From contig JAIUPL010000016.1 of assembly GCA_020160935.1 (NCBI GenBank), positions 62,001 through 126,000 of the forward strand: a DNA stretch of 64,000 nucleotides. Reading direction: 5' to 3'. Positions 1-64,000 of the stretch are shown piece by piece (positions within the stretch are counted from its first letter, which is position 1; each line of letters starts with the position of its first letter). This stretch comes from Bacteroidota bacterium (GTDB taxonomy: Bacteria > Bacteroidota > Bacteroidia > Chitinophagales > Saprospiraceae). The position numbers and the translations under genes are program-made. The notes below the pieces were generated by a model. The model did no database searches and had not been told where the DNA came from. It worked only from the letters and a program-made list of their open reading frames with translations.

Positions 1-225
1 TCAACTCTTCAACTCACTCAACTCCTCAACCCTCCCAACCCCTCAACTCCTCAACCTCTCAACCCTTCAACTCACTCAACTCCTCAACCCTCTCAACCCC
101 TCAACCCTCTCAACCCTCTCAACTCCCTCAACCCTCTCAACCCCTCAACCCTCCCAACCCCTCAACCCCCTCAACCCTCTCAACCTCTCAACCCCTCAAC
201 CTCTCAACCTCTCAACTCAACCACC
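1..225. repeat. CT-rich degenerate satellite
   Basis: The first 225 bases are almost entirely runs of TCAACCC, TCAACTCC and TCAACCTC words of 7 to 9 bases, with no credible reading frame. The opposite strand reads as GGTTGAGAGG words, which resemble the GGTTGATGAGG words of the hairpin at 13.0 kb. The window starts inside this array, so a matching inverted arm may lie to the left. It ends exactly where the esterase gene begins. Confidence 0.9.
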
Positions 226-1053
226 TTGTCCAAGCATATCCTCCTCCCGCTCCTCATGTTCAGCGCAACCATCGGCGCCCATGCCGCTCAGGTAGATACC
301 GTCGAAATTTTCAGCGCATCCATGCACAAGTCGATTCGCTGTATCGTGATTCGGCCCGACGATTATTGTTTTACCGGCGAGCGCTACCCGGTTTTGTACC
401 TGCTACACGGATGGAGCGGCAATTACGGCGGCTGGCTCACCGAAGCGCCGCAACTGCGCCGGCATGCCGACCGCGAACAGATGCTGATCGTGTGCCCCGA
501 CGGCGGCTACGACAGTTGGTATGTCGACAGTCCTGTCGATTCTACCGTGCGCTACGAAACGCATATCAGCAAGGAAGTGGTGCAGTTTGTCGACTACTAC
601 TACTACACCCGACAGGAGCCGGGCGGACGCGCCATTGCCGGCCTGAGTATGGGTGGGCACGGCGCCATGTCGCTGGCCATCCGGCACCCGGAAGTGTTCG
701 GGGCTGCCGGTAGTATGGCGGGCGGGCTCGACCTGCGCCCCTGGAAAAGCAACAACTGGGATTTGAAAGGCGTACTCGGCGACCCGGAATTGTTCTGGAG
801 CAACTGGGAGCAATTTTCGGTAGTCAACCTGGTTTCGCGGCTCAAAAGCCTGAAAATGCCCCTGATCATCGATTGTGGCACAGGCGATTTTTTCATTGAA
901 GGCAACCGCGAAATGCACCGCCGACTGCTGGAAGCCGCCTATCCGCATGAATACACAGAGCGCCCCGGCGAACACAATGGCGCATATTGGGGCAGCGCGG
1001 TAGATTTTCAGGTGCTGTTTTTTGCGAAGTTTTTTGAAAAAAGCAAGCGGTGA
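226..1053 (+). CDS. Secreted esterase, esterase D / PF00756 alpha/beta hydrolase
   Basis: A 275-residue alpha/beta hydrolase of the putative esterase family, which includes S-formylglutathione hydrolase, ferulic acid esterases and mycolyltransferases. The chosen start is TTG at 226 because it gives a clean signal peptide (MSKHILLPLLMFSATIGAHA), so the enzyme is probably periplasmic or secreted. The oxyanion-hole HGWSG lies near residue 61. The nucleophile elbow GLSMGG places Ser at 141, the acid is probably Asp216 or Asp221, and His250 completes the triad. Polyester, acyl-sugar or acyl-phenolic substrates are all possible, and nothing here decides among them. The gene abuts the satellite upstream and converges on the anti-sigma gene across a palindrome. 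Confidence 0.85.
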   Translation: MSKHILLPLLMFSATIGAHAAQVDTVEIFSASMHKSIRCIVIRPDDYCFTGERYPVLYLLHGWSGNYGGWLTEAPQLRRHADREQMLIVCPDGGYDSWYVDSPVDSTVRYETHISKEVVQFVDYYYYTRQEPGGRAIAGLSMGGHGAMSLAIRHPEVFGAAGSMAGGLDLRPWKSNNWDLKGVLGDPELFWSNWEQFSVVNLVSRLKSLKMPLIIDCGTGDFFIEGNREMHRRLLEAAYPHEYTERPGEHNGAYWGSAVDFQVLFFAKFFEKSKR

Positions 1054-1056
1054 AAT

Positions 1057-1089
1057 ACGTTTACTAAACTTTGAAAGTTTAGTAAACGT
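1057..1089. terminator. Perfect 15-bp palindrome between convergent genes
   Basis: Two perfect 15-base arms (1057-1071 and 1075-1089) are separated by TGA, so the centre reads ACTTTGAAAGT. It begins 4 bases after the esterase stop and ends 20 bases before the stop of the convergent anti-sigma gene. This is the expected position for a bidirectional terminator. The centre has the same plan as the palindromes at 38642 and 38703. Confidence 0.75.
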
Positions 1090-1108
1090 GGTCAAAACCT
1101 CTTAAAAC

Positions 1109-1894
1109 TTACTTCCCAATCCTGCGCCAGAACGATTCCAGTTTTCCATACAATGCCTGCGCTTCCCGTTGGTAGGAATGCCCGTTGTCGTTGCGCAGCG
1201 CATCGAGTAACTGGCGGAAATCGGTGTTGTCCGTTTCTCCGGCGGCTACATAGGTCAGCAGGAGGTTCCACTGCGCTTTTTCACTGAATTTGACTTCATT
1301 TTGCCGGATACAGGTTTGAAAGGCATCTTTTGCCAGATCAAAATGCCCCAGTTGGAGCGCCGAATGACCGAGGTAATACTGCGCTTCGGCGTAACGTTCC
1401 TGGTCGGGTGAAACAGTTTTAAAGAAATTCTCGGCAGTCTGTAATTGTTTGTCTTCCAAGGCTTTAAACCCTGGTTCCAGTGGATTTTCAGCAGCCGTGG
1501 CCGAGCGCAAGGTGGAGGCTTCCGGCGTGGCATATTGCCCTGCGAACAAGGCTTTATCGCTGTAATGTTGGCCGGCCCATTGCACCGAGAACCAGCCCAG
1601 CACCAGCACCACGCTGGCCGCCGCGGCAAGTCGTATCCACATAGGGCGAAGGTTGATGCGAGAGGCAGTCATGACCGGAGCGGCCGTTTCGGTAGCCGCC
1701 CAGGCCTGCATTTTGCGGCGCAAATCCGCTTCTACGCCTTGTTCGATCACTTCCTGCCCGAGCCGGTACAGGTCGAGGGTGTCGCGCAGTTCGGTATTCG
1801 TCGCCAGTTCGGCTTCAAAAGCCGCACGTTCTGCCGGGGGCATTGTGCCGAGGGTGTATTGTTCCACCCGTTCCATGTAGCGTTCTACGTCCAT
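1109..1894 (-). CDS. Membrane anti-sigma factor with periplasmic TPR-like domain
   Basis: A 261-residue protein with one transmembrane helix at about residues 86-107. The N-terminal 60 residues (short acidic helices with an MPPAERAAFEAEL stretch) fit the cytoplasmic part of Bacteroidota anti-sigma factors. The C-terminal half (about 140-245) carries TPR-like helix pairs such as AEAQYYLGHSALQLGHFDLA and would face the periplasm. The gene starts 5 bases after the sigma-factor stop on the same strand, so the two are almost certainly one operon. That adjacency, more than similarity to a known anti-sigma domain, supports the call. The expected role is to hold the sigma factor at the membrane until a periplasmic signal releases it. 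Confidence 0.75.
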   Translation of the reverse strand: MDVERYMERVEQYTLGTMPPAERAAFEAELATNTELRDTLDLYRLGQEVIEQGVEADLRRKMQAWAATETAAPVMTASRINLRPMWIRLAAAASVVLVLGWFSVQWAGQHYSDKALFAGQYATPEASTLRSATAAENPLEPGFKALEDKQLQTAENFFKTVSPDQERYAEAQYYLGHSALQLGHFDLAKDAFQTCIRQNEVKFSEKAQWNLLLTYVAAGETDNTDFRQLLDALRNDNGHSYQREAQALYGKLESFWRRIGK

Positions 1895-1899
1895 AATTT

Positions 1900-2493
1900 T
1901 CAGCGAGATAACAATTGTTCAACATGAGGATTGTTGCGGATGATTTCGAGCAGCGACACATGGCAACGATACTTGGCTTTGCGGGCCATATCCGGGCTGG
2001 AAAAGCCGAGTGTTTCGGCAATTTCTTCCATCGAATACGACAGTTTCCACAATTCCAGAATTTGCTGGCAACGCTCGCCCAGTTCTTTCAGCAGTCGGTT
2101 CAGCAGGCCTTTGCGCTCTTCGGTCATCAGTGCGATTTCTGGCGTAAGGTGATCCGGTTCCTGCGCAATCGGCACTTCGGCCACGCTGCTCGTATGCGCC
2201 TGTTTGCGGAGTTGATTCATCCACAGAAAGCGGCAAATTGAGTAGAGATAGCCTTTCACCGGCGCTTCTCCCCTGAATTTTCCTTCCCTGATATTGCGGT
2301 CGAGCACGATCATACCTTCGTGAAACATATCCTGCCCGTCGGTCGCATTGCCCTGGTGGTTGCGTACAAATGCCGCCACCATTCGTTTCAGGTCGCCGTC
2401 GTCGTAAATGGCCTTGAGCGCGATTTCGCGTGCCTGGCCGCCTGCAGAAATGGCTGCTACGAGTTGTTCATCCGTAAAATCCGGTTTCTTCAT
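1900..2493 (-). CDS. ECF-type RNA polymerase sigma factor
   Basis: A sigma-70 family ECF factor of 197 residues. Region 2 is recognisable around GEAPVKGYLYSICRFLW, and region 4 as a helix-turn-helix around GERCQQILELWKLSYSMEEI followed by ETLGFSSPDMARKAKYRC. A 12-codon longer start exists at 2529, but the ATG at 2493 gives the usual MKKPDFTDEQL beginning and is preferred. It is the first gene of an operon with the adjacent anti-sigma gene and is transcribed divergently from the TPR-CHAT gene. The 174-base gap between them must carry both promoters, so the CHAT gene is a plausible target. Confidence 0.88.
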   Translation of the reverse strand: MKKPDFTDEQLVAAISAGGQAREIALKAIYDDGDLKRMVAAFVRNHQGNATDGQDMFHEGMIVLDRNIREGKFRGEAPVKGYLYSICRFLWMNQLRKQAHTSSVAEVPIAQEPDHLTPEIALMTEERKGLLNRLLKELGERCQQILELWKLSYSMEEIAETLGFSSPDMARKAKYRCHVSLLEIIRNNPHVEQLLSR

Positions 2494-2667
2494 GTCGATG
2501 TGTTTTAAACGGGAATAATGTACCCACACGCGTTGTTTTTTGTGGCAGGATTTTCCTTAACTCCCTGATTTTTAAGCAGAAAAGAAAAATAAACCCGTTT
2601 TTTGTTCTTCTAAAAACCCGATAAAGGTATTCACTTCGATACATTTTCATATACCTGCGAAGCACCC

Positions 2668-5600
2668 GTGAAACGCATTTTGCTGCCAGCCACACTTTTT
2701 CTGTCGTTATTGCTCCTGAGCGGTCAGCAACGCGACAGCCTGTCGACGGTGCGTTTGCTCCATGAATCACGGGCTGCTTTTGAAACAGCCGATTACGACC
2801 AGGCGCTGGAAAAAGCACAGATTGCATTGGGTCAAATGGATGAAAAAAGTGCTGCATTGGGCGATTGTCTGCTTCTGCTCGCTGATATATTTCTGGAAAA
2901 AGGAGAATACGACGCTGCGCAACAACAATACAGCCTGGCGCTGGAGACGTTTCAAAAAAAGGGAAAACAATCGGCACAAACCGCACTGGCACTCAATGGC
3001 CTGGGAGAATGCCTGTCGAAAAAAAACCATTGCGAACAAGCCGATTCCTATTATCGACTAGCCTTGCGCATCCGCCTGCAATTGTTCGGGGAAATGCACC
3101 CGTCAGTAGCCGATGCGTACAACAACCTGGCCAATTGCATGGTGCAAAAAGGTCAATACATCGACGCGCTGGCACTCCATCAAAAAACGCTGGAAATTCG
3201 CCAAAAAGCGTTGCCAACCGGGCATCCCGATCTGGCAACCAGCCACAACAACCTGGGGAATTGCTACCTGCTTACGGGAAATTACCAGGAAGCCCTGAAG
3301 CATTTTGAAACGGCGCTTCATATCCGTCAAAAGGCGTTTGGCGCCGATCACCCGAAAACTGCGCAGGTGCTCAACAATCTGGGCAACTGCTATGCAGCCA
3401 TGGGGTTGCGCGGTGAGGCCATTCGCTACTACGAAGCAGCGCTCGAAGTGCGGCGCAGCCGTTTCGGATCCAGCCATCCGGGCGTGGCTACGGCACTGGA
3501 AAACATTGGCGATCTCCATTTCGACAACGGCGACTACATCGCAGCGCTCGATGTATTTCGGGAAGCGTACAATATTCAGCAAAATGTACATCCGGAAGGC
3601 GGCGTCACCGTGGCTACACTCCGACAAAAAATGGGGTTATGCTATCAATACGAAGGCAATTACGACGAGGCCCTGCGCCTGCAACTAGACGCCCTGCAGG
3701 TTTTTTCCGAAGCAATGGGGCCGCTTCATCCGGAAATGGCGGGCATTTTCAACAACCTTGGCAATTGTTACAATGGGCAGAAAGACTATGCCCGCGCCAT
3801 CGAATACTACCGGCAGGCGGAAAAAGTGTACAACGCTGCCGGCCAGTCTCCCAATCCGGATGTAGCCCTGCTGTACAACAACCTGGGCGCTGCCTGGCTT
3901 GAAATGGGCGATGCCAGCGCTGCGCTGGAACATTTCCGAAAAGCAGAAAAAACGCTGCGCTCCACCGCACCGGGGCACCCTGATCTGTGTCTAACCCTGA
4001 AAAATCAGGCCCTGGCGCTCGAACAAATGGGCGATGAATCAGCAGCGTTGTCAACATTCCAGTTGGCCTTGCGCGACCAGGAAACCAACGACCCTGTCAA
4101 CCAGGTGGAGGTGCTGCGCGATTACGGCGCCATGCTCTGCCGGCGCGGTATGCGCGACCACGACACGGCTACGCTCCAGAAAGCAGTGGAAATACTCGAA
4201 CAGGCGCTCGGATTTGCCGACAGCCTGCGCATTCAACTGACCGCGCCCGCATCGCGCCAGCGCTGGCTGGAAAAACTGTATCCGGTGTACACCAGCGCCC
4301 TGGAGGCGAGTTTCAGGCTGTGGCAGCAAAGCGGCGATCCGGCCATGCTCGAATCGGCATTTCAACGGGCCGAACAAAGCAGAAGCCTTCAACTGCTGGA
4401 AAGCCTGCACAAGGAAAAGGCCGAACGCATTGCCGGAGTGCCCGATTCCCTTCTGGAAAAGGAGCGTCTGCTGGGTGAACAACTCAACCTGAATGAAAAA
4501 AACAGGCTTTCCTGGCTGAGCGCCGGCGATACAGAAAAAGCCCGCGCTGCGGCAAGCGCGGTGGCCGAAACACGCACTCAACTCAGCACCCTGGTGCAAG
4601 AAATTGAGCGCAACTACCCCGATTACTATCGACTGAAATACAGCATCCGCACGGCCGATGTACCTGCCATTCGGAGGCAATTGCTGGAAGAGCGGCGGCA
4701 AGGGCTCGTGGAATATTTTCTGACAGATAGTATGCTTTTTGTGTTTATCCTGACGCCAGATACGTTTCAGGGCTTGCGCATTCCGTATGATTTCCCGCTG
4801 GACAACTGGGTATCCGACTTTCGAAACAGCATCCAGGCCTATCCCGGCGCTTCGGGCAAGGCCGCTGAAAGACTGTCGGCTGTATATGCCGATCGGGCAT
4901 TCCGGATTTTTCAAACGGTAGTGGCGCCAGTTCAAAAAATCGTACAACTACCTGGAAATCTCATTATTATACCGGATGGAGCCTTGTCGTATCTGCCGTT
5001 TGAAGCGCTGCTCAGCGAGGCGCCTGCCCAACCGCAGCAGTTCAAGCGGCACCATTACCTCCTGCGCGATTACAGGATTCAATACGGCTATTCTGCCACA
5101 CAATTGCTGGATTTGCAGGCTACGCCAGTCGCCACTGCTCCCCATACCCTGTTGGCGGTGGCCCCCGATTTCAGCCGGAGCCCTTTTCAACTCAAACCTT
5201 TGCAGTACAATCGGAAGGAAGCGGCGGAGGTGTGCCGACTGCTGGATGGCGACCTGCTCGACCGCGACCAAGCCACGGTGGCTGCTTTTCTGGAAAAGGC
5301 CGGCGACTACCAGGTGCTGCTGCTTTCCACGCACGGACAGGCCAGCAGCATGGCAGGCGATTATTCCTACCTGGCTTTTTCAGCGTCGGCAGACAGCACT
5401 GCGCCGTCGTTTTTGTACGTCCGTGATTTGTATTTACAACGGCTACCTGCCGAACTGGTTGTGTTGAGTGCCTGTGAAACAAGTGTGGGTGAAAACCGGC
5501 TCGGGGAAGGCGTGATCAGCCTGGCCAAAGGTTTTTTTCATGCAGGTGCGCGCAGTATTGTCGCTACGCTGTGGAGTGTGGACGACGCCAAAAATGCGCG

Positions 5601-5895
5601 CCTGATCAGCCTGTTTTTCAATTGCCTGCAAGCGGGAGTACGCAAAGACGAGGCTTTACGACAGGCCAAACTTCAATTCCTGGATACTGTTTCGCAGGAT
5701 GAAGCCCATCCGGTGTTTTGGGCGGCTGCTATTGCCCATGGTGATATGAAAGCCATGGATTTCCCTCAAAAACACCGGTGGATGTGGTGGGGTTTTGGTG
5801 TTTTGGTGTTTTTGTGTTTTAGTGTTTTTGTGTTTTTGAGGGCTTCGCGCGTAGCATTGCCAATAGTAAAGTCCACAAAAACACCAAAACACTAA
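2668..5895 (+). CDS. TPR-CHAT caspase-like peptidase, membrane-anchored
   Basis: A 1075-residue protein starting at GTG 2668, with a signal peptide (RILLPATLFLSLLLLSG), then about eleven TPR repeats of the kinesin-light-chain/TPR_10 type (about 30-450, many with NNLGNCY), a charged helical linker (about 480-660), and a CHAT domain (about 680-1020). The CHAT catalytic pair is visible: His889 in LSTHGQ and Cys936 in LSACET. A final hydrophobic segment (about 1037-1055) would anchor it in the inner membrane with the catalytic part outside. CHAT is the caspase-HetF-associated clan CD peptidase family. It is divergent from the sigma/anti-sigma operon, and cleavage of the anti-sigma factor's periplasmic domain is an attractive but unproven role. 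The C-terminal helix is encoded by inverted-repeat DNA. Confidence 0.9.
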   Translation: MKRILLPATLFLSLLLLSGQQRDSLSTVRLLHESRAAFETADYDQALEKAQIALGQMDEKSAALGDCLLLLADIFLEKGEYDAAQQQYSLALETFQKKGKQSAQTALALNGLGECLSKKNHCEQADSYYRLALRIRLQLFGEMHPSVADAYNNLANCMVQKGQYIDALALHQKTLEIRQKALPTGHPDLATSHNNLGNCYLLTGNYQEALKHFETALHIRQKAFGADHPKTAQVLNNLGNCYAAMGLRGEAIRYYEAALEVRRSRFGSSHPGVATALENIGDLHFDNGDYIAALDVFREAYNIQQNVHPEGGVTVATLRQKMGLCYQYEGNYDEALRLQLDALQVFSEAMGPLHPEMAGIFNNLGNCYNGQKDYARAIEYYRQAEKVYNAAGQSPNPDVALLYNNLGAAWLEMGDASAALEHFRKAEKTLRSTAPGHPDLCLTLKNQALALEQMGDESAALSTFQLALRDQETNDPVNQVEVLRDYGAMLCRRGMRDHDTATLQKAVEILEQALGFADSLRIQLTAPASRQRWLEKLYPVYTSALEASFRLWQQSGDPAMLESAFQRAEQSRSLQLLESLHKEKAERIAGVPDSLLEKERLLGEQLNLNEKNRLSWLSAGDTEKARAAASAVAETRTQLSTLVQEIERNYPDYYRLKYSIRTADVPAIRRQLLEERRQGLVEYFLTDSMLFVFILTPDTFQGLRIPYDFPLDNWVSDFRNSIQAYPGASGKAAERLSAVYADRAFRIFQTVVAPVQKIVQLPGNLIIIPDGALSYLPFEALLSEAPAQPQQFKRHHYLLRDYRIQYGYSATQLLDLQATPVATAPHTLLAVAPDFSRSPFQLKPLQYNRKEAAEVCRLLDGDLLDRDQATVAAFLEKAGDYQVLLLSTHGQASSMAGDYSYLAFSASADSTAPSFLYVRDLYLQRLPAELVVLSACETSVGENRLGEGVISLAKGFFHAGARSIVATLWSVDDAKNARLISLFFNCLQAGVRKDEALRQAKLQFLDTVSQDEAHPVFWAAAIAHGDMKAMDFPQKHRWMWWGFGVLVFLCFSVFVFLRASRVALPIVKSTKTPKH

Positions 5896-5908
5896 AACAC
5901 CAAAACAC
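5798..5908. repeat. Inverted repeat of GTGTTTTG words inside the CHAT 3' end
   Basis: The left arm (5798-5832) and right arm (5874-5908) are 35 bases each and complementary at 33 positions. Both are built from GTGTTTTG/GTGTTTTT words. The left arm encodes the valine/phenylalanine/leucine transmembrane helix of the CHAT protein, and its TAA stop (5893-5895) lies in the right arm. The stop of the convergent gene is at 5911. The hairpin therefore serves both 3' ends, yet lies almost wholly within coding sequence. Confidence 0.9.
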
Positions 5909-5910
5909 TT

Positions 5911-6975
5911 TTAATTCCTTCCCCGGCGGCCACCACCGCCGTTACCGCCGCCGCCTCTGGCCTTGGTAGAGGATTTTTCGCGCTTCACTTTTTCACCTCC
6001 ATTGCGACCATTAACGGTAGTGGAGGATTTTTCCTTGTGCGCTTTGCCTCCATTTCGGCCATTGACCGTAGTGGAAGATTGTTCTCTTTCCACACTTCTG
6101 CCTTTACGGCCATTGACGGTTGTCGAGGTTTTTTCATGCTCGATACTTCTGCCATTGCGGCCATTAACCGTGGTGGTTTTGGTGGTTTTGCTATAGCGAC
6201 CGCGGCCATTGGTTGCCACATGTGTAGTAGTGCGGGTATGCACCACGGTGGAATGGCGACGGTGCGGCGTATACACCCGGTGTGCATGCACGACGCGGTG
6301 AGTAGTTACCACGTGGTAGTGTACATGATATGGGCGGAACCGCGGATAAAATACGCGCCACGGACGCGGGCGGAACGGCTGCCACCAGCCCGGGTAGTAG
6401 CCCCAGCGCCAGGGCGAAACGTAGACCACATATGCTGGGCGGTAAATAAAGCGCACGGGCGACCACAACCACACATTTACCACGATGGCATCGGGCGCCA
6501 GGTGAACAGCAGGTCCGCCGCGGCCTTTGGGCGCATCGACTTCTTCGTCGGAAGGCTCTACTAATACCTGCTCGCCGAACACGTCTTCATCGCCGACAAT
6601 CTGCAGGATGGCGCTTTCCGCACCGGTTTTTTCAATTTCAATAACGGCAATATCCTGCGATTCTGATTCGCTGACAGGTGTTTGCAGTACGATCGCATGC
6701 ACGTCTCCGTCCATTTCGTCGACTACCCGGATATAATCGATCTTGCCATCATCGTTGAGATCGAGGTTGTTGGCAGGGTTGTCTTCTTCGTTGAGGCGTT
6801 TTTCAAAATCTTCCAGTGAAGCGGATTGCTTAAACAAATCCAGCGCCGCTTCGAGGCTGAAGTTGTCGCCTGCGAGGCCTGTGCTGTCTGCTTCAGTGCT
6901 GTCTTGCGCCCATGCCGGGAAGGCCAATATCGAAGCAAGGCCCAGTGGCAGGATGAATTTCAGTTGTAATTTCAT
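5911..6975 (-). CDS. Secreted protein with TTVNGRNG C-terminal repeats
   Basis: A 354-residue exported protein with signal peptide MKLQLKFILPLGLASILAFP and an AWAQ cleavage region. Residues 35-140 form an acidic domain with an EF-hand-like loop, DLNDDGKIDY, which may bind calcium. Residues 160-240 are very rich in aromatic, Arg, Pro and His residues (WRWGYYPGWW, YHVHYHVV). The tail holds four near-identical 17-18 residue units beginning TTVNGRNGR, then a Gly/Arg-rich end. Related proteins of unknown function are common in Bacteroidota. The basic repetitive tail could bind nucleic acid, polysaccharide or cell wall. It is convergent with the CHAT gene. Confidence 0.75.
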   Translation of the reverse strand: MKLQLKFILPLGLASILAFPAWAQDSTEADSTGLAGDNFSLEAALDLFKQSASLEDFEKRLNEEDNPANNLDLNDDGKIDYIRVVDEMDGDVHAIVLQTPVSESESQDIAVIEIEKTGAESAILQIVGDEDVFGEQVLVEPSDEEVDAPKGRGGPAVHLAPDAIVVNVWLWSPVRFIYRPAYVVYVSPWRWGYYPGWWQPFRPRPWRVFYPRFRPYHVHYHVVTTHRVVHAHRVYTPHRRHSTVVHTRTTTHVATNGRGRYSKTTKTTTVNGRNGRSIEHEKTSTTVNGRKGRSVEREQSSTTVNGRNGGKAHKEKSSTTVNGRNGGEKVKREKSSTKARGGGGNGGGGRRGRN

Positions 6976-7103
6976 GGTACAAACGATTTTAAAGTGGGTG
7001 GGTAAAGTCGGTTTGGTAGTTCTGACGAAATTACAAACGAGAAGTTTAATCGGAGCGCAAGCCAGACAGTGATTTTAATAAAATTTTAAATGACTATCAA
7101 CCA

Positions 7104-7541
7104 TCAGTTTCCGAGAGGTGTATCGCGGTCTTGCACTTTTTTCTTTTTCTTCTTTTCTTTCTTGCCTCCTTCCAGTCTGAATCTGAAAGGCAAGGTATAA
7201 CTCGTTTTGGCAGGCCCGGTGGCTGTGGTACCAGGTTTCCAGTCGGGCATGAGTTTCACTACACGAACGGCTTCTTCTCCACAACCGCCGCCGATGTCCC
7301 TGATGATCGCAATGTCGCTGATTTTCCCCTGCTCATTCACTACAAAAGAAACAACCACAACGCCCTGAATATCCTTGGCGCGCGCCTCGGCCGGGTATTC
7401 AATATTGTACGCAATAAATTTAAACATAGCCGCTTCTCCTTCCGGAAATTCCGGTTTCGTCAGGAGTGGTAGCGGCTCATCAATCTGTGCAAAAACCCGC
7501 GCGGAAGAAAAAAGAATCAATACAAACAGGATGTTTCTCAT
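7104..7541 (-). CDS. TonB C-terminal-domain protein, secreted
   Basis: A protein of 145 residues. The start is placed at 7541 because it gives a signal peptide (MRNILFVLILFSSARVFAQ). The body, from PEFPEGEAAMFKFI to YTLPFRFRLE, is a TonB carboxy-terminal domain of the kind found alone in many Bacteroidota proteins, with the typical GVVVVSFVVNEQGKISD segment. There is no N-terminal membrane helix of the sort energy-transducing TonB proteins use. It probably does not couple ExbB/ExbD to transporters and may bind peptidoglycan or a partner instead. The tail is a run of lysines (KKEKKKKKK). It is divergent from the permease gene at 7698. Confidence 0.8.
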   Translation of the reverse strand: MRNILFVLILFSSARVFAQIDEPLPLLTKPEFPEGEAAMFKFIAYNIEYPAEARAKDIQGVVVVSFVVNEQGKISDIAIIRDIGGGCGEEAVRVVKLMPDWKPGTTATGPAKTSYTLPFRFRLEGGKKEKKKKKKVQDRDTPLGN

Positions 7542-7697
7542 GGGGAATGGTTTTAAATAAATGAGGAATAAAAGTCGAAACAAATATCCATGTGGACGAT
7601 TTTGGGAGCGTTTTTTTTAGAATGGCCTTTGGGAACGCTTTTTTATTGGTAACATTACCCTGAAAATCAACGAAGACCGAAAGAGCATGTTTTCCAC

Positions 7698-8729
7698 ATG
7701 AATAAAATACCTGCATCCTATATCCGGCAAATCCTGCTGCTCCTGTTGATAGCGCTGATTTTCAGCGTGTTGTTCTGGAACCTGCAATTTTTTATACCTG
7801 CCGTACTCGGCGCCTACACTTTGTATATCCTGACGCGAAGTCCCTTGTTTTACCTGATCGAGCGGCGTGGGTGGAACAAGACGCTGGCCATTGTGGTCTT
7901 GATGGTGCTGTCGTTTCTGATCATCATGTTGCCCATGTTCTGGGTGTTCAAAATGCTGGAAGGGCATGTGCTCAACCTGCTGAACAATTCGGATAGCCTG
8001 TTTGCCAATGCGCAGCGGGTTATAGGGGTCATCGAAGCAAAATACGGCATTGAAATCATGACGCCTGACAATGTGCGCAGCCTGACCGGGCAAGGCGTTC
8101 ATTTGGCTCAAAGCATCCTGAATGCTACGCTGAATGGCCTGCTGCTGGTCATCGCCACGTATTTCATCCTGTGGTTTATGATGCAGGAAGGGAAAGATAT
8201 GGAACAGGCTTTTCTGGAACTGCTCCCTTTGCGCGAGGAAAACGTGCGCTATGTGCGCCAGCACCTGCGCGAAATGGTGTGGTCGAACGCACTCGGTATC
8301 CCGCTGATGGGGGTGGTGCAGGCATTCGTGGCACTCCCGGTTTACTGGCTGGTTGGGGTGGAAAATGTGTGGCTGTGGTTTGCCATCACTTTTGTAGCCG
8401 GTATGATGCCTGTGGTGGGCGTTGCCATGGCCTACATTCCCTTGTCGCTGCTGTTGCTGGCCAATGGAATGGAAAGCAAGGCGATGCTGATTTTCCTGTA
8501 TGGACTGATCGTTGTGGGTTCTGTCGACAACATTGCGCGGATGTGGGTGTTAAAAAAAATAGGAAATGCCCATCCGCTGGTCACTTTGTTCGGCGTAGTC
8601 GTGGGCCTGAAACTGTTTGGTTTTATCGGTTTTATTTTCGGACCGATTCTTATTTCCATGGCCATTTTGTTGTTTCGCATTTACCACAAGGAATTTGGCA
8701 ATATTTCGGGACACCACAGTTCTGAATAA
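7698..8729 (+). CDS. AI-2E family transporter (PerM/TqsA-like permease)
   Basis: A 343-residue polytopic inner-membrane protein of the AI-2E/UPF0118 family. Paired hydrophobic segments occur at about 10-65, then a soluble loop (about 80-140), then further membrane helices to residue 335. The late glycine-rich helices (LFGVVVGLKLFGFIGFIFG, then a PILISM turn) are characteristic. Members have been linked to autoinducer-2 export or Na+/H+ antiport, and the substrate cannot be told from sequence. The next gene, also a cation antiporter, follows after 38 bases on the same strand, so co-transcription is likely and a role in ion or pH homeostasis is as plausible as signalling. Confidence 0.88.
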   Translation: MNKIPASYIRQILLLLLIALIFSVLFWNLQFFIPAVLGAYTLYILTRSPLFYLIERRGWNKTLAIVVLMVLSFLIIMLPMFWVFKMLEGHVLNLLNNSDSLFANAQRVIGVIEAKYGIEIMTPDNVRSLTGQGVHLAQSILNATLNGLLLVIATYFILWFMMQEGKDMEQAFLELLPLREENVRYVRQHLREMVWSNALGIPLMGVVQAFVALPVYWLVGVENVWLWFAITFVAGMMPVVGVAMAYIPLSLLLLANGMESKAMLIFLYGLIVVGSVDNIARMWVLKKIGNAHPLVTLFGVVVGLKLFGFIGFIFGPILISMAILLFRIYHKEFGNISGHHSSE

Positions 8730-8767
8730 CTTGCCTTCTACACTTTTGTAAACCTACCTCCATTTTC

Positions 8768-9985
8768 ATGCTGGAAAACGTTACCGCTTACCAGGTGCTT
8801 TTTTGTGTTTGCGCCCTCATCATCGTTTCTTACCTTTTTTCTGTATTACATCGCCTGACACGTATTCCTTCCGTGCTGATGTTGCTCGGACTGGGTATTG
8901 CATTGAAACAAATTTCTGTATGGTTCGGCGCAACACTGCCCGTACCGGGTGCGCTGGTTGAGTTTCTGGGCACCATCGGCCTGATCATGATTGTGCTCGA
9001 AGCCGGTCTAGACCTGACGATTACAAAAGGGCACCAAAAACTGATTCGCAATTCGTTCTTTTCCGCTTTGGTCATTTTTGTGCTGTCGGCGCTCTGTGTA
9101 TCGGGTATTCTGCACTACTGGTATCCCGAACAGCCATTTGTCAACTGTGTGGTATATGCCATTCCATTAAGCATCATCAGTAGCGCCATCGTGCTTCCGA
9201 GCGTACACCATCTGAGCGACGAAAAGAAGGAGTTTCTGATCTATGAGGCGTCGATTTCGGATATCCTGGGCATCATGGTTTTTAATTTTTTTACCACCGA
9301 CGAGGTCATCACCACCCAATCGGCCGGGTGGTTTTTCAGCAGCCTGTTTCTGGCATTGCTCATCTCGGCTGTCGTGTGTTTTGGCTTGATGCTGTTGCTG
9401 GTGAGAAGCCGAATCAACGAGCGTTTTTTCCTGATGTTTTCGGTGTTGATCGTCATTTATGTGGGTGGGAAAATGCTGCATATACCGTCGCTCATTACCA
9501 TCCTGATGTTCGGACTGGTGGTGAACAACTGGGAACTGATCAATTCCTCCTTTGCACAGCGCTTTTTCAACCTGGAAAAGGTGCAGGATACGAGTCGTTT
9601 CCTGAAAAGCATCACCGGTGAATCGTCATTTCTGATCCGTACATTTTTCTTCGTCATTTTCGGATACAACATCGACCTCGGCTTTTTTCAGAACCACACA
9701 GTCCTCCTCATAGGCGGCGCCATCGTGGCGGCACTGCTGGCGATGCGCTTTATTTACCTGCGCATTTTGCATAGTTATCACCTGCTGCCTGAATTGTTTT
9801 ACATCCCGCGCGGACTGATTACGATTCTGCTGTTTTATAAAATTCCCGATTTCCGCAAACTGGAAGGCTTCGACGAAGGTGTGCTGTTTTTTGTGATCCT
9901 GGCAACCGCCCTCATCCTGATGTTGGGTTCGCTGCTGTATCGGGACCGGCCGAAGGAATATGAGTCGGGAACGGAAATAGAATGA
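8768..9985 (+). CDS. Cation:proton antiporter (Na+/H+ exchanger family)
   Basis: A 405-residue polytopic protein with 11-12 predicted membrane helices, fitting the CPA/Na_H_exchanger fold. Examples are the early LGLGIALKQ segment after HRLTRIPSVLMLL, the conserved GLIMIVLEAGLDLTI segment near residue 75, and a long helix AIPLSIISSAIVLPSV. It lacks a C-terminal regulatory TrkA domain and ends soon after the last helix. It would exchange Na+ or K+ for protons at the inner membrane. It follows the AI-2E permease and its stop codon forms the left foot of the hairpin at 10 kb. Confidence 0.85.
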   Translation: MLENVTAYQVLFCVCALIIVSYLFSVLHRLTRIPSVLMLLGLGIALKQISVWFGATLPVPGALVEFLGTIGLIMIVLEAGLDLTITKGHQKLIRNSFFSALVIFVLSALCVSGILHYWYPEQPFVNCVVYAIPLSIISSAIVLPSVHHLSDEKKEFLIYEASISDILGIMVFNFFTTDEVITTQSAGWFFSSLFLALLISAVVCFGLMLLLVRSRINERFFLMFSVLIVIYVGGKMLHIPSLITILMFGLVVNNWELINSSFAQRFFNLEKVQDTSRFLKSITGESSFLIRTFFFVIFGYNIDLGFFQNHTVLLIGGAIVAALLAMRFIYLRILHSYHLLPELFYIPRGLITILLFYKIPDFRKLEGFDEGVLFFVILATALILMLGSLLYRDRPKEYESGTEIE

Positions 9986-10129
9986 TGAGGTGTGAGGTGT
10001 GAGTTATGAGTTATGAGTTATGAGTTATGAGTTATGAGTTATACGCACGTTGCTATCGGCTACTCTATAAACAAGGCCAAGAGTACAGCACAATAACTCA
10101 TAACTCATACCTCATACCTCATAACTCTA
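9983..10129. repeat. Stop-to-stop inverted repeat of GAGTTATGAG words
   Basis: Six or more copies of GAGTTATGAG-like words (9985-10040) face their complements (10091-10128, CTCATAACTCATACC words) across a loop containing CGCACGTTGCTATCGG. The TGA of the antiporter (9983-9985) sits at the left foot and the TAG of the convergent glycosyltransferase (10127-10129) at the right foot. This is a diverged member of the family at 22906 and 46055, with the same central stem region but weaker pairing. A bidirectional terminator is the likely role. Confidence 0.9.
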
Positions 10130-12196
10130 TCTGAACCCAATATAATACACCGTAAACCCTTTATCCGGATCTGATTGGACCGCTTCTTCATACATCAATT
10201 GCACTTTGTTGGGGCCGGGCCTGATCCATTGTTTTTGAATGGTAACCTGTTGGTTTTCAATCCCTTTTCCTTGATTCGGTGGCAAATAAACAGCATTGTC
10301 GTCATTGAAAATAACGAGCGCTTCGCGGTTGCTGTTGACACCCTGATAGCGGATGTCCATTTTCACTTCCGGTGCGTTGTACACATTGGCGGGAATGTCC
10401 ATCATAAAAACCCCTGAAACGATTTTATCGGCCGCTTTACCCAGTTGCACCACCATATTCTGATTGTTGGGTTTGGGTTTGTTGCGATCCCAACCGAACA
10501 CCTTCACGCTGCCATCGGGTGATGCTTCAGGGTAGTATTGCAGGTTTTCATATACAAACAGGCGCGAAGGTTCATCTACAAATACATTATCCATGTAATA
10601 ATCCGCCAGCAGCCAGCCGCGCGGCGCGGAAGCCACCGTGCGGCGCAAGTCTTCAAAAGTAGCGGCGCTGTAACGGCCTGGTTCGGGGGCGTTTTGCACG
10701 TAGCGTTTCAGTTTGGTATCGTAGTGCATTTGCCTGAACCAGAGGATGTTCTCTTCATTCAGGTAATAGGAGGCGGCATTGGTGACGGTCGACATCAGCA
10801 CGTCGCCGGCTTGCCGGTTTTTGCTGACAAATTCGCAGGCCTGCCGCCAGTTGGTGAAATTGCACTCCGCTACGTTTTCATTCACGACGTGGCCTTCAAT
10901 TTGTTCGGCCAACACGAGTTTTTTCACCTCTTTCCAGCGCACACTGAGCAACATGAAAGCCGCAGGAAACAGCAGCACGGCGTACAGCGTATTGCGCGAA
11001 CTTCCGGCAAACGTGTTCTCCGTCAGATACCGGAACAGCCAGTAAAAAAACACCGCTGCCGACACCAGAAACCACGGATACACAAATATGAAATAACGCG
11101 GCATGGCAGGGTCGCGAAACAGAAAACTCATCAGTAAAAACGGTGTGACGATGCTGCCCGTCAGCCAGGCTGCTGCATGCCGATCGAGGCGCCAGGCTAC
11201 AAAAAGGCCCGCCACGGCTGGAAAATACAGCAGCGTCGGATCATATCGCAGCACACCGTGGTAGATGCGGAAAGCCTCCCAGGGTTGTTTGGCCCACAAC
11301 TCCGACAAGCGCGCCGATTGTGGCAGCACCCAGTCGACCTGCTGTGCCGACAACAAGGCCGACAATGGCCCGCGCAACAGGTCGTTGACACCCGGAAGCA
11401 CCAGCAGCAACATGGGCAGCGACGCCACACCCAGCCAGAAATATTTGTTCTGAAAACGATCGCTTTCGCCGCGCAGGATTTTACCTGCTGCAAGTATCAA
11501 GGCGTAGGTGCCTACCGTAAAAGGAAAGAAAAATGTGAGTTGGTGCGACAACAGTGCGGCCGCCAGCACGGGTATGAGTAACAAAGTGTATTTTGGGGAA
11601 ATGCCATTTCGACGCCAGAAATCCGGCGCATCCGGAACTTTTTTATTTTCAAAAGCCTTCCAGAAAACGAGCCCCAACAACAGATAAAAAAACGCAAAAA
11701 TGGCGTAGTTGCGACCCATGCGCGACCAGAAAATCAGGTACAGCGAAAAGGTGCCGGCAAAAGCGCTCAGCAGTCCCACATAGCGATTGTACAGGCGCTC
11801 GCCGAGCCGATACAGCAGGTAAATTACCCCTACTCCGAACAGCACACTCGGAATCCTGGCCCAGAATGCCGTAGCGCCAAACACTTTGAACAGCGGAATC
11901 ATTACGGCCGTCAGCAGGATACCATTGTTGTCGTCGGTGAGCAGCGGCCCGGTTCCGGCATTGACATTGCGCGCCCGAAACACATGCACAAACTCGTCGA
12001 TCCAGAGCGACAAGGCATCAAGGCTCAGTACCCGCAAAATCAGTGCAAGCAGCAGCAAGCCTGCCAACGCAGGCATGGCGTATCGATCGGCCAGCGCCGA
12101 CCAGTCGGGTGGCGGTTCGGCAGGGCGTGCAGCCGCTGGTCGCGGTGTTTTGGGTGTAGATGCCGGCGTGCGGCGCACAGGCTTTTGTTTGGCCAT
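10127..12196 (-). CDS. GT39-like (ArnT/PMT-type) membrane glycosyltransferase
   Basis: A 689-residue integral membrane glycosyltransferase. The ATG at 12196 is preferred over a TTG 30 bases upstream. After a Pro/Ala/Lys-rich cytoplasmic tail (1-45) come about 11-13 membrane helices. The first periplasmic loop holds SLWIDEFVHV, matching the catalytic acidic site (W-x-DE) of PMT/ArnT/GT39 enzymes, which use polyprenyl-phosphate sugars. A soluble domain follows from about 440 with a beta-rich end (490-689). Its acceptor (lipid, protein or glycan) is unknown. The gene is alone, converges with the antiporter, and shares a hairpin with it. Confidence 0.8.
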   Translation of the reverse strand: MAKQKPVRRTPASTPKTPRPAAARPAEPPPDWSALADRYAMPALAGLLLLALILRVLSLDALSLWIDEFVHVFRARNVNAGTGPLLTDDNNGILLTAVMIPLFKVFGATAFWARIPSVLFGVGVIYLLYRLGERLYNRYVGLLSAFAGTFSLYLIFWSRMGRNYAIFAFFYLLLGLVFWKAFENKKVPDAPDFWRRNGISPKYTLLLIPVLAAALLSHQLTFFFPFTVGTYALILAAGKILRGESDRFQNKYFWLGVASLPMLLLVLPGVNDLLRGPLSALLSAQQVDWVLPQSARLSELWAKQPWEAFRIYHGVLRYDPTLLYFPAVAGLFVAWRLDRHAAAWLTGSIVTPFLLMSFLFRDPAMPRYFIFVYPWFLVSAAVFFYWLFRYLTENTFAGSSRNTLYAVLLFPAAFMLLSVRWKEVKKLVLAEQIEGHVVNENVAECNFTNWRQACEFVSKNRQAGDVLMSTVTNAASYYLNEENILWFRQMHYDTKLKRYVQNAPEPGRYSAATFEDLRRTVASAPRGWLLADYYMDNVFVDEPSRLFVYENLQYYPEASPDGSVKVFGWDRNKPKPNNQNMVVQLGKAADKIVSGVFMMDIPANVYNAPEVKMDIRYQGVNSNREALVIFNDDNAVYLPPNQGKGIENQQVTIQKQWIRPGPNKVQLMYEEAVQSDPDKGFTVYYIGFR

Positions 12197-12487
12197 GGCG
12201 GATGGGTTTTCGTTATTTGCCGGCAAATATAACCGGAAGTTGGAAGTGGGTATGCAAGAGGGATTGATCTGCGGAAATTTTGAATTGGGGCGGGTGGCCG
12301 CCAGGCCACCAAAAATCAGTTCAAATCCACGTCATCCGTTTCATCCGTGTTCCCATCCCTCTACGTGGGGCGTAGCCGAACCAATCCCACGCTCCAGAAA
12401 ACTTATGTTTTGATAAAATACAGAAGCACAACCCGGAAAACCCATAGAATTTCTCATTTTTACCACCACATTCACCCGGCCAAATCC

Positions 12488-12994
12488 ATGCGCATAGAAA
12501 CTGCCCGTATTGCCCTCCGCCCCGTAGAAGACCGCGATTTTCCCAATATTTTCCGCCTCATGTCGGACCCGGAAGTGATGAAACACATTCGGCCGGCCAG
12601 CGACGACCCCGAAGACACCCGCAAACGAATGGCCGACTGGGCCCGCTACACCGACGCCCACCCCGGACTGGGTGTGTTCATGGCAGAATGGAAAGCCGAT
12701 AGTGCATTCATAGGCTATGTAGTAGCGCGGCATGTCGATTTCGACTCCAGCAGCGGCGAATATGAAGTGGGCTACACCCTGGCGCCCGAGCAATGGGGCA
12801 AAGGCGCTGCAACTGAAATCACCCGATCCCTGTGCGAATACCTGTTCGATCGATTCGGGCCGGAATACGTGGTGGCATTTACGGCTACCGAAAACATGGC
12901 CTCTCAACAAGTGCTGCGAAAAGCCGGTTTCTCACACATCGGATTGCGCGATGTGTATGGGGGGAGTGAGGAATACAGGCTGTATTTGAGGTGA
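12488..12994 (+). CDS. GNAT-family N-acetyltransferase (RimJ/RimL type)
   Basis: A 168-residue acetyltransferase of the Acetyltransf_3 group. The start MRIETARIALRPVEDRDFP is the typical opening of this group. The acetyl-CoA-binding region is LAPEQWGKGAATEITRSL (about residues 97-114), and the closing motif is NMASQQVLRKAGFSHIG. A longer frame upstream begins in non-conserved sequence and is not used. The substrate could be a ribosomal protein N-terminus, spermidine or an antibiotic, and sequence alone does not decide. The TGA stop (12992-12994) is immediately followed by the hairpin repeats. Confidence 0.9.
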   Translation: MRIETARIALRPVEDRDFPNIFRLMSDPEVMKHIRPASDDPEDTRKRMADWARYTDAHPGLGVFMAEWKADSAFIGYVVARHVDFDSSSGEYEVGYTLAPEQWGKGAATEITRSLCEYLFDRFGPEYVVAFTATENMASQQVLRKAGFSHIGLRDVYGGSEEYRLYLR

Positions 12995-13004
12995 GGGGGA
13001 TAGG

Positions 13005-13160
13005 GTTGATGAGGTTGATAAGTGTTGATGAGGGTTGATAAAGGTTGATGAGGGTTGATATTCATCGGCTCGATGAAGAGAAAAACAATCATACTCGAGC
13101 CGATGAATATCAACCCTCATCAACCTTTATCAACCCTCATCAACACTATCAACCTCATCA
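13005..13160. repeat. Inverted repeat of GGTTGATGAG words with ~65-bp arms
   Basis: Tandem GGTTGATGAG and GGTTGATAA words (13005-13071) face an almost exact reverse complement (13097-13160, ATCAACCCTCATCAACC words) across a ~25-base A-rich loop. It starts about 10 bases after the GNAT stop, ahead of the co-directional DEAD-box gene. This would be a strong terminator hairpin separating two genes on the same strand. The remaining bases to 13301 hold no other gene. A possible promoter-like TTTG-rich stretch lies at 13204-13229. Confidence 0.92.
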
Positions 13161-13301
13161 CCCCTCCCATCGGCTTTTTTTTCATCCGCCCCGGCTGTTG
13201 GCATTTGTGGCCAAATATATCGACCTTTGCCATCTCAATTACATCTGTATGCAGGACTTAGTCGTTCATGCAGACCTTTAGTATCAAATAAAATACCTGT
13301 T

Positions 13302-14585
13302 TTGGATTTTACCGAACTCGACCTGCATCCCGATCTCCTAGACGGTATCGATGCCCTGAATTACAAAACTGCCACCCCTATCCAGGAAAAAGCCATTCCG
13401 CTGATCCTGGAAGGTAAAGACCTGATCGGCGTCGCCCAGACGGGCACCGGAAAAACCGCCGCTTTTGTGCTGCCCATCCTCAACGAAATTCTGGAATCGG
13501 GCGAAAGCAACTACACCCAGGCCCTGGTTATCGTGCCCACCCGCGAACTGGCGACCCAGATCGACCAGGTAGTGGCTGCGTATTCGTACTTCACCGGCGT
13601 ATCGTCCATTGCCGTGTACGGCGGCGGTGACGGCAAAAGTTTCGCACAGGAAAAACAGGCGCTCACCAGCGGCGCCGACATCATCATCGCCACACCAGGC
13701 CGACTCATCGCCCACATGAATATGGGCTACGTCAACTTCTCGCGCCTGCGCTTTCTGGTGCTCGACGAAGCCGACCGCATGCTCGACATGGGTTTTCAGC
13801 CCGACCTGCTGCGCATCATCAAAACCACCAACCCCAAGCGTCAGGGCCTGCTGTTTTCGGCCACCATGCCGCCTGGCGTACTCAAACTGGCGCGCACCCT
13901 GCTCCGCAACCCCGAAATGGTGAGCATTGCCCTGTCCAAACCCGCCGAAGGCGTCACCCAGGGCGTGTATATGGTGCAGGAACAACAGAAACTGCCACTC
14001 ATGGTAGAACTGTTGAAAGACAAAAAAGGCCAACGGATTCTGGTGTTTAGTTCGACCAAAGCCGTGGTGAGCCAGTTGTACAAACAATTGAAAGCCAAAG
14101 GCCTGGCCGTGCAGTACATCAGCAGCGACCTCGAACAACAGGAACGCGAACAGGTGATGATGGCCTTCCGCAACCGCCAGGTCGACATCCTCGTGGCTAC
14201 CGACGTGCTCAGCCGCGGTATCGACGTAGACGGCATTGAGTTCGTGATCAACTACGACGTGCCCCGCGATGCGGAAGACTACGTACACCGCATCGGCCGC
14301 ACCGCCCGCGCCGACCGCAAAGGCACCGCCCTGACGCTCATCGGTCCTAAAGACACGCTTGGCCTGAAACGCATCGAAAAACTCATCGGCAGAACGATTG
14401 AACGCCTGCCGCTACCCGCTGGCATAGCGCCCAAAACGGAACAACGGCCTAAACCACAGCACCCACCGCGGGAAAAAAGCGCGGAGAAGCCGGTGGCCGC
14501 CGCGGAAGGAGAACAGGCAAAAACCGGGCAAGGAGCCAAGCGCAGGAAGAAGCGATGGGGACGGAAGCCGAAGGCGAAGGAGTGA
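13302..14585 (+). CDS. DEAD-box ATP-dependent RNA helicase (RhlE-like)
   Basis: A helicase of 427 residues, if it starts at the TTG at 13302, which gives MDFTELDLHPDLLDGI and matches how homologues begin. The frame is open to 13227, but no ATG exists. Motifs appear in order: Q motif (YKTATPIQ), Walker A AQTGTGKT, PTREL, TPGR, DEAD, SAT, then in domain 2 VLVFSSTK-type motif IV, ATDVLSRGID and HRIGRTAR. The tail after about 370 is basic and low-complexity, ending KRRKKRWGRKPKAKE, as in RhlE/CsdA-type helicases that act on structured RNA and ribosome assembly. It is monocistronic and separated from its upstream neighbour by a hairpin. Confidence 0.92.
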   Translation: MDFTELDLHPDLLDGIDALNYKTATPIQEKAIPLILEGKDLIGVAQTGTGKTAAFVLPILNEILESGESNYTQALVIVPTRELATQIDQVVAAYSYFTGVSSIAVYGGGDGKSFAQEKQALTSGADIIIATPGRLIAHMNMGYVNFSRLRFLVLDEADRMLDMGFQPDLLRIIKTTNPKRQGLLFSATMPPGVLKLARTLLRNPEMVSIALSKPAEGVTQGVYMVQEQQKLPLMVELLKDKKGQRILVFSSTKAVVSQLYKQLKAKGLAVQYISSDLEQQEREQVMMAFRNRQVDILVATDVLSRGIDVDGIEFVINYDVPRDAEDYVHRIGRTARADRKGTALTLIGPKDTLGLKRIEKLIGRTIERLPLPAGIAPKTEQRPKPQHPPREKSAEKPVAAAEGEQAKTGQGAKRRKKRWGRKPKAKE

Positions 14586-14598
14586 GAGGGGGGATATG

Positions 14599-14647
14599 TT
14601 CGTTTGCAGCAGGAAGGTGGCGGCGCTGCGGCGCTGCGTTTGGATTG
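14599..14647 (+). repeat. Dispersed GC-rich repeat, copy 1
   Basis: It opens with CGTTTGCAGCAGG, then GGCGCTGCGGCGCTGCG and TTTGGA. Related copies lie at 15463-15516 and 51861-51914. Read as protein in one frame, the copies give QQ-x-GG-x-AAALRL. This copy marks the left edge of the AT-rich accessory island, directly after the helicase. Confidence 0.75.
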
Positions 14648-14743
14648 TGTGAACAAGGGTGGAAATACTGATATGGCAAAAAAACTTGTTTCTACTTTGA
14701 ATGGTTTAAGTGTGTAGGGGTACCTAAAGAAGTAGAAAACACA

Positions 14744-14751
14744 TAACTTTG
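14744..14751 (+). promoter_or_regulatory. Probable -7 box of the BrnT promoter
   Basis: TAACTTTG matches the Bacteroidota -7 consensus TAnnTTTG and lies 10 bases before the BrnT ATG, so the transcript would be almost leaderless. A convincing -33 TTG is not seen at the expected distance. Confidence 0.45.
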
Positions 14752-14761
14752 AACCAAAAAC

Positions 14762-15058
14762 ATGCCTCATTTTGATTGGGATGAACCCAAAAACAAATTT
14801 AATCAACAAAAACACGGCATCGATTTTGAACATGCCAAAGAAGTATTTGATGATGAAGATGCCATTGCCTATCCCGGTCAAACAAAGGATGGAGAGAACA
14901 GGATTTTGTTAGTTGGCAAGATATTAGGCAAGTTTATTATTGCTGTAGTCTTCACCATAAGACAACAGGTTTATCGGATAATATCCGCAAGACATGCGCG
15001 TAAGAACGAAGTGAAAGACTATATTACAAACAAATTTCGTAATTTGGGCAATGACTAA
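14762..15058 (+). CDS. brnT: BrnT-family ribonuclease toxin
   Basis: A 98-residue protein with the BrnT (RelE-like fold) pattern: FDWDEPKNKFNQQKHGIDFE at the start, VFDDEDAI, a DGENRILLVGKI strand and YRIISARHARKNEVKDYI at the end. The length is normal for the family. BrnT toxins are ribosome-independent RNases neutralised by BrnA. The next gene overlaps by 8 bases, the usual toxin-first order, but its product does not look like BrnA. The gene lies in AT-rich sequence between two copies of the dispersed 55-bp repeat, which suggests it arrived as a cassette. Confidence 0.88.
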   Translation: MPHFDWDEPKNKFNQQKHGIDFEHAKEVFDDEDAIAYPGQTKDGENRILLVGKILGKFIIAVVFTIRQQVYRIISARHARKNEVKDYITNKFRNLGND

Positions 15059-15458
15059 AACACTCGATCTCAACACTGCGATCGATCTGCTAAAATCAGG
15101 CGGCAACCTGGAGCAGGTTATTATTTCTGATCTGGAGACATCAAAGGTTGGAGTATTGGATGCTTTACTCTTGGCTGAAAATGGTTGTGTTGTTCCTGTC
15201 GGTAATATCGTGTATGATGACGAAAAAATTCAATACGATCCGGATTTTGATGATGTAACATGGGGACAACCTGTTCCTTTTCGCAAACTTAAACAGGTGC
15301 TGGAAACGGACAAGCCTGCCGCAGAGTATGTGATAAAATTGCAAATCAAAAATGCCGATATGAAACAATGGCTGGCCAACCATGGAGAACAAATCAATCT
15401 GGTTGTGAGCGGATTGCTGGAAAGTATGTATGAAGCAGACAGGCTGCCTAAACCGTAG
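15051..15458 (+). CDS. Unfamiliar partner of BrnT, candidate antitoxin
   Basis: A 135-residue acidic protein overlapping the 3' end of brnT by 8 bases, so translation is probably coupled. It is not a recognisable BrnA. BrnA proteins are short, with a C-terminal ribbon-helix-helix DNA-binding motif, whereas this protein has an N-terminal leucine-rich helix (DLNTAIDLLKSGGNLEQ), a middle segment YDDEKIQYDPDFDDVTWGQP, and a C-terminal helical part rich in Lys and Glu (PFRKLKQVLETDKPAAEYV). Its position argues for an antitoxin, and the sequence gives no known fold. A GC-rich dispersed repeat begins 5 bases after its stop. Confidence 0.65.
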   Translation: MTKTLDLNTAIDLLKSGGNLEQVIISDLETSKVGVLDALLLAENGCVVPVGNIVYDDEKIQYDPDFDDVTWGQPVPFRKLKQVLETDKPAAEYVIKLQIKNADMKQWLANHGEQINLVVSGLLESMYEADRLPKP

Positions 15459-15462
15459 AACT

Positions 15463-15516
15463 TTCGTTTGCAGCAGGTTGGAGGCACTGCTGCGGCGCTG
15501 CGGTTGGTTTAGATGG
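15463..15516 (+). repeat. Dispersed GC-rich repeat, copy 2
   Basis: TTCGTTTGCAGCAGG, GGAGGCACTGCTGCGGCGCTGCGG and GGTTTAGATGG segments match copy 1. With one frame correction it reads QQVGGTAAALRLDGQGAKK and continues as open coding-like sequence for about 60 more codons on the + strand. This suggests the element is the relic of a longer gene rather than a simple repeat. Confidence 0.7.
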
Positions 15517-15611
15517 ACAAGGAGCGAAAAAACTTGAGAATGCTAAATTATCTGATAAGGCTAAGAAATGGTCTGAAAACCATAATTCTGTACCTTTAGA
15601 AAAAAATCAAT

Positions 15612-16357
15612 TTGGACGAAAGGAAAAAAGAAAAGATAAATCAGCCGTTAAAAACTGCAAAAATTCTTTTGTGGGTAGGAATACCTCTGTGCATACTATC
15701 TCCAATACTTTTTACACAACCTTGGGGTTTGATAGATTTTTCGAATACTGGTGCTATTGGTGATACAATTGGTGGAATAACAGCGCCTTTTATAAATATC
15801 TTAGGAGCAGTTTTGGTCTTTCTCGCATTGGAATGACAAATAGAAGCCAATCTAAGTTTACAAGAACAGGTTGAAAGGCAAGATCAAGAGAAAAAACTTG
15901 AGATAGAAAGTAAAAATCTAAATCAGTTGTATGATAATCTAAAAAGCAGCATAGACAATTTTAGATATACAACTCTTGACAGGCGAAAATTGGGAAACAT
16001 TGAAAAACTTGAACTTTCAGGTAGTGAAGCCATCTATAAATTATTCCAAGATTTTTATTGTGATTTTCACGCTGATGAAGAAGAAATGAAGTGTAATCCC
16101 AAAATTACTAGATAATCAGTATGCTTGAAATTTGCAACACACTTTTAACTCAAATAGAAAAATCGAAAAGCCCGGATAAAGAAACAATCTGGACATTAAC
16201 AAGTCACCAATTCATGTATCGAATATTTCCAAGAATCAATTCTGAATTTCCAAGTAATTTGGAGACTTATCGTTGCGCAACTTGCGGGCACAACCATGGG
16301 TTACCTTCGAGATTATGCGAACTGTTTAAATCAATACACTTTAAAATTTCAGCCTAA
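15612..16357 (+). pseudogene. Broken membrane/coiled-coil gene, abortive-infection-like
   Basis: Two N-terminal membrane helices (ILLWVGIPLCILSPILF, and one after GAIGDTIGG) are followed by an in-frame TGA at 15834-15836. The same frame then continues as a coiled coil (EANLSLQEQVERQDQEKKLE) to a TAA at 16113, and a frame-shifted third piece (16121-16357) carries LEICNTLLTQIEKSKSPDKE. Two helices followed by a coiled coil and a soluble domain is the layout of putative phage abortive infection proteins (putAbiC type). The match is by architecture only. At least one nonsense change and one frameshift make it non-functional as a single protein. Confidence 0.6.
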
Positions 16358-16404
16358 TAAGGAAGCATGCCGCCTACTAAAACTATTTTTCTTTTGCCCT
16401 AACA

Positions 16405-16818
16405 ATGGAACAACATCACAGCCTGACAGATCAGGAATTCGAAAAACAGTTTGAAGCCTGCACTCTGGCCCCCGAACTTTTCACACACGAAGCGCACCTG
16501 CGTTTGGCATGGATTCACATCCAGAAATATGGAGAACTTGCCGCAATAAACAATGTGTGCGCGCAATTGATAAGGTATGTCGAGTTTCTGGGCGCCAGGG
16601 ATAAGTATAATCAAACACTCACGGTTGCAGCGGTAAAAGCCGTTTCGCACTTTATCAACAAGTCGAAGTCAGCGAACTTCGCAGATTTTATAGAAGAGTT
16701 TCCAAGGCTTAAATACAACTTCAGAGATTTGATAAATTGCCATTATGCAGTGGATATTTATAACTCTGAGGCAGCAAAAGAGGTGTTTATAGAACCGGAT
16801 TTGCTTCCTTTTAGTTGA
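16405..16818 (+). CDS. Conserved hypothetical protein with HEAHLRLAW motif
   Basis: A 137-residue soluble, mainly helical protein. The segment LFTHEAHLRLAWIHIQKYG (about residues 29-47) recurs in small uncharacterised proteins of several phyla. The rest alternates short helices and ends in VFIEPDLLPFS. There is no signal peptide, membrane helix or catalytic signature, so no function is offered. It sits alone within the AT-rich island, 47 bases after the broken gene and 21 bases before the phosphatase-like gene. The last spacing allows co-transcription. Confidence 0.6.
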   Translation: MEQHHSLTDQEFEKQFEACTLAPELFTHEAHLRLAWIHIQKYGELAAINNVCAQLIRYVEFLGARDKYNQTLTVAAVKAVSHFINKSKSANFADFIEEFPRLKYNFRDLINCHYAVDIYNSEAAKEVFIEPDLLPFS

Positions 16819-16839
16819 GTATTCATGCAATACTGACCA

Positions 16840-17232
16840 ATGTCCAATAAATTAAAATTACTCTTTGTATGTACCATCAATAAAATGCGAAGTGCAACGG
16901 CTCAGGTAATGTATGAAGAGGATGTTCGATTTGAAGTAAAATCAGCCGGCACAGATAAAAATGCAAGGGTGGTAATTGATCGGGACTTGTTGGCTTGGGC
17001 AGATACTGTAGTAGTAATGGAAAAGCACCATAGAAATACAATAAGGTCAAGATTTCCCGATATTTATTCCAGCAAGAAAATCGTATGTCTTTATATACCA
17101 GACATTTACGATTATATGGAGGAAGAACTGATACATACGTTAAAAGAAAAATTTGAAGATGTTTATCGTCGGGGATTACTAACCGGGTCTACAGATGAAT
17201 CTACTGAAAAGGAATATCTTCCACCCGGCTGA
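16840..17232 (+). CDS. Low-molecular-weight tyrosine phosphatase-like protein
   Basis: A 130-residue protein that opens with the P-loop of LMW phosphatases: LLFVCTINKMRSATAQ, with C-x5-R at Cys11 and Arg17, and the following Ser in place. This is the small single-domain group often annotated as predicted protein tyrosine phosphatase. IPDIYDYMEEELIHTLKEKF near the end corresponds to the region where relatives usually stop. The remaining DVYRRGLLTGSTDESTEKEYLPPG looks like a read-on into non-homologous sequence, so the 3' end may have been altered by island rearrangement. The substrate is unknown. Confidence 0.7.
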   Translation: MSNKLKLLFVCTINKMRSATAQVMYEEDVRFEVKSAGTDKNARVVIDRDLLAWADTVVVMEKHHRNTIRSRFPDIYSSKKIVCLYIPDIYDYMEEELIHTLKEKFEDVYRRGLLTGSTDESTEKEYLPPG

Positions 17233-17289
17233 ATCCAGCATATTCCATCAATCCGGCATGGACAAAGAGACGGCGCCTTCCATAAGAAA

Positions 17290-17394
17290 CTATTTCAGCA
17301 GCCTGAGAAAGCCGATGCTGGCAGGTACATCTTTTACGGGAGCCGGCTGGTTGCAGGCCGTGAGGAATAACAGAGCAAGCGCGAAGTATTTCAT
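17290..17394 (-). pseudogene. Lipoprotein signal-peptide fragment
   Basis: A 34-codon frame reads MKYFALALLFLTACNQPAP and then VKDVPASIGFLRLLK before a stop. The first 15 residues form a textbook lipoprotein signal with a LTAC lipobox. Nothing convincing continues after the stop. Either it is a very small lipoprotein or, more likely given the wreckage around it, the 5' end of a lipoprotein gene left at the island edge. Confidence 0.5.
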
Positions 17395-17433
17395 TTTCCA
17401 AATTTGAAAAGAGTGGATAAAGGCTCAAGATAG

Positions 17434-18108
17434 TGCTGCGCCGGCGACAAGGATGCTGTGCGGCGCGCCCTGGGCTACCTGCCCCAGGAATTTGGCATTT
17501 ATCCGCGTATTTCGGCCGTCGACATGCTCGACCACCTCGCTACGCTCAAGGGCATTCCAGGCAAGCAGCGCAAAGAAGTGGTGTCGGCCTTGCTCAAACG
17601 TGTCAATCTCTGGGACCACCGCAAAAAAGCCGTGTCGTCGTACTCTGGCGGTATGCGGCAGCGCTTCGGCATTGCGCAGGCCCTGATCGGCGACCCGAAA
17701 CTCATCATTGTCGACGAGCCCACGGCCGGTCTCGACCCCGGCGAGCGCAATCGTTTTTACAACCTGCTGTCTGAAATCGGCGAAAACGTGATCGTCATTC
17801 TTTCCACGCATATCGTGGAAGACGTGAAAGAACTCTGCTCCAACATGGCCATTATCAATGGCGGCCGGGTGTTGTTCGCCGGCGCGCCCGACGCGGCTCT
17901 GCTGGAAATGGAAGGAAAAATCTGGGAAAAAGCCATTCAAAAATCGGAAATCGACGAATACCAGCAGCAATACAAGGTGATCAGCAGCAAACTGGTTGCC
18001 GGCAAACCCATCATTCACATTTTGAGCGAGGAAGCGCCGGGCAACGGATTTAAAGCCACCGAGGCAGGGCTGGAAGATGTGTTTTTTGCAAAAATAATAG
18101 CGGCGTGA
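17434..18108 (+). pseudogene. 5'-truncated ABC transporter ATPase (Walker A lost)
   Basis: Homology begins abruptly at about 17440 (AGDKDAVRRALGYLPQEFG) directly after a stop codon at 17431. The remaining 220 residues keep the Q-loop (LPQEFGIYP), signature SGGMRQR, Walker B LIIVDEPTAGLDP and the H-loop STHIVED. The N-terminal ~70-75 residues, with Walker A, are missing, so ATP hydrolysis is not possible. The C-terminal extension is typical of ATPases paired with ABC-2 permeases of the kind at 19014. The likely history is that this was the partner ATPase, decapitated when the 14.6-17.43 kb island formed. Confidence 0.85.
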
Positions 18109-18114
18109 TTACGC

Positions 18115-18819
18115 TTATCTGATCCGAATCTGGTGATAAAATATGGAATCGGTGCCAGTCTTGAATTGCTCAGTAAAGCGACCATTGTCGGCGTAAATCA
18201 AACCAACTTCCAGATTTTCTTCCGGCAAGGCGTCGAACCAGAAAATGTTCCAATCGCTTTTCGCAGGAATAGTTTGGTTGACAGCCTGTGTAAAACTGAA
18301 GGCATAGTGCTCAGGATCATAACTGTAAGTCTGAGATGCCGGCAGATCCAGTTTTTGTGCAACGGATATCTGGTTTAGAGTAACAGGGCTACTCCTTAAG
18401 TTTTTTACCCAGATGCCAAGTTTTACTTTGGGTTTCAGGCGAAGTTTTGAGGAGGTGATACATCCGGTTGCAATTGGAACCGGTCCGACAGGCAAATAGT
18501 TGCCGGGTGGAACAATCAGGGTTTCGTAATAGACTCCATAATTGGGGTTATGCCTGAAAATACCCTCCAGGCTTCCTTGCAAAGTCCCAACCTTGTTCAG
18601 AATGGTATCAGGAAGCGGGCACCAGGCGCAAAAAAACACCTTTTCAATCACTTTTAGTTGTGTTCCGCTAATAGGCTGCCCGGAATAGTAATCATGTACG
18701 GTAAATTGAAGCCTTGTTGTTTCGGATGTACAGGTTTTTTCAGGTTCAGAGAAGTCAAGTTCGGGAAAATTACAGGTTGAAAGAGAAAATAGAAGCAGTA
18801 TGTAAAAAATGTATTTCAT
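18115..18819 (-). CDS. Lipoprotein of unknown function
   Basis: A 234-residue protein with a clear lipoprotein signal: MKYIFYILLLFSLSTC, with lipidated Cys16. Residues 35-120 look like a beta-rich carboxypeptidase-regulatory or Ig-like fold (TRLQFTVHDYYSGQPISGTQ, then later PPGNYLPVGPVPIATGC). The remainder is also strand-rich. It is not recognised as a named family. The gene is AT-rich and convergent, 6 bases from the end of the ABC ATPase remnant, which separates that remnant from the permease gene it probably once served. Confidence 0.65.
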   Translation of the reverse strand: MKYIFYILLLFSLSTCNFPELDFSEPEKTCTSETTRLQFTVHDYYSGQPISGTQLKVIEKVFFCAWCPLPDTILNKVGTLQGSLEGIFRHNPNYGVYYETLIVPPGNYLPVGPVPIATGCITSSKLRLKPKVKLGIWVKNLRSSPVTLNQISVAQKLDLPASQTYSYDPEHYAFSFTQAVNQTIPAKSDWNIFWFDALPEENLEVGLIYADNGRFTEQFKTGTDSIFYHQIRIR

Positions 18820-18946
18820 AAGGACTTTTTACTACAAAGGTCAATTGAAGACACCCGACACATGAATTGACTTCCATTAAAATTATATTTTTTTTAATCG
18901 AATATAAAGATCAAAACAAGGAGCATTGATGAAAAACGCAATTGTT

Positions 18947-18988
18947 TTACTCAGCATATTGAGTAAAATTACTCAATACGTTGAGTAA
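18947..18988. promoter_or_regulatory. Two tandem palindromic operators, TTACTCA-N6-TGAGTAA type
   Basis: Two inverted repeats, ACTCA-N6-TGAGT at 18949-18964 and 18971-18986, lie 22 bp centre to centre, so both face the same side of the helix. They end 27 bases before the permease ATG. The spacers differ (GCATAT and ATACGT) while the arms are identical, as expected for protein-binding sites. GntR/YtrA-type regulators commonly control ABC-2 exporter operons and are a reasonable guess. No such regulator gene is in the window. Confidence 0.75.
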
Positions 18989-19013
18989 TTTTATATGCAA
19001 TCACACTACTACC

Positions 19014-22000
19014 ATGTTCTCTACTTTTTTCCAATTTGAAATCAAATCCTGGCTACGCTCGCCCATGCCCTGGATTTTTATGTTTGTTTTTGCACTGATT
19101 TCCTTTTCCGCTTCGGTGTCCGACGACGTGAGTATCGGTGGTTCTTACGGAAATGTGTGGAAAAACGCGCCTTTTGTGGCACAGAACTGGTATGCGGTGT
19201 TTTCTGTCATATCGCTGTTGCTGGTCGTGGCGTTCCTGAAAGGTGCTGCTATCCGCGATTTTGAAAACCGTACGGATCAGATCATTTTCGCTTCGCCAGT
19301 CGGCAAGGCCGCCTATTATTTCGGGCATTTTTGCGGCGCGCTGGTGGTGGCGCTCATTCCCATGTTTGGCATATCGCTGGGTATCTGGCTGGGCGCTTCG
19401 CTGGGCCCTGCGTTTGGCTGGATGGATGCCGAGCGCTTCGGTCCGATGGAAGTGACCGGGCATATCAACGCCTACCTCGTGACGGTGATTCCCAACATGA
19501 TTTTTGCTGGCGGCGTGCTGTATGCCGTGGCAGCGCTCACCCGCAGCGCTACGTACTCGTACATCGCCGGTGTCGGTTTGCTGGTGGGCTATATCGTATC
19601 GGGCACGTTTATGCAGGATATTCAAAACGAGGAAATCGCCGCGCTGCTCGACCCCTTCGGCATACGGCCGTTCAGCCTCGTCACGAAATACTGGACGGTG
19701 GATGACAAGAACCATCATTCCGTCGGACTGCTGGAGCCCATGATCCTGACCAACCGACTGATCTGGATGGGTGTCGGACTAGCGGTTTTGGTGGCCGGTT
19801 ATTTCAAATTCAATTTTTCCGAACGAAAACAAACGGGCAAAAAAGGCAAAAAAACCATCGAACCAGCCGACGACGAAGCCTATGGCCTCAAACAACTCGG
19901 CGAACTGCCGCGCGTGTCGCCCGCCTCTGGCCTGGGCACGGCATGGAGCCAGTTATGGAGCCAGTTTCGCACCGATTTTAAAGGTATTATCAAAAGCATC
20001 GGGTTTATCCTGCTGGCATTGCTCGGCCTGCTGAATTGTATTCCCAATTTCAAATACGCCACCGAAGGTTACGGCACCAGCAACCTGCCTATCACATACA
20101 CCATGGTGGATATGGTGCGGGGCTCGTTTTACCTGTATCTGATGGCGATTTTGACCTATTTCACCGGCGCGCTGGTGTGGAAAGAGCGCACAGCCAAGGT
20201 CAACGAAATTTATGACGCCCTGCCTACCCGCAACTGGACGGGGTATGTAGCCAAATACTTCACGGTGCTGTCAACGCTGTTCCTGCTGGTGGTCGTTGCC
20301 ATCATTGCGGCCATTATAGCGCAGACCTTGCAAGGCTACGACCGTTATGAACTCGGGGTGTATGTGCGCGAATTGTTGGTGTTCGACATGCTGGGATTTG
20401 CCTTTATGATTGCCCTGTTCATGTTCATACACGTGCTGTCGCCCAATATGTACCTCGGCTTTTTCCTGTGTGTCATCGTCGTGGCTGTCAATGGCTTCAT
20501 CTGGGGTACGCTCGACATCAGCAGCAACATGGTCAAACTCGACGGCACCCCCGGCTACACGGTGAGCGATATGTACGGTTACGCGCCATATGTGAGCGGA
20601 CTTGTCTGGTTCAATTCGTATTGGATGCTTTTCGCCGTTTTGCTGGCCGTGGCTGCCATTTGCCTGTGGCCGCGCGGCAAGGAATCGGGCATCGAGCAGC
20701 GCCTGTCGCTGGCCGGTCAGGAGTGGAAAAATTACCGCTGGGTGGGCGCAGGCGCTTTCCTGGTTTGGCTCGCCACCGCCGGATTCACTTTTTACAACAC
20801 ACAAATCCTGAATCCCTACATTGGCTCCGACGAGCAGGAAAAACGTATGGTGCGCTACGAAAAGGACTATAAAAAGTACGAAGGCTGGGCGCAGCCGCGC
20901 ATTTACGATGTGAAATACGACATCCGCATTTTCCCGGAAACACGCCGCTACGAAGCCGAAGGGCAAATGTGGGTGCGCAACCTGCACCAGCGCCCGCTTG
21001 ATTCGCTGCTGGTGCAAATACCGAGCAAGGGCGACTTCACATTCGACAACCAGCGCCTGCAACTGCTGCTCGACGATTCAACGCTGTACCTGCGTTTTTA
21101 CAAAATCAGTCCCGCGCTCGCGCCCGGCGACTCGATGCTGCTGACTTACAAAACCGTGTATGCAGCCAAAGGCTTTGAAAATAAACTGAGCAACAACAGC
21201 ATTACCCAAAATGGCACGTTTTTTAATAACTACGACATCGCACCATCTTTTGGGTATAGCGCCAACGGCGAACTGACTGACAAAAACAAGCGCAAGAAAA
21301 ACGGACTGCCCGAAAAAAGCAGGATGCCCGCACTCGATACCGCCAACCTGGCTGCTCGCAGCAACCAGTACCTTTCCATCGATGCCGACTGGGTGCATGT
21401 GGAAACAACCATCAGCACTTCCGCCGACCAGATTGCCATAGCACCGGGCTCACTCATCAGTGAAAAAACGGAGGGTGATCGCCATATTTTCCACTATATA
21501 CTCGACCACAAAGCCTGGAATTTCTATTCTTTCCTCTCGGCGCGTTATGCCGTGGCCCGCGAACGCAAGGACAGCATCAACTACGAGGTATATTACCACC
21601 CCGACCATGCGCGCAATGTGCCAAGGATGTTGAAAGCCATGCAAAAAAGCGTGGAGTACTATACCACGCATTTCGGGCCATACTACCACAAGCAATGCCG
21701 CGTGATCGAATTCCCGCGGTATGCCGATTTCGCACAGGCATTTCCCGGCACCATGCCGTACTCGGAAGCCATCGGTTTTATCGAAGATTTCCAGCAGGAA
21801 AAAGACGATATCGACATGGTATTCTACGTCGTAGCACACGAAATGGGCCACCAGTGGTGGGCACACCAGGAATGCGGCGCCTATATGCAGGGCTCGGAAA
21901 TGACGACTGAAACTTTTGCCCAGTACAGCGCCCTGATGGTGATGGAACACGAATACGGCCGCGACATCATGCGTAAATTCCTGGGCTACGAAACCGACCG

Positions 22001-22619
22001 CTATCTCCGCTCCCGCGGCCAGGAAACGCTCAAGGAAAAACCGCTGGCCCGCTGCGAAAACCAGGGCTACATCCACTACAACAAGGGCTCGGCCGTCATG
22101 TACTACCTCAAGGAAATGATCGGCGAAGAACGTGTCAATGCCGGGCTGCGGAATTTCCTGGAAAAATATCGCTACAAAAACCCGCCCTACCCTACCAGTA
22201 TGGACGCCGTGCAGGCTTTTGCCGCCCAAACGCCCGATTCGCTGCAATACATCATCCAGGATTTGTTCTGGGACATTACCCTGTTTGAAAACCGCACGCA
22301 GTCGGCCATCGTCAAAGACCTTGGCAACAACCGCTGGGAAATTACCATCCAAACGGAAAGCCGCAAACTCAAGGCCGACGAATACGGCAAGGAAACGGAA
22401 GTACCCGTAAACGACTGGATGGAAATCGGCGCTTTTGCCAAGCCCGAAGGCGATAAAAAATATGGAAAAACGCTGTACCGCCAGCGCGTGAAAATCAACA
22501 AAAAGGACAACACCTTTACGTTTACAGTCGATGAAAAACCCTTTGAGGCGGGAATTGATCCGTTCCGGCTGCTGGTGGATCGGGAGCCGAAGGATAATGT
22601 GAGGGAAACGAAAGAGTGA
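19014..22619 (+). CDS. ABC-2 permease fused to M1-type zinc aminopeptidase
   Basis: A 1201-residue fusion. The ATG at 19014 is preferred over a TTG 33 bases upstream that overlaps an operator. Residues 1-280 and 330-620 are two sets of six membrane helices of the ABC-2 permease type. From about 650 on is a gluzincin/M1-like peptidase, with His942, Glu943 and His946 in HEMGH, the third ligand at Glu966 in TETFAQYSA, and a substrate-side motif PYSEAIGFI. The peptidase would lie in the periplasm. Fusions of this kind are frequent in Bacteroidota, usually beside an ABC ATPase. Here the neighbouring ATPase is broken, so the permease half needs another ATPase or is idle. The stop lies at the start of a repeat. 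Confidence 0.9.
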   Translation: MFSTFFQFEIKSWLRSPMPWIFMFVFALISFSASVSDDVSIGGSYGNVWKNAPFVAQNWYAVFSVISLLLVVAFLKGAAIRDFENRTDQIIFASPVGKAAYYFGHFCGALVVALIPMFGISLGIWLGASLGPAFGWMDAERFGPMEVTGHINAYLVTVIPNMIFAGGVLYAVAALTRSATYSYIAGVGLLVGYIVSGTFMQDIQNEEIAALLDPFGIRPFSLVTKYWTVDDKNHHSVGLLEPMILTNRLIWMGVGLAVLVAGYFKFNFSERKQTGKKGKKTIEPADDEAYGLKQLGELPRVSPASGLGTAWSQLWSQFRTDFKGIIKSIGFILLALLGLLNCIPNFKYATEGYGTSNLPITYTMVDMVRGSFYLYLMAILTYFTGALVWKERTAKVNEIYDALPTRNWTGYVAKYFTVLSTLFLLVVVAIIAAIIAQTLQGYDRYELGVYVRELLVFDMLGFAFMIALFMFIHVLSPNMYLGFFLCVIVVAVNGFIWGTLDISSNMVKLDGTPGYTVSDMYGYAPYVSGLVWFNSYWMLFAVLLAVAAICLWPRGKESGIEQRLSLAGQEWKNYRWVGAGAFLVWLATAGFTFYNTQILNPYIGSDEQEKRMVRYEKDYKKYEGWAQPRIYDVKYDIRIFPETRRYEAEGQMWVRNLHQRPLDSLLVQIPSKGDFTFDNQRLQLLLDDSTLYLRFYKISPALAPGDSMLLTYKTVYAAKGFENKLSNNSITQNGTFFNNYDIAPSFGYSANGELTDKNKRKKNGLPEKSRMPALDTANLAARSNQYLSIDADWVHVETTISTSADQIAIAPGSLISEKTEGDRHIFHYILDHKAWNFYSFLSARYAVARERKDSINYEVYYHPDHARNVPRMLKAMQKSVEYYTTHFGPYYHKQCRVIEFPRYADFAQAFPGTMPYSEAIGFIEDFQQEKDDIDMVFYVVAHEMGHQWWAHQECGAYMQGSEMTTETFAQYSALMVMEHEYGRDIMRKFLGYETDRYLRSRGQETLKEKPLARCENQGYIHYNKGSAVMYYLKEMIGEERVNAGLRNFLEKYRYKNPPYPTSMDAVQAFAAQTPDSLQYIIQDLFWDITLFENRTQSAIVKDLGNNRWEITIQTESRKLKADEYGKETEVPVNDWMEIGAFAKPEGDKKYGKTLYRQRVKINKKDNTFTFTVDEKPFEAGIDPFRLLVDREPKDNVRETKE

Positions 22620-22645
22620 GTTATGAGTTATGAGTTATGAGTTAT
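22616..22645. repeat. GAGTTATGAG array, outer left arm
   Basis: Three GAGTTATGAG words begin with the stop codon of the permease-peptidase gene. They pair with CTCATAACTCATAACTCA at 23251-23268, so the whole 22.6-23.3 kb block is one large inverted repeat interrupted by two MITE-like elements and an inner hairpin. Confidence 0.85.
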
Positions 22646-22905
22646 GCGAATCAAGGGTTGAAAGCCGCTATTGATTTTCAATGGATTACGAATCCAATTG
22701 AGGCTGTATCATAAGTTCAGTGCCTGAAATCAGATCAGATTTTTATTTTGTTTTTCATCCTGAAAACCTATGAGGTTTTTAAAACCTCATAGGTTTAGTC
22801 CTCAATAAAAATAAACTATGGTCATCTGCGTAAATTATACACTTGTGATACAGCCTCGTTTTTAGCCTGATAGTCAATTATTTATAAATCTAACTCTTGA
22901 TTCGC
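22646..22905. mobile_element. MITE-like element, copy A (260 bp)
   Basis: Ends are imperfect inverted repeats (GCGAATCAAGGGTT and AACTCTTGATTCGC). A second inverted pair lies inside (GAGGCTGTATCATAAG and TGTGATACAGCCTC), and the centre is the palindrome AAACCTATGAGG-TTTTTAAAA-CCTCATAGGTTT. It has no coding capacity. The element interrupts the GAGTTATGAG array and is closely related to copy B 91 bases further on. Nested inverted repeats without an open frame fit a miniature inverted-repeat transposable element or a repeat moved by an outside transposase. Confidence 0.85.
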
Positions 22906-22995
22906 ATGAGTTATGAGTTATGAGTTTTACTCACTTTGCTTTTGGCTGCTCTGATAAAGAAGCCGAAAGCAAAGTGAGTAAAACTCATAACTCAT
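22906..22995. repeat. Inner hairpin, TACTCACTTTGCTTTNGGCT family
   Basis: Left arm ATGAGTTTTACTCACTTTGC plus TTTTGGCT, right arm AGCCGAAAGCAAAGTGAGTA plus AAACTCATAACTCAT, with a loop of about 12 bases. It lies exactly between MITE copies A and B. The same stem occurs at 46055-46145 and, diverged, at 9983-10129. Confidence 0.9.
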
Positions 22996-23252
22996 GCGAA
23001 TCAAGAGTTGAAGTCGCTGTTGATTTTCAATGGATTACGAATCCAAAAGAGGCTGTATCATAAGTTCAGCACCTAAAATCAGGTCAGATTTTTATTTTGT
23101 TTTCATCCTCAAAACCTATGAGGTTTTTAAAACCTCATAGGTTTAGTGCTCGATAAAAATAAAATATGGTCATTTGTGTAAATTAGAAACTTATGATACA
23201 GCCTCATCTTTTGCCTGATGGTCAATTAGTTGTAAATCTAACCCTTGATTCT
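22996..23252. mobile_element. MITE-like element, copy B (257 bp)
   Basis: It is collinear with copy A throughout: the same GCGAATCAAG end, GATTTTCAATGGATTACGAA stretch, GAGGCTGTATCATAAG inner repeat, AAACCTATGAGG central palindrome and AACCCTTGATTCTC end, with scattered substitutions. Both copies are in the same orientation. A decayed relative is at 51461. Confidence 0.88.
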
Positions 23253-23265
23253 CATAACTCATAAC

Positions 23266-24015
23266 TCAAAAATCCATTATCTGAAAAAACGCCTCTTTCC
23301 GCCGCCGCGCCAGCGGAATGACCGACTTGTCGGTCATCAGCAGGCAATCGCCGTCGTCTTTGGCCAATTTCCGCACAAATTTGGTATTCACCATGTGCGA
23401 CTGATGTGCCCGGAAAAAAGGCGGTGAAGGAAGCATTTCTTCAAAGGTAGCGAGCGACTGGGCGGCCAGGTGCCGTTCGCCGTTTTCCAGAAAAACAAAA
23501 CTGTAGTTGCCCTGCGATTCGAGGTGCATGATTTCTGCTGTTTGCAGAAACAGCAGCCCATTGCCGGTACTCAGCGTAATGCGGTCGAACGAACGGGTTT
23601 GAGTGTGGTAGGCCAGTTGCTCCAGTTGTCGTTGGCGGGAATGCGTATCGGCGGGCTGGGTGGCACGATGAATGGCCGAAACCAGGTCTTCCGGGTCGAC
23701 GGGTTTCAGCAGATAATCGACAGCGCTGTAGCGGAAAGCACGAAGTGCAAATTCGTCGTGTGCCGTGGTAAAAATGACGCGAAAGTTGGGCTGCGGGAAT
23801 AAATTCAGCAAATCAAAACCCGTGCCGTCGCCCAGGTCCACGTCCAGCAGGATAATATCGGGTGCCGCAGATTTTATAAGCGTTTGGGCCTCGATTAGCG
23901 ACCCTGCTTCCCCTACAATGACTGCTTCCGGACAATCGCCTTCTACAAACATACGAAGCGCATCCCGACACAGGGCTTCGTCGTCGATGATACAGATTCG
24001 TGCAGCAGTTGGCAT
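23266..24015 (-). CDS. LytTR-family response regulator
   Basis: A 249-residue two-domain regulator. The ATG at 24015 is used because the receiver begins at once (ARICIIDDEALCRDAL). The phospho-acceptor is Asp58 in ILLDVDLGDG, and the conserved Lys is in YLLKPVDPEDL. The C-terminal LytTR DNA-binding domain (about 150-249) contains IMHLESQGNYSFVFL and FRAHQSHMVNTKFV. LytS/LytR systems of this class are the main Bacteroidota regulators without a classic HTH. No kinase is adjacent, and the nearest LytS-type kinase is at 31383, beyond two secreted-protein genes, so pairing is inferred. The stop codon is embedded in the repeat block at 23.27 kb. Confidence 0.9.
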   Translation of the reverse strand: MPTAARICIIDDEALCRDALRMFVEGDCPEAVIVGEAGSLIEAQTLIKSAAPDIILLDVDLGDGTGFDLLNLFPQPNFRVIFTTAHDEFALRAFRYSAVDYLLKPVDPEDLVSAIHRATQPADTHSRQRQLEQLAYHTQTRSFDRITLSTGNGLLFLQTAEIMHLESQGNYSFVFLENGERHLAAQSLATFEEMLPSPPFFRAHQSHMVNTKFVRKLAKDDGDCLLMTDKSVIPLARRRKEAFFQIMDF

Positions 24016-24174
24016 ACCGTTTTGTACGAGTGGATAGCAGTCGTTACAGTTTTCAAAGGTAATCCGAATCTCATTTTTTTCCCACCGTATTTCCAATATA
24101 AGCCGCCTTATTTCATTTCGGGTGGCGGCTTCACTACAACGAGGACATTTTTGGAAGGAACAAAACCTTTCCTT

Positions 24175-27100
24175 ATGAAATCTGCCCTGCTAAAAACCCC
24201 GCTCTACCCGTTCGCTTCTTTTCTGATTTACTTTAATGTGTTGAATACCACGCCGCTGCAAGCGCAGAACGGCTGTGAATTTATTCAATTTAATGCGCCC
24301 TTGGTCGGCACTTGCCATTATCGGCTCATTGTCACCAATTCCTCCACCTGCTATCCGTTTATTCGCCTGCTGTTTTTCGATACCGGCACTTTTGAAAACT
24401 GGAATGTGGCGAGCGGCTGGACGGCGGAGGAAATTAGTCCGACCGAGATATTGCTGACGCACAGCAGCGGGCATGTGCCGACCGGCGCGTCTACTCCTTT
24501 CGATTTTTATGTACCTAACGGGCTAAGCCCGGTATTAGATGTTCAATGGGAGGATTCATGCCCGCCAGGTAAAGGTTGTTTTACACAAATACAACTGGAT
24601 CCGTGTATTATACCTTCTGACGCCTGTATTTCAGGGGTGAATTATGTGGATGTTGGTTGTACACAAGCGACCTACTCGGATCAACCCAAACTTTCGGGCC
24701 GCACCGTCACGCTGCTGGATGCTTTTGGAAACAGCCTGCAAACGACTACGACCAGCACTACAGGCGCGTATTCCTTTTGCAACCTGCCGCCGGGGAATTA
24801 CATCGTTCGCATCACCAACCCGGCCGACTGGACAGCGAGTTTGCCTGCTTCGGGGCAGTATGCCGTATCGCTGGCAGCCTCGCAAACGCTTACGCGCAAT
24901 TTCGGAAGTTGCCGCGCCAATTGTTTGTGCAGTTCCATCAACACAGTCATCTCACCGGTTTCGGCCGGTCCCAATCAATGCTGCTACAGTTTATCAACCC
25001 AACTGGGTGGCGGCGGCCAATATTGTTTTCAATACATCCATGTGCAGGTAGACGCCGGACAAAGCATCGTTCCCGGCAATGCGCAAACAGGCTGGACGAT
25101 GACAGCCAATGGCAATCAGGAAGTACAAATAACCCCTCCCGGCGGCTATATTCCCTCAAACACCACCATGGCCGGCACTTTTTGCGTCTCCGGCTCCAAT
25201 CCGCATTCTATCCTGACCATCGTAGGCCACAATGGTACTGTAGGGACGCATGAATGCACCAGCATTGCCATGCTGAATTGTTATTATGCAGACCCCTGCC
25301 CTATCGATAAGCCCCGTATTGCCTACACACCCGGCCCGGAATATTCGTTTTCCGGTGAAGTTGACCTGAATCCCGATGTATCCATCGTTTCGGCCGTGTG
25401 GGATTTTGGCGACGGCACGCGTGATTCCAGTTGTTGTTTGTCGACAGTGGGCCATGCCTTCGAACCGGGTGTGTACAATACCTGCCTGACGATTACAAGC
25501 GCCAATGACCAGGGAGAAACCTGCACCGACTCTTCGTGCGTGCAGGTGCTGGTGGGCGATCCTTGCGATGAAGTAGGGGCCGCGCTTCAATTTCATCCCT
25601 CGGGTACCGACTGTTGTTACGACCTGAATATCAGTAATTCGGAGCCGGGCTTTTTTACCGGCATCAACATTACGCTCAGTTCGGGGAATTTTGTCAACTC
25701 CACGTTTGCGCCCGGCTGGAATATTTCCCTGAATGGCAATACAGTTTCGCTCACCCCATCCAGTGGCGGCTTTTTACCAACGGGAACGAGTATTCCTGTC
25801 ACCATTTGCAACCCCGGCGGAACAGGGCCATATACCGTAACGGTGTTGTTTATGTACAACGGAGAGGCTTGCAGCGTTCCGTTGAGCATGCCAGCCTGCC
25901 CCTGTTGTTCGCAAAATGCTGCTGCATTTGCACAAACTGTACACGATGAAACGAGTGTCGTAGTCGACCATGCCAACTGCAAGGCAAAGTTTCAAATCGG
26001 CAATTTGCCCTGCCAGCGCGTCGACTGGATCGACTGGGGCGATCAGTCGATTAGTACCGGGCCGTTTTTCTCGGGCGCGATGCCCATGCACGCCTACACA
26101 CACGGCGTTTTTTACACCATTTCATATCAGGTGTCGGAAATCAATCCGCTTACCGGGGCTGTGTGTTACCAACAAACATTTACGAAGGCCATCATCCTGG
26201 ATTGCGATTGTTCCTGCGGCTCGTACGATCTGGAAATCAGGTTTGGAGGCGCACAAAACCAGCCTGTGGTCTGCGGCCAGACCATTCCACTCAGTGTACA
26301 CCAGAATGTATATCTGTACAGCAATTTCCAGTGTCAGGGCACCCATTGCGCACCTTCCACCCTGGTAACCTGGTCCCTGACCGGCCCTGGCAGTACCAGC
26401 CTCGGCGGTTCCGACCTGGCCATACCCGCATTTTCGGTAAGCGCCCTGACGCCGGGCAATTTTACAACGCCGGGGCTGTATACCCTGGACATGTATGCCA
26501 TTTGCGGCTTGCAGGATACCTGCCGCTGCTATCTATATTTTGATGTCGTCGATCCGTGTTGCGGTGGCGGGCCGAGCGACCCGGATCCGATCTCGACCGA
26601 GTTTGTTTCTGTTACACCTTCCGATGAAGCCTGCTCGGTCCATTTCGACATTGGTGCGTTGCCGGAATGCTATTTTGTGGATTCCATTCAATGGGGCGAC
26701 GGAACGATGTCGGTGGGTCCATTTGGGGCTGATACATCGATTGTGCATGTGTACGAGATCGAAGACACCTATGCCGTCACCTTCGATCTGGTGCAAAGTG
26801 CGCCGGGTGCTACCGGGCCATGTTTACGAAAATCGTACACCAGGGCGGTCAATCCGGTGTGCCTGATAGCCTGCCCTTGTATGGGAATCAACAATTTGGT
26901 GCTCACACCGGGGCCTGCCGGACCACCCCTGAACGTACAATGTGGAAGCGATGTAGGGTTGCCTTGCCTGCCTGGAGGCTATACACTTACAGGAAACGTG
27001 CCTTGTGCCTGCCCCGGCGTGACGGCTCTTATTACCTGGGAATTATACGGTCCACAGGGGCTGGTGGATGCAGGTAGTGTGTTGGGCACCCCTGCATTCA

Positions 27101-27912
27101 GCATCTCTTTGCCTTCCGGATATTTTTATGTGCCGGGGACGTACTCGCTGGTGCTCACCGGGCAATGTACAACCCAGATTCAATGCCCTTGCGTCATTTA
27201 TTTTGTCATTACCCAACCCTGCCCGCCGCTGTGCCCTTGTGATTTTGTCGATTTTTCGACAGATGTAGCAGCAGGTTTTTCCTACACCCATTCATTTTTA
27301 AACTGTGTGTATTGTTTCAAAGGCAATCAACTGGGCCCTTGCGACATGGTGCAATGGAAAATCGACAACAACCCATACAGTGCCCCGATCGTGGGAACCC
27401 AGTCTTACTGCTTCAATTTCACCACGGGCGGGCTTCACACCATCAAAATGCTTGTTACCCGTAAAAAAGGTGTCAACCTGATTTGTGAAATACTGGAATT
27501 TACCCAAAACATATCGGTAAACTGCCTGCCACTTGTCGTTACCAATCCTATTCCGGTGTCTTCAAGGCCGAGGCAGTACATCCCAGGTACGGGCATCCCG
27601 CCACGTCCGCTAACGCCGGCTGTTCCCGCTGAGCGTAGCCGAACGGAGCAGTCTTTGGCAATCCGTCCCGCACTCCGCGTCATTCCCAACCCCAATACCG
27701 GCGTATTCATGGCAGAATTGTCGGAGCCAGCCCCTGCAAATACGCAGTACAGGATTGTCTCTTTGACCGGGCAGGCATGGCAAACAGGCATCATCCCGGA
27801 GGGTGCCCGACAACAAAATGTGGAGGCCGGCGACTTGCCCAACGGGCTTTATTTCCTGCAATTGCTGGTGAACGGACAGGTACTGACAGTGGAAAAACTG
27901 ATTAAACAATAA
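24175..27912 (+). CDS. Giant Cys-rich secreted protein, PKD/SdrD-like domains, T9SS tail
   Basis: A protein of about 1245 residues. The ATG at 24175 gives a signal peptide (PLYPFASFLIYFNVLNTTPL, then QAQ). About 150-240 is a SdrD/B-type or CarboxypepD_reg-like repeat (SGRTVTLLDAFGNSL, GNYIVRITNP). PKD-like modules follow near 400-460 (VWDFGDGTRDSSCC), 616 (WIDWGDQS) and 835 (SIQWGDGTMS). Cysteines are unusually frequent (CPCCSQ, SCGSYDL), implying many disulfides outside the cell. The last 80 residues (IPNPNTGVFMAEL, then GLYFLQLLVNGQVLTVEKL) form a type IX secretion C-terminal sorting domain. It is probably a cell-surface adhesin or structural protein. The next gene follows by 27 bases and is co-transcribed. 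Confidence 0.82.
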   Translation: MKSALLKTPLYPFASFLIYFNVLNTTPLQAQNGCEFIQFNAPLVGTCHYRLIVTNSSTCYPFIRLLFFDTGTFENWNVASGWTAEEISPTEILLTHSSGHVPTGASTPFDFYVPNGLSPVLDVQWEDSCPPGKGCFTQIQLDPCIIPSDACISGVNYVDVGCTQATYSDQPKLSGRTVTLLDAFGNSLQTTTTSTTGAYSFCNLPPGNYIVRITNPADWTASLPASGQYAVSLAASQTLTRNFGSCRANCLCSSINTVISPVSAGPNQCCYSLSTQLGGGGQYCFQYIHVQVDAGQSIVPGNAQTGWTMTANGNQEVQITPPGGYIPSNTTMAGTFCVSGSNPHSILTIVGHNGTVGTHECTSIAMLNCYYADPCPIDKPRIAYTPGPEYSFSGEVDLNPDVSIVSAVWDFGDGTRDSSCCLSTVGHAFEPGVYNTCLTITSANDQGETCTDSSCVQVLVGDPCDEVGAALQFHPSGTDCCYDLNISNSEPGFFTGINITLSSGNFVNSTFAPGWNISLNGNTVSLTPSSGGFLPTGTSIPVTICNPGGTGPYTVTVLFMYNGEACSVPLSMPACPCCSQNAAAFAQTVHDETSVVVDHANCKAKFQIGNLPCQRVDWIDWGDQSISTGPFFSGAMPMHAYTHGVFYTISYQVSEINPLTGAVCYQQTFTKAIILDCDCSCGSYDLEIRFGGAQNQPVVCGQTIPLSVHQNVYLYSNFQCQGTHCAPSTLVTWSLTGPGSTSLGGSDLAIPAFSVSALTPGNFTTPGLYTLDMYAICGLQDTCRCYLYFDVVDPCCGGGPSDPDPISTEFVSVTPSDEACSVHFDIGALPECYFVDSIQWGDGTMSVGPFGADTSIVHVYEIEDTYAVTFDLVQSAPGATGPCLRKSYTRAVNPVCLIACPCMGINNLVLTPGPAGPPLNVQCGSDVGLPCLPGGYTLTGNVPCACPGVTALITWELYGPQGLVDAGSVLGTPAFSISLPSGYFYVPGTYSLVLTGQCTTQIQCPCVIYFVITQPCPPLCPCDFVDFSTDVAAGFSYTHSFLNCVYCFKGNQLGPCDMVQWKIDNNPYSAPIVGTQSYCFNFTTGGLHTIKMLVTRKKGVNLICEILEFTQNISVNCLPLVVTNPIPVSSRPRQYIPGTGIPPRPLTPAVPAERSRTEQSLAIRPALRVIPNPNTGVFMAELSEPAPANTQYRIVSLTGQAWQTGIIPEGARQQNVEAGDLPNGLYFLQLLVNGQVLTVEKLIKQ

Positions 27913-27939
27913 CAAACAATGCACCTTTCCTCACGAAAC

Positions 27940-30900
27940 ATGAAATTCACTCTAATCATCACCATTTTTTTATTCCTGAATCTCCACAACTTGCAGGCAC
28001 AATGGCAGGAGAAACCTTCGCCGGTTGGCGGCTATTCGCTTTCCCTGGCCGAGCAGAACGGGGTATTGTTTTCGGCCAGTTACAGCCACGTTTTTCGCTC
28101 GTTCGACGGCGAAATTTGGTCGAGGGTAGATGAACTGCCTTACGAGGATAACTTCAACCGAAACTACCAGTTAAAAACGGATGGCAATCGTCTGTATGCA
28201 GTCTGGTATGAAGCCTTTGCCAATCCCACCCGGGTGTTGGCGGTGTATTACACGGAAGACGCCGGCGAGCACTGGCAGGAGTACCCTGTGCAGCCCAACA
28301 CCGCACGAATATTCTTTTTTGGCGGGCGGATTTTCTGGCTGCATGACGACAATCGCCTGTTTTCTGTCGGAAATGATGGCCAGGAGTTTTCTTGGTCGGG
28401 GATCTTGCCCAACAAATTTTTTGATCTGGACATGCGACATGACACCCTATTCCTGTTGTCGTCATACGCCTTATCCATTTCTACGGATACCGGCAGCACC
28501 TGGACGCCTTTGTTTGCAGGTTTTCAGGTTTCCACTGAAGCGCCCGAAACAGAGTTGTACACCGTAGGCCCTAATCTGATGATCTGCTCCTGGCTGGTGG
28601 AATCGGTATGTACCGAAGTAGGTCAAAATTTCATACCTATAGAGCCGCAACACATATACGGGCGTTACTATGATATGGTTGAGTTTCATGGAAAACTGTA
28701 CGGCGCCCGATCCGTTGAAATAGAAGTGTCATCCGATGGCGGCTTGCACTGGGAATCTGATAACAGCATACCGGCGCTGGCGTTTTTAGTGCGGGGCGAT
28801 ACGCTCTGGGCAGGCAGTTTTGACGGTATTTTCCGAACAACCGATGGCGAGCACTGGACTTTTTGCAGCAAAAATATCCTTGGCCCGTACAATGGCGCCA
28901 TGTCGGAGGTGCTGGCTTTCGATGGCGGCATGGCGGTATTGTCTCCCAGCGACGTCCTGTATGTGAGCCGCGACAATGGCCAGACCTTCGATTTTGTGAC
29001 CTTCGGCGCCCACGGCCCCCTGATCGCTACCGACAACGGCTATGTACTCGCCTCGCCCTGGCGCTATCACCTGTCCGACGGCGTGCTGGACACGATTACC
29101 ATCCCCGGCATTTCTGAATACTACTATTACAACTACACGTATGGCGAGGGGCAATTGCTGGCCACTCGCGATTATATGAGCAGGTTCTGGCGTTCGCTCG
29201 ACGGTGGCACTACCTGGGATTCCATTCCGCTGGGAACGACCGAAATTCCGGGTACTTCGGGGATTTACAATGGCCGTTATGTACTTACTTTCCCATCTAC
29301 GGGCGAGGTCAGGGTATCCGACGATATGGGGCAAACCTGGAGCAATTTTACGACAGGCCTGTCGGGAGATGACACGTTCAATGTGTATAAAACCCTGTAC
29401 CAGACGGGTGACGGGCTCATGCTGAAGGCCGGCGATTCGACGTATCGCTACACGCCCGGCGGCTGGCAGGGCTGGTCGGCCAAAACAGTGACCTGGACTG
29501 GCGGCGACGGAGTGTCCTTCGGGTGGGCGCAGCAGCCCGGACCGCAACTGTGGATGCGGAGTAATGATGGCTCCGTGATAGCCCGGTTCGAGGATTCCAA
29601 TCCTTCCCTGAATTTATCCCTGCCCCTGTCGTACCACGACCACGTATTGTACGGCATTGGCGTGTCGGCAGTATCAAATGTGCCTTATCCCGTCATCTAC
29701 AGCCTGCCGGTGGCAGGCACCAACGGCATCGTGTCGGGGCACGTTTTTGTAGACGCCAACAGCAATGGCGTATTTGACCCCGACGAAGCGCCGCTCGCCA
29801 GCAGCCTGGTTTCGGCCAAAGTGCTGAGCGCCACCACCAGCACCAACAGCGCCGGGATTTATTCTTTTTTGGCGTGGCAACCCAACGATACCATCCGGGC
29901 CCAACTGCCTTCGCCGCACTACACTTCGCAGCCGGCCTACCACATCGTCGGGCAGTCGGGCTCGGGGTTGGATTTTGCCATGCAACCCGTACCCGATGCG
30001 CAGGATTACACCATTCATGCCACGCCCCATTTTGTTTTCCGGCCGGGTTTTACCACCGATATTACGCTGACCTGCAGCAATCCGGGCACTGTAAACGCCG
30101 CATTGACGGTGAAAGCGGTGATGCCTGATTTTATGAACTTTGAAACGGCCACACCCCTGCCGGATATGATCGATGGCGACTCATTGGTGTGGAATTTGTC
30201 CGGCATTCCGTCTTTGGGCAGCAGCGCTATCTTGGTGACCGTCAAAACGGAAACATCGGCGGTGTTAAATACGCCGTTCGATATCCATACTGAAATTGGC
30301 CCCGTCGCCACCGACCTGAACCCTGCCGACAATACCAGTATCATCCACGATCTGGTGACGGGCTCCTTCGACCCCAACGACAAGGCGGTTTTTCCGGAAT
30401 CTCTTACACCTGAGCAATTGAGCGCAGGCGCTACGCTGACCTACCGCGTGCGTTTTCAGAACACCGGCACATTCCCGGCGGCTTTTGTGCGGGTACTCGA
30501 CACGCTTTCCAACGACCTGGATATCAGCACTTTGCGCGTGCTTTCTTCCAGCCACCCGATGACCTGGCAGTTGCGGGAAAACAGAATCCTGGATTTCTTT
30601 TTCGACAATATCAACTTGCCCGACAGCAACAGCAACGAGCCGGGCAGCCACGGATTTGTGCTGTTTTCGATTCAGGCGCGGGCCGGGCTTCCCATCGGTA
30701 CGACAGTTCCCAACCAGGCAGTGATTTACTTCGATTTCAATGTGCCGGTATTTACCAATGTGGCTGAAATGCTGGTGAAGCAGTTGGTGGGAACGGGGTC
30801 TGTTTCTTTGGGCACGGCCGGAATACGCCTCGCGCCCAACCCTGCTTCAAACATGGTGCGGGTGTTGTGGGAGGAAAAAACGGAGGCGAGCAGGCTTCTT

Positions 30901-31053
30901 CAGTTGTTTGATGTGCGCGGGCAGATGGTGCTGGAAAAAACGGTCGGCGTGGGTGCGGACAGTTGTGTTTTGGATGTATCGGCCTTGCCAGCGGGGGCGT
31001 ATGTGGTGAAGGTGGCGGGCAAGGAAGGGGCGGCGTGGTTGGTGAAGAAGTGA
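27940..31053 (+). CDS. Secreted BNR/propeller protein with SdrD, DUF11-like and T9SS domains
   Basis: A protein of about 1037 residues. The ATG at 27940 gives signal MKFTLIITIFLFLNLHNLQA; an upstream ATG at 27919 only adds seven residues. Residues 25-590 repeat the sialidase/BNR-type propeller pattern (SxDxGxxW, for example VSSDGGLHWES, SLDGGTTWDS, VSDDMGQTWS). A SdrD_B-like domain (about 595-660, VFVDANSNGVFDPDEAPL) and conserved-repeat/DUF11-like domains follow, including GSFDPNDKAVFPESLTPEQL at about 808. The last 85 residues (LAPNPASNMVRVLW, DVSALPAGAYVVKV) are a type IX sorting signal. It pairs with the upstream gene as a surface-protein operon. Its stop TGA is the first unit of a GTGAGAG array. 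Confidence 0.85.
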   Translation: MKFTLIITIFLFLNLHNLQAQWQEKPSPVGGYSLSLAEQNGVLFSASYSHVFRSFDGEIWSRVDELPYEDNFNRNYQLKTDGNRLYAVWYEAFANPTRVLAVYYTEDAGEHWQEYPVQPNTARIFFFGGRIFWLHDDNRLFSVGNDGQEFSWSGILPNKFFDLDMRHDTLFLLSSYALSISTDTGSTWTPLFAGFQVSTEAPETELYTVGPNLMICSWLVESVCTEVGQNFIPIEPQHIYGRYYDMVEFHGKLYGARSVEIEVSSDGGLHWESDNSIPALAFLVRGDTLWAGSFDGIFRTTDGEHWTFCSKNILGPYNGAMSEVLAFDGGMAVLSPSDVLYVSRDNGQTFDFVTFGAHGPLIATDNGYVLASPWRYHLSDGVLDTITIPGISEYYYYNYTYGEGQLLATRDYMSRFWRSLDGGTTWDSIPLGTTEIPGTSGIYNGRYVLTFPSTGEVRVSDDMGQTWSNFTTGLSGDDTFNVYKTLYQTGDGLMLKAGDSTYRYTPGGWQGWSAKTVTWTGGDGVSFGWAQQPGPQLWMRSNDGSVIARFEDSNPSLNLSLPLSYHDHVLYGIGVSAVSNVPYPVIYSLPVAGTNGIVSGHVFVDANSNGVFDPDEAPLASSLVSAKVLSATTSTNSAGIYSFLAWQPNDTIRAQLPSPHYTSQPAYHIVGQSGSGLDFAMQPVPDAQDYTIHATPHFVFRPGFTTDITLTCSNPGTVNAALTVKAVMPDFMNFETATPLPDMIDGDSLVWNLSGIPSLGSSAILVTVKTETSAVLNTPFDIHTEIGPVATDLNPADNTSIIHDLVTGSFDPNDKAVFPESLTPEQLSAGATLTYRVRFQNTGTFPAAFVRVLDTLSNDLDISTLRVLSSSHPMTWQLRENRILDFFFDNINLPDSNSNEPGSHGFVLFSIQARAGLPIGTTVPNQAVIYFDFNVPVFTNVAEMLVKQLVGTGSVSLGTAGIRLAPNPASNMVRVLWEEKTEASRLLQLFDVRGQMVLEKTVGVGADSCVLDVSALPAGAYVVKVAGKEGAAWLVKK

Positions 31054-31091
31054 GAGAGTGAGAGAGTGAGAGGGTGAGAGGGTGAGAGAGT
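31049..31091. repeat. GTGAGAG tandem array at a gene end
   Basis: Five to six GTGAGAG(A/G) words start with the stop codon of the upstream gene. No inverted partner is seen nearby, so this is a one-armed member of the gene-end repeat class. The same word recurs at 51373 after murA and at 57296. Confidence 0.85.
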
Positions 31092-31143
31092 GTGCTGCTT
31101 TCAAATAACAAAATTCTTAGCAGCCTGAAACCGCCATGCCCCG

Positions 31144-31235
31144 CCTTGTCCTCCTGACGGGAACCGTCCGCTCTACGAGGGGACAATACGTTGATACGAG
31201 CCGTAGAGTGGACGGTTCCCGTCAGGAAGACAAGG
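31144..31235. terminator. 34-bp-arm hairpin upstream of the sensor kinase
   Basis: Arms 31144-31177 and 31202-31235 pair at all but two positions (one of them a G-T wobble) across a 24-base loop, with CTGACGGGAACCGTCC in the stem. It lies between the secreted-protein gene and the kinase gene. The rest of the 31092-31382 gap contains no gene, and the kinase promoter must lie after the hairpin. Confidence 0.85.
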
Positions 31236-31382
31236 GGAGCACGACAGCGTTTCTGGCTGCGAAAATCAAAGGAAATTTGCCTCAGTCTTTCCTGCAAAAA
31301 TTCAAATTGAGCCGTGTTCATCTCAAAACTCCCAAACTCCTCTTAGTTTTACCCAAGAAACGCGCCGACCACAACACGGCCT

Positions 31383-34379
31383 ATGACCCGATTTCCAAAG
31401 GGACTATTGCTGGCAACCTGTATTTTCCTGCATGTTGCAACCACGCTGTTTGCCCAGCACCCCGCCTGGCGGCCCTACACCACGGCCGACGGGCTGCCGG
31501 GCAATGAGGTGTATGGCTTGTTGCAGGACAGCCGGGGGTTTATGTGGTTTACCACCAATGTCGGCATTTGCCGCTTCAACGGATACGAGTTCAGTCGCCC
31601 GGCAGATACCAGCGCCTATGCCGGCAACGAAGCCTTTCGCATGGCGGAAGACCCGCAGGGGCGCATCTGGTTCAACCGGCTCGATGCCTCGGTGTGGATG
31701 GTGGAAAACGACACGGTGCGGGCCTGGAAATACAACTACATCATCGAGCGGCTACGCGGCAAATTTTCCAGTTTGGGCGACCTGGTCATCGACCGACAGG
31801 GAACGGCGTGGATTCAGTTGCCTACGCTCGGCATCCTCGTCGTACAGGCCGATGGAACACAGCGGACCATCAGCGCGGCCAAGGGCGCATTTGTATTTAC
31901 AGAGGTGGAAAACAGGCTGATTTCCAGTACGGTAACGCCCTTCGCCGCTACCCTGAGACACTACGTGTTCGAACAAGTGCATACCATGCCGTTGTATCAA
32001 TGGCGTGAAAATGCCCTGCACTTAGCCGGGAAAGTAGTCATTCCACAAACGCAGTGGGAAAAATCGATTTACTATGGCGCCTGGCGGCTCCACAATGGGG
32101 ATATTCTGCTCAATACAGCCCAAACCTTTTGCCTGTATCGCGACAAAAAGATTGTTCGCCCGTGGATTTGCGATGTAGCAGCCGGTCAAATTTTTGAGGA
32201 CCGGGATGGAAGCATTCTGCTGTCGTCGCTGGGCGCGGGCACGTCGGGGCTGCTGCATTTCGCTTCGATCGATCATTTTCAACGCAATGAATACAGCATT
32301 TTGCTGCCCGGACACAGCGTATCTAATGCCTTGCGCGACCGGGAAGGGGGCTGGTGGGCCACTACGACCGATGCGGGGATTTTTTATTGTAAAAATCCAG
32401 AAATGGGCATTTTTGATCAAAGTTCCGGGTTGGCCTCCCATGTGGTACAAAGCATCACCACCGATGGAAAAGAGACGGTTTTTGCCAGTTTGAGGCCCAA
32501 AAGTATCCATGTTATTCATGCACGTTCCGGCGCTGTTTCTTCCCTGCCGCTGCCTCCATTTCGAAATAATTCGAATAGTTCCCTGGTGCGATTCGACCCG
32601 CAAACAGGCCGTTTGTGGTACAATCCATTTCTGTCTAATTATAAAAACGGTGTCTGGAAAAACGCAACTTTTACGCTCCCGCATGTAAAAAAACGCTTCC
32701 CGATCGATGCCAAAAAAATAACTCAAGGCCCTGTTGATGGCCGATGGTGGGTCAGTGCTTTTGCCGATTTTTTTTCCGTAGATCCTGTTTCCGGAGATGT
32801 AGTAAGATACCGATCCGATACCCTGGAGTACTGGCGTACCCATGCGGTGGCGCAGGATTTTGAGGGAAACATCTGGGTAGCCACTGACCGCGCCGGATTA
32901 CAGTGCTGGAAACACGACCACTACGAGCCGCCGACGTTTCAGCATCCTGCGCTGCGGCATTCCGTGCGCTTGGTGGAAGTATTGCCCGATAGCACGCTGT
33001 TGCTTTCGTTGCGGGGCCAGGGACTACTAATGCGCCACAAAAACGGGCAATTTACTCACCTGACTACGCAAAACGGACTGAGTACCGACTGGATCAGCGA
33101 ACTCGACATTACGCCGGAAGGTGTCATTTATGCCTGCTCCAATGCAGGGCTGAATATCATCCGCCGAAACCCAAACGGAACCTATCGGATCGACATCATC
33201 GGGGTGCGGGACGGCTTGCCCTCCAACCAGGTGAACGATGTGACCTGGCTGAACGATGCGCTTTGGATCGCCACCGATCAGGGCATTGCCGTACTCAGCG
33301 GCAAACCCGCGCCGACGCCCATGCCGGCGCCACAACTGGAACATTTTAAGGTAAATGGCCGCCCCAGCCCTTTGCCCGACAGTATTTGTACCCTGCACCA
33401 CACGGAGAACAATCTGGTGCTTCACTTTTTCAGCCTGCACTATCGTTCCAGCGGGGATATTCTGTACAGGTATCGACTGTTGGGAACCGACACGACATTT
33501 TTGTACACGCGCAGTCCGGAAGTAAATTTTCCCGGGCTCCCTCCCGGCAGGTACACTTTTGAAGTGCAGGCGCAAACGGAGGAGGGCGGCTGGAGTGCGG
33601 CCGGTCGCTGGGTGTTCGATATCCGGCCGCCGTGGTGGAAAACTGCCTGGTTTTTTGCGCTGATAGCAGCCTTGCTGTTGGCAGCGGCGCTGTTGCTATA
33701 TCGAAACCAGGTTCGGCGTATCCAGCAGGATGCCGCTGTGCGGGAAAAAGTGCGCGAACTGGAAAGCGCGGCGCTGCGGGCACAAATGAACCCGCATTTT
33801 ATTTTCAATTGCCTGCAAGCCATTCAGTCGTTTATCCTGCGCAACGAACGGGAGGAGGCCACCCGCTACCTCGCGCGTTTTGCCAAACTCATTCGCCTCA
33901 CCCTGCACGCCTCGGTGGACGGCACGCATACGCTGGCTGAAGAAATTACCATGCTGGAAAATTACCTGCTGCTGGAACAAATGCGCTTTAAGGGTCAGTT
34001 CGATTTCGAGATACACCTTACACCCGAAACCGACCCGGAAAACATTCAATTGCCGCCCTTGCTCGTGCAGCCTTTTGTGGAAAATGCGGTTATCCACGGG
34101 CTCCAGCAGCGCGAATCAGGCGGTAAGGTGACGATCGTTTTTTCCAAAAAACAGAATAGCCTGGCAGTCAGCATCAGCGACAATGGCAGCGGATTCGAGG
34201 CCACCACAACGACAGAAGCAAAGCCGCACCATTCGGTCGGCATGATGCTGACGCAAAAGCGGCTGGATATGCTGGCGGGTGCAGGGAAAATCGGGGCAAC
34301 GCGGCTGCGCCGGGAAACCTTGCTGGATGCGGATGGGGCTGTGGCCGGAGCAAGGGTGGAATTTGAAATACCGGTGTAA
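31383..34379 (+). CDS. LytS-type sensor histidine kinase with Reg_prop propeller
   Basis: A 998-residue sensor. A signal segment (1-24, LLLATCIFLHVATTLFAQ) is followed by two-component-regulator propeller repeats to about 670 (YTTADGLPGNEVYGLLQDSR, then WFTT), then a Y_Y_Y domain (about 690-745), a single membrane helix (about 750-772), and a LytS/His_kinase domain with the phospho-acceptor His805 in QMNPHFIFNCLQ. An ATPase domain with LLVQPFVENAVIHG (N box) and ISDNGSGFE follows. The sensor part is periplasmic. The best candidate partner is the LytTR regulator at 23266, on the other side of the two secreted-protein genes, which may be targets. Confidence 0.92.
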   Translation: MTRFPKGLLLATCIFLHVATTLFAQHPAWRPYTTADGLPGNEVYGLLQDSRGFMWFTTNVGICRFNGYEFSRPADTSAYAGNEAFRMAEDPQGRIWFNRLDASVWMVENDTVRAWKYNYIIERLRGKFSSLGDLVIDRQGTAWIQLPTLGILVVQADGTQRTISAAKGAFVFTEVENRLISSTVTPFAATLRHYVFEQVHTMPLYQWRENALHLAGKVVIPQTQWEKSIYYGAWRLHNGDILLNTAQTFCLYRDKKIVRPWICDVAAGQIFEDRDGSILLSSLGAGTSGLLHFASIDHFQRNEYSILLPGHSVSNALRDREGGWWATTTDAGIFYCKNPEMGIFDQSSGLASHVVQSITTDGKETVFASLRPKSIHVIHARSGAVSSLPLPPFRNNSNSSLVRFDPQTGRLWYNPFLSNYKNGVWKNATFTLPHVKKRFPIDAKKITQGPVDGRWWVSAFADFFSVDPVSGDVVRYRSDTLEYWRTHAVAQDFEGNIWVATDRAGLQCWKHDHYEPPTFQHPALRHSVRLVEVLPDSTLLLSLRGQGLLMRHKNGQFTHLTTQNGLSTDWISELDITPEGVIYACSNAGLNIIRRNPNGTYRIDIIGVRDGLPSNQVNDVTWLNDALWIATDQGIAVLSGKPAPTPMPAPQLEHFKVNGRPSPLPDSICTLHHTENNLVLHFFSLHYRSSGDILYRYRLLGTDTTFLYTRSPEVNFPGLPPGRYTFEVQAQTEEGGWSAAGRWVFDIRPPWWKTAWFFALIAALLLAAALLLYRNQVRRIQQDAAVREKVRELESAALRAQMNPHFIFNCLQAIQSFILRNEREEATRYLARFAKLIRLTLHASVDGTHTLAEEITMLENYLLLEQMRFKGQFDFEIHLTPETDPENIQLPPLLVQPFVENAVIHGLQQRESGGKVTIVFSKKQNSLAVSISDNGSGFEATTTTEAKPHHSVGMMLTQKRLDMLAGAGKIGATRLRRETLLDADGAVAGARVEFEIPV

Positions 34380-34387
34380 GGGCGGAA

Positions 34388-34430
34388 GTCGACAGTTGGT
34401 AGTCGACAGTCAACAGTCGGCAGTCGATGG
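34388..34430. repeat. CAGTCGACAGT-type short words
   Basis: Just after the kinase stop, the words GTCGACAGTTGG, GTCGACAGTC, AACAGTCGGC and AGTCGATGG repeat with a period near ten. No inverted partner was found. Confidence 0.6.
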
Positions 34431-34452
34431 CTCGATTACCTATCAGAAAGTA

Positions 34453-34654
34453 GTCAACTCTACGCCTTGTGCCCTTTGTGAAACCGTTGTATCCGTTGTG
34501 GTTAAATTTTTGTCCACGAAGAGGTCAACTCTACGCCTTGTGCCCTTTGTGAAACCTTTGTGTCCGTTGTGGTTAAATTTTTGTCCACGAAGAGGTCAAC
34601 TCTACGCCTTGTGTCCATGGTGTCCGTTGTGGTTAAATTTTTTACCACTTAGAG
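34453..34654. repeat. 71-bp tandem repeat, nearly three copies
   Basis: Units start at 34453, 34524 and 34595 with period 71. Each runs GTCAACTCTACGCCTTGTG, then CCCTTTGTGAAACC, then TCCGTTGTGGTTAAATTTTT. The third unit is shortened. The words TTTGTGAAACC and TTGTGGTTAAA are shared with the hairpin at 39714. No gene is present between the kinase and the ribosomal cluster. Confidence 0.9.
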
Positions 34655-34671
34655 TGTGCTGCCCCAAAAAC

Positions 34672-34711
34672 AAAAACGGGGGAAAAGCGCGCTTGCGCCT
34701 TAGCCCCGTTT
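34672..34711 (-). terminator. Intrinsic terminator of the rpmB operon
   Basis: Reading the minus strand after the DUF4295 stop, AAACGGGG pairs with CCCCGTTTT around an inner GGCGC/GCGCT stem and is followed by a T-run. This is an ordinary Rho-independent terminator, unlike the word-array hairpins elsewhere. Confidence 0.75.
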
Positions 34712-34740
34712 AGTCTGATAAAGCCCTGATTTACAGGCTC

Positions 34741-34920
34741 TTATTTTACATCAGCAAAGAAATCTTTCACTTTGTCTTTGTGAACGATCATTTGCTTGTA
34801 GGTGTATTTACCCGTAACCGGATCTTTAACGGCTTTCACCACTTTCACGTGGTCTTTACCGGAACCTGCGTTGGCGGCACGTTGTGCTACACGGGCGTTT
34901 TTAGAAACTTTCTTTGCCAT
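34741..34920 (-). CDS. DUF4295 small basic protein of the L28-L33 cluster
   Basis: A 59-residue lysine-rich protein starting MAKKVSKNARVAQRAA and ending VKDFFADVK. This small family (DUF4295) is found in Bacteroidota directly after rpmG and is probably ribosome-associated, though its role is not established. It starts 54 bases after the rpmG stop on the same strand and precedes a terminator, so it closes the operon. Confidence 0.9.
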   Translation of the reverse strand: MAKKVSKNARVAQRAANAGSGKDHVKVVKAVKDPVTGKYTYKQMIVHKDKVKDFFADVK

Positions 34921-34974
34921 AATTCCTTAATATGAAGGAGTTGAAAGAGTGGGTGAGCTGGATGTGGGTGTCGC

Positions 34975-35163
34975 TTACTTGATTTCGCGGTGCACCGTGT
35001 ATTTGCGCATGATGGGGTTGTATTTTTTCAACTCCATACGATCCGGCGTGTTTTTGCGGTTTTTCTGCGTGATGTAACGCGAAGTGCCGGGCAGGCCGCT
35101 TGTTTTGTGCTCCGTGCATTCCAGAATCACCTGGATGCGGTTGCCTTTACTTTTCTTTGCCAT
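34975..35163 (-). CDS. rpmG: 50S ribosomal protein L33
   Basis: A 62-residue protein with the L33 pattern: [20 protein letters not shown], then [20 protein letters not shown] and [14 protein letters not shown]. The four zinc-ligand cysteines of the C+ form are absent (only one Cys remains), so this is the zinc-independent C- form. It lies between rpmB and the DUF4295 gene, the standard Bacteroidota order. L33 sits near the E-site tRNA on the large subunit. Confidence 0.97.
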
Positions 35164-35230
35164 GGGTAATGAACTTTATATGCTGAATTCCTGCTCGCAG
35201 CAGGAGGGCAAATTTGAATGAATGTTTTGC

Positions 35231-35491
35231 TTAGCAACCCGTTTCAGGGCCGTGGTAGATGATTTCGCCTTTTTTCTCCAGTTTTTTGATGTACTGGTAC
35301 AGACCCAGTTTGGAGATGGTGCGCATGGCGGAAGCAGATACTTTCAGCGTAACCCACTCACCCGTTTCAGGCATGAAAAATTTCTTGGTCTGGAGATTCG
35401 GATAGAACCGGCGTTTGGTTTTGCGGTTCGAGTGCGATACGTGGTTGCCGGTCAAAGGACGTTTGCCGGTCAGGTCGCAAACTTTAGACAT
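35231..35491 (-). CDS. rpmB: 50S ribosomal protein L28
   Basis: An 86-residue protein. The ATG at 35491 gives the true L28 start MSKVCDLTGKRPLTGNHVSH. The segment NRKTKRRFYPNLQTKKFF is diagnostic. It has one N-terminal Cys rather than a CxxC pair, so no zinc site. The gap of 67 bases to rpmG and the tRNA-Arg 94 bases upstream suggest a joint tRNA-rpmB-rpmG-DUF4295 transcript. Confidence 0.97.
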   Translation of the reverse strand: MSKVCDLTGKRPLTGNHVSHSNRKTKRRFYPNLQTKKFFMPETGEWVTLKVSASAMRTISKLGLYQYIKKLEKKGEIIYHGPETGC

Positions 35492-35584
35492 TGTAATAAA
35501 ATTGAAGTGTTCTAGTCGAAAGGTGAATTCAAAAAATGAGTGTGTGCCAGTAAACCCGAACACACACTCAAACACTTTTAATCG

Positions 35585-35660
35585 TGGTGACTCCGAGAGG
35601 ACTCGAACCTCTAACCTTCTGATCCGTAGTCAGATGCTCTATCCATTAAGCTACGGAGCC
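35585..35660 (-). tRNA. tRNA-Arg (anticodon ACG)
   Basis: On the minus strand the cloverleaf folds cleanly. The acceptor GGCTCCG pairs with CGGAGTC, the D arm contains TAGCTTAATGGATAGAGCA, the anticodon stem TCTGA/TCAGA holds the loop CTACGGA, and the T arm AGAGG-TTCGAGT-CCTCT is standard. The discriminator is A and the CCA end is encoded. Anticodon ACG (inosine-modified) reads CGU, CGC and CGA. Confidence 0.97.
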
Positions 35661-35760
35661 AACAAAACGCTGTTCGTTTTCGGGGTGCAAAGATAAATGC
35701 TCCCAAGCCGAAAAACCAAACATGTTTTTTAGTTTTTTTCAATAAAGATTTTAGGCCGCA

Positions 35761-37425
35761 TCAGAGTTTCCGAAAACGCCGCGATGTAATCAGTTTCCCT
35801 CTGCCAATACTCATCACATAAACGCCGCGGGGCAGTTCGGAAGCATCGTATTCGATGACATTGGATGCAAACTGGTGCGGGATGATTTCCTTGTCATACA
35901 ATTGCTGGCCGAGCATGTTGAATACCCGGAAACGGTAAGGCAGGAAAGTGGGCGTTTGGAACTCGATACGCCACTGGTTGTTGTCCAGGTCTTGCACGCG
36001 GGTCATTTCCAGCGGCCCTACGAGGCCGTTGCAGAGTTCGCGGATGGCATTCACCGAACGTTCCAGATCGAGGTAACCACCCGTGACCGTTTTTCCGGCC
36101 AGCGTCTCTTCCGGCTGTACGTTGTCGAGCAAGAGTTCGCGTACGCGCAAAGCACAGGTGGCTGGCGCTGTCAGTGCATCGCTGGTAAAAGTTTCGCACG
36201 ACATGCTGTAAAGCAGTCCCACAGCACCTGTCACATGCGGCGCTGCAGCCGAAGTGCCGCTGATGGTGCCATAGCCGGGTGTATTGCTGCCGTTGGGGCT
36301 CAGGTTGCTAGTGGTATATACGGATTCGCCCGGCGCACCAAGGTCGACAGAGACATCGCCAAATCCGGTACTGAGCACTTTCGCTCCATTTTTGTCTACG
36401 TTATTTACGACAATCAGATAGGAACTGGTGCAGGTGGAGGGCATATCGCCGGCTACTTCCACATCTACATTTTTATTGGCGGTAGAGCCCACGCTAAGTA
36501 CGCCCAGGGTGCCCAGAGAATCGTACATGGCACACCACAGTTGGTGGTCTTCGGCGCGTTCGTTGTCGAGGCCGAGCGAAGCGTTGGTCACCACCACAAA
36601 AGCGCCTTTTGCACCATTGGTCTGGTTGTACAGGCGGCGCTGGTCGGCCACGTATTCATAGGCAGCAATCACCTCGTCTTCCCATTGCACATCGGCGAGG
36701 TTCATCATTTTGACATTCCAACTGACGCCAGACACGCCCACGAGGTTGTTGCCGGCTGCACCGACAATGCCGAATACCTGCGTGCCATGAACGCCCTGAT
36801 TGCCGGTATCGTCGCTTTGGTTGCGCGGGTTCCAGCCTCCGAAATCGTCGATGTAGCCGTTGTTGTCGTTGTCAATGCCGTCGTTTGGAATTTCGTTCCA
36901 GTTCCACCAGCGGTTGGGCGCCAGGTCGGGGTGTGAAAACAACACGCCGCGTTCGAGTATAGCCACCACAATGGTGTCACCTGCAGGCGTAACGCCGCCG
37001 GTAGAAGCGTCCCAGGCCTTGTGTGCATTGATGAGCGTCATATTATCCTGCCGCCACCATTCCGGGTCGTTGGGTTCGGTATCACGTTCTTTCGTTTCGT
37101 GGTTGAGTTGGGCGATATCGATACCCGGGTGTTTGCGGGCGAGGCTCAGCAGGCGCTCTGCTGATAGCACCTGCTCATCAAAACCGATCAGGTACATATG
37201 CCAGTTGTCGGACAAGGTGCGTTTCAGGGAAATATTTGCTGTTCCGGAAGTGAGCGTATTCAGTTCGGACAAAACGGCCGTCAACTGGGCTTTTGGCGCG
37301 AGTTGAATCAGCATTTCGCCGATTCGGCGGTTCGGAATGGTATTGTCAACAGCACTTGCTTGCTGGGCTGTGCCGGAAAAAGCAAGTGACAGAAGCAGGA
37401 CAAGGGGAAGCAGGCGGGCAGTCAT
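35761..37425 (-). CDS. Subtilisin-like (S8) secreted protease with T9SS tail, Asp-to-Glu in the triad
   Basis: A 554-residue exported protein. A signal peptide (LLPLVLLLSLAFSG) is followed by an inhibitor-like propeptide region (about 30-110), an S8 domain (about 125-470), and a type IX C-terminal sorting domain (about 480-554: RFRVFNMLGQQLYDKE, ELPRGVYVMSIGRG). His213 (GVHGTQVFG), oxyanion Asn281 and Ser392 (GTSAAAPHVTG) are in place. The DTG/DSG catalytic Asp is replaced: the strand reads VVAILERGVLFSHPDL, putting Glu158 where Asp is expected. The codon is GAA in the sequence. The enzyme may be slow, altered or inactive. No obvious operon. Confidence 0.88.
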   Translation of the reverse strand: MTARLLPLVLLLSLAFSGTAQQASAVDNTIPNRRIGEMLIQLAPKAQLTAVLSELNTLTSGTANISLKRTLSDNWHMYLIGFDEQVLSAERLLSLARKHPGIDIAQLNHETKERDTEPNDPEWWRQDNMTLINAHKAWDASTGGVTPAGDTIVVAILERGVLFSHPDLAPNRWWNWNEIPNDGIDNDNNGYIDDFGGWNPRNQSDDTGNQGVHGTQVFGIVGAAGNNLVGVSGVSWNVKMMNLADVQWEDEVIAAYEYVADQRRLYNQTNGAKGAFVVVTNASLGLDNERAEDHQLWCAMYDSLGTLGVLSVGSTANKNVDVEVAGDMPSTCTSSYLIVVNNVDKNGAKVLSTGFGDVSVDLGAPGESVYTTSNLSPNGSNTPGYGTISGTSAAAPHVTGAVGLLYSMSCETFTSDALTAPATCALRVRELLLDNVQPEETLAGKTVTGGYLDLERSVNAIRELCNGLVGPLEMTRVQDLDNNQWRIEFQTPTFLPYRFRVFNMLGQQLYDKEIIPHQFASNVIEYDASELPRGVYVMSIGRGKLITSRRFRKL

Positions 37426-37455
37426 GATAGCGTTGTAGTTTTTAGCAGTTGCTTG

Positions 37456-37619
37456 AGAAACCGTCTGAAAACCCCTGATGTGGCTGAAAAGTATAGATTT
37501 TAGCCCCAGGCAAAACTCGTTTTTGAGGGAATAGTCTTGTCCTATTGCCGAAAAAACAGATGAAGCATGGGGGCAAAAGATATGGTTTTCAGCCCGGCAG
37601 GGGCTTTCAGACGGTTTCT
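37456..37619. repeat. Distant 22-bp inverted repeat
   Basis: AGAAACCGTCTGAAAACCCCTG (arm 37456-37477) pairs with 37598-37619, allowing a one-base change, across 120 bases. The segment between two minus-strand genes (S8 protease start, metal-receptor stop) has no coding sequence. The inner region also contains GGCTGAAAAG/TTTTCAGCC complements, so a branched fold is possible. Confidence 0.65.
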
Positions 37620-37705
37620 GAGCGTGTTTTTACAAATATGGTTGCCCAAAGGACGCAGTTTTCATAAAATTATGCCAGCGCAACAGCCGGAAACTTTTGA
37701 CCGTT

Positions 37706-38467
37706 TCAGGCGATTTTTAACATTTCCTGCAATTGGTGAAAATAGGCAGGAGCGCGCAGCAGGCGGCTGCCATACCAGGAAAACATTTCACCATCCACTA
37801 TTTGGATGTGTGCCTGCGGGCAAACCTCCCGAAAGGCAGCCATGTGTTTTTCGGCAAATGGATACGGCTCGGAAGAAAGCAATATGACTTCCGGAGCCGC
37901 AGCCACCAGCGCATCGAGGCCGATTTCGGGGTATCGCTGCAGGTGTCCGAACACATTTTCGAAACCCGCCCGTTGCATCATGTCGTGGATAAAAGTTCCG
38001 CTGGCAGCCACCATGTAAGGTTTTCGCCAGATGAAATAGGCGGCTCGCCTGGGTTTTGTTGTGTTTTCTGAAAGGGTTTGAAAGGCCGTTTCAATGTCTT
38101 TTACCAGCATTCGGGCTTGTTCCACTTTTCCTGTCAACTGGCCCACCTCCCCGATCATGTCCAATGCTTCGGGTAAATTGGCCACATCGCTGATCCATAC
38201 CCGGTAATGGCGCTGGAGTTCCTCGATTTGCGCCCGTTCGTTTTCTTCCTTGTTTCCCAATATCAAATCTGGCTGCAGGGCGGCTATTTTTTCAAAATTC
38301 AGGGTTTTAGTGCCGCCAATACGGGGTTTGCTTTGGAACCATTCCGGCGGATGCACGCAAAACTTGGTAATGCCCACCACTTCGTCGCGCAGACCGAGGT
38401 AATGAAGCAGTTCCGTTTGGGAAGGGACGAGGGAGATGATGGAAGTTGGAAACACGGATTGGAACAC
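37706..38467 (-). CDS. Helical-backbone metal receptor (BtuF-like binding protein)
   Basis: A protein of about 250 residues of the periplasmic-binding-protein type III fold (PF01497-like): IISLVPSQTELLHYLGL, GITKFCVHPPEWF, IAALQPDLILGNKEEN and VDGEMFSWYGSRLL are family landmarks. No signal peptide or lipobox is present, as in the stand-alone cobalamin- or hemin-binding relatives, so location and ligand are uncertain. The start is ambiguous. The frame opens with GTG 38467, but the first codons are made of CCGTGTTCCAATCC repeat DNA and relatives begin at about the IISLVPSQ strand. GTG 38455 is an alternative. Confidence 0.8.
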   Translation of the reverse strand: MFQSVFPTSIISLVPSQTELLHYLGLRDEVVGITKFCVHPPEWFQSKPRIGGTKTLNFEKIAALQPDLILGNKEENERAQIEELQRHYRVWISDVANLPEALDMIGEVGQLTGKVEQARMLVKDIETAFQTLSENTTKPRRAAYFIWRKPYMVAASGTFIHDMMQRAGFENVFGHLQRYPEIGLDALVAAAPEVILLSSEPYPFAEKHMAAFREVCPQAHIQIVDGEMFSWYGSRLLRAPAYFHQLQEMLKIA

Positions 38468-38522
38468 GGATTACGCGGATTGGAACACGGATTACACGGA
38501 TAGTTAGGCGGATTACGCGGAT
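38450..38522. repeat. GGAACACGGATTACGCGGATT word array
   Basis: Tandem AACACGGATT and ACGCGGATT words extend over the 5' end of the metal-receptor gene and supply its GTG codons. No inverted partner is visible. This is the only such array at a gene start in the window. Confidence 0.85.
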
Positions 38523-38641
38523 TTTTTTTTAAAACCACTAAGGGCACAAGGTACACAAAGCGTAGCATACACCTTGATTAGGCATGCGCCACTGTACTCA
38601 CTTTTTGGTATTTTTATTTTTCCAAACGAATAGGCGCCATA

Positions 38642-38672
38642 GATTTGACAACTTTTTGAAAGTTGTCAAATC
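38642..38672. terminator. Palindrome GATTTGACAAC-TTTTTGAAA type, copy 1
   Basis: Eleven-base arms (GATTTGACAAC and GTTGTCAAATC) surround TTTTTGAAA. The identical second copy starts 61 bases further on. They lie between the mpaB-like gene end and the metal-receptor gene, as terminators would. Confidence 0.8.
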
Positions 38673-38702
38673 TTCTCACCCGAACCTTTAAAAACATAGA
38701 TA

Positions 38703-38733
38703 GATTTGACAACTTTTTGAAAGTTGTCAAATC
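38703..38733. terminator. Palindrome GATTTGACAAC-TTTTTGAAA type, copy 2
   Basis: Identical to the copy at 38642, and ends two bases before the stop codon of the oxygenase gene (38736). Being this close to the stop matches the placement of other gene-end hairpins here. Confidence 0.85.
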
Positions 38734-38735
38734 GC

Positions 38736-39596
38736 TCAAAGCCCAAACGGAATACTCGTTTTCCTGCTCAACCAGTCAAAAAAACGCCCGGCAGCGGGAG
38801 CTTGCGCTCCTTCGGCCCTTGCTATTCTTGCCATGGCCTGGTGGTATGCCGGATTGTATCGCAGTGCTCGCGGAAGGAGCCGGAAAAGTTGGTGCGCCCG
38901 GCGGAAAAGTCGCGCAAGGCGTTGCTCCGAATCCGGGCGCGTGGTAATGCCCAATCGGGCGCACAAAGGCGCCGGCATCCAGCCTGCGGCAAAGCGATCG
39001 AGCCATTTCCCTGGGGCTTTCGGGTGACGCACGATGGCTTGCGCAATATCGTGGCAGGCTTGGGTGCTTCCCAGCAAATCACTGTGCAGCATACTGTCAA
39101 AATAGGCGCGAAAAGCAGTTAAATCCTTCGGATATGCCTCATCCGGAATGCCCATCAGACGCGCCGTGATTTTGCTTTCTTCATAAAATTGTTCGCGCCA
39201 GTCGGCTGGTAAATCCTGAATCGGCATGCGCTCAAATACCTGAATGGTTGTCTCGGTCAGCGTAGCCAACACCCACAACAGCAAATCGGGATCGGTGGCT
39301 ACGAACGTTTTTTGACCGACCGCTCCCTTCACTCCGGAATGGATGTGGTGCAACCGCATGGCCGTCTGGTCGGCCTGCTGCCGGTCGCCAAAATAAATAC
39401 GCGCCATGGCTTTGAACGTGCGAAAGCCACGGCCAAAAGGATCGGATTTAAAATTGCTGTAACGCGCCACGCCTTCCGCTACGGCCGGGTGCGCTACTTG
39501 CAACAACAGCGCCCGCACACCACCAACAATGGTGTAGGGTTCGCGATAAAGTTTCCAGGTGATAGTAGTGGGACCGAAATAACCGACATGTTTCAT
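38736..39596 (-). CDS. MpaB/rubber-oxygenase family protein (DUF2236)
   Basis: A 286-residue protein of the oxygenase MpaB family (ER-bound oxygenase mpaB / latex-clearing protein catalytic domain, formerly DUF2236). Landmarks are WKLYREPYTIVGGVRALLLQ, VAHPAVAEGVARYSNFKSDP with the expected heme-ligand region, and MRLHHIHSGVKG, with later YDSML-like AYFDSMLHSDLLGSTQA. There is no signal peptide. Members bind heme b and some cleave poly-isoprene or other alkenes. The substrate here is unknown. It is monocistronic and ends against a palindrome. Confidence 0.85.
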   Translation of the reverse strand: MKHVGYFGPTTITWKLYREPYTIVGGVRALLLQVAHPAVAEGVARYSNFKSDPFGRGFRTFKAMARIYFGDRQQADQTAMRLHHIHSGVKGAVGQKTFVATDPDLLLWVLATLTETTIQVFERMPIQDLPADWREQFYEESKITARLMGIPDEAYPKDLTAFRAYFDSMLHSDLLGSTQACHDIAQAIVRHPKAPGKWLDRFAAGWMPAPLCARLGITTRPDSEQRLARLFRRAHQLFRLLPRALRYNPAYHQAMARIARAEGAQAPAAGRFFDWLSRKTSIPFGL

Positions 39597-39713
39597 ATTT
39601 CAAATTACTTTGAGATACAAAGTTAGTTGGCATACATGGATAATCCAACAGAACAGGTTGAATTTTCCAGGATATTTGAAAAAAGGTGGGAATTGAAAAT
39701 GAGTTTTTAAACG

Positions 39714-39829
39714 CGGAGTTTATTTAACCACAAAGGACACCAAGGTTTCACAAAGTTCACAAAGTAGTGATTATAAACCCTTTGTGAACTTTGTGAAACC
39801 TTGGTGTCCTTTGTGGTTAAATAACTCCG
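39714..39829. repeat. Hairpin with ~50-bp arms, ACCACAAAGGACACC words
   Basis: Left arm 39714-39764 and right arm 39780-39829 match perfectly except for one extra base, with a 15-base loop. The words (TTTAACCACAAAGGACACCA, GGTTTCACAAAGTTCACAAA) belong to a family met widely in bacterial intergenic DNA and recur in the tandem repeat at 34453. It lies 16 bases from the E2 stop codon and before the upstream region of the oxygenase gene. Confidence 0.92.
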
Positions 39830-39845
39830 TGGTTAAACCCGAAAA

Positions 39846-41435
39846 TTACAACCAGCCCAAAAACGGCTCTTCCAGAATCTTTTTCACTTCCACCAGGAAG
39901 CGGGCAGCATCGCCGCCATTGATCACGCGGTGGTCCCAGCCGATGGTCATGGGCATCATCAGGCGCGGTTCGAAAGCACTGGTAGTTTCGTTCCACACCG
40001 GTTCCATTTGGGCAGCCACTACACTAAGGATGGCTACTTCCGGCCAGTTGACAATGGAAATCATATTGGTACCGCCGATCGCGCCGATATTCGAGATGGT
40101 AAAGGTGCCGCCCGTGAGGTCGTTCAAAGTCAGTTTGCCACCTTTGGTGCGGGTAGATACGTCGGCCAGGTCGATGGAAATATCGGTCAGTCCTTTCTGG
40201 TCGACATGCTTGATATTGGGAACGAACAGTCCGTTGGGTGTGTCAACGGCAATACCAACGTTGTAGTATTTCTTGTAAATCACCTCATTGGTTTCGGGGT
40301 CGAGGCTGGCATTGAACTGCGGCATTTTGCGCAGCACAGCCGCCACGGCCTTGGTCAGAATGGCCGTCATGGTGAGGCTTCCACCCGCGGCCTTTACCTG
40401 ATCCTTGTATTGTTGGCGCAGGGCTTCTACTTTGGTGATGTCAGCCTTGTCGGAAATCCATGCATGCGGAATCGTGCTGGTGGAGTACGACATCGCTTCG
40501 GAGGTTTTTACACCTACGTTTGTTTGTGCCTTGCGCTCCGTTTCGCCGAATTTGGAAAAATCGGGCAGCGGGCGGCGTTTGACAGCCGCAGCAGTAGTGG
40601 CAGCGCTTCCGCCTCCGGTATCGATCTTGCGTTTTACAAAATCCACCACGTCTTTATAGGAAATGCGGCTGGCGCCTTCAGCGGGCCGTACATCGGAGAG
40701 GTTGATACCCAGTTCCTTGGCGCGCTTGCGAGCCAGCGGCGATACGCGGAAATTGGAAGCGCTCTGCTGTGAGCCGGATGCAGCGGCAGGGGCTGCGGGC
40801 GTAGGTGCGGCCGGTGCAGCGGGTGTGGGTGCCGGTGCGGCGGGCGCAGCGGCAACGGGCGCAGCAGCAGCAGCGCCTTCGCGTTTCATACGCAACACAG
40901 CCGTGCCTTCGCCTACGTCATCGCCTTTTTTGACGAGTATTTCTTCCACCACCCCGTCGGCATCGATGGGCATTTCTGCATCCACCTTGTCGGTACCGAT
41001 CACCATGATAATCTGGTCTTTGCTGATCTTATCGCCGGGTTTTACCAGAATTTCGGTCACTTTACCCGTTACGCCGTCGCCTAAAGACGGCAGTTTAAAT
41101 TCATAGGAACCGCCAGCAGCAGCAGGTGCAGCCGGAGCCGGTGTTGGAGGGGCAGCAGGTGCGGCCGCTTCTTTAGGCGCCGATGCGGCTGGAGCAGCAT
41201 CGGCCGTTTCGAGGCGGATGACCAGCGTTCCTTCGCCTACTTCATCGCCTTTTTTTACCAGAATTTCGGAAACAGTCCCTTCCTGGTCGATGGGCATTTC
41301 GGCATCCACTTTATCCGTACCAATAACCAGTACAATCTGATCTTTGGTCACTTTATCACCCGGTTTTACCAGAATTTCAGTCACCTTTCCCGTAACGCCG
41401 TCGCCCAGAGAAGGAAGTTTATATTCGTAAGCCAT
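39846..41435 (-). CDS. 2-oxoacid dehydrogenase E2 (dihydrolipoamide acyltransferase), two lipoyl domains
   Basis: A 529-residue E2 subunit. Two nearly identical lipoyl domains (1-76, 108-184) carry the lipoylated Lys42 and Lys150 in GTDKVDAEMP, joined by Ala/Pro linkers. A peripheral-subunit-binding domain follows (about 228-268: VSPLARKRAKELGINLSDV). The catalytic acyltransferase domain (about 300-529) ends with DHRVINGGDAARF, where His502 is catalytic and Asn506 occupies a position more often Asp, a variation seen in some E2s. The acyl group (acetyl, succinyl or branched-chain) cannot be fixed without the E1 and E3 genes, which are not here. Cytoplasmic; monocistronic. Confidence 0.92.
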   Translation of the reverse strand: MAYEYKLPSLGDGVTGKVTEILVKPGDKVTKDQIVLVIGTDKVDAEMPIDQEGTVSEILVKKGDEVGEGTLVIRLETADAAPAASAPKEAAAPAAPPTPAPAAPAAAGGSYEFKLPSLGDGVTGKVTEILVKPGDKISKDQIIMVIGTDKVDAEMPIDADGVVEEILVKKGDDVGEGTAVLRMKREGAAAAAPVAAAPAAPAPTPAAPAAPTPAAPAAASGSQQSASNFRVSPLARKRAKELGINLSDVRPAEGASRISYKDVVDFVKRKIDTGGGSAATTAAAVKRRPLPDFSKFGETERKAQTNVGVKTSEAMSYSTSTIPHAWISDKADITKVEALRQQYKDQVKAAGGSLTMTAILTKAVAAVLRKMPQFNASLDPETNEVIYKKYYNVGIAVDTPNGLFVPNIKHVDQKGLTDISIDLADVSTRTKGGKLTLNDLTGGTFTISNIGAIGGTNMISIVNWPEVAILSVVAAQMEPVWNETTSAFEPRLMMPMTIGWDHRVINGGDAARFLVEVKKILEEPFLGWL

Positions 41436-41518
41436 GCACAGAATCGTTATTTTACAAGGAAGAGTTTTGAGGCGGGCAAAGATGGGGATTTTTTTTCAAA
41501 AAATAGTCCAGTGTTGAT

Positions 41519-41653
41519 AGTCCTGAGTCGTAAGTCCTGAGTCCTGAGTCCGTAGAGTACACAATTGATGCTCTTGGGTTTCCCCTATTGGTGTGCCAAG
41601 GGCATCAATGTGTACTCTACGGACTCAGGACTCAGGACTTACGACTCAGGACT
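41519..41653. repeat. Hairpin with ~52-bp arms, GTCCTGAGTC words
   Basis: Left arm 41519-41571 and right arm 41602-41653 are complementary over their whole length with one bulged base, built from AGTCCTGAGTC and CCGTAGAGTACAC. The loop has a further CTTGG/CCAAG stem. The right foot touches the TAG stop of the PorE-like gene (41652-41654). The left foot is about 85 bases from the E2 start codon. Confidence 0.95.
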
Positions 41654-44048
41654 ATTTCCCATCTTGCCCAATCACCCGAAATTCCGTCCTGCGATTCAAC
41701 TGATATTCCTCTTCCGAGCAAGGCACATCGTCATTGCATTTATTGATGGGTTTTGTTTCGCCGTAGCCGCGGGCGACGAGGCGTTCGCGGGCGATGCCCT
41801 GTTCGGCAAGCCATTGCACCACGCGGTCGGCACGGCGCTGCGACAAGTCGAGGTTGTAATCAGCAGGGCCGCGGGCGTCGGTGTGAGAGGCGATTTCAAT
41901 GCGAATTTCGAGGTTATCCTGCAAGGTATGTAGCAGTTTTTGAAGGTCGGGCAAGGACTCATCGCGGAAATTTGCCTCATTAAAATCGTAGTACAAATTG
42001 ACCAGAAAACCTTCCGAGCCGCGTTTCCACACAGGATGTTCGGGGGCGCTGGGCACCCCGTCGGCCAGGAGCACACCATTTTGCACTTCCATACCATTGC
42101 CGATGGAAAAAGTAGCCGGGCTGCCGTCGGCATTTTCATAAATACCCGATAACTCATTGTATTTCGGCCCGGTATGTGAAGCGGGCGTTTCCTGCTGACT
42201 GATGATAAAGCCATCGGCGTCGCGGTAGGGTTGCAGACTAAGGTTGGCTTTCAATACGGCCTTGTCGGTCGTGAGGCCTTTGGTACAAAAGCCATCCGCA
42301 GAATCGGTGATATAGCCTGCGCGTTCGGCTTTTACCTTGTAACAGCAATCGCGGTCGAGTTTGAATTTATAACGTCCGTCGGGGCCTGTGACGACCGGTT
42401 CTGCCATCAATTTGCCACAATCATTGACCATACTTACCCGCGCACCATCGGCCGGCATACCATCGGCCATGTCGAACACAATGCCTTGCAGGGTATAATT
42501 GCTTTGTTTTTGCACCAGCATTTCGAGGCGCAGCGGGAAATCGGAGGCAGCACCCGAGCAGCCTTTGATCTGGGCGCCTTCATAACCTTTTTTGGCAGCT
42601 GTAAAATCGGCGCAATCGGACGGGCGCATATCAAAAGAAATCTTGCCATCCGCGCCGGTGGTCATCGTCAGGCCCACCTGTGTGCTGCTCACCGTCACGC
42701 CGCTCACAGGCTGGCGTGTGCGTTGGTCGAGCACCACAATTTCCATCGGGGCGGCCGTTTTTTGAAACCCGTAAATATCGTCGCGACCCTGGCCGTCCTT
42801 TCTGTCGGAGGTAAAAAATCCCCAGGAAAGGTCAGGGCTGAATGTGATGGCAAAATCGTCGTGTGTGGAATTGACCGGCGCGCCCAGGTTGACCGGCAGG
42901 TTCCAGGCATTCATATCCTGCTGGGGCGTGGCGTAAAAAATATCGAGCCCGCCCAGCCCGAGGTGGCCATTGGAGGCAAAATACAAGCGGTCATTAGACG
43001 CCAGAAACGGAAAAATTTCATTGCCTTCCGTGTTGATCACCGGCCCCAGGTTGGCCGGGGGCGACCATTGACCATTTTTAAATGTAGTCACGTAGAGATC
43101 CATCCCACCATATCCTCCGGGCATATTGCTGGAAAAGTACAGGCGCCGACCATCGGCAGAAAGCGTAGGGTGCGCCACATGGTATTCATCGGAATTGAAA
43201 GGAAGGCCCTGTATGTCTTTCCAATCGTGCGAAGCCACATTCCAGTGTCCTACAAATATTTTGAGTTTCACAAGTCCGTCTTCGCTGCGGCCGGTTTTGC
43301 CATCAGCGTGGCTGTTTCGGGTAAAATAAATCGACTGTCCGTCGGCCGAAACGGCCACTGCGGCCTCATGGAAACGGGTATTGATGGAATTGGAATATTT
43401 CTTCGGATCTGAATAGGTAAAATTGCCGGGTTGAAGCCCGATGGGGGTAAAAACAACCTCATACAATTCGGAAAACGGGTTGCCGGTCCACAAACTGGTG
43501 CGTTTCACAATGCCGCCCTGGTCGCGGTCGCTGGCAAAAATCAGCGTATTGTCCACCAGGGCAGGGCTAAAATCGTCGTATGCCGAATTGAACGGCAGTC
43601 TTTGCACTGAATAAATATCCTGTCCTTTTTGCAGCAATTCTCCTTGCCGGTCGCAAGAAGCCGCCAGAAACTGCGCACGGGCATCGTCGGGGTTCTCCTG
43701 CAAATACGCAACAAACCAGGGTTTGGCCTGCTCGCATTTCCCGTTGGTTTGCAGTACCATGCCGTAATACAAGCGATGGATGGCCTTTGCCTGCGGGAGT
43801 TGCACCACTTTTGCGTACCATTCCTCGGCATGTACGGGGTCGTTCACCTTGCGGTAGCATTCGGCCAGATTCATCATGGCCTCCGGGTTGTTCTCCTTGT
43901 CCAGCACCTCCTGGTACAAGGTGATGGCGGTCAAGTAGTCCAGTTCCCGCATGGCATTGTCGGCGCGTGTCAGGCGCGATTGCAATCGGGCGCTGGCGGG
44001 GCACAACAGCAGCAAGAAAAAAATAATTTTGGCGGCAGTCGGATTCAT
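41652..44048 (-). CDS. PorE-like OmpA-family protein (TPR, propeller, CRD, OmpA)
   Basis: A 798-residue exported protein with a signal (IIFFLLLLCPASARLQ), TPR-like helices (about 20-140, NLAECYRKVNDPVHAEEWY), PD40/WD40-like propeller blades (about 160-440, HPTLSADGRRLYFSSNMPGG, then YGGMDLY), carboxypeptidase-regulatory domains (about 455-610), and a C-terminal OmpA domain (about 690-798) with HTDARGPADYNLDLSQRRAD and the peptidoglycan-binding NRRTEF. TPR-propeller-CRD-OmpA is the architecture of PorE of the type IX secretion machinery. It is encoded 15 bases after a porP/sprF gene. Many genomes have several such pairs, so this may serve one cargo group rather than the core machine. Confidence 0.88.
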   Translation of the reverse strand: MNPTAAKIIFFLLLLCPASARLQSRLTRADNAMRELDYLTAITLYQEVLDKENNPEAMMNLAECYRKVNDPVHAEEWYAKVVQLPQAKAIHRLYYGMVLQTNGKCEQAKPWFVAYLQENPDDARAQFLAASCDRQGELLQKGQDIYSVQRLPFNSAYDDFSPALVDNTLIFASDRDQGGIVKRTSLWTGNPFSELYEVVFTPIGLQPGNFTYSDPKKYSNSINTRFHEAAVAVSADGQSIYFTRNSHADGKTGRSEDGLVKLKIFVGHWNVASHDWKDIQGLPFNSDEYHVAHPTLSADGRRLYFSSNMPGGYGGMDLYVTTFKNGQWSPPANLGPVINTEGNEIFPFLASNDRLYFASNGHLGLGGLDIFYATPQQDMNAWNLPVNLGAPVNSTHDDFAITFSPDLSWGFFTSDRKDGQGRDDIYGFQKTAAPMEIVVLDQRTRQPVSGVTVSSTQVGLTMTTGADGKISFDMRPSDCADFTAAKKGYEGAQIKGCSGAASDFPLRLEMLVQKQSNYTLQGIVFDMADGMPADGARVSMVNDCGKLMAEPVVTGPDGRYKFKLDRDCCYKVKAERAGYITDSADGFCTKGLTTDKAVLKANLSLQPYRDADGFIISQQETPASHTGPKYNELSGIYENADGSPATFSIGNGMEVQNGVLLADGVPSAPEHPVWKRGSEGFLVNLYYDFNEANFRDESLPDLQKLLHTLQDNLEIRIEIASHTDARGPADYNLDLSQRRADRVVQWLAEQGIARERLVARGYGETKPINKCNDDVPCSEEEYQLNRRTEFRVIGQDGK

Positions 44049-44063
44049 ATGATTTGGTGGTTG

Positions 44064-45062
44064 CTAGAAATAACGGGGCGAGGATACTTTTTTCACCTTA
44101 ATGTTGAACTCATAAGCTACGACTAACTCCATGGAATTGGTTGTTGCTTGCCGCAATTTACTCAAAGTCAGGTCATAAGCGGCCCCAAAACGCATTCCAT
44201 TTTGCAAGTAATACATGGCCCACAAATTGGCTGAAGAAGCAGAGGAGCGTTTCTTTTCGACGGCCGTACGCCAGGACGCGCCGAGGCGAAACGTTTGACG
44301 AAACATCAGCGAACAATCCAGATCGAGTTCGGTGGGAGATCCCACGTTTTGAAACCGTTCGTCGCTGCGAAACGAACTGAACCAACCCGTGCTTTTTAGC
44401 AATAACGCCGGTTTCAGCACCATTTGTGCGTTGTCGTCGAGTGGAATAGATCCGCCAATGGTGGTGTAATAATGGCGGTAGGTTTTGGCATATAACTCGA
44501 AATTGCCATCGGCAGCCCTGCGTAGGTCGTGCTCCACAAGGCGTGGGCTGCTGATACCTGCATAAAAATGGTCGTTGTAGAGAAACATGCCGGCACCGAA
44601 ATTGGCCAACCAGCGGCTTTGCCTGTTTTGGAAAACCTCGTCGATGCCGTCTTCCAGAAAAACGTCGATCCAGTCGGCATGCCAGTTGGCGATGCTGGCC
44701 TGCAAACCGGCCGACAACTGCATTTTTTCGCCGATCGGAAAACGGTAGGCATATGCTGTTGCCAATTCAAACGTCTCGGTAGCCCCTATTTTATCATGCA
44801 AAAGAATGCCTCCCAGCGCCACGCGTTTGCCCGACAAGGGAGCGTGTGCGCTGATCGTTTGGCCCACCGGAGCGCCTTCGATGCCCAGCCATTGCTGGCG
44901 GTGGGTAGCCGATACAGACAGGAAATCATTCAGTCCCGTGCAGGCAGGATTGAACAACATGGGATTGAACGAAAATTGTGTCAGCATGGGATCCTGCTGC
45001 GCAGACACGAAGCCGGGCAGCCAGCAAGCCAGCCAAAGAAGTACAAGTGTTGTTTTTTGCAT
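44064..45062 (-). CDS. PorP/SprF-family type IX secretion outer-membrane protein
   Basis: A protein of 332 residues with the start placed at ATG 45062 (signal MQKTTLVLLWLACWLPGF, then VSAQ). Family landmarks are QDPMLTQFSFNPMLFNPACT, TGLNDFLSVSATHRQQWLGI and GGILLHDKIGATETFELATA, typical of PorP/SprF 14-strand barrels. It immediately precedes the PorE-like gene in an operon. Its role is probably the outer-membrane docking of particular T9SS substrates to the cell surface. A 78-base longer N-terminus is possible in frame but lacks support. Confidence 0.9.
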   Translation of the reverse strand: MQKTTLVLLWLACWLPGFVSAQQDPMLTQFSFNPMLFNPACTGLNDFLSVSATHRQQWLGIEGAPVGQTISAHAPLSGKRVALGGILLHDKIGATETFELATAYAYRFPIGEKMQLSAGLQASIANWHADWIDVFLEDGIDEVFQNRQSRWLANFGAGMFLYNDHFYAGISSPRLVEHDLRRAADGNFELYAKTYRHYYTTIGGSIPLDDNAQMVLKPALLLKSTGWFSSFRSDERFQNVGSPTELDLDCSLMFRQTFRLGASWRTAVEKKRSSASSANLWAMYYLQNGMRFGAAYDLTLSKLRQATTNSMELVVAYEFNIKVKKVSSPRYF

Positions 45063-45245
45063 GAAAAAACCGTGTTTTTGAGCTGCAATACCAGAAACCG
45101 ACAGCGGAAGGATTAGACGCAGAATTGTGCCAAACAGCACAGCGAAGGAGGGAAGAAGTAATAATTTTGAGAAGATTAACCTTTGAGGTGTAAGGTCGCA
45201 CTACTGTTTGTTGGAATTCCCCGCAAATTTCGCAAAAATTTGCAC

Positions 45246-46052
45246 ATGCTCACACTCTCCGAAATATGGATTTATCCGGTCAAATCTTTAGGCGGCATTT
45301 CCCTCACCGAAGCGCATGCAGAACCACGCGGCTTGCGCTACGACCGCCGCTGGATGCTGACCGATGAAAACGGTCGATTTTTTACCCAACGGGAAATACC
45401 GGAAATGGCGTTGCTCGGAACAGCCATCGACGATAGCGCTTTGCATATTTTCTGGAAAAACCGCCCGACAGAAAAAATACGCGTGCCGCTGGAATACGAG
45501 GCTGGCGAATTGCCGGAAACAGAGGTGCAAGTATGGGACGACACCTGCCTCGCCCGGGTGCTTCCAGCCCATATAAACAACTGGTTATCAGCCGCTTTGA
45601 AACAAAAAGTACAATTGGTGTATATGCCCGATTCTACCCGCAGGCAGACGGATCTGGCCTATACTTCCGAAGGCGAGCACGTCAGTTTTGCTGACGGCTA
45701 CCCTTATCTGATCATCGGTCAGGCATCCCTAGATGCACTCAACGAACGGCTGGACACACCTTTGCCTATGAACCGTTTCCGACCCAATTTTGTGTTCACT
45801 GGTGGTACACCCCACGAAGAAGATGCGTGGACAGATTTTTCGATTGGAACGACCCGTTTCAGAGGTGTGAAACCTTGCGCCCGCTGTTCCATCACTACTA
45901 CCGATCAGGATACAGCCACCCGGGCCGCCGAACCTTTAAAAACACTGGCTACATACCGGAATACGGGAAAAAAGATTCTGTTCGGACAGAATGTTATTCT
46001 GACAGGAGGGGATGGCGTGGTGCGGAGAGGGACGAAATTAAGTTATGAGTGA
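45246..46052 (+). CDS. MOSC-domain protein (YcbX-like)
   Basis: A 268-residue protein with an N-terminal MOSC_N beta-barrel (LSEIWIYPVKSLGGISL) and a MOSC domain. RFRPNFVFTGGTPHEEDAW and VKPCARCSITTTDQDT carry the cysteines expected to bind the molybdenum cofactor. The ferredoxin domain of longer YcbX proteins is absent. Relatives reduce N-hydroxylated compounds with Moco. The in-frame GTG/ATG upstream at 45183 is ignored because homology starts at 45246. The stop lies at the foot of the hairpin shared with rho. Confidence 0.88.
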   Translation: MLTLSEIWIYPVKSLGGISLTEAHAEPRGLRYDRRWMLTDENGRFFTQREIPEMALLGTAIDDSALHIFWKNRPTEKIRVPLEYEAGELPETEVQVWDDTCLARVLPAHINNWLSAALKQKVQLVYMPDSTRRQTDLAYTSEGEHVSFADGYPYLIIGQASLDALNERLDTPLPMNRFRPNFVFTGGTPHEEDAWTDFSIGTTRFRGVKPCARCSITTTDQDTATRAAEPLKTLATYRNTGKKILFGQNVILTGGDGVVRRGTKLSYE

Positions 46053-46054
46053 TA

Positions 46055-46145
46055 AGTTATGAGTTATGAGTTATACTCACTTTGCTTTCGGTTACTCTAA
46101 TGAAGAAGCCGAAAGCAAAGTGAGTATAACTCATAACTCATAACT
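46055..46145. repeat. Hairpin with 37-bp perfect arms between MOSC gene and rho
   Basis: Arms 46055-46091 and 46109-46145 are fully complementary: AGTTATGAGTTATGAG, then TTATACTCACTTTGCTTTCGG, with a 17-base loop. The MOSC stop (46050-46052) and the rho stop (46151-46153) flank it. It is the cleanest member of the family also found at 22906 and 9983. Confidence 0.95.
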
Positions 46146-46150
46146 CAATT

Positions 46151-48091
46151 TTACCTGTTCATCGACTCCAAAAACTCCTCGTTGCTGCTCGTATGCATCA
46201 TGTGTTTTTTCATGAATTCCATGGCTTCTTCCGGCTTCATATCGGCCAGGTGGTTGCGCAGGATGAACATACGGGAGAGGGTATCCTTGTCGAGCAGCAG
46301 GTCTTCACGGCGCGTGCTCGATTTGGTGAGGTCGATCGACGGATAGAGGCGGCGGTTGGCCAGGTTGCGGTCGAGTTGCAGTTCCATGTTGCCGGTACCT
46401 TTGAATTCCTCGAAGATCACCTGGTCCATTTTGGAGCCTGTATCGATCAGGGCTGTCGCCAAAATGGTGAGGGAGCCGCCGTTTTCGATGGCACGGGCGG
46501 CGCCGAAGAATTTCTTGGGTTTTTGCAAGGCTGTGGCTTCCACACCACCTGACAGCACTTTACCGGAAGCCGGCGCAACGGTGTTGTAGGCGCGGGCCAT
46601 ACGGGTGATGGAGTCGAGCAGGATCACCACATGGTGGCCACATTCGACCATACGTTTGGATTTTTCCAGCACGATATTGGCGAGGCGCACGTGGTTGTCG
46701 GCGGCTTCGTCGAAGGTAGAGGCTACGACCTCGGCTTTTACGCTACGGCGCATATCGGTCACCTCCTCCGGACGCTCGTCGATGAGCAGCACGATCACAT
46801 AGCACTCGGGGTGGTTTTTGGTGATGGCGTTGGCAATGTCCTTGAGCAGGAAGGTTTTACCTGTTTTGGGTTGCGCCACGATCAGGCCGCGCTGCCCTTT
46901 GCCCAGCGGAGTGAACAACTCGATGATCCGGTTGCCGAAATCGCGGCCGGTCGGGCTGGTGAGCAGGTTGAATTTGGAGGTCGGGAACAGCGGCGTCAGG
47001 TAATCGAACGGTACGCGGTCGCGCACGTCTTTCGGGTCGAGGCCGTTGATTTTGGATACTTTGAGCAGGGCAAAATACTTCTCTCCTTCTTTGGGCGGGC
47101 GAATGGCGCCGCGCACGGTATCGCCGGTTTTGAGGCCGAACAGTTTGATTTGCGAAGGCGAAACGTAAATATCGTCGGGGCTGGTCTGGTAGTTGTAGTC
47201 GGGCGAGCGCAGGAAGCCGTAGCCGTCGGGCATCATTTCGAGGGTACCCAGGCCTTCCACCACGCCGTCGAGTTCGACGTCGAATTTTTCCTTGGGCATT
47301 ACTGGCATCACCTCGGCAGGTTCGGTGAAGGTTGTTTCTGCTTCCTGACGGGTTTCCTGCACGGGCGCCGCTGTCTGGCGGCGTTGAACGAGCATTTCCT
47401 CGTCTTCCTCCTCTCCGGTTACCTGTGTTACAAAATCTTCGTCTTCCATATTTTGCAGGCGAGTGGCCTCCGGGTCTACCAGTGCAGGGTTGCCGGGGCG
47501 CTGGTCGCGGTTGCGATTGCGGTCACGGCCTTCCCAGCGGTCGCGGCGACGCATTTCGGGGTTCCAGCGATCGCGGCCTTGCTGGCGTTGTTCGCGGTTT
47601 TGTTGTCCGCTGTTTTGCTGAAGCGGGCGTTGCTCGCGGTTTTGTTGTCCCGCATTGTCGCGGTTGCTGTCCTGCTGCGGGCGTTGCTCACGGTTTTGCT
47701 GTTGCTGTGGGCGGGGCTGCTGATTTTGGCTGCCTCGGCGCGGGTCGTTCCCCGGGCGCATCTGGCGTGGATCCTGGCGAACGCGCTGAGCAGGCGCTTC
47801 GGGTGCTTTTTCTACCGGACGCTGTTCTTCAGCCGACACGGGTTTTTCCACGTTGTCGTCGCCCATCACTTTTACTACTTTGCGGGGGCGGCGGCCGGTG
47901 GAAGGATTGGGTTCGTCGACCACGGGAACGTCTTTGTTCGACGATTTTTTTTCTATCAGGGCCTGTTCATCGAGGATTTTGTAGATCAGGTCTTGTTTGG
48001 CGATTTTGGCAGCGCCTTTGATGCCCAGTTTCTGGGCGATTTCTCTGAGTTCAGTGACCAGCTTGTCGTTGAGCTGCAATATGTCGTACAT
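46151..48091 (-). CDS. rho: Transcription termination factor Rho with disordered insert
   Basis: A 646-residue hexameric RNA helicase. An N-terminal Rho_N helix bundle (1-45) is followed by a 200-residue low-complexity insert (about 50-260) full of Arg, Asn and Gln (QNREQRPQQ units) with an acidic end. Then come the cold-shock-like RNA-binding domain (about 272-350: [20 protein letters not shown]) and the ATPase core with Walker A QPKTGKT (about 407-414), [17 protein letters not shown] and the Q-loop region [14 protein letters not shown]. Such inserts are normal in Bacteroidota Rho, and in Bacteroides thetaiotaomicron the insert is reported to drive condensates. It is monocistronic with a long upstream region. 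Confidence 0.97.
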
Positions 48092-48642
48092 GGTGGGGAA
48101 AAGGAGTTGTTAGCATTCGAGCGTGCATACGCCGCAGAGTGGGCGTTTCGAAACGCTGACGAGAGGTAGGAAATGAAGGTTGAACAAAAAAAGTAAAATC
48201 AAATGTTGAAAGAAACATCCGGTAGAGTTGCCTGGAATGGCCCCGAAAGGGTTCGAAGGGGAACTTATACGGACAAAAACGAATTCAGGATGTGTACGCT
48301 GGAAAAACCGCCCGAAGCTACTTCCGAAGGAAAAAACGGCTGCATTGCGCAAAAACCACCTTGGGTATGGGTAATCAATTCGGGGGAACGGCAGGTACCA
48401 ATTTTTGGAATTGAACGCTGCAAAGATAAGCCTGTTTTGAAATTCGCTCTATCTTGCGCCGTTTTTTTCAGCGTTTGTGTTATATTTTACAAAAACTCCT
48501 GTGGCATCCGAATCTGTTTGCCGCATTTTGAAAATATAGAACTCAAACGGCAGAAACAAAAAATTGTTGCAAATCCCTGTTTTCATTCATTTTCAAATTA
48601 CACTTACTGCCTGCTTTCAAGGCTTTAAAATCATACGCCATC
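48092..48642. other. Divergent intergenic region between rho and serS
   Basis: These 551 bases hold no convincing gene; the 141-codon frame at 48203 has no family features. The region must contain promoters for both rho and serS. The rho-proximal part includes GCGTTTCGAAACGC (48145-48158), a perfect short palindrome. The middle has a GGAATGGCCCCGAAAGGG stretch. Rho genes are often autoregulated in their leaders, which could account for the length. Confidence 0.6.
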
Positions 48643-49920
48643 ATGCTCCAACTCAAGGTCATCAGAGAAGATAAGAAGCGCATTGTCAATGGTTTGCGCA
48701 AAAGAAACTGGACTGCGCAACAGGTAAAAATCATTGACGAGATCATCAAAAAAGATGACGAGCGCCGTGCCACCCAAAAAGAACTCGACGACACCCTGGC
48801 CGAACAAAATCGCCTCGCCAAACAAATCGGCGCCCTCATGGGCCAGGGCAAAAAAGACGAGGCCGAAGCCATGAAAACACAGGTGGCCAACCTTAAAGCA
48901 CTCACTAAAACGCTCGAAGAGCGCAGCGAAAGCATCCAGCAACAACTCGACAACATGCTCTACTCGGTGCCCAACTGCCCGCACAAGAGCGTGCCCAAAG
49001 GCAAAACGCCCGACGACAACAAGGTGGCCAAAGCCTGGAAGAAGCCCTTCCCTACCCTGCCGGAAAATGCGCTCCCACACTGGGAACTCGCCAAAAAATA
49101 CAACCTCTTCGATTTCGAACTGGGCGTAAAACTCACTGGCTCGGGCTTCCCGGTGTACCGCGGCAAAGGCGCCCGCCTGCAACGCGCCCTCATCCAGTTT
49201 TTCCTCGACGAAGCCGTGAAGGCCGGTTATGAAGAAATCCTGCCGCCGCTGCTCGTCAATGAAGACAGCGCCCGCGCTACCGGCCAACTTCCCGACAAGG
49301 AGGCCCAAATGTACAAGTGCGACGAAGATAACCTGTACCTCATCCCCACGGCCGAAGTGCCGGTAACCAACCTGGTGCGCGGCGAAATTATCCCACAAAA
49401 GGATCTGCCTGTCACCATGACCGCCTACACGCCCTGCTTCCGCCGCGAAGCCGGCGCCTGGGGTGCGCACGTGCGTGGCCTCAACCGCGTACACCAGTTC
49501 GATAAGGTGGAACTCGTGCGCATCGAACACCCCGACAACTCGTACAAGGCCCTCGAAGGTATGGTGCGCCACGTGGAAAAACTGATGAACAAACTTGAAC
49601 TGCCTTTCCGCATCCTGCTGCTTTGCGGCGGCGATATGGGCTTCAACTCGGCCAAAACATACGACTTCGAAGTGTGGTCGGGTGCACAGCAGCGCTGGCT
49701 CGAAGTGAGTTCGGTATCGTGCTTCGAAACTTTCCAGAGCAACCGCATGAAACTGCGTTTCCGCGACGCCGATGGCAAAATCGAACTGGCGCACACCCTC
49801 AATGGTTCGGCGCTGGCGCTGGCACGTATCGTGGCAGCCCTGCTCGAAAACAACCAGACGCCGGAAGGGATTACGATTCCGAAGGTGCTGCACAAATACA
49901 CGGGCTTTAAAATGATTTAA
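48643..49920 (+). CDS. serS: Seryl-tRNA synthetase
   Basis: A 425-residue class II synthetase. The N-terminal antiparallel coiled-coil arm (about 25-105) binds the long variable arm of tRNA-Ser. The catalytic domain shows the TPCFRREAGAWGAHVRGLNR motif 2 loop, followed by VHQFDKVE, and motif 3 NGSALALARIVAALLENNQ near residue 385. It charges tRNA-Ser (and tRNA-Sec if present) in the cytoplasm. The start MLQLKVIREDKKRIVNGL is typical. It is followed by an inverted-repeat block and murA on the same strand. Confidence 0.97.
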   Translation: MLQLKVIREDKKRIVNGLRKRNWTAQQVKIIDEIIKKDDERRATQKELDDTLAEQNRLAKQIGALMGQGKKDEAEAMKTQVANLKALTKTLEERSESIQQQLDNMLYSVPNCPHKSVPKGKTPDDNKVAKAWKKPFPTLPENALPHWELAKKYNLFDFELGVKLTGSGFPVYRGKGARLQRALIQFFLDEAVKAGYEEILPPLLVNEDSARATGQLPDKEAQMYKCDEDNLYLIPTAEVPVTNLVRGEIIPQKDLPVTMTAYTPCFRREAGAWGAHVRGLNRVHQFDKVELVRIEHPDNSYKALEGMVRHVEKLMNKLELPFRILLLCGGDMGFNSAKTYDFEVWSGAQQRWLEVSSVSCFETFQSNRMKLRFRDADGKIELAHTLNGSALALARIVAALLENNQTPEGITIPKVLHKYTGFKMI

Positions 49921-50046
49921 GATTTAAGATTACATGATTTGAGATTTTAGATTGCACGAGATGCCCTCCGTCAAAAAATCTAACATCATGTAATCTTAAA
50001 TCTTAAATCATGTAATCTTATATCTTAAATCAAAGAATCTTAAATC
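49918..50046. repeat. Inverted array of AAGATTTAAGATTACATGATT words
   Basis: Words GATTTAAGATTACATGATTT (49921-49953) face ATCATGTAATCTTAAATC words repeated about three times (49977-50046) across CACGAGATGCCCTCCGTC. It begins inside the serS stop codon and ends 6 bases before the murA ATG, filling the whole intergenic space. Confidence 0.92.
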
Positions 50047-50052
50047 AACTCG

Positions 50053-51366
50053 ATGCAAGACTGTTTTGAAGTCATCGGCGGCCGGCCACTCAGCGGCGAA
50101 CTACACCCTCAGGGAGCCAAAAACGAAGCCCTCCAGATCATCAGCGCCGTACTGCTGACGGACGATGCGGTGACTATTTCTAATATTCCAGATATTCTGG
50201 ATGTCAACAAACTGATCGAATTGCTCCAGGGTCTCGGCGTGACGGTAGAACGCCTGGCACCTGATACCTATAAATTTTGTGCTGGTACTGTCGATATCGA
50301 ATACCTGCGCTCCGACAATTTTATGCGCGACGCCCAGCGTTTGCGCGGCTCGGTGATGCTGATCGGCCCGCTGCTGGCCCGCTTTGGTCGCGCTACCCTG
50401 CCCAAGCCTGGGGGTGATAAAATCGGCCGCCGCCGACTCGATACGCACTTTCTGGGCTTTCAGAAACTCGGCGCCGAATTCAAGTACGACGACGAAAAAG
50501 ACATCTACTACGTAGAACAACCACCGGAAGGGCTGCAGGGCACGTACCTGCACATGGACGAAATCAGCGTGACGGGTACTGCCAACGTCATCATGGCCGC
50601 TGTGCTGGCCCACGGCCGCACCACCATCTACAACGCTGCCTGCGAACCTTACGTGCAGCAACTCTGTCGCATGCTCCAGCGCATGGGCGCCAATATCACC
50701 GGCCTGGGTTCCAACCTACTGCACATCGAAGGCGTGGAAAAACTCGGTGGCACCAACCACCGCTGCCTGCCCGACATGATCGAAATCGGTTCGTTTATCG
50801 GCCTGGCCGCCATGACACAATCGGAAATCACGATCAAAAACGCCGGCATCGAACACCTCGGCATCATTCCCTATACGTTCGAGCGACTGGGCATTCAGAT
50901 CGACCGCCGCGGCGACGACCTGCACATTCCAGCGCAGGAACGCTATGAAATCAGCACCTTCATCGATGGATCTATCCTCACCATTTACGACGCACCCTGG
51001 CCGGGGTTCACGCCCGACCTGATGTCGATTGTGCTGGTGACAGCCACGCAGGCGCGCGGCAGTGTGCTCATTCACCAGAAGATGTTTGAAAGCCGTCTGT
51101 TCTTTACCGACAAACTGATCGATATGGGCGCGCAAATCATTCTTTGCGACCCGCACCGGGCCACCGTCATCGGCCTCGACCGCCGTTACCAGTTGCGTGG
51201 TATCGAAATGACCTCGCCGGACATCCGGGCCGGTCAGGCGTTGTTGATCGCCGCACTCTCGGCCAAAGGCAAAAGCGTGATCCACAATGCCCACCAGATC
51301 GACCGCGGATACCAGCATATCGACGAGCGGCTGCGGGCGATTGGGGCGGAGATAAAGAGAGGATAG
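50053..51366 (+). CDS. murA: UDP-GlcNAc 1-carboxyvinyltransferase, fosfomycin-site Asp form
   Basis: A 437-residue EPSP-synthase-fold enzyme that transfers enolpyruvate from PEP to UDP-GlcNAc, the first committed step of peptidoglycan synthesis. Lys23 (GAKNEAL) matches the essential E. coli Lys22, and RGSVMLIGPLLAR and TGTANVIMAAVLA are family blocks. In the flexible loop the usual PGGC reads PKPGGDKIGRRRLD, so the residue alkylated by fosfomycin (Cys115 in E. coli) is Asp122. The codon GAT is clear. Known enzymes with this Asp are active but fosfomycin-resistant. The stop is followed by TAGATAG and GTGAGAG words. Confidence 0.96.
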   Translation: MQDCFEVIGGRPLSGELHPQGAKNEALQIISAVLLTDDAVTISNIPDILDVNKLIELLQGLGVTVERLAPDTYKFCAGTVDIEYLRSDNFMRDAQRLRGSVMLIGPLLARFGRATLPKPGGDKIGRRRLDTHFLGFQKLGAEFKYDDEKDIYYVEQPPEGLQGTYLHMDEISVTGTANVIMAAVLAHGRTTIYNAACEPYVQQLCRMLQRMGANITGLGSNLLHIEGVEKLGGTNHRCLPDMIEIGSFIGLAAMTQSEITIKNAGIEHLGIIPYTFERLGIQIDRRGDDLHIPAQERYEISTFIDGSILTIYDAPWPGFTPDLMSIVLVTATQARGSVLIHQKMFESRLFFTDKLIDMGAQIILCDPHRATVIGLDRRYQLRGIEMTSPDIRAGQALLIAALSAKGKSVIHNAHQIDRGYQHIDERLRAIGAEIKRG

Positions 51367-51460
51367 ATAGAGGTGAGAGGTGAGAGGCGAGAAGTGAGAG
51401 ACCGTAGAGTGAACCGCCTTTTTATGCACGGCTGACCAAATTTTATTTACATGGAGCGTT

Positions 51461-51552
51461 AAACCTATGGGGTTTTTGAAACCTCATAGGTTTTCAGCGC
51501 AAAAAACAAAATAAAAACTTAGAGCGTGTGGGATACTTATGAGACAGCCTCT
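51461..51552. mobile_element. Decayed MITE remnant
   Basis: The central palindrome AAACCTATGGGG-TTTTTGAAA-CCTCATAGGTTT and a following GGATACTTATGAGACAGCCTC match the centre and inner right repeat of the elements at 22646 and 22996. The outer ends are gone. It marks the start of the second AT-rich accessory patch. Confidence 0.75.
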
Positions 51553-51575
51553 TGATTTTTTTACGAAGTGGTAGT

Positions 51576-51788
51576 TTAATCAAATAGAGAAATTACAGGA
51601 ACACTATCAGGCACTTTTCCGTAATCCAGAACAAGTTTTTTAAGCAGGGGCAATCCGGAAAGGGTATCTCTTATTGACAACAGTGTATGATATTCAAAAT
51701 TGTATTCGTTTACCTGATTGTCCATCGCTTCTACTTGAGAGAACGCATGTACAGGTATGATTAGAAGAAGAAAAATGACTACCTGCAT
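51576..51788 (-). CDS. Small secreted peptide of unknown function
   Basis: A 70-residue frame with a credible signal peptide (MQVVIFLLLIIPVHAFSQ) and a short leucine-rich body: LSGLPLLKKLVLDYGKVPDS. It could be a small secreted protein or the remnant of a leucine-rich-repeat protein. It is flanked by a MITE remnant and the dispersed repeat copy 3. The region from 51789 to 52100 has no other gene. It contains repeat copy 3 and AT-rich sequence. Confidence 0.45.
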   Translation of the reverse strand: MQVVIFLLLIIPVHAFSQVEAMDNQVNEYNFEYHTLLSIRDTLSGLPLLKKLVLDYGKVPDSVPVISLFD

Positions 51789-51860
51789 GGGTGATTTTTT
51801 GTCCTAAAAAACGCAACAAATATTCAAATCGGCAATTGCAGGCTGGAATCTCAGAATTCT

Positions 51861-51914
51861 GCTGCACCTGAGCCGCAGGCCGGAGACACTGCGGCGGCGT
51901 TGCGCTTGGATGGA
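51861..51914 (+). repeat. Dispersed GC-rich repeat, copy 3
   Basis: GCAGGCCGGAGACACTGCGG, CGGCGTTGCGCTTGGATGG correspond to copies 1 and 2, and in frame read QAGDTAAALRLDGVVKG. Like the others it borders a patch of AT-rich, partly broken accessory genes. Confidence 0.7.
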
Positions 51915-52100
51915 GTTGTTAAAGGCTGGAAGGCCTGATGCGGCGGAATTTCATACTTTTTATTTAAAGTGTTTTATGTTTTTCCAAAAAAGTGTCATAG
52001 TGCTTTGATTTTAAAACTAAAAAATGTACTTTTGTACGAAATAAGCAATTGAGGCTTATTGCACTTATCACATTATTCTATCATTTAAACAAAACCGATT

Positions 52101-52265
52101 ATGCCAAAAGTATCAAGAACGTGGCACAGTACCAAGCAGTCTGTCTAACACAACAACACGGCCTGCACTGAAGGTAACAACATCGAAAAAGAAAACCTTC
52201 GCGAAGGTACAGGTAATAAGCCCTTGTGCAGTCATTGTGCAAAACTTAACAGTGAAGGTAGATAG
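52101..52265 (+). pseudogene. Small zinc-ribbon-like gene with a premature stop
   Basis: One frame reads MPKVSRTWHSTKQSV, then TAA at codon 16, then HNNTACTEGNNIEKENLREG and TGNKPLCSHCAKLNSEGR to a proper stop. The second part has the CTEGNNIE and CSHC features of small Bacteroidota proteins with paired cysteines. A Tyr codon (TAC/TAT) at position 16 would differ from TAA by one base. It is either a fresh nonsense mutation or a downstream-start remnant. It overlaps the end of the convergent gene at 52246. Confidence 0.6.
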
Positions 52266-52626
52266 TGCCTGTTTTAGAGTGTACTGAAAACGTTAGTTCA
52301 TTATATGGTTTATCCCAGTTTTCTCCAATGTTATCTCCATTTGTGGCATCCAAATAAACTGATGTTTTTCGGTACACTCTTTTTGCTTCATACACATTAA
52401 TGCTGTGAAGCATACACAACTCGTATGCTCGTATCAAATCAAATTCGTCTCCAAAAAATCGAATTGTTGGCACATCATAACAGTGACCTTTCCCACCTTG
52501 GCAAGATTCAAAAGTTTTAAAGCCGAATTTGTTCAAAAGAATGACGGCATCCTTGATCCCATCGTCTAAATTTTTTACCACATAGTCCTCTAAAGCGGAT
52601 TTGGTAGATAGAATTTGGTTTTCCAT
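52246..52626 (-). CDS. Hypothetical protein with SCQGGKGHCYDVP motif
   Basis: A 126-residue soluble protein. The segment KTFESCQGGKGHCYDVPTIR, followed by FFGDEFDLIRAYELC, recalls small uncharacterised proteins of mobile regions and has two Cys and one His that could bind a metal. No family is assigned. It is AT-rich and divergent from the membrane protein at 52651, only 24 bases away, so the two may share regulation. Confidence 0.55.
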   Translation of the reverse strand: MENQILSTKSALEDYVVKNLDDGIKDAVILLNKFGFKTFESCQGGKGHCYDVPTIRFFGDEFDLIRAYELCMLHSINVYEAKRVYRKTSVYLDATNGDNIGENWDKPYNELTFSVHSKTGTIYLHC

Positions 52627-52650
52627 TGAGTTTCAAATTTAAAATAGGTA

Positions 52651-53499
52651 ATGAACAGCATAACTGCAGCCTTTTCAAACCGCGACATAGCATTAGTTTT
52701 TTGGATTCTCATTATAACTATCCTTCTTCCTTTGAATAAGGATATTAGAAAATCAATTGGTGAGGTTATTAAGATACTACTATCTAAACCTTTGCTTATA
52801 TCCTTTTTAATTTTCTTAGATTATGTTATATTTCTAATATGGATTTTGCAAAAAGTTGGCTTTTGGGAACCTTCGCTTTTAAAGACTACAGTTTTTTGGT
52901 TTTTTGGTTTTGCAGTAGTATTGCTTTTCAGATTGCCGAAAGCAGTAAATATTGCATATTTCAAAGATATAGTAAAGGATTCAATTAAGTTAACACTAAT
53001 CTTGGAGTTTCTTGCAGATACCTATACATTTAATTTATGGATAGAAATTGTTGGTATGTTTTTCTTGGTATTTCTTGCCATGTTACAAGCCTATGCCAGT
53101 ATAGATCAAAAGAATGAGAGAATAGAAAAACTCATCAAATCGTTTTTTTCACTTTTCGGCATTTTCATATTTGCTCGAATTGTATATATGGCATCTACAC
53201 AGTTTAGTGACCTTTGGACAGTAAGTAACGCAAAAGACTTTTTACTTCCCATCATTCTATCTTTAATGTTTATTCCATTCATATACATTATGGCTTTATA
53301 TAGTCAGTATGAAGGTTTGTTTCTTAGATTAAAATATTTAGCCAAAGAAGAAGATTTTCAAAAGAAGGCAAAATGGAAGATTCTACAAGTAGCCAATATT
53401 AATCTTGATAAAATTTCAAATATATCAGGAAGAATTGCGAAACTATTGTTAGTGGATGAAAGTCGCTCATTGGATGATATTAGAAAAATTAGCAGATAG
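52651..53499 (+). CDS. AT-rich multi-pass membrane protein, unknown
   Basis: A 282-residue protein with about six to seven hydrophobic helices (for example FWILIITILLPL, LISFLIFLDYVIFLIWIL, FWFFGFAVVLLF, FIPFIYIMALY) and a charged helical C-terminus (YLAKEEDFQKKAKWKILQ). Base composition is far more AT-rich than the neighbours, suggesting recent transfer. No family is recognised. Pairing with the divergent small protein at 52246 in an accessory patch would fit a defence or surface-exclusion pair, but this is only positional. Downstream, 53500-53845 holds no convincing gene. Confidence 0.55.
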   Translation: MNSITAAFSNRDIALVFWILIITILLPLNKDIRKSIGEVIKILLSKPLLISFLIFLDYVIFLIWILQKVGFWEPSLLKTTVFWFFGFAVVLLFRLPKAVNIAYFKDIVKDSIKLTLILEFLADTYTFNLWIEIVGMFFLVFLAMLQAYASIDQKNERIEKLIKSFFSLFGIFIFARIVYMASTQFSDLWTVSNAKDFLLPIILSLMFIPFIYIMALYSQYEGLFLRLKYLAKEEDFQKKAKWKILQVANINLDKISNISGRIAKLLLVDESRSLDDIRKISR

Positions 53500-53845
53500 A
53501 TTGATTACCAATCATTTACGATACTTGGAGGTTGGGGTACAATATGCGGATAGTCATTTTAATTTTTTTCATTGTAAACTTAATAAATATCCTACGCCTA
53601 CTCTTTCCGCTTTTCGGCATCCGCGTCCTACTTCTTTTGCAGGAGTTTCAGGTATTCCTCCTTACGTTGCTCATACCGGTAATTGAACAGCACAAAAATA
53701 CCGGCCATTCTCCCCTGAAAAAAGGAACCAAAAGTTGTATTTTCGGCGGATTTGGTTGTTTTTTGATGGGATGTGATACAAAATCATTTTCCTGGCGTTT
53801 ACATTTGCAAGCAATCACGTCGAAACCTTCATTTCTGTATCCTGA

Positions 53846-54064
53846 AAAAACGCACCCAATACGCCTTTCCATCACCTGCCCGAAAAAATCCGTGTCAGCC
53901 GCCGTTTTTTACATCTCACCCAACAGGACATGGCCGAACGCCTGAATATTTCGGCAGAAGCGTATGGCAAGATAGAACGCGGCAAAACCCGCATTTATCT
54001 GGAGCGTTTGAAGCAAATAAGCGCCATTTTTGGGTTAGATACCACGCAAATAATTAGAGTATAG
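53846..54064 (+). pseudogene. XRE-family helix-turn-helix gene without a start codon
   Basis: The frame KNAPNTPFHHLPEKIRVSRR leads into a complete Cro/CI HTH: HLTQQDMAERLNISAEAYGK, then IERGKTRIYLERLKQISAIF, ending at TAG 54062. No ATG, GTG or TTG opens this frame before the domain, and a TGA sits at 53843. Removing one A from the A6 run at 53845-53850 would join it to a CTG-initiated frame, so a 5' frameshift is likely. It could still be expressed from the internal ATG as a shortened protein. Confidence 0.65.
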
Positions 54065-54151
54065 CGCTGATGAAGTTGTGCAAGCGCTACTGCAACAGCC
54101 CATAAAAAACCCGGAATAGCAGATACCTGTTTTACGACTAGAACCAACCGC

Positions 54152-55255
54152 ATGGAAAACCCTTCCGACGCTCAGCCCGATTCATCCGAACAGCCGTCCA
54201 GCCAAAAGGTCATTTGCCCGAATTGTGACAAGAAAATTCCTCGAAAGGCCGTTTTTTGTCCAAAATGCGGTCAAAAGCAGGTATCTGGCAAGATAAAAAT
54301 GACCGACCTGCTGCTGCGGCTCTGGAACACAACTTTCCACCTGGAGAGCAAGTTTTTGCGGATGGTATGGCACCTGCTGATACCGGGTAAGGTGACGACC
54401 GCCTATTTTCAGGGAAAGATCAAGCGCTATCCGCACCCGATCCAGTTTTTCCTGGTATGTATGTTTTTTTTCCTCTTGTATGTGGGCAGCAGGGGTAAGG
54501 ATGGCCCTGACCTGAACATGTTCAGCCTGTTGAAAATAGAGCGGCCGGAGGTCATCAAGGGCAAGGTGGAAATGGCGGAAAGCCTGGAGCAGCACTGGGA
54601 TTCCATACCGGAACGATTGCGCACGCCGGCTGCAAGGCAGGCCCTGGACACACTCATGCGCACATCGATGCGCGACCTGGATTTTTGGGAAAAAGACAGC
54701 CTGGGCATTATGGAAGGCGGTTACAACTTTATCGTGTCGAAACCCTACAAGTTTGCCAACCGCGATTTGCTGCGCATGTCGCCCGATTCGCTGCTGCAAT
54801 ACTACCAGGTGGAGCCCTGGCTCGATCGCCTGCTTATACGCCAGGGCCTGCGTGCCACGAACGATACGGCTGCCGTTGCGAAGTTTTGGGTGGGCTCCTT
54901 CACCTGGATTTTACTTTTTCAGATAGCGATCATGTCGTTTTGGCTGAAACTAATGTACCAGCGTCAAAGAAGGTATTTCGTAGAGCATTTTGTGTTGCTC
55001 ATCCACCTTCATTCGGGGTTTATTTTTCTACTAACGTTTATTAGTACCCTTCGTACTTATCTGCATTTTGATTGGCTCTCCAGGTCCTTGTCGCTGTGGT
55101 GGTTTGCCATCGCCACATTGCTGACCATGTATTTTTATTATGGCCAAAGCAAGCGGAAAACATTGCTCAAGTACCTGATTTTCTGCTTTTTATATGCAAT
55201 TATGTTCTTTTTGGCGATTGTGTTGAGTTTCCTGACCAGTTTTCTGTTTTTCTGA
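54152..55255 (+). CDS. DUF3667-like zinc-ribbon membrane protein
   Basis: A 367-residue protein. A Ser/Pro-rich tail leads to a four-Cys zinc ribbon (VICPNCDKKIPRKAVFCPKC, about 21-40), then amphipathic and membrane segments: FFLVCMFFFLLYVG (about 100), a long soluble part (125-245), and four helices from about 248 to 367. The segment ESKFLRMVWHLLIPGKVTTA, then YFQGKIKRYPHPIQFF, is typical of DUF3667 proteins. Their function is unknown; they are inner-membrane proteins. It ends 9 bases before the stop of the convergent regulator. Confidence 0.75.
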   Translation: MENPSDAQPDSSEQPSSQKVICPNCDKKIPRKAVFCPKCGQKQVSGKIKMTDLLLRLWNTTFHLESKFLRMVWHLLIPGKVTTAYFQGKIKRYPHPIQFFLVCMFFFLLYVGSRGKDGPDLNMFSLLKIERPEVIKGKVEMAESLEQHWDSIPERLRTPAARQALDTLMRTSMRDLDFWEKDSLGIMEGGYNFIVSKPYKFANRDLLRMSPDSLLQYYQVEPWLDRLLIRQGLRATNDTAAVAKFWVGSFTWILLFQIAIMSFWLKLMYQRQRRYFVEHFVLLIHLHSGFIFLLTFISTLRTYLHFDWLSRSLSLWWFAIATLLTMYFYYGQSKRKTLLKYLIFCFLYAIMFFLAIVLSFLTSFLFF

Positions 55256-55264
55256 ACAGGTGTG

Positions 55265-55657
55265 TCAGGCGCCTGTGGCGGCCATTGCATTTTCCCGGCC
55301 TTTGTTTTGCACATACTGCCTGTGTTGCGCGCCCCATTCGCTCAGGGCCTGCACAACCGGCATAACGGTCTGGCTGTATTCCGTGAGTTCGTATTCTACG
55401 ATGACAGGCGTTTGCACGTACACATTGCGCCGGATAAAGCCGTTGAGTTCCATTTCCTTGAGTTCGTTGGACAAAACCCGGGCAGAAATGCCGGCTACGG
55501 TGCGTTGCAGGTCGTTGAAACGCCGGGGGCCGTCAACGAGGGCAATGATGATGCGGAGTTTCCATTTGCCCCCGATGGCATAGAGGGCATCGCCGACGGC
55601 AGCCAGTCGGGCATTGCAGGTTGCTTGCGTATGTATTTGATTGTCAGGCAGTTTCAT
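55265..55657 (-). CDS. HxlR-family transcriptional regulator
   Basis: A 130-residue winged-helix regulator: ALYAIGGKWKLRIIIALVDG, RRFNDLQRTVAGISARVLSN, then ELKEMELNGFIRRNVY, the HxlR signature. One Cys (Cys14) near the N-terminus is at the position used for redox or electrophile sensing in many relatives. It is divergent from the DoxX gene, with two direct repeats in the shared 110-base promoter, so it probably controls both. Confidence 0.9.
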   Translation of the reverse strand: MKLPDNQIHTQATCNARLAAVGDALYAIGGKWKLRIIIALVDGPRRFNDLQRTVAGISARVLSNELKEMELNGFIRRNVYVQTPVIVEYELTEYSQTVMPVVQALSEWGAQHRQYVQNKGRENAMAATGA

Positions 55658-55686
55658 GTTTTTTTCATTGATCGCTTACAAAGAGG

Positions 55687-55718
55687 TTACTACTAACCTT
55701 CGCGTAACTACTAACCTT
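55687..55718. promoter_or_regulatory. Direct-repeat operator, ACTACTAACCTT x2
   Basis: ACTACTAACCTT occurs at 55689-55700 and again at 55707-55718, 18 bp apart, with TTAGTAAGC following. It covers the expected -33 region of the DoxX promoter, so binding would repress. The HxlR regulator next door is the natural binder. Confidence 0.7.
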
Positions 55719-55735
55719 TAGTAAGCAAATGTACA

Positions 55736-55743
55736 TAGGTTTG
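55736..55743 (+). promoter_or_regulatory. -7 box of the DoxX promoter
   Basis: TAGGTTTG fits TAnnTTTG and lies 24 bases before the ATG at 55768, just downstream of the operator. Confidence 0.55.
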
Positions 55744-55767
55744 CAGCGGATTTAAAAACAATCGATT

Positions 55768-56115
55768 ATGAAATTTACAAAAATTGCCACCATCGTGTTC
55801 ACTGTGCTTGCAGTAGGAATGGTCATCATGAGCGGCATCATGAAATTTGTCGCACCACCAGAAATGGCAGAGAAAATGTCTCAACTGGGTATCGGTTCTT
55901 ATCTCCCCATGCTGGGGCTGATGGAAATAACCTTTGCACTCCTGTATGCATGGTCGAAAACAATGCGCATTGGATTTGTGTTGTTGTCCTGTTATTTCGC
56001 CGGGGCGCTGGCTGTAGAATTAGCCCATGCACAACCTTTCAATGCCCTGCTTCCTATGGGACTGGTGTGGGTATCGGCGTTTTTGCGGGATCGGGAGGTG
56101 TTTGGGGTGGCTTGA
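55768..56115 (+). CDS. DoxX-like small membrane protein
   Basis: A 115-residue protein with four membrane helices (IATIVFTVLAVGMVIMSGIM, LGLMEITFALLYAW, RIGFVLLSCYFAGALAVELA, ALLPMGLVWVSAFL). This is the DoxX-like arrangement, including the polar KFVAPPEMAEKMSQLG loop after helix 1. Such proteins often sit under HxlR control and have been linked to thiol or oxidative stress. The divergent HxlR gene and shared operator support that here. Confidence 0.85.
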   Translation: MKFTKIATIVFTVLAVGMVIMSGIMKFVAPPEMAEKMSQLGIGSYLPMLGLMEITFALLYAWSKTMRIGFVLLSCYFAGALAVELAHAQPFNALLPMGLVWVSAFLRDREVFGVA

Positions 56116-56133
56116 ACAGGATAAAGGGTTTAT

Positions 56134-56267
56134 GAACAGGATTTTTAGGATAGAATAAGGATTAAAAGGATTCCGCCTGTGATGTACATATTTTTTTCAA
56201 TTTATTGAATTGTGACATCACAGGCGGAATCCTTTTAATCCTTATTCTATCCTAAAAAATCCTGTTC
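56134..56267. repeat. Hairpin with ~52-bp arms, GGATTAAAAGGATTCCGCC words
   Basis: Arms 56134-56185 and 56215-56267 match except for one extra T:A, and contain AACAGGATTTTTAGGATAG and GGATTCCGCCTGTGATGT. The 29-base loop has its own TTCAATTTATTGAA palindrome. It lies between the DoxX stop and the luciferase-like gene on the same strand. Confidence 0.95.
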
Positions 56268-56294
56268 AAACCCCTCTCAACTTAAACAAGTTTT

Positions 56295-57308
56295 ATGCAA
56301 ATCGGAATAGACAGTTTTGCCGCCATGCCCGAGCATGGCAACCCAAGTATCGCACTCGGCCAGTTGCTGGAACGCATGGAACACGCCGACCGCTCGGGGC
56401 TCGATGTATTCGGCATTGGCGAGCACCATCGGCGCGAATTTCTGGATTCGGCGCCCACACTCATACTGGCCGCTGCCGCTGCGCGTACCAGCAGGATTCG
56501 CCTGACGAGTGCCGTGACTGTGCTGAGCGCGGCCGATCCGGTGCGGGTGTTCCAGAATTTTGCTACACTCGACCTCATTTCGCAGGGCCGGGCGGAAATC
56601 GTGGTGGGCCGCGGTTCGTTTATTGAAGCCTTCCCGCTGTTTGGCTACGACCTGAATGATTACGATGCCTTGTTTTCTGAAAAACTCGATTTGCTGCTGA
56701 AAATCCGGGAACAGGAAACCGTCACCTGGTCGGGCAAATTTCGGGCCCCGCTGCGCGAGCAAATCATCTATCCGCGGCCTTTACAACCTGTTTTGCCCAT
56801 CTGGGTGGGCGTGGGTGGCACACCGGAGTCGTTCATTCGAGCCGGGGCACTCGGTTTGCCCTTGATGGTCGCCGTGATCGGTGGCGAAACGCATCGCTTC
56901 CGGCCGCTCATCGACCTGTACCGCGAAGCGGGCCGCCGCGCCGGGCACGCACCCGAAAAACTCACCGTGGGCCTGCACTCTTTGGGCTACGTGGCATCCA
57001 CCACTGAAGAAGCCGTGAACGATTATTTCCCCGGCTACGCCGACACCTTTACCCGCATCGGTCGGGAGCGCGGCTGGCCACCTGTGACTCGTGCCCGCTT
57101 CGATGCCCAAACAGGCGATACCGGCGCGCTTATCGTAGGCAGTCCGGAAGATGTGGCCCAAAAGATACTGCGCCACAGCGAGGCACTGGGCGGCATTTCG
57201 CGCCTGACTTTTCAAATGGACAATGCAGGTTTGTCGCACGAGCAATTGATGCGGGCGATAGAATTGATCGGGAAGGAGGTAGCGCCGAGGGTGAGAGGTG
57301 AGAGGTAA
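56295..57308 (+). CDS. LLM-class (luciferase-like) flavin-dependent oxidoreductase
   Basis: A 337-residue TIM-barrel monooxygenase-like protein of the bacterial luciferase superfamily: IALGQLLERMEHADRSGLDV, FGIGEHHRREF (FMN/substrate side), LTSAVTVLSAADPVRVFQNF, VVGRGSFIEAFPLFGYD and PLMVAVIGGETHRF. It uses reduced FMN or F420-like cofactor to oxygenate or oxidise an unknown compound. The final VRGER residues are encoded by GTGAGAG repeat DNA, so the extreme C-terminus is repeat-derived. The start ATG 56295 follows the hairpin by 27 bases. Confidence 0.9.
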   Translation: MQIGIDSFAAMPEHGNPSIALGQLLERMEHADRSGLDVFGIGEHHRREFLDSAPTLILAAAAARTSRIRLTSAVTVLSAADPVRVFQNFATLDLISQGRAEIVVGRGSFIEAFPLFGYDLNDYDALFSEKLDLLLKIREQETVTWSGKFRAPLREQIIYPRPLQPVLPIWVGVGGTPESFIRAGALGLPLMVAVIGGETHRFRPLIDLYREAGRRAGHAPEKLTVGLHSLGYVASTTEEAVNDYFPGYADTFTRIGRERGWPPVTRARFDAQTGDTGALIVGSPEDVAQKILRHSEALGGISRLTFQMDNAGLSHEQLMRAIELIGKEVAPRVRGER

Positions 57309-57560
57309 ATTTTAAAAGGCAATAGGCAAGAGGCAATATGCAAAGGGCAACCAACAAGTTTTTGTTACAAGATAGCCCTGAAGGGGCGTATTCAATAGCC
57401 CAGGGCACCGCCCTGGGTGGAGGTGAGAAGCAAATTTTAAAAGGCAAGAGGTAATATGCAAAGGGCAACCAACAAGTTTTTGTTACAAGATAGCCCTGAA
57501 AGGGCGTATTCAATAGCCCAGGGCAACGCCCTGGGTGGAGGTGAGGTAACGCCCTGGGTG
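57296..57560. repeat. 121-bp tandem duplication with internal GCCCAGGGC hairpins
   Basis: Two units (about 57298-57421 and 57419-57541) share GTGAGAG, AATTTTAAAAGGCAA, GCAAAGGGCAACCAACAAGT and TTCAATAGCCCAGGGC with only small changes, and a partial third AACGCCCTGGGTGGA follows. Each contains the short hairpin CCCAGGGCAACGCCCTGGG. The array starts inside the oxidoreductase gene and fills the gap to the GldM-like gene. No other gene is present. Confidence 0.92.
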
Positions 57561-57615
57561 GAAGTGACATACCAAAGGTAGAGGCGTTACGTTTTGAACG
57601 GTAAAATCCATCAAT

Positions 57616-59151
57616 TTGATACCGCATCTGCATATCCGTTCCATTTTATATCTTGTTGGTTTGAGCCTGGTGTGTTGGTTTGTTTTAAGGCAATGTAACA
57701 GCGGCCGGATTTCTGAAGCATTTGTGGATGTGGATGCGGGCATCCGTGATAACATTATAGCACAGCATTACATACTGGAAGAAAGATTTATGACACTGGA
57801 AAATGAGACGAGCAGGTACCGAAATGAATTAAATGAGCATTATTACAATGGTTTTTTGCAATTACTGATCAAACATCAGTCTTATCAACATTTTCTGGAT
57901 AGTCTGCGCGTGCAGATAGCCACCGCTTGCGGGATTGTATTAAAATCTACCAGGATTACACCCTCCGGGAAGCAGTACCCATCCGTAAATAAACTTTTGC
58001 CGGGTATGTTAATGCATATCTCCGCACTTACCGACAGCCTTTATTCAGATATGCTTCAATTGGCAGACCAGAATAAGGAGGTAGAGGCCTGTATTTATCA
58101 AAAATACAAAACTAACCCGATGGATGATTATCCATTTCATGGGGGAAAAGGGAATTTTAGGGATATACCGACTACCGGAACATTGGCTATGATTTCTCAT
58201 TTGCAGTCGATGGCGGTGGAGAGAATGATTTTAGTGCTGAATTACTGTATCAAAAAAACCAGTTTCTTTGATTGTTTTGTTGCTTGGGTACAACCAGCAG
58301 CCAACCCCCAATCTCCTTATGTTTTAAGTGGCGATGTGTATCGGGCTGATATTTTTTTTACAAGATATTTCGAACAAATCGACGAGAAGAGTCTCCAATT
58401 TTTCATTGATCATAAACCGATGGATGTAAAGGATGGTATCTCTCATTTTGAGCAATTAGCAAGTGAAGTCGGAGCCCATTCTTTTGTGGTGGAAATAAAA
58501 GGGAAGGTATGGCGAGAGGGAAAAAGCGGCAGACATTACTTGGATACTTTCCAGGTAGACAGGACATTCGCCTACCAGGTGGTACCTTTCTTTCCGCAGG
58601 TAAAACTGTCCAATAGCCCATCTTTTTTATATGCCTATGTCGACAATCCAGTCATTGTATCTTCAGCAGAACATGGCAAATCGAATGAAGTACAGATTTT
58701 GTCTTCAAATGCCTCGCTCCGTACAACTGAAAAAGGGCGGTATAGCGTTGTTCCACTCTCTTTGGATGCTGTCACGCTGCAAACTGGCAGTGCCGTAAAA
58801 TTCAAATTTCCCGTTCGCCCTCTCCCCGACCCCATCGCATCGCTCGCCCTCCCCTCCTCTACCCTTTCTCCTACCGAACTGGCTGCACAAACCTCGCTCC
58901 TTGTCCACTTTCCTAAAGATTTTGATGTTGAAGCACCCTGTACCATCCTGAATTTCCGCGTCACACGGTTTAGAAAAAGGGAAGACCCGCAAGAAATTGA
59001 AAATCAAGGAAATACATTCAGCGAAGAAACCAGCCAACTACTAAAAACGGCCATGCCTGGCGACCGGTTTTTATTCGATGAAATACAGGTGCAATGTGGA
59101 CAAGAGCCGGCGCCCCGAACGATTGCCGGGCTGTCGCTACGGTTAGAATAA
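57616..59151 (+). CDS. Divergent GldM/PorM-like protein
   Basis: A 511-residue protein, the usual GldM length, with a TTG start. One membrane helix (about 8-26, ILYLVGLSLVCWFVL) precedes a periplasmic part with helical (30-240) and strand-rich halves. Similarity to GldM is in the C-terminal domains: QVKLSNSPSFLYAYVDNPVI (about 330-350, matching the S-P-NVLY-x-G-DNPV region), GRYSVVPL, RPLPDPIASLAL (about 400, matching the FRVKRVPDPVA region), and GDRFLFDEIQVQC (about 480). GldM/PorM forms the shaft of the type IX secretion and gliding motor, working with GldL. Here no gldK, gldL or gldN is adjacent, so this is an orphan paralogue of unknown task. Confidence 0.68.
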   Translation: MIPHLHIRSILYLVGLSLVCWFVLRQCNSGRISEAFVDVDAGIRDNIIAQHYILEERFMTLENETSRYRNELNEHYYNGFLQLLIKHQSYQHFLDSLRVQIATACGIVLKSTRITPSGKQYPSVNKLLPGMLMHISALTDSLYSDMLQLADQNKEVEACIYQKYKTNPMDDYPFHGGKGNFRDIPTTGTLAMISHLQSMAVERMILVLNYCIKKTSFFDCFVAWVQPAANPQSPYVLSGDVYRADIFFTRYFEQIDEKSLQFFIDHKPMDVKDGISHFEQLASEVGAHSFVVEIKGKVWREGKSGRHYLDTFQVDRTFAYQVVPFFPQVKLSNSPSFLYAYVDNPVIVSSAEHGKSNEVQILSSNASLRTTEKGRYSVVPLSLDAVTLQTGSAVKFKFPVRPLPDPIASLALPSSTLSPTELAAQTSLLVHFPKDFDVEAPCTILNFRVTRFRKREDPQEIENQGNTFSEETSQLLKTAMPGDRFLFDEIQVQCGQEPAPRTIAGLSLRLE

Positions 59152-59172
59152 GAATGTGCTTATATCCATGTT

Positions 59173-60660
59173 CTAAAACTCGATCTCAAAACACCCCGCG
59201 TCCGGCATATTCGCATCGCGCACCTTTCCGTCCAGGTCTTTGTCGATGCCCGGCACTGGCGCACCATATCGATTGGCGATGGAATGCATGGTATCGAGCC
59301 GAAACTGGTAACGATTCGGGTCGAGGAAAATCGTGTCCTGTCCGTCGCCATTGATGCAGGGCTGACAATGGTCGAGAAAATCGGGATAAGCATTGTCTTT
59401 TAGCAGGTCTTTCACCCGCACGATGCAGTTTTTCAATTGATAATCAAACATGGCCGGATCGTCGACGCGATCGAACAGCGTGACCTGATCGGCCCGGTTT
59501 CCAAACAGGATGCAGTTTTGAAAACGGGCCTGCAAGCGGTTGGCCACATAGGATTCGCAGGCAGGGTCGAGGCAAATCGCGTTGCCCATTTTGATGGCTT
59601 CGCCGTCGATACCGTAATTGGCGGCCGTGCAGTAGGTAAAATTGTACTCGCCGCCATATTCCAGTTGAATGCAGTAGCCCGCATTGGAGTAAAACAGGCA
59701 ATTTTCTGCATCTATTTTGGCATGTACGCCGATCACTGCCGGGCCGGAAGTATTGTAAATCTGAGTGTTGCGCAGGGTAAGGTCGACGGCAGAGTCGGCC
59801 CGCACCCCGATCACTGAATTCCGGATGATACAGTGGTCGATGCGGTGGCCCGTGGAGCCCGATTGCAGCCAGATGCCCGTCCACTGTCCGGCGCCTTCGT
59901 CAAACTCCTGCTCCAGTCGGTCGCTTTCAAAAATAACGGGCTTGTCCTGCGTGCCTTCCACAATGAGTTTTCCGCTGCCCTGAAAAGCCATGAAGCCATC
60001 ATTGTAGCGCAAAATGGCGGTATCTGTCACGATTTTCCCCAATCCGCCATGCACATACACGTGCTGGCCCGCCGGAATGCGCACAGTACATTGGTCGATG
60101 ACGAGGATGCCGTAAATGACATACGGCCGCGGGTCGTCCCACACCCATTCACCGCCGTCGCAGGTGTAGCCGACGGTGCCGCCTGCGCCATATCGGGAAG
60201 GCAAGTACACGGCGTTCTGGCCCCAGGCTTCTACCACCACTTTTTGCACGTTGCCGTTGGTTTCAAACACCACATCTTCCGAAATGACAAAAGGGCTGGC
60301 GCTCACCGGCTGATCGGGGTTGATGGTCACTTCGGCAAAGACATACAGGCTGTCGTGTGGCGCGATTTCAATATCCGTCTGGCTGTCGCCCGCAATACCG
60401 TCGATATTGAGGTTGAAACGCGAAGCAGCGCCATTGGCCAGGTATATCTTGCTGATCCGGATGCTTTTGTTGTGGCGGTTGTACACTTTCAGGATGCGCG
60501 TGGCCGAGCCGATTTCGGTGAAAGTGGTATCAAAACGCAGGGTATCTGTCGAAAATTCGAGTTTGTCGCCCGGGTCGGAGGTGAAGCGCTCCTTCTGGCA
60601 AAAAGTGAGTAGCAGGGGCAACACAAACAGGGCTGGGGCAAAGCGAAACAGGAGGCGCAT
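59173..60660 (-). CDS. Parallel beta-helix lipoprotein
   Basis: A protein of 495 residues. The ATG at 60660 gives a lipoprotein signal (FAPALFVLPLLLTFC, lipidated Cys just before QKE). An Ig/ASPM-like strand domain (about 30-150: SATRILKVYNRHNKSIRISK) precedes a right-handed parallel beta-helix (about 200-400) with PbH1-type turns such as HRIDHCIIRNSVIGVRADSA and YNTSGPAVIGVHAKIDAENC. The end DGKVRDANMPDAGCFEIEF resembles the closing block of choice-of-anchor and pectate-lyase-like surface proteins. It would be outer-membrane-anchored. Polysaccharide binding is plausible; catalytic residues are not evident. Confidence 0.8.
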   Translation of the reverse strand: MRLLFRFAPALFVLPLLLTFCQKERFTSDPGDKLEFSTDTLRFDTTFTEIGSATRILKVYNRHNKSIRISKIYLANGAASRFNLNIDGIAGDSQTDIEIAPHDSLYVFAEVTINPDQPVSASPFVISEDVVFETNGNVQKVVVEAWGQNAVYLPSRYGAGGTVGYTCDGGEWVWDDPRPYVIYGILVIDQCTVRIPAGQHVYVHGGLGKIVTDTAILRYNDGFMAFQGSGKLIVEGTQDKPVIFESDRLEQEFDEGAGQWTGIWLQSGSTGHRIDHCIIRNSVIGVRADSAVDLTLRNTQIYNTSGPAVIGVHAKIDAENCLFYSNAGYCIQLEYGGEYNFTYCTAANYGIDGEAIKMGNAICLDPACESYVANRLQARFQNCILFGNRADQVTLFDRVDDPAMFDYQLKNCIVRVKDLLKDNAYPDFLDHCQPCINGDGQDTIFLDPNRYQFRLDTMHSIANRYGAPVPGIDKDLDGKVRDANMPDAGCFEIEF

Positions 60661-60728
60661 GTGCAGGTGGAGTGTTTTGGACTGGACGGCAAAAGTAGGC
60701 AAGATGGTTGTACGCGGGGTAGGCGGAA

Positions 60729-60759
60729 TTGGCATTTTGGTGAAAAGGGTTTACTTTTG
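60729..60759 (+). promoter_or_regulatory. Bacteroidota-type promoter of the broken VapBC
   Basis: TTG (60729-60731), a 20-base spacer, then TACTTTTG (60752-60759), 19 bases before the antitoxin ATG. The -7 box and spacing are identical to those of the intact toxin-antitoxin pair at 62946. Confidence 0.65.
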
Positions 60760-60778
60760 TTCCATTCAAGGTTACATT

Positions 60779-60976
60779 ATGGGAATGACAGATCAGCATA
60801 TCTTACTGCAATTGAAGCAAATGCCGGACGACCTCAAACAGGAAGTGCTGGATTTTATCGGATATTTATTGATGAAACACAACCTCACACAGGAGGGCAA
60901 GCATAAACCGACCTTTGGCAGCGCCAAAGGGAAATATAGCATGAAAGCGGATTTTGATGAACCGCTGGAAGTATAG
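60779..60976 (+). CDS. DUF2281/VapB-like antitoxin
   Basis: A 65-residue protein: MTDQHILLQLKQMPDDLKQE, then VLDFIGYLLMKHN and a C-terminal GSAKGKYSMKADFDEPLEV. This matches the DUF2281 group of antitoxins, where the tail binds the toxin. A second ATG two codons on (60785) is equally possible. The toxin frame begins at once after its stop but has lost its N-terminal half, so the antitoxin survives without a working partner at this locus. Confidence 0.8.
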   Translation: MGMTDQHILLQLKQMPDDLKQEVLDFIGYLLMKHNLTQEGKHKPTFGSAKGKYSMKADFDEPLEV

Positions 60977-61177
60977 GATATTTTTCAAAACGGCTTTCAC
61001 CTCCTGCCCATCACATTCGACCACACTCTTCACAATAGCAGGCTTGCATGGATACACAGAGACCCTTTCGATCGCTTACTTATTGCGCAAAGTATTGTAG
61101 ACAACATGCCGATTGTATCACGGGATTCGACTTTTGATTTGTATCTGAATGGGTATTCCCAGAAGCGGATATGGTGA
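60977..61177 (+). pseudogene. VapC PIN-domain toxin, C-terminal half only
   Basis: Directly after the antitoxin stop the + strand is open for 66 codons: DIFQNGFHLLPITFDHTLHN, WIHRDPFDRLLIAQSIVDN, MPIVSRDSTFDLY. HRDPFDRLLIAQ and the following VSRD are the second-half PIN motifs of the Sll0205-type VapC family. The first half, including the opening LLDTH-like strand with the first catalytic Asp, is missing and there is no start codon. This is a deletion of about 60 residues that spared the antitoxin. Confidence 0.8.
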
Positions 61178-61394
61178 TGGGCTGGTGTCAATATCAGCCT
61201 CTTTGCTATCAACCAACGTGGAATTAAAAACTTATAAGGGTTGAAATACCTCCCCCCTTTACCGATATTTCCTGATTCTTTCCGCTCCGCACAGCCTTTC
61301 CGTGTCGAAGGGCTGTCGTCCCACCAGCCCTATTCTCCACTTCATGGCTGTGCGTCGCTTTCCTGTGCTCACAGGAGCCGGAAGGACTTTTCCC

Positions 61395-62876
61395 CTAAAC
61401 TGGGGGAATCGACAAGACCAGGCGGAAGCCGATGTCGTCGTTGCGGTCTGATGGATGAATAGTTTGGCGGTAAGCAGAGCGGCAGCCCCATGCATCGTCA
61501 TACCAACTACCACCTCGGAGAATGCGGGACAAGCCCTCGTCAAGCCCTGTAGGATTTATCATCGTGCCTTGTTGTAGATGTATTTGATAGCAGTCTTCGG
61601 CATACCAGTCTTCGCACCACTCACATACATTTCCACTCATGTCATACAACCCCAACGCATTACATCGAAACATGTTTACTGGTGTTGTTTTGCCATACAA
61701 TGTACCTGTGATGGAATACGGTTGTTTATATTTTTCCGATGCATCAAAGTTCATTTCAACCGGGTCGGCCACATCTTTGCCATTCCCGAACCGCACCTTC
61801 TTACCTCCCTCCCGCGCAGCATATTCCCATTCAGCCTCCGTAGGCAAGCGATAAGTTTGTCCGGATTTTTTATTCAGCGTCTCTATAAATGCTTGCGCCA
61901 TTTCCCAACTCACACTGTCAACAGGCAAATCCTCCTGCCCAGTAAAATGAGAAGGATTGTTGTCGGCGCCCATAACGGCCTTCCAAAGCCCCTGCGTCAC
62001 CGGGTATTTGCACATCCAGAAGTCATCGAGCGTAACCAGGTGTACGGGTTTCTCATGATCGCTTCCTTCTCCAAAAACATCCCCCATCTCAAAAGTCCCG
62101 CCTTTTACAAACACCATGAGTTCGTGAAAAGGATCAATCCGTCTCCGGGCCTCTGCGCTGTGCAGGCCTTTGGGGTATTTTTGAAGATACTTAAAAATAG
62201 CCTGATCCGTACCCGCGTCATTGGCAAACTCCCAATAGGTATCGTCTGCCTGAACGTCTTCCAGAAACTGGCGCGCATTTTCCGCATAAAAACCTTGCGG
62301 AAATCGGTCAAGGTATTTTTGATAGGCAGCCGGGGTGTTCATTTCCGTGGTTATTTCCCACACATCGCTGTCGGCAGTGCTGGCTTTGGCCGTAGGCGCT
62401 GCCTCGGCAACAGAGGCGCCTTTCATTTCGCCTATTATGGCCATCAAGCCCAGCATGACGTTGTGCCAGGCATCATCAAAAGTTTTCCAGGCTGAAACCG
62501 GCTTCATTCCGGTCGGCAAGCCCTGCAAGCCTGCCAGGGGTGTTTGCTGCCACAGGCAGGGCGACAAGAGTATGGGCACCACCCGAATCGATTGGGTATT
62601 GTGCCGCTCAAGGGCATGCGTTATTTCCTCGTCGTAAAAATAGTCGGAAGCCAGGGCATTAGAACTCAACAAGGCCAGCACGATGTCCGCCGACTTCAAC
62701 CTGGATTTGATCGCATCGTCCCAGGCTTCTCCTGGTTGAATTTCTCCATCGTACCATATCTTCACCTGCCCGTTGCGTTCCAGGGGCTTGATGTGCGCGC
62801 GCAAGCCATCCAGAAAAACCCGGTCTTTCTGGGAATAGGCAACAAAAATCTGGACGGGTGTTTTTTCGGCGCTCAT
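61395..62876 (-). CDS. TIR domain fused to FGE-sulfatase (C-type-lectin fold) domain
   Basis: A 493-residue cytoplasmic protein. An N-terminal TIR domain (about 8-125) has IFVAYSQKDRVFLDGLRAHI and SNALASDYFYDEEITHALE, where Glu83/Glu84 is the likely NADase glutamate. A linker (about 170-248) has two repeated helical units (YQKYLDRFPQGFYAENA, YLQKYPKGLHSAEA). The FGE-sulfatase/SUMF1-like domain (about 250-493) has GGTFEMGD, YRLPTEAEWEYAAR, YDMSGNVCEWCEDW and RILRGGSWYDDAWGCRSAYR. The closing RNDDIGFRLVL is the form of FGE domain diversified by retroelements (DGRs) in other bacteria, but no reverse transcriptase or template repeat is in the window. A binding FGE domain controlling a TIR effector is the inferred logic. 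It has its own promoter. Confidence 0.88.
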   Translation of the reverse strand: MSAEKTPVQIFVAYSQKDRVFLDGLRAHIKPLERNGQVKIWYDGEIQPGEAWDDAIKSRLKSADIVLALLSSNALASDYFYDEEITHALERHNTQSIRVVPILLSPCLWQQTPLAGLQGLPTGMKPVSAWKTFDDAWHNVMLGLMAIIGEMKGASVAEAAPTAKASTADSDVWEITTEMNTPAAYQKYLDRFPQGFYAENARQFLEDVQADDTYWEFANDAGTDQAIFKYLQKYPKGLHSAEARRRIDPFHELMVFVKGGTFEMGDVFGEGSDHEKPVHLVTLDDFWMCKYPVTQGLWKAVMGADNNPSHFTGQEDLPVDSVSWEMAQAFIETLNKKSGQTYRLPTEAEWEYAAREGGKKVRFGNGKDVADPVEMNFDASEKYKQPYSITGTLYGKTTPVNMFRCNALGLYDMSGNVCEWCEDWYAEDCYQIHLQQGTMINPTGLDEGLSRILRGGSWYDDAWGCRSAYRQTIHPSDRNDDIGFRLVLSIPPV

Positions 62877-62893
62877 GTGATTTGTATTCCGGG

Positions 62894-62923
62894 CAAAAAT
62901 AGAGAAAACGGGCAGGCTTCAAA
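62894..62923 (-). promoter_or_regulatory. Promoter of the TIR-FGE gene
   Basis: On the minus strand TTTG (62923-62920) is followed after 18 bases by TATTTTTG (62901-62894), matching TTTG-N18-20-TAnnTTTG. The -7 box ends 17 bases before the ATG, giving a leader of about ten bases. Confidence 0.65.
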
Positions 62924-62945
62924 TAATGGTTCGGATATTTTGCTG

Positions 62946-62976
62946 TTGGCGAGGACAGTAAAAGTGATTACTTTTG
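62946..62976 (+). promoter_or_regulatory. Promoter of the intact PIN toxin-antitoxin pair
   Basis: TTG (62946-62948), 20 bases, then TACTTTTG (62969-62976), 26 bases before the antitoxin ATG. It is back to back with the TIR-FGE promoter, the -33 boxes being about 23 bases apart, so binding by the antitoxin could affect both directions. Confidence 0.65.
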
Positions 62977-63002
62977 TTGAATAAACTATTACTATCCCAA
63001 TT

Positions 63003-63200
63003 ATGACAGTCATTTTTCAAATTGAAGCAATGAGCGAACTGGAAGAAATCAGTGCGTGGCTGGCTCAGCGAAAAATCGTAATTCAAAAAGTAGAATCCGG
63101 CAAAATCGGATCAGATGCTTTTTTAAAACGACTGCGCCGCTACAAAATAAACCTGCCTGTCGATTATCGGTTTAATCGCGACGAGGCCAATGAAAGGTAA
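63003..63200 (+). CDS. Small antitoxin of the PIN toxin
   Basis: A 65-residue helical protein: MTVIFQIEAMSELEEISAWL, AQRKIVIQKVESGKIGSDAF, then KRLRRYKINLPVDYRF. It overlaps the PIN gene by 11 bases, the standard VapB position, and its tail (NLPVDYRFNRDEANER) resembles toxin-binding tails. The DNA-binding family is not recognised. Promoter boxes lie just upstream. Confidence 0.72.
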   Translation: MTVIFQIEAMSELEEISAWLAQRKIVIQKVESGKIGSDAFLKRLRRYKINLPVDYRFNRDEANER

Positions 63201-63600
63201 ATGTTTTATTGACACCAATTTACTGGTATACGCCATCAGCACTGACGCTGATAAGGCCAACAAAATCGAACTGCTCTTTAGAGAGTCGTTCGATTTTCTT
63301 ATTTCCACACAAGTCGTCAACGAGTTTATCAATACTTGTCATCGTAAAAATCTGCTCCCTGTCAACGACATTCGCAGCGTGGTAGAAGATTTCCTTTCGT
63401 TTTTTGAACTGGCTATTATTCAGGAAAGCACCATTCTTCTTGCCTTGAATTTAAAAGAGCAGTACAATTTTTCTTGGTATGATGGTTTGATCGTAGCCAC
63501 TGCACTGGAAAATGATTGCACACACCTTTTTTCTGAAGATATGCAGCATGGTTTGCTGGTAGAGAAGAGGTTGGCCATTCATAATCCTTTTGTGCCATAA
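63190..63600 (+). CDS. VapC-type PIN-domain ribonuclease toxin
   Basis: A 136-residue intact PIN domain. The four acidic residues are visible: Asp8 (FIDTNLLVYAI), Glu45 (QVVNEFINTC), Asp98 (SWYDGLIVATALEND) and Asp117 (LFSEDMQHG). VapC toxins cleave tRNA or rRNA using Mg2+. Its start overlaps the antitoxin gene by 11 bases, so the two are translationally coupled. Unlike the pair at 60.8 kb this one is complete. Confidence 0.9.
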   Translation: MKGKCFIDTNLLVYAISTDADKANKIELLFRESFDFLISTQVVNEFINTCHRKNLLPVNDIRSVVEDFLSFFELAIIQESTILLALNLKEQYNFSWYDGLIVATALENDCTHLFSEDMQHGLLVEKRLAIHNPFVP

Positions 63601-63691
63601 CACGTTCCGCATAACCTTTCGGTGCCAAAAGGCTGCTGCCTCTTCTCTTCCCCCTCTACCCATTACTTGCATTTCCAACCATCCAACACCC

Positions 63692-64000
63692 ATGAAAAAA
63701 AACACCCTCGAATACGTCCATCATCTCATGGACACCGAAAACCAATACGTTCAGAAACTGAACGATATTGTAAAAGAATCGCTGGCCGAAGAATCGCTGC
63801 TTACCCACCAGTTGAAAGAAGAAGACACCGACTCAAAGGCAACCTTCGGAGAGCGTGTGGCCGACAAAGTGGCGCAGTTCGGCGGTAGTTGGACGTTCAT
63901 TTTGAGTTTCACCGGGGTACTGGTGGTGTGGATTGTTGTAAATACTGTGATACTCACCAAAGCCTTCGACCCGTACCCCTACATTCTACTCAACCTCCTG
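63692..64000 (+). CDS. DUF1003 membrane protein (cut by window end)
   Basis: The frame is open from ATG 63692 to the window edge, 103 codons. FGERVADKVAQFGGSWTFIL, then VWIVVNTVILTKAF and DPYPYILLNLL are the DUF1003 landmarks. Two or more membrane helices are expected, with an N-terminal cytoplasmic helix (MDTENQYVQKLNDIVKESL). The function of the family is not established. Confidence 0.88.
   Translation, partial: MKKNTLEYVHHLMDTENQYVQKLNDIVKESLAEESLLTHQLKEEDTDSKATFGERVADKVAQFGGSWTFILSFTGVLVVWIVVNTVILTKAFDPYPYILLNLL

Follow-up and report, generated by a model that had tools for sequence, protein, structure and literature searches.

The closest known kind of element to the hairpins described here is the REP-type palindrome. 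REPs of the GTAG and CGTC superfamilies are dispersed high-copy palindromes located mostly between convergent or unidirectional gene pairs; where two genes converge they are reported close to both 3′ ends, and they often supply the stop codon (PMC3733652). Hairpins also occur at gene ends as intrinsic terminators, some of them serving convergent genes (PMC5381666), and single template-switch events are described which copy one arm of a hairpin into the other, leaving mirrored multi-base changes and perfect stems (PMC8794818, PMC8604942). Here we examined hairpins at gene ends in a window of 64,000 nucleotides, to which positions below refer unless a contig is named, and in the genome that contains it (G000). 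We consider, at a probability of roughly 60%, that they are lineage-amplified dispersed palindromic elements lying directly behind stop codons and shaped by three processes set out in the last section.

Hairpins in the window and in the genome

The original prediction listed nine loci with inverted repeats in the window. All nine carry one, of 33–70 pairs and with arm identities of 93–100%. The first, at 5798..5908 (arms 5798–5832/5874–5908, GTGTTTTG vocabulary), lies between convergent ORFs 2668–5895 (+) and 5911–6975 (−), the + stop falling within the right arm. The hairpin at 9985..10127 (arms 10001–10035/10093–10127, left array starting at 9985) is built from the GAGTTAT vocabulary and separates a Na/H-exchanger-family gene (+) from the convergent 10127–12226 (−); at the orthologous position of G040, a close relative with flanks 87% identical, a AACAGGATT hairpin is present instead. 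At 13002..13165 a hairpin of GGTTGATGAG vocabulary (70/72 columns paired) is located 7 nt past the stop at 12994, and the G040 ortholog is without hairpin. The fourth locus, 22617..23268, is a composite gene-end region. The predicted inverted repeat is there, its outer GAGTTAT arms (22617–22646 and 23251–23268) about 600 bp apart; the compact hairpin is an interior GAGTTAT/ACTCACTTTGC structure at 22913–22995, accompanied by a repeat unit whose inverted ends are GAGGCTGTATCATAAGTT.

Downstream of a 2-oxoacid dehydrogenase acyltransferase gene (39846–41435, −), the hairpin at 39706..39837 uses the CTTTGTG vocabulary (56/59 columns paired). That at 41517..41655 combines AGTCCTGAGTC words with an inner module GTAGAGTACAC at the stop of 41652–44048 (−), and its apical stem is changed in both arms in G040. 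Between a MOSC-domain gene (+) and the convergent rho (−), 46055..46145 is fully paired (37/37) with GAGTTAT words and an inner stem ACTCACTTTGCTTTCGG; in G040 and G006 this inner stem has another sequence and is still paired. The GATTTAAGATT hairpin at 49913..50032 stands between a seryl-tRNA synthetase gene and an EPSP-synthase-family gene, which we take to be MurA, and G016 carries at this site a GCGGAT hairpin adjoining a GATTTAAGATT stretch. The last one, 56125..56275 (AACAGGATT/GGATTAAAAGG vocabulary, 59/62 columns paired), is found 9 nt past the stop of 55768–56115 (+). Two structures had escaped the original list: a less word-like hairpin at 31120..31260 (51/60 columns paired) and an inverted repeat at 38642..38733 (29/32).

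A hairpin finder with uniform criteria (at least 20 pairs), run on 1.25 Mb of G000, returned 204 hairpins, where dinucleotide shuffling of the intergenic DNA left 0.4 per set. The host is an uncultured Saprospiraceae-like bacterium. According to gene calls from a simple hexamer caller, 72 hairpins are in convergent, 106 in tandem and 22 in divergent regions, two are coding and two have no region call. The median stem has 50 pairs, the longest 138. Hairpins occupy 70/104 convergent regions (counted from 40 nt upwards), 102/430 tandem and 22/155 divergent ones in G000, and 40/49, 56/172 and 14/62, respectively, in G040 on the same basis. The 72 convergent hairpins compare with a mean of 28 under random intergenic placement (200 draws, maximum 40). 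Placement relative to stops is not random either. As predicted, the feet often lie on or near stop codons, in part of both genes where these converge: among the 72 convergent hairpins, 55 place a foot no more than 15 nt from a stop and 34 do so for both stops, the median distance to the upstream stop in tandem regions is 7 nt, and an arm foot overlaps the stop at 51/250 gene ends. In their dispersed, extragenic, high-copy occurrence, and in their position near the 3′ ends of convergent and unidirectional gene pairs, the hairpins thus behave as REPs do.

Shared words, hairpin copies and orthologous gene ends

In the original prediction the arms were usually tandem copies of words of 7–12 bases, differing between loci. 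The arrays are real, with a dominant period of 7–8 (106/131 arrays); the locus specificity of the words had to be abandoned. About a dozen vocabularies each recur at many loci of G000. GAGTTAT is used at 3 of the 9 window loci, and the genome contains 191 matches to its 21-mer, overlapping ones included, while the 12-mer AGTCCTGAGTCC is present in 21/196 hairpins, ATGAGTTATGAG in 17, GTGTTTTGGTGT in 12 and GTTGATGAGGGT in 11. The words are therefore genome-wide vocabularies, and locus specificity resides in the exact arm. Of the 131 word arrays in G000 intergenic regions, 36 overlap no hairpin and may be precursors or remnants of hairpins. G035, from another family, has 215 word hits and no hairpin in the 30.7 kb examined, so that word arrays and hairpins can occur separately. 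Viral carriage was considered: in IMG/VR, the GAGTTAT 21-mer was present in 12 stretches and an AGTCC pattern in three, with a hairpin of 20 pairs in 5 of these 15.

Whole hairpins recur at other loci in either orientation: among 77 paralog pairs (greedy nearest pairs over a similarity threshold), 35 are inverted. Homology stops within 10 nt of the feet in 8/10 close paralog pairs, and alignments of hairpin loci showed by eye no clear case of target duplication. Template switching at gene ends followed by slippage, the origin first suggested, is an incomplete account, since whole hairpins also have copies at other loci.

Comparison with G040 gave 46 orthologous gene ends with a hairpin in both genomes. 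At 17 of them the arm score was below 0.2; 12 of these are clear vocabulary changes, and the other five (C14:204654, C14:206411, C14:212671, C17:6726 and C21:228061) have, judged by eye, a module or vocabulary in common with some hairpin of that region. The ortholog came first among G040 hairpins in 11/46 cases and among the first five in 20, and much of the ortholog similarity is thus ordinary descent; in 14 cases it fell below the 20th rank. The best paralog equalled or exceeded the ortholog in 37/46, a biased count of little weight in which about 200 hairpins compete with one ortholog. A hairpin position that is kept in a relative, often with a different sequence, suggests that arms are copied into each other and hairpins exchanged genome-wide.

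Alternatively, these could be selfish REP- or MITE-type palindromes without any gene-end function, excluded elsewhere by promoters and coding sequence, or accumulating between convergent genes where supercoiling prevents their extrusion. REPs are indeed placed alike: at convergent pairs most lie no more than 20 bp from each of the two 3′ ends, and their frequent supply of stop codons (PMC3733652) recalls the stops overlapped by arm feet here. Copies in both orientations and a patchy occurrence across the genus agree with such elements, as does the convergent co-occupancy of G000 and G040, hardly above that expected from the marginals (21/27 versus 18.7). However, tandem co-occupancy is 21/70 versus 8.9 expected, partly through shared descent, and the convergent occupancies of G000 and G040 given above are high for elements without function. 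In G438 all 9 of 9 convergent regions carry a hairpin, in stretches selected near word hits. Densities per Mb (G016, 289; G006, 325; G438, 227) are possibly inflated, the stretches of these genomes and part of those of G040 having been chosen for matching hairpin- or word-bearing places; 80 kb from each of G007 and G009 (96% identical) yielded only 2 and 7 hairpins of 20 pairs, respectively, too few for comparison. We regard the purely selfish alternative as possible, on the unlikely side.

Agreement between the two arms

The arms of a locus are its own. In 185 of 196 G000 hairpins the best match of an arm was its own partner, with a median arm score per length of 0.89 within the locus and 0.56 for the best other locus; in G040 the partner was best in 103 of 104. 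This is the opposite of what is expected from palindromes that spread and then mutated freely, where the two arms of a locus should have diverged no less than copies at different loci. The 77 paralog pairs differ by 261 mirrored and 339 one-arm changes, where 1.6 mirrored ones are expected; in 18 ortholog pairs, retained from the 46 loci by arms of at least 25 nt, and a cross-species score of at least 0.2 under a stricter aligner, the counts are 92 and 74, with about 0.4 mirrored expected. Both sets were picked for similarity. Orthologous and paralogous arms thus often change together instead of diverging independently, and the proposal that arms are corrected against each other or repeatedly remade withstood this comparison as well as that of placement. 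Mirrored changes are clustered in both sets, as expected of template-switch hairpins: adjacent mirrored columns number 49 in the paralog set (shuffled mean 21.5, maximum 33) and 24 in the ortholog set (14.8 and 22). They show no transition bias and are transversion-rich in the paralog set; the transition share of mirrored and one-arm changes did not differ significantly in the ortholog set (p = 0.28). Template switching can also invert the loop in place; orthologous loops were mostly too diverged for alignment, and the inverted paralog pairs are inverted as whole units.

Could ordinary terminators produce such matching, through selection for RNA pairing and stepwise compensatory mutation, new ones arising as old ones decay? 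The position behind stops is as expected, and RNA folds predicted for five stretches at four loci are strong (−65 to −115 kcal/mol, z −16.2 to −20.5). Compensatory evolution is known in Bacillus cereus terminators, in which 68/76 AU-GC switches with a known intermediate passed via G-U (PMC5381666). Here, by contrast, when mismatches at tandem loci are read on the transcript strand, G-U is not favoured over A-C (78 against 105 and 38 against 47, 116 against 152 in total). The argument is weakened because any single mismatch may be tolerable in a very stable hairpin, and the A-C excess (p = 0.03) is a counterpoint to our own reading as well. The clustering and transversion richness of mirrored changes, stems of up to 138 pairs and whole-element copies at other loci also speak against it. 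Moreover, U-tracts (at least 5 T in the 8 nt past the foot) are present at only 5/144 convergent and 9/106 tandem foot ends in G000, and at 6/80 and 3/58 in G040. At least 5 A past the foot is commoner in G000 (14 convergent and 18 tandem ends). A search for canonical terminators in 20 kb of the window yielded 27 terminator-like motifs versus 28.2 in shuffles. That terminator selection accounts for the hairpins therefore seems doubtful to us.

In the absence of G-U preference and with mirrored changes clustered, arm matching points to DNA-level copying between arms, probably by template switching, beyond selection for RNA pairing alone. The mirrored differences may in part reflect hairpins assembled from different words and not later correction, and one-arm changes exceed mirrored ones in the paralog set, a counterpoint to arm copying.

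Possible origins and relation to known systems

REP elements of the GTAG type are associated with RAYT transposases, and a RAYT-like (Y1) enzyme might move these hairpins. PF01797 has two matches in G000 and at least two in each of six word-rich relatives of the genus, but also in most others, and across 60 relatives the counts do not climb with word load (G000, 2; G006, 3; G023, 3; G438, 2; G016, 2; G015, 5; G441, 6; and, without word arrays, G020, 9; G436, 7; G437, 7). The Y1 gene on contig C42 of G000 has a palindrome of a separate kind some 130 nt away, the GCCCTGAAAGGGCG type, with only four exact motif copies in 1.25 Mb and, by eye, unlike every gene-end vocabulary. We consider RAYT mobilisation very improbable. 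Some compared genomes are metagenome assemblies, and an artefact of binning has a negligible chance given separately assembled genomes of several species with conserved gene neighbourhoods and differing hairpin sequences.

Amplified palindromes behind stop codons would be shaped, in our reading, as follows. First, copying of DNA between the two arms of a locus would carry base changes and blocks into both of them; the sequence pattern is observed, and the agent is most likely template switching as replication meets the hairpin, plus slippage in the words. The 5′ arms are richer in G than C (3397:1637) and in T than A (3459:2665), an asymmetry traced in PMC8794818 to template switching within a strand. 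Second, whole hairpins have copies at other gene ends in either orientation; the different vocabularies at orthologous gene ends suggest that an incoming hairpin can replace the resident one. Third, a hairpin of whatever sequence would be retained or tolerated behind genes because it forms a two-way barrier at transcript ends, halting or pausing read-through and shielding 3′ ends, chiefly between convergent genes. Such a putative barrier is argued from placement; a two-way terminator role is plausible, and pairing would matter while sequence would hardly do so. Searches for SbcD and PF01797 found no enzyme linked to the hairpins. Loss of the SbcD hairpin nuclease as their cause is unsupported: G000 has no match, but weak ones occur alike in the hairpin-rich G016 and G006 and in the hairpin-poor G007 and G009.

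More tentatively, the hairpins may be interchangeable, species-vocabulary palindromes copied among gene ends and kept near-perfect by replication-coupled arm copying. If so, gene ends keep their architecture, yet divergence at genus level is enough to rewrite its sequence. Compensatory change in stem halves is commonly taken to prove RNA function; hundreds of loci that co-vary without G-U preference imply that covariation can stem from DNA copying. Orthologous sites let hairpin birth, correction, transfer and loss be measured in this genome, which allows a direct test of how fast template switching proceeds at natural palindromes. The genome also raises the question of how the host ends transcripts where U-tracts are absent.

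The original prediction thus stands for the hairpins, their arm identity, their gene-end placement and the correction or remaking of arms, and falls for locus-specific words and for the novelty of the parts. Hairpin creation and arm homogenisation by template switching are in print (PMC8794818, PMC8604942), as are palindromes hugging stop codons, published for REPs (PMC3733652). A literature search returned no work on Saprospiraceae intergenic inverted repeats and no description of the combined features; what is new is length, scale, the vocabularies and replacement at conserved gene ends.

Compared with the terminators of PMC5381666, which have poly-U and switch mostly through G-U intermediates, the hairpins here have neither. 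The template-switch papers concern rRNA, microRNA genes and yeast coding genes; we propose the process for hundreds of loci in one bacterial genome, where the G-C/U-A asymmetry predicted by PMC8794818 is seen. The heptamer repeats of Beggiatoaceae, Cyanobacteria and Bacteroidetes (PMC4679880) are likewise intergenic arrays of 7-base words with patchy distribution, but consist of one word in direct repetition, apart from a single reported indirect repeat, and in the main genome studied lie mostly just upstream of start codons. Nematomorpha mitochondria also hold many long perfect inverted repeats in one lineage (PMC6649704), within coding sequence, unlike gene-end hairpins. REPs, finally, are units of 20–40 bp with a family consensus and tag (PMC3733652); the present hairpins are neither this short nor members of a few consensus families, as the low best score at other loci indicates. 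Their arms are tandem 7–8-mers with inner modules. Loci that draw on one vocabulary differ from each other, yet within each of them the two arms agree, and related species use different vocabularies at the same gene end.

Hairpins in the window, the genome and its relatives

Inverted repeats were present at all nine gene-end loci of the original prediction (9/9), as judged by repeat searches of the window, where a uniform finder detected 11 hairpins (inverted repeats of at least 20 pairs, with arms often made of tandem 7-8-nt words). RNA folding of five stretches from four loci gave energies of -65 to -115 kcal/mol and z-scores of -16.2 to -20.5. Elsewhere in the window, an Rfam DUF805b RNA match above the gathering score was found at 53595-53627 on the minus strand, in a surrounding stretch of low G+C (0.42).

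We then surveyed 1.25 Mb of the 5.84-Mb source genome (G000), comprising the whole of contigs C17, C21 and C23, C14 minus 2 kb, a 100-kb part of C25, and the window itself, which is C34:62001-126000; genes were predicted by a simple hexamer model. Hairpins with 20 or more pairs number 204 in this sample (median length 50 pairs, maximum 138; median arm identity 0.95), against 0.4 per set in dinucleotide-shuffled intergenic regions. Extrapolated to the whole genome, the sample count would give about 950. The main relative used for comparison, G040, includes Saprospiraceae MAG contig JAEUUT010000022.1, whose Rho is 95-96% identical to that encoded in the window. Its picture matches (113 hairpins in 575 kb; 40 of 49 convergent regions occupied), and in the relative G438 all 9 convergent regions were occupied in 119 kb chosen near word matches. 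Gene-end hairpins are a real, strong and widespread feature. Fourteen stretches (273 kb) fetched from other same-genus members contained 13 hairpins, in 8/22 convergent, 4/75 tandem and 0/38 divergent regions.

The word arrays have a period of 7 in 68 of 131 cases and of 8 in 38. The claim that words are locus-specific was not borne out: vocabularies are common to many loci, and inner modules such as GTAGAGTACAC are found again with several outer words. Vocabulary varies by species, the hairpins of four same-genus members (G008, G012, G021 and G022) using words other than those of the source genome. At window 1-216, 8-nt TCAACCCC/TCAACCCTC words are arrayed in about 25 copies; the repeat searches reported no inverted partner nearby. 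GAGTTAT array matches numbered 174 in G000, 154 in G006, 137 in G438 and 130 in G023, then 29 in G441 and 16 each in G015 and G016; among 36 same-genus relatives searched, 27 had none and 3 had one. G035, from another family of the order, has 215 matches, yet the 30.7 kb examined from it contained no hairpin. Among 395 sampled genomes, a GAGTTAT hairpin was detected in two distant Bacteroidota (G364 and G413) with a pattern limited to short spacers, which matched just two places in G000 and so misses most such hairpins.

Placement at gene ends

Among source-genome regions of at least 40 nt, 70/104 convergent, 102/430 tandem and 22/155 divergent regions were occupied, and 72 convergent hairpins were observed where random intergenic placement would give 28. 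Of the 106 hairpins in tandem regions, 87 are closer to the upstream stop than to the following start; the median distances of the foot (outer base of the arm) from these are 7 nt and 67.5 nt, respectively. The foot overlaps the stop codon at 51 of 250 hairpin-facing gene ends. No U-tract was found at the feet, and terminator motifs were not in excess. Placement and occupancy are compatible with a gene-end role. We infer that the hairpins could form a barrier there, and word this cautiously because repetitive extragenic palindromes (REPs) show the same placement, according to PMC3733652, and because convergent co-occupancy between G000 and G040 (21/27) hardly exceeds the 18.7 given by the marginals. 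REP-like placement might reflect intolerance of palindromes almost everywhere else. Tandem co-occupancy was 21/70 against 8.9 from the marginals, an excess that may be partly due to shared descent.

Agreement and change of the two arms

Arms match their own partner better than any other: arm score per length had a within-locus median of 0.89 versus 0.56 for the best other locus, and the partner was the best match at 185/196 loci in G000 and 103/104 in G040. Had palindromes spread and afterwards mutated without constraint, the reverse pattern would be expected; the arms are thus corrected or rebuilt at the locus itself, in support of the central inference of the original prediction.

Changes between related hairpins were mainly assessed by whether they affect both arms (mirrored) or one. 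The 18 ortholog pairs whose arms could be aligned yielded 92 mirrored and 74 one-arm changes, with about 0.4 mirrored changes expected from the one-arm rate; 77 paralog pairs gave 261 and 339, with 1.6 expected. Mirrored columns were clustered, with 49 adjacent pairs in paralogs (shuffled mean 21.5, maximum 33) and 24 in orthologs (mean 14.8, maximum 22). Mirrored changes in paralogs were poorer in transitions (117:144 versus 197:142 for one-arm changes, p = 0.0013); in orthologs the shares (43:49 versus 41:33) did not differ significantly (p = 0.28). Tandem loci, where it is known which strand is transcribed, held 116 G-U and 152 A-C mismatches in the two genomes together (p = 0.03). In B. 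cereus terminators, AU-GC switches whose intermediate is known passed through G-U in 68 of 76 cases (PMC5381666). Because of the mirrored excess, the clustering, the substitution pattern and the G-U and A-C counts, we read these sequence changes as probable arm-to-arm copying at the DNA level.

Orthologous gene ends were located in the G040 sequence covered for 137 of 689 source-genome intergenic regions (mean flank identity 87.2%). Sorted into convergent, tandem and divergent regions, both species have a hairpin at 21, 21 and 4 of these, only one species at 3, 8 and 2, and neither at 3, 41 and 34. Among the 46 shared sites, the cross-species arm score was below 0.2 at 17 and above 0.5 at 13. 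Inspection by eye of the 17 low-score sites identified 12 clear vocabulary changes, and a vocabulary or module in common with a hairpin of the region at the remaining 5. Words differ between G000 and G040 at the convergent end near 9985 (GAGTTAT versus AACAGGATT), at C17:11525 (GAGAGTG versus AGTCCTGAGTC) and at C17:13879 (GGTTGATGAG versus GGATTTAAAGGATT). At the MOSC/rho end, outer GAGTTAT words are kept in G000, G040 (left arm only) and G006, while the three inner stems are mutually unrelated, each being paired; at the SerRS end of G016, a GCGGAT hairpin adjoins a GATTTAAGATT stretch. The ortholog ranked best among the 113 G040 hairpins at 11 of the 46 sites, within the first five at 20 and beyond rank 20 at 14, a mixture of descent and probable replacement. 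Gene-end hairpins of ACGTCGGAAGCGTC vocabulary were also seen at L066/L067 of G008 and G024 (about 94% identical there), with blockwise arm differences between the species, yet arms paired within each.

Other sites are empty or half-empty in one species. C14:215366 has only left-arm words in G040 and a full hairpin in G000, and C14:270897 a one-sided AGTCC array in G000 and a hairpin in G040; at C17:110988 and C21:219353, convergent genes are separated by 10 or 41 nt in G040 and, in G000, by about 280-300 nt that include a hairpin. Such sites, taken from two species in which the steps cannot be ordered, are compatible alike with insertion, growth from one-sided arrays or deletion.

Spread, candidate agents and known systems

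Homology ended within 10 nt of the feet in 8 of 10 close paralog pairs, including two G040 elements well over 300 nt, and extended 22-24 nt further in the other two, which have word-rich arms. Relative orientation was inverted in 35 of 77 paralog pairs. Counts of Y1, a RAYT-like transposase (PF01797), did not correlate with hairpin load among the genomes compared, although every word-rich same-genus relative has at least 2 matches. The Y1 gene on contig C42 of G000 adjoins a palindrome of another kind, with four exact motif copies in 1.25 Mb. The presence of the hairpin nuclease SbcD likewise does not track hairpin load among these genomes. No SbcD (TIGR00619) match was obtained in the whole source genome, through true loss or an assembly gap, and at least a partial match was obtained in 18/18 same-genus relatives searched.

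Three further repeats were noted in the window. A 71 bp tandem duplication (34453-34613; 97% matches) contains CTTTGTG-type words found in hairpins. A 118 bp tandem duplication (57324-57545; 97% matches) contains a GCCCTGAAAGGGCG palindrome and may be a REP-like unit, because this palindrome resembles the one beside the Y1 gene on C42. At 22613-23268, a repeated unit of about 290 bp has GAGGCTGTATCATAAGTT inverted ends and sits between GAGTTAT arms on its outer sides, an arrangement that resembles a small insertion element inside a gene-end hairpin.

The mechanism had been proposed as undescribed. This does not hold for its parts, template switching and REP placement being already published; of their combination, the literature searched yielded no description. 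The 5' arms favour G over C (155/204) and T over A (143/204), the direction that intrastrand template switching yields according to Monttinen and Loytynoja (PMC8794818). As in concerted evolution, certain inner modules are repeated at several loci within a single species but were not found at the orthologs of other species.
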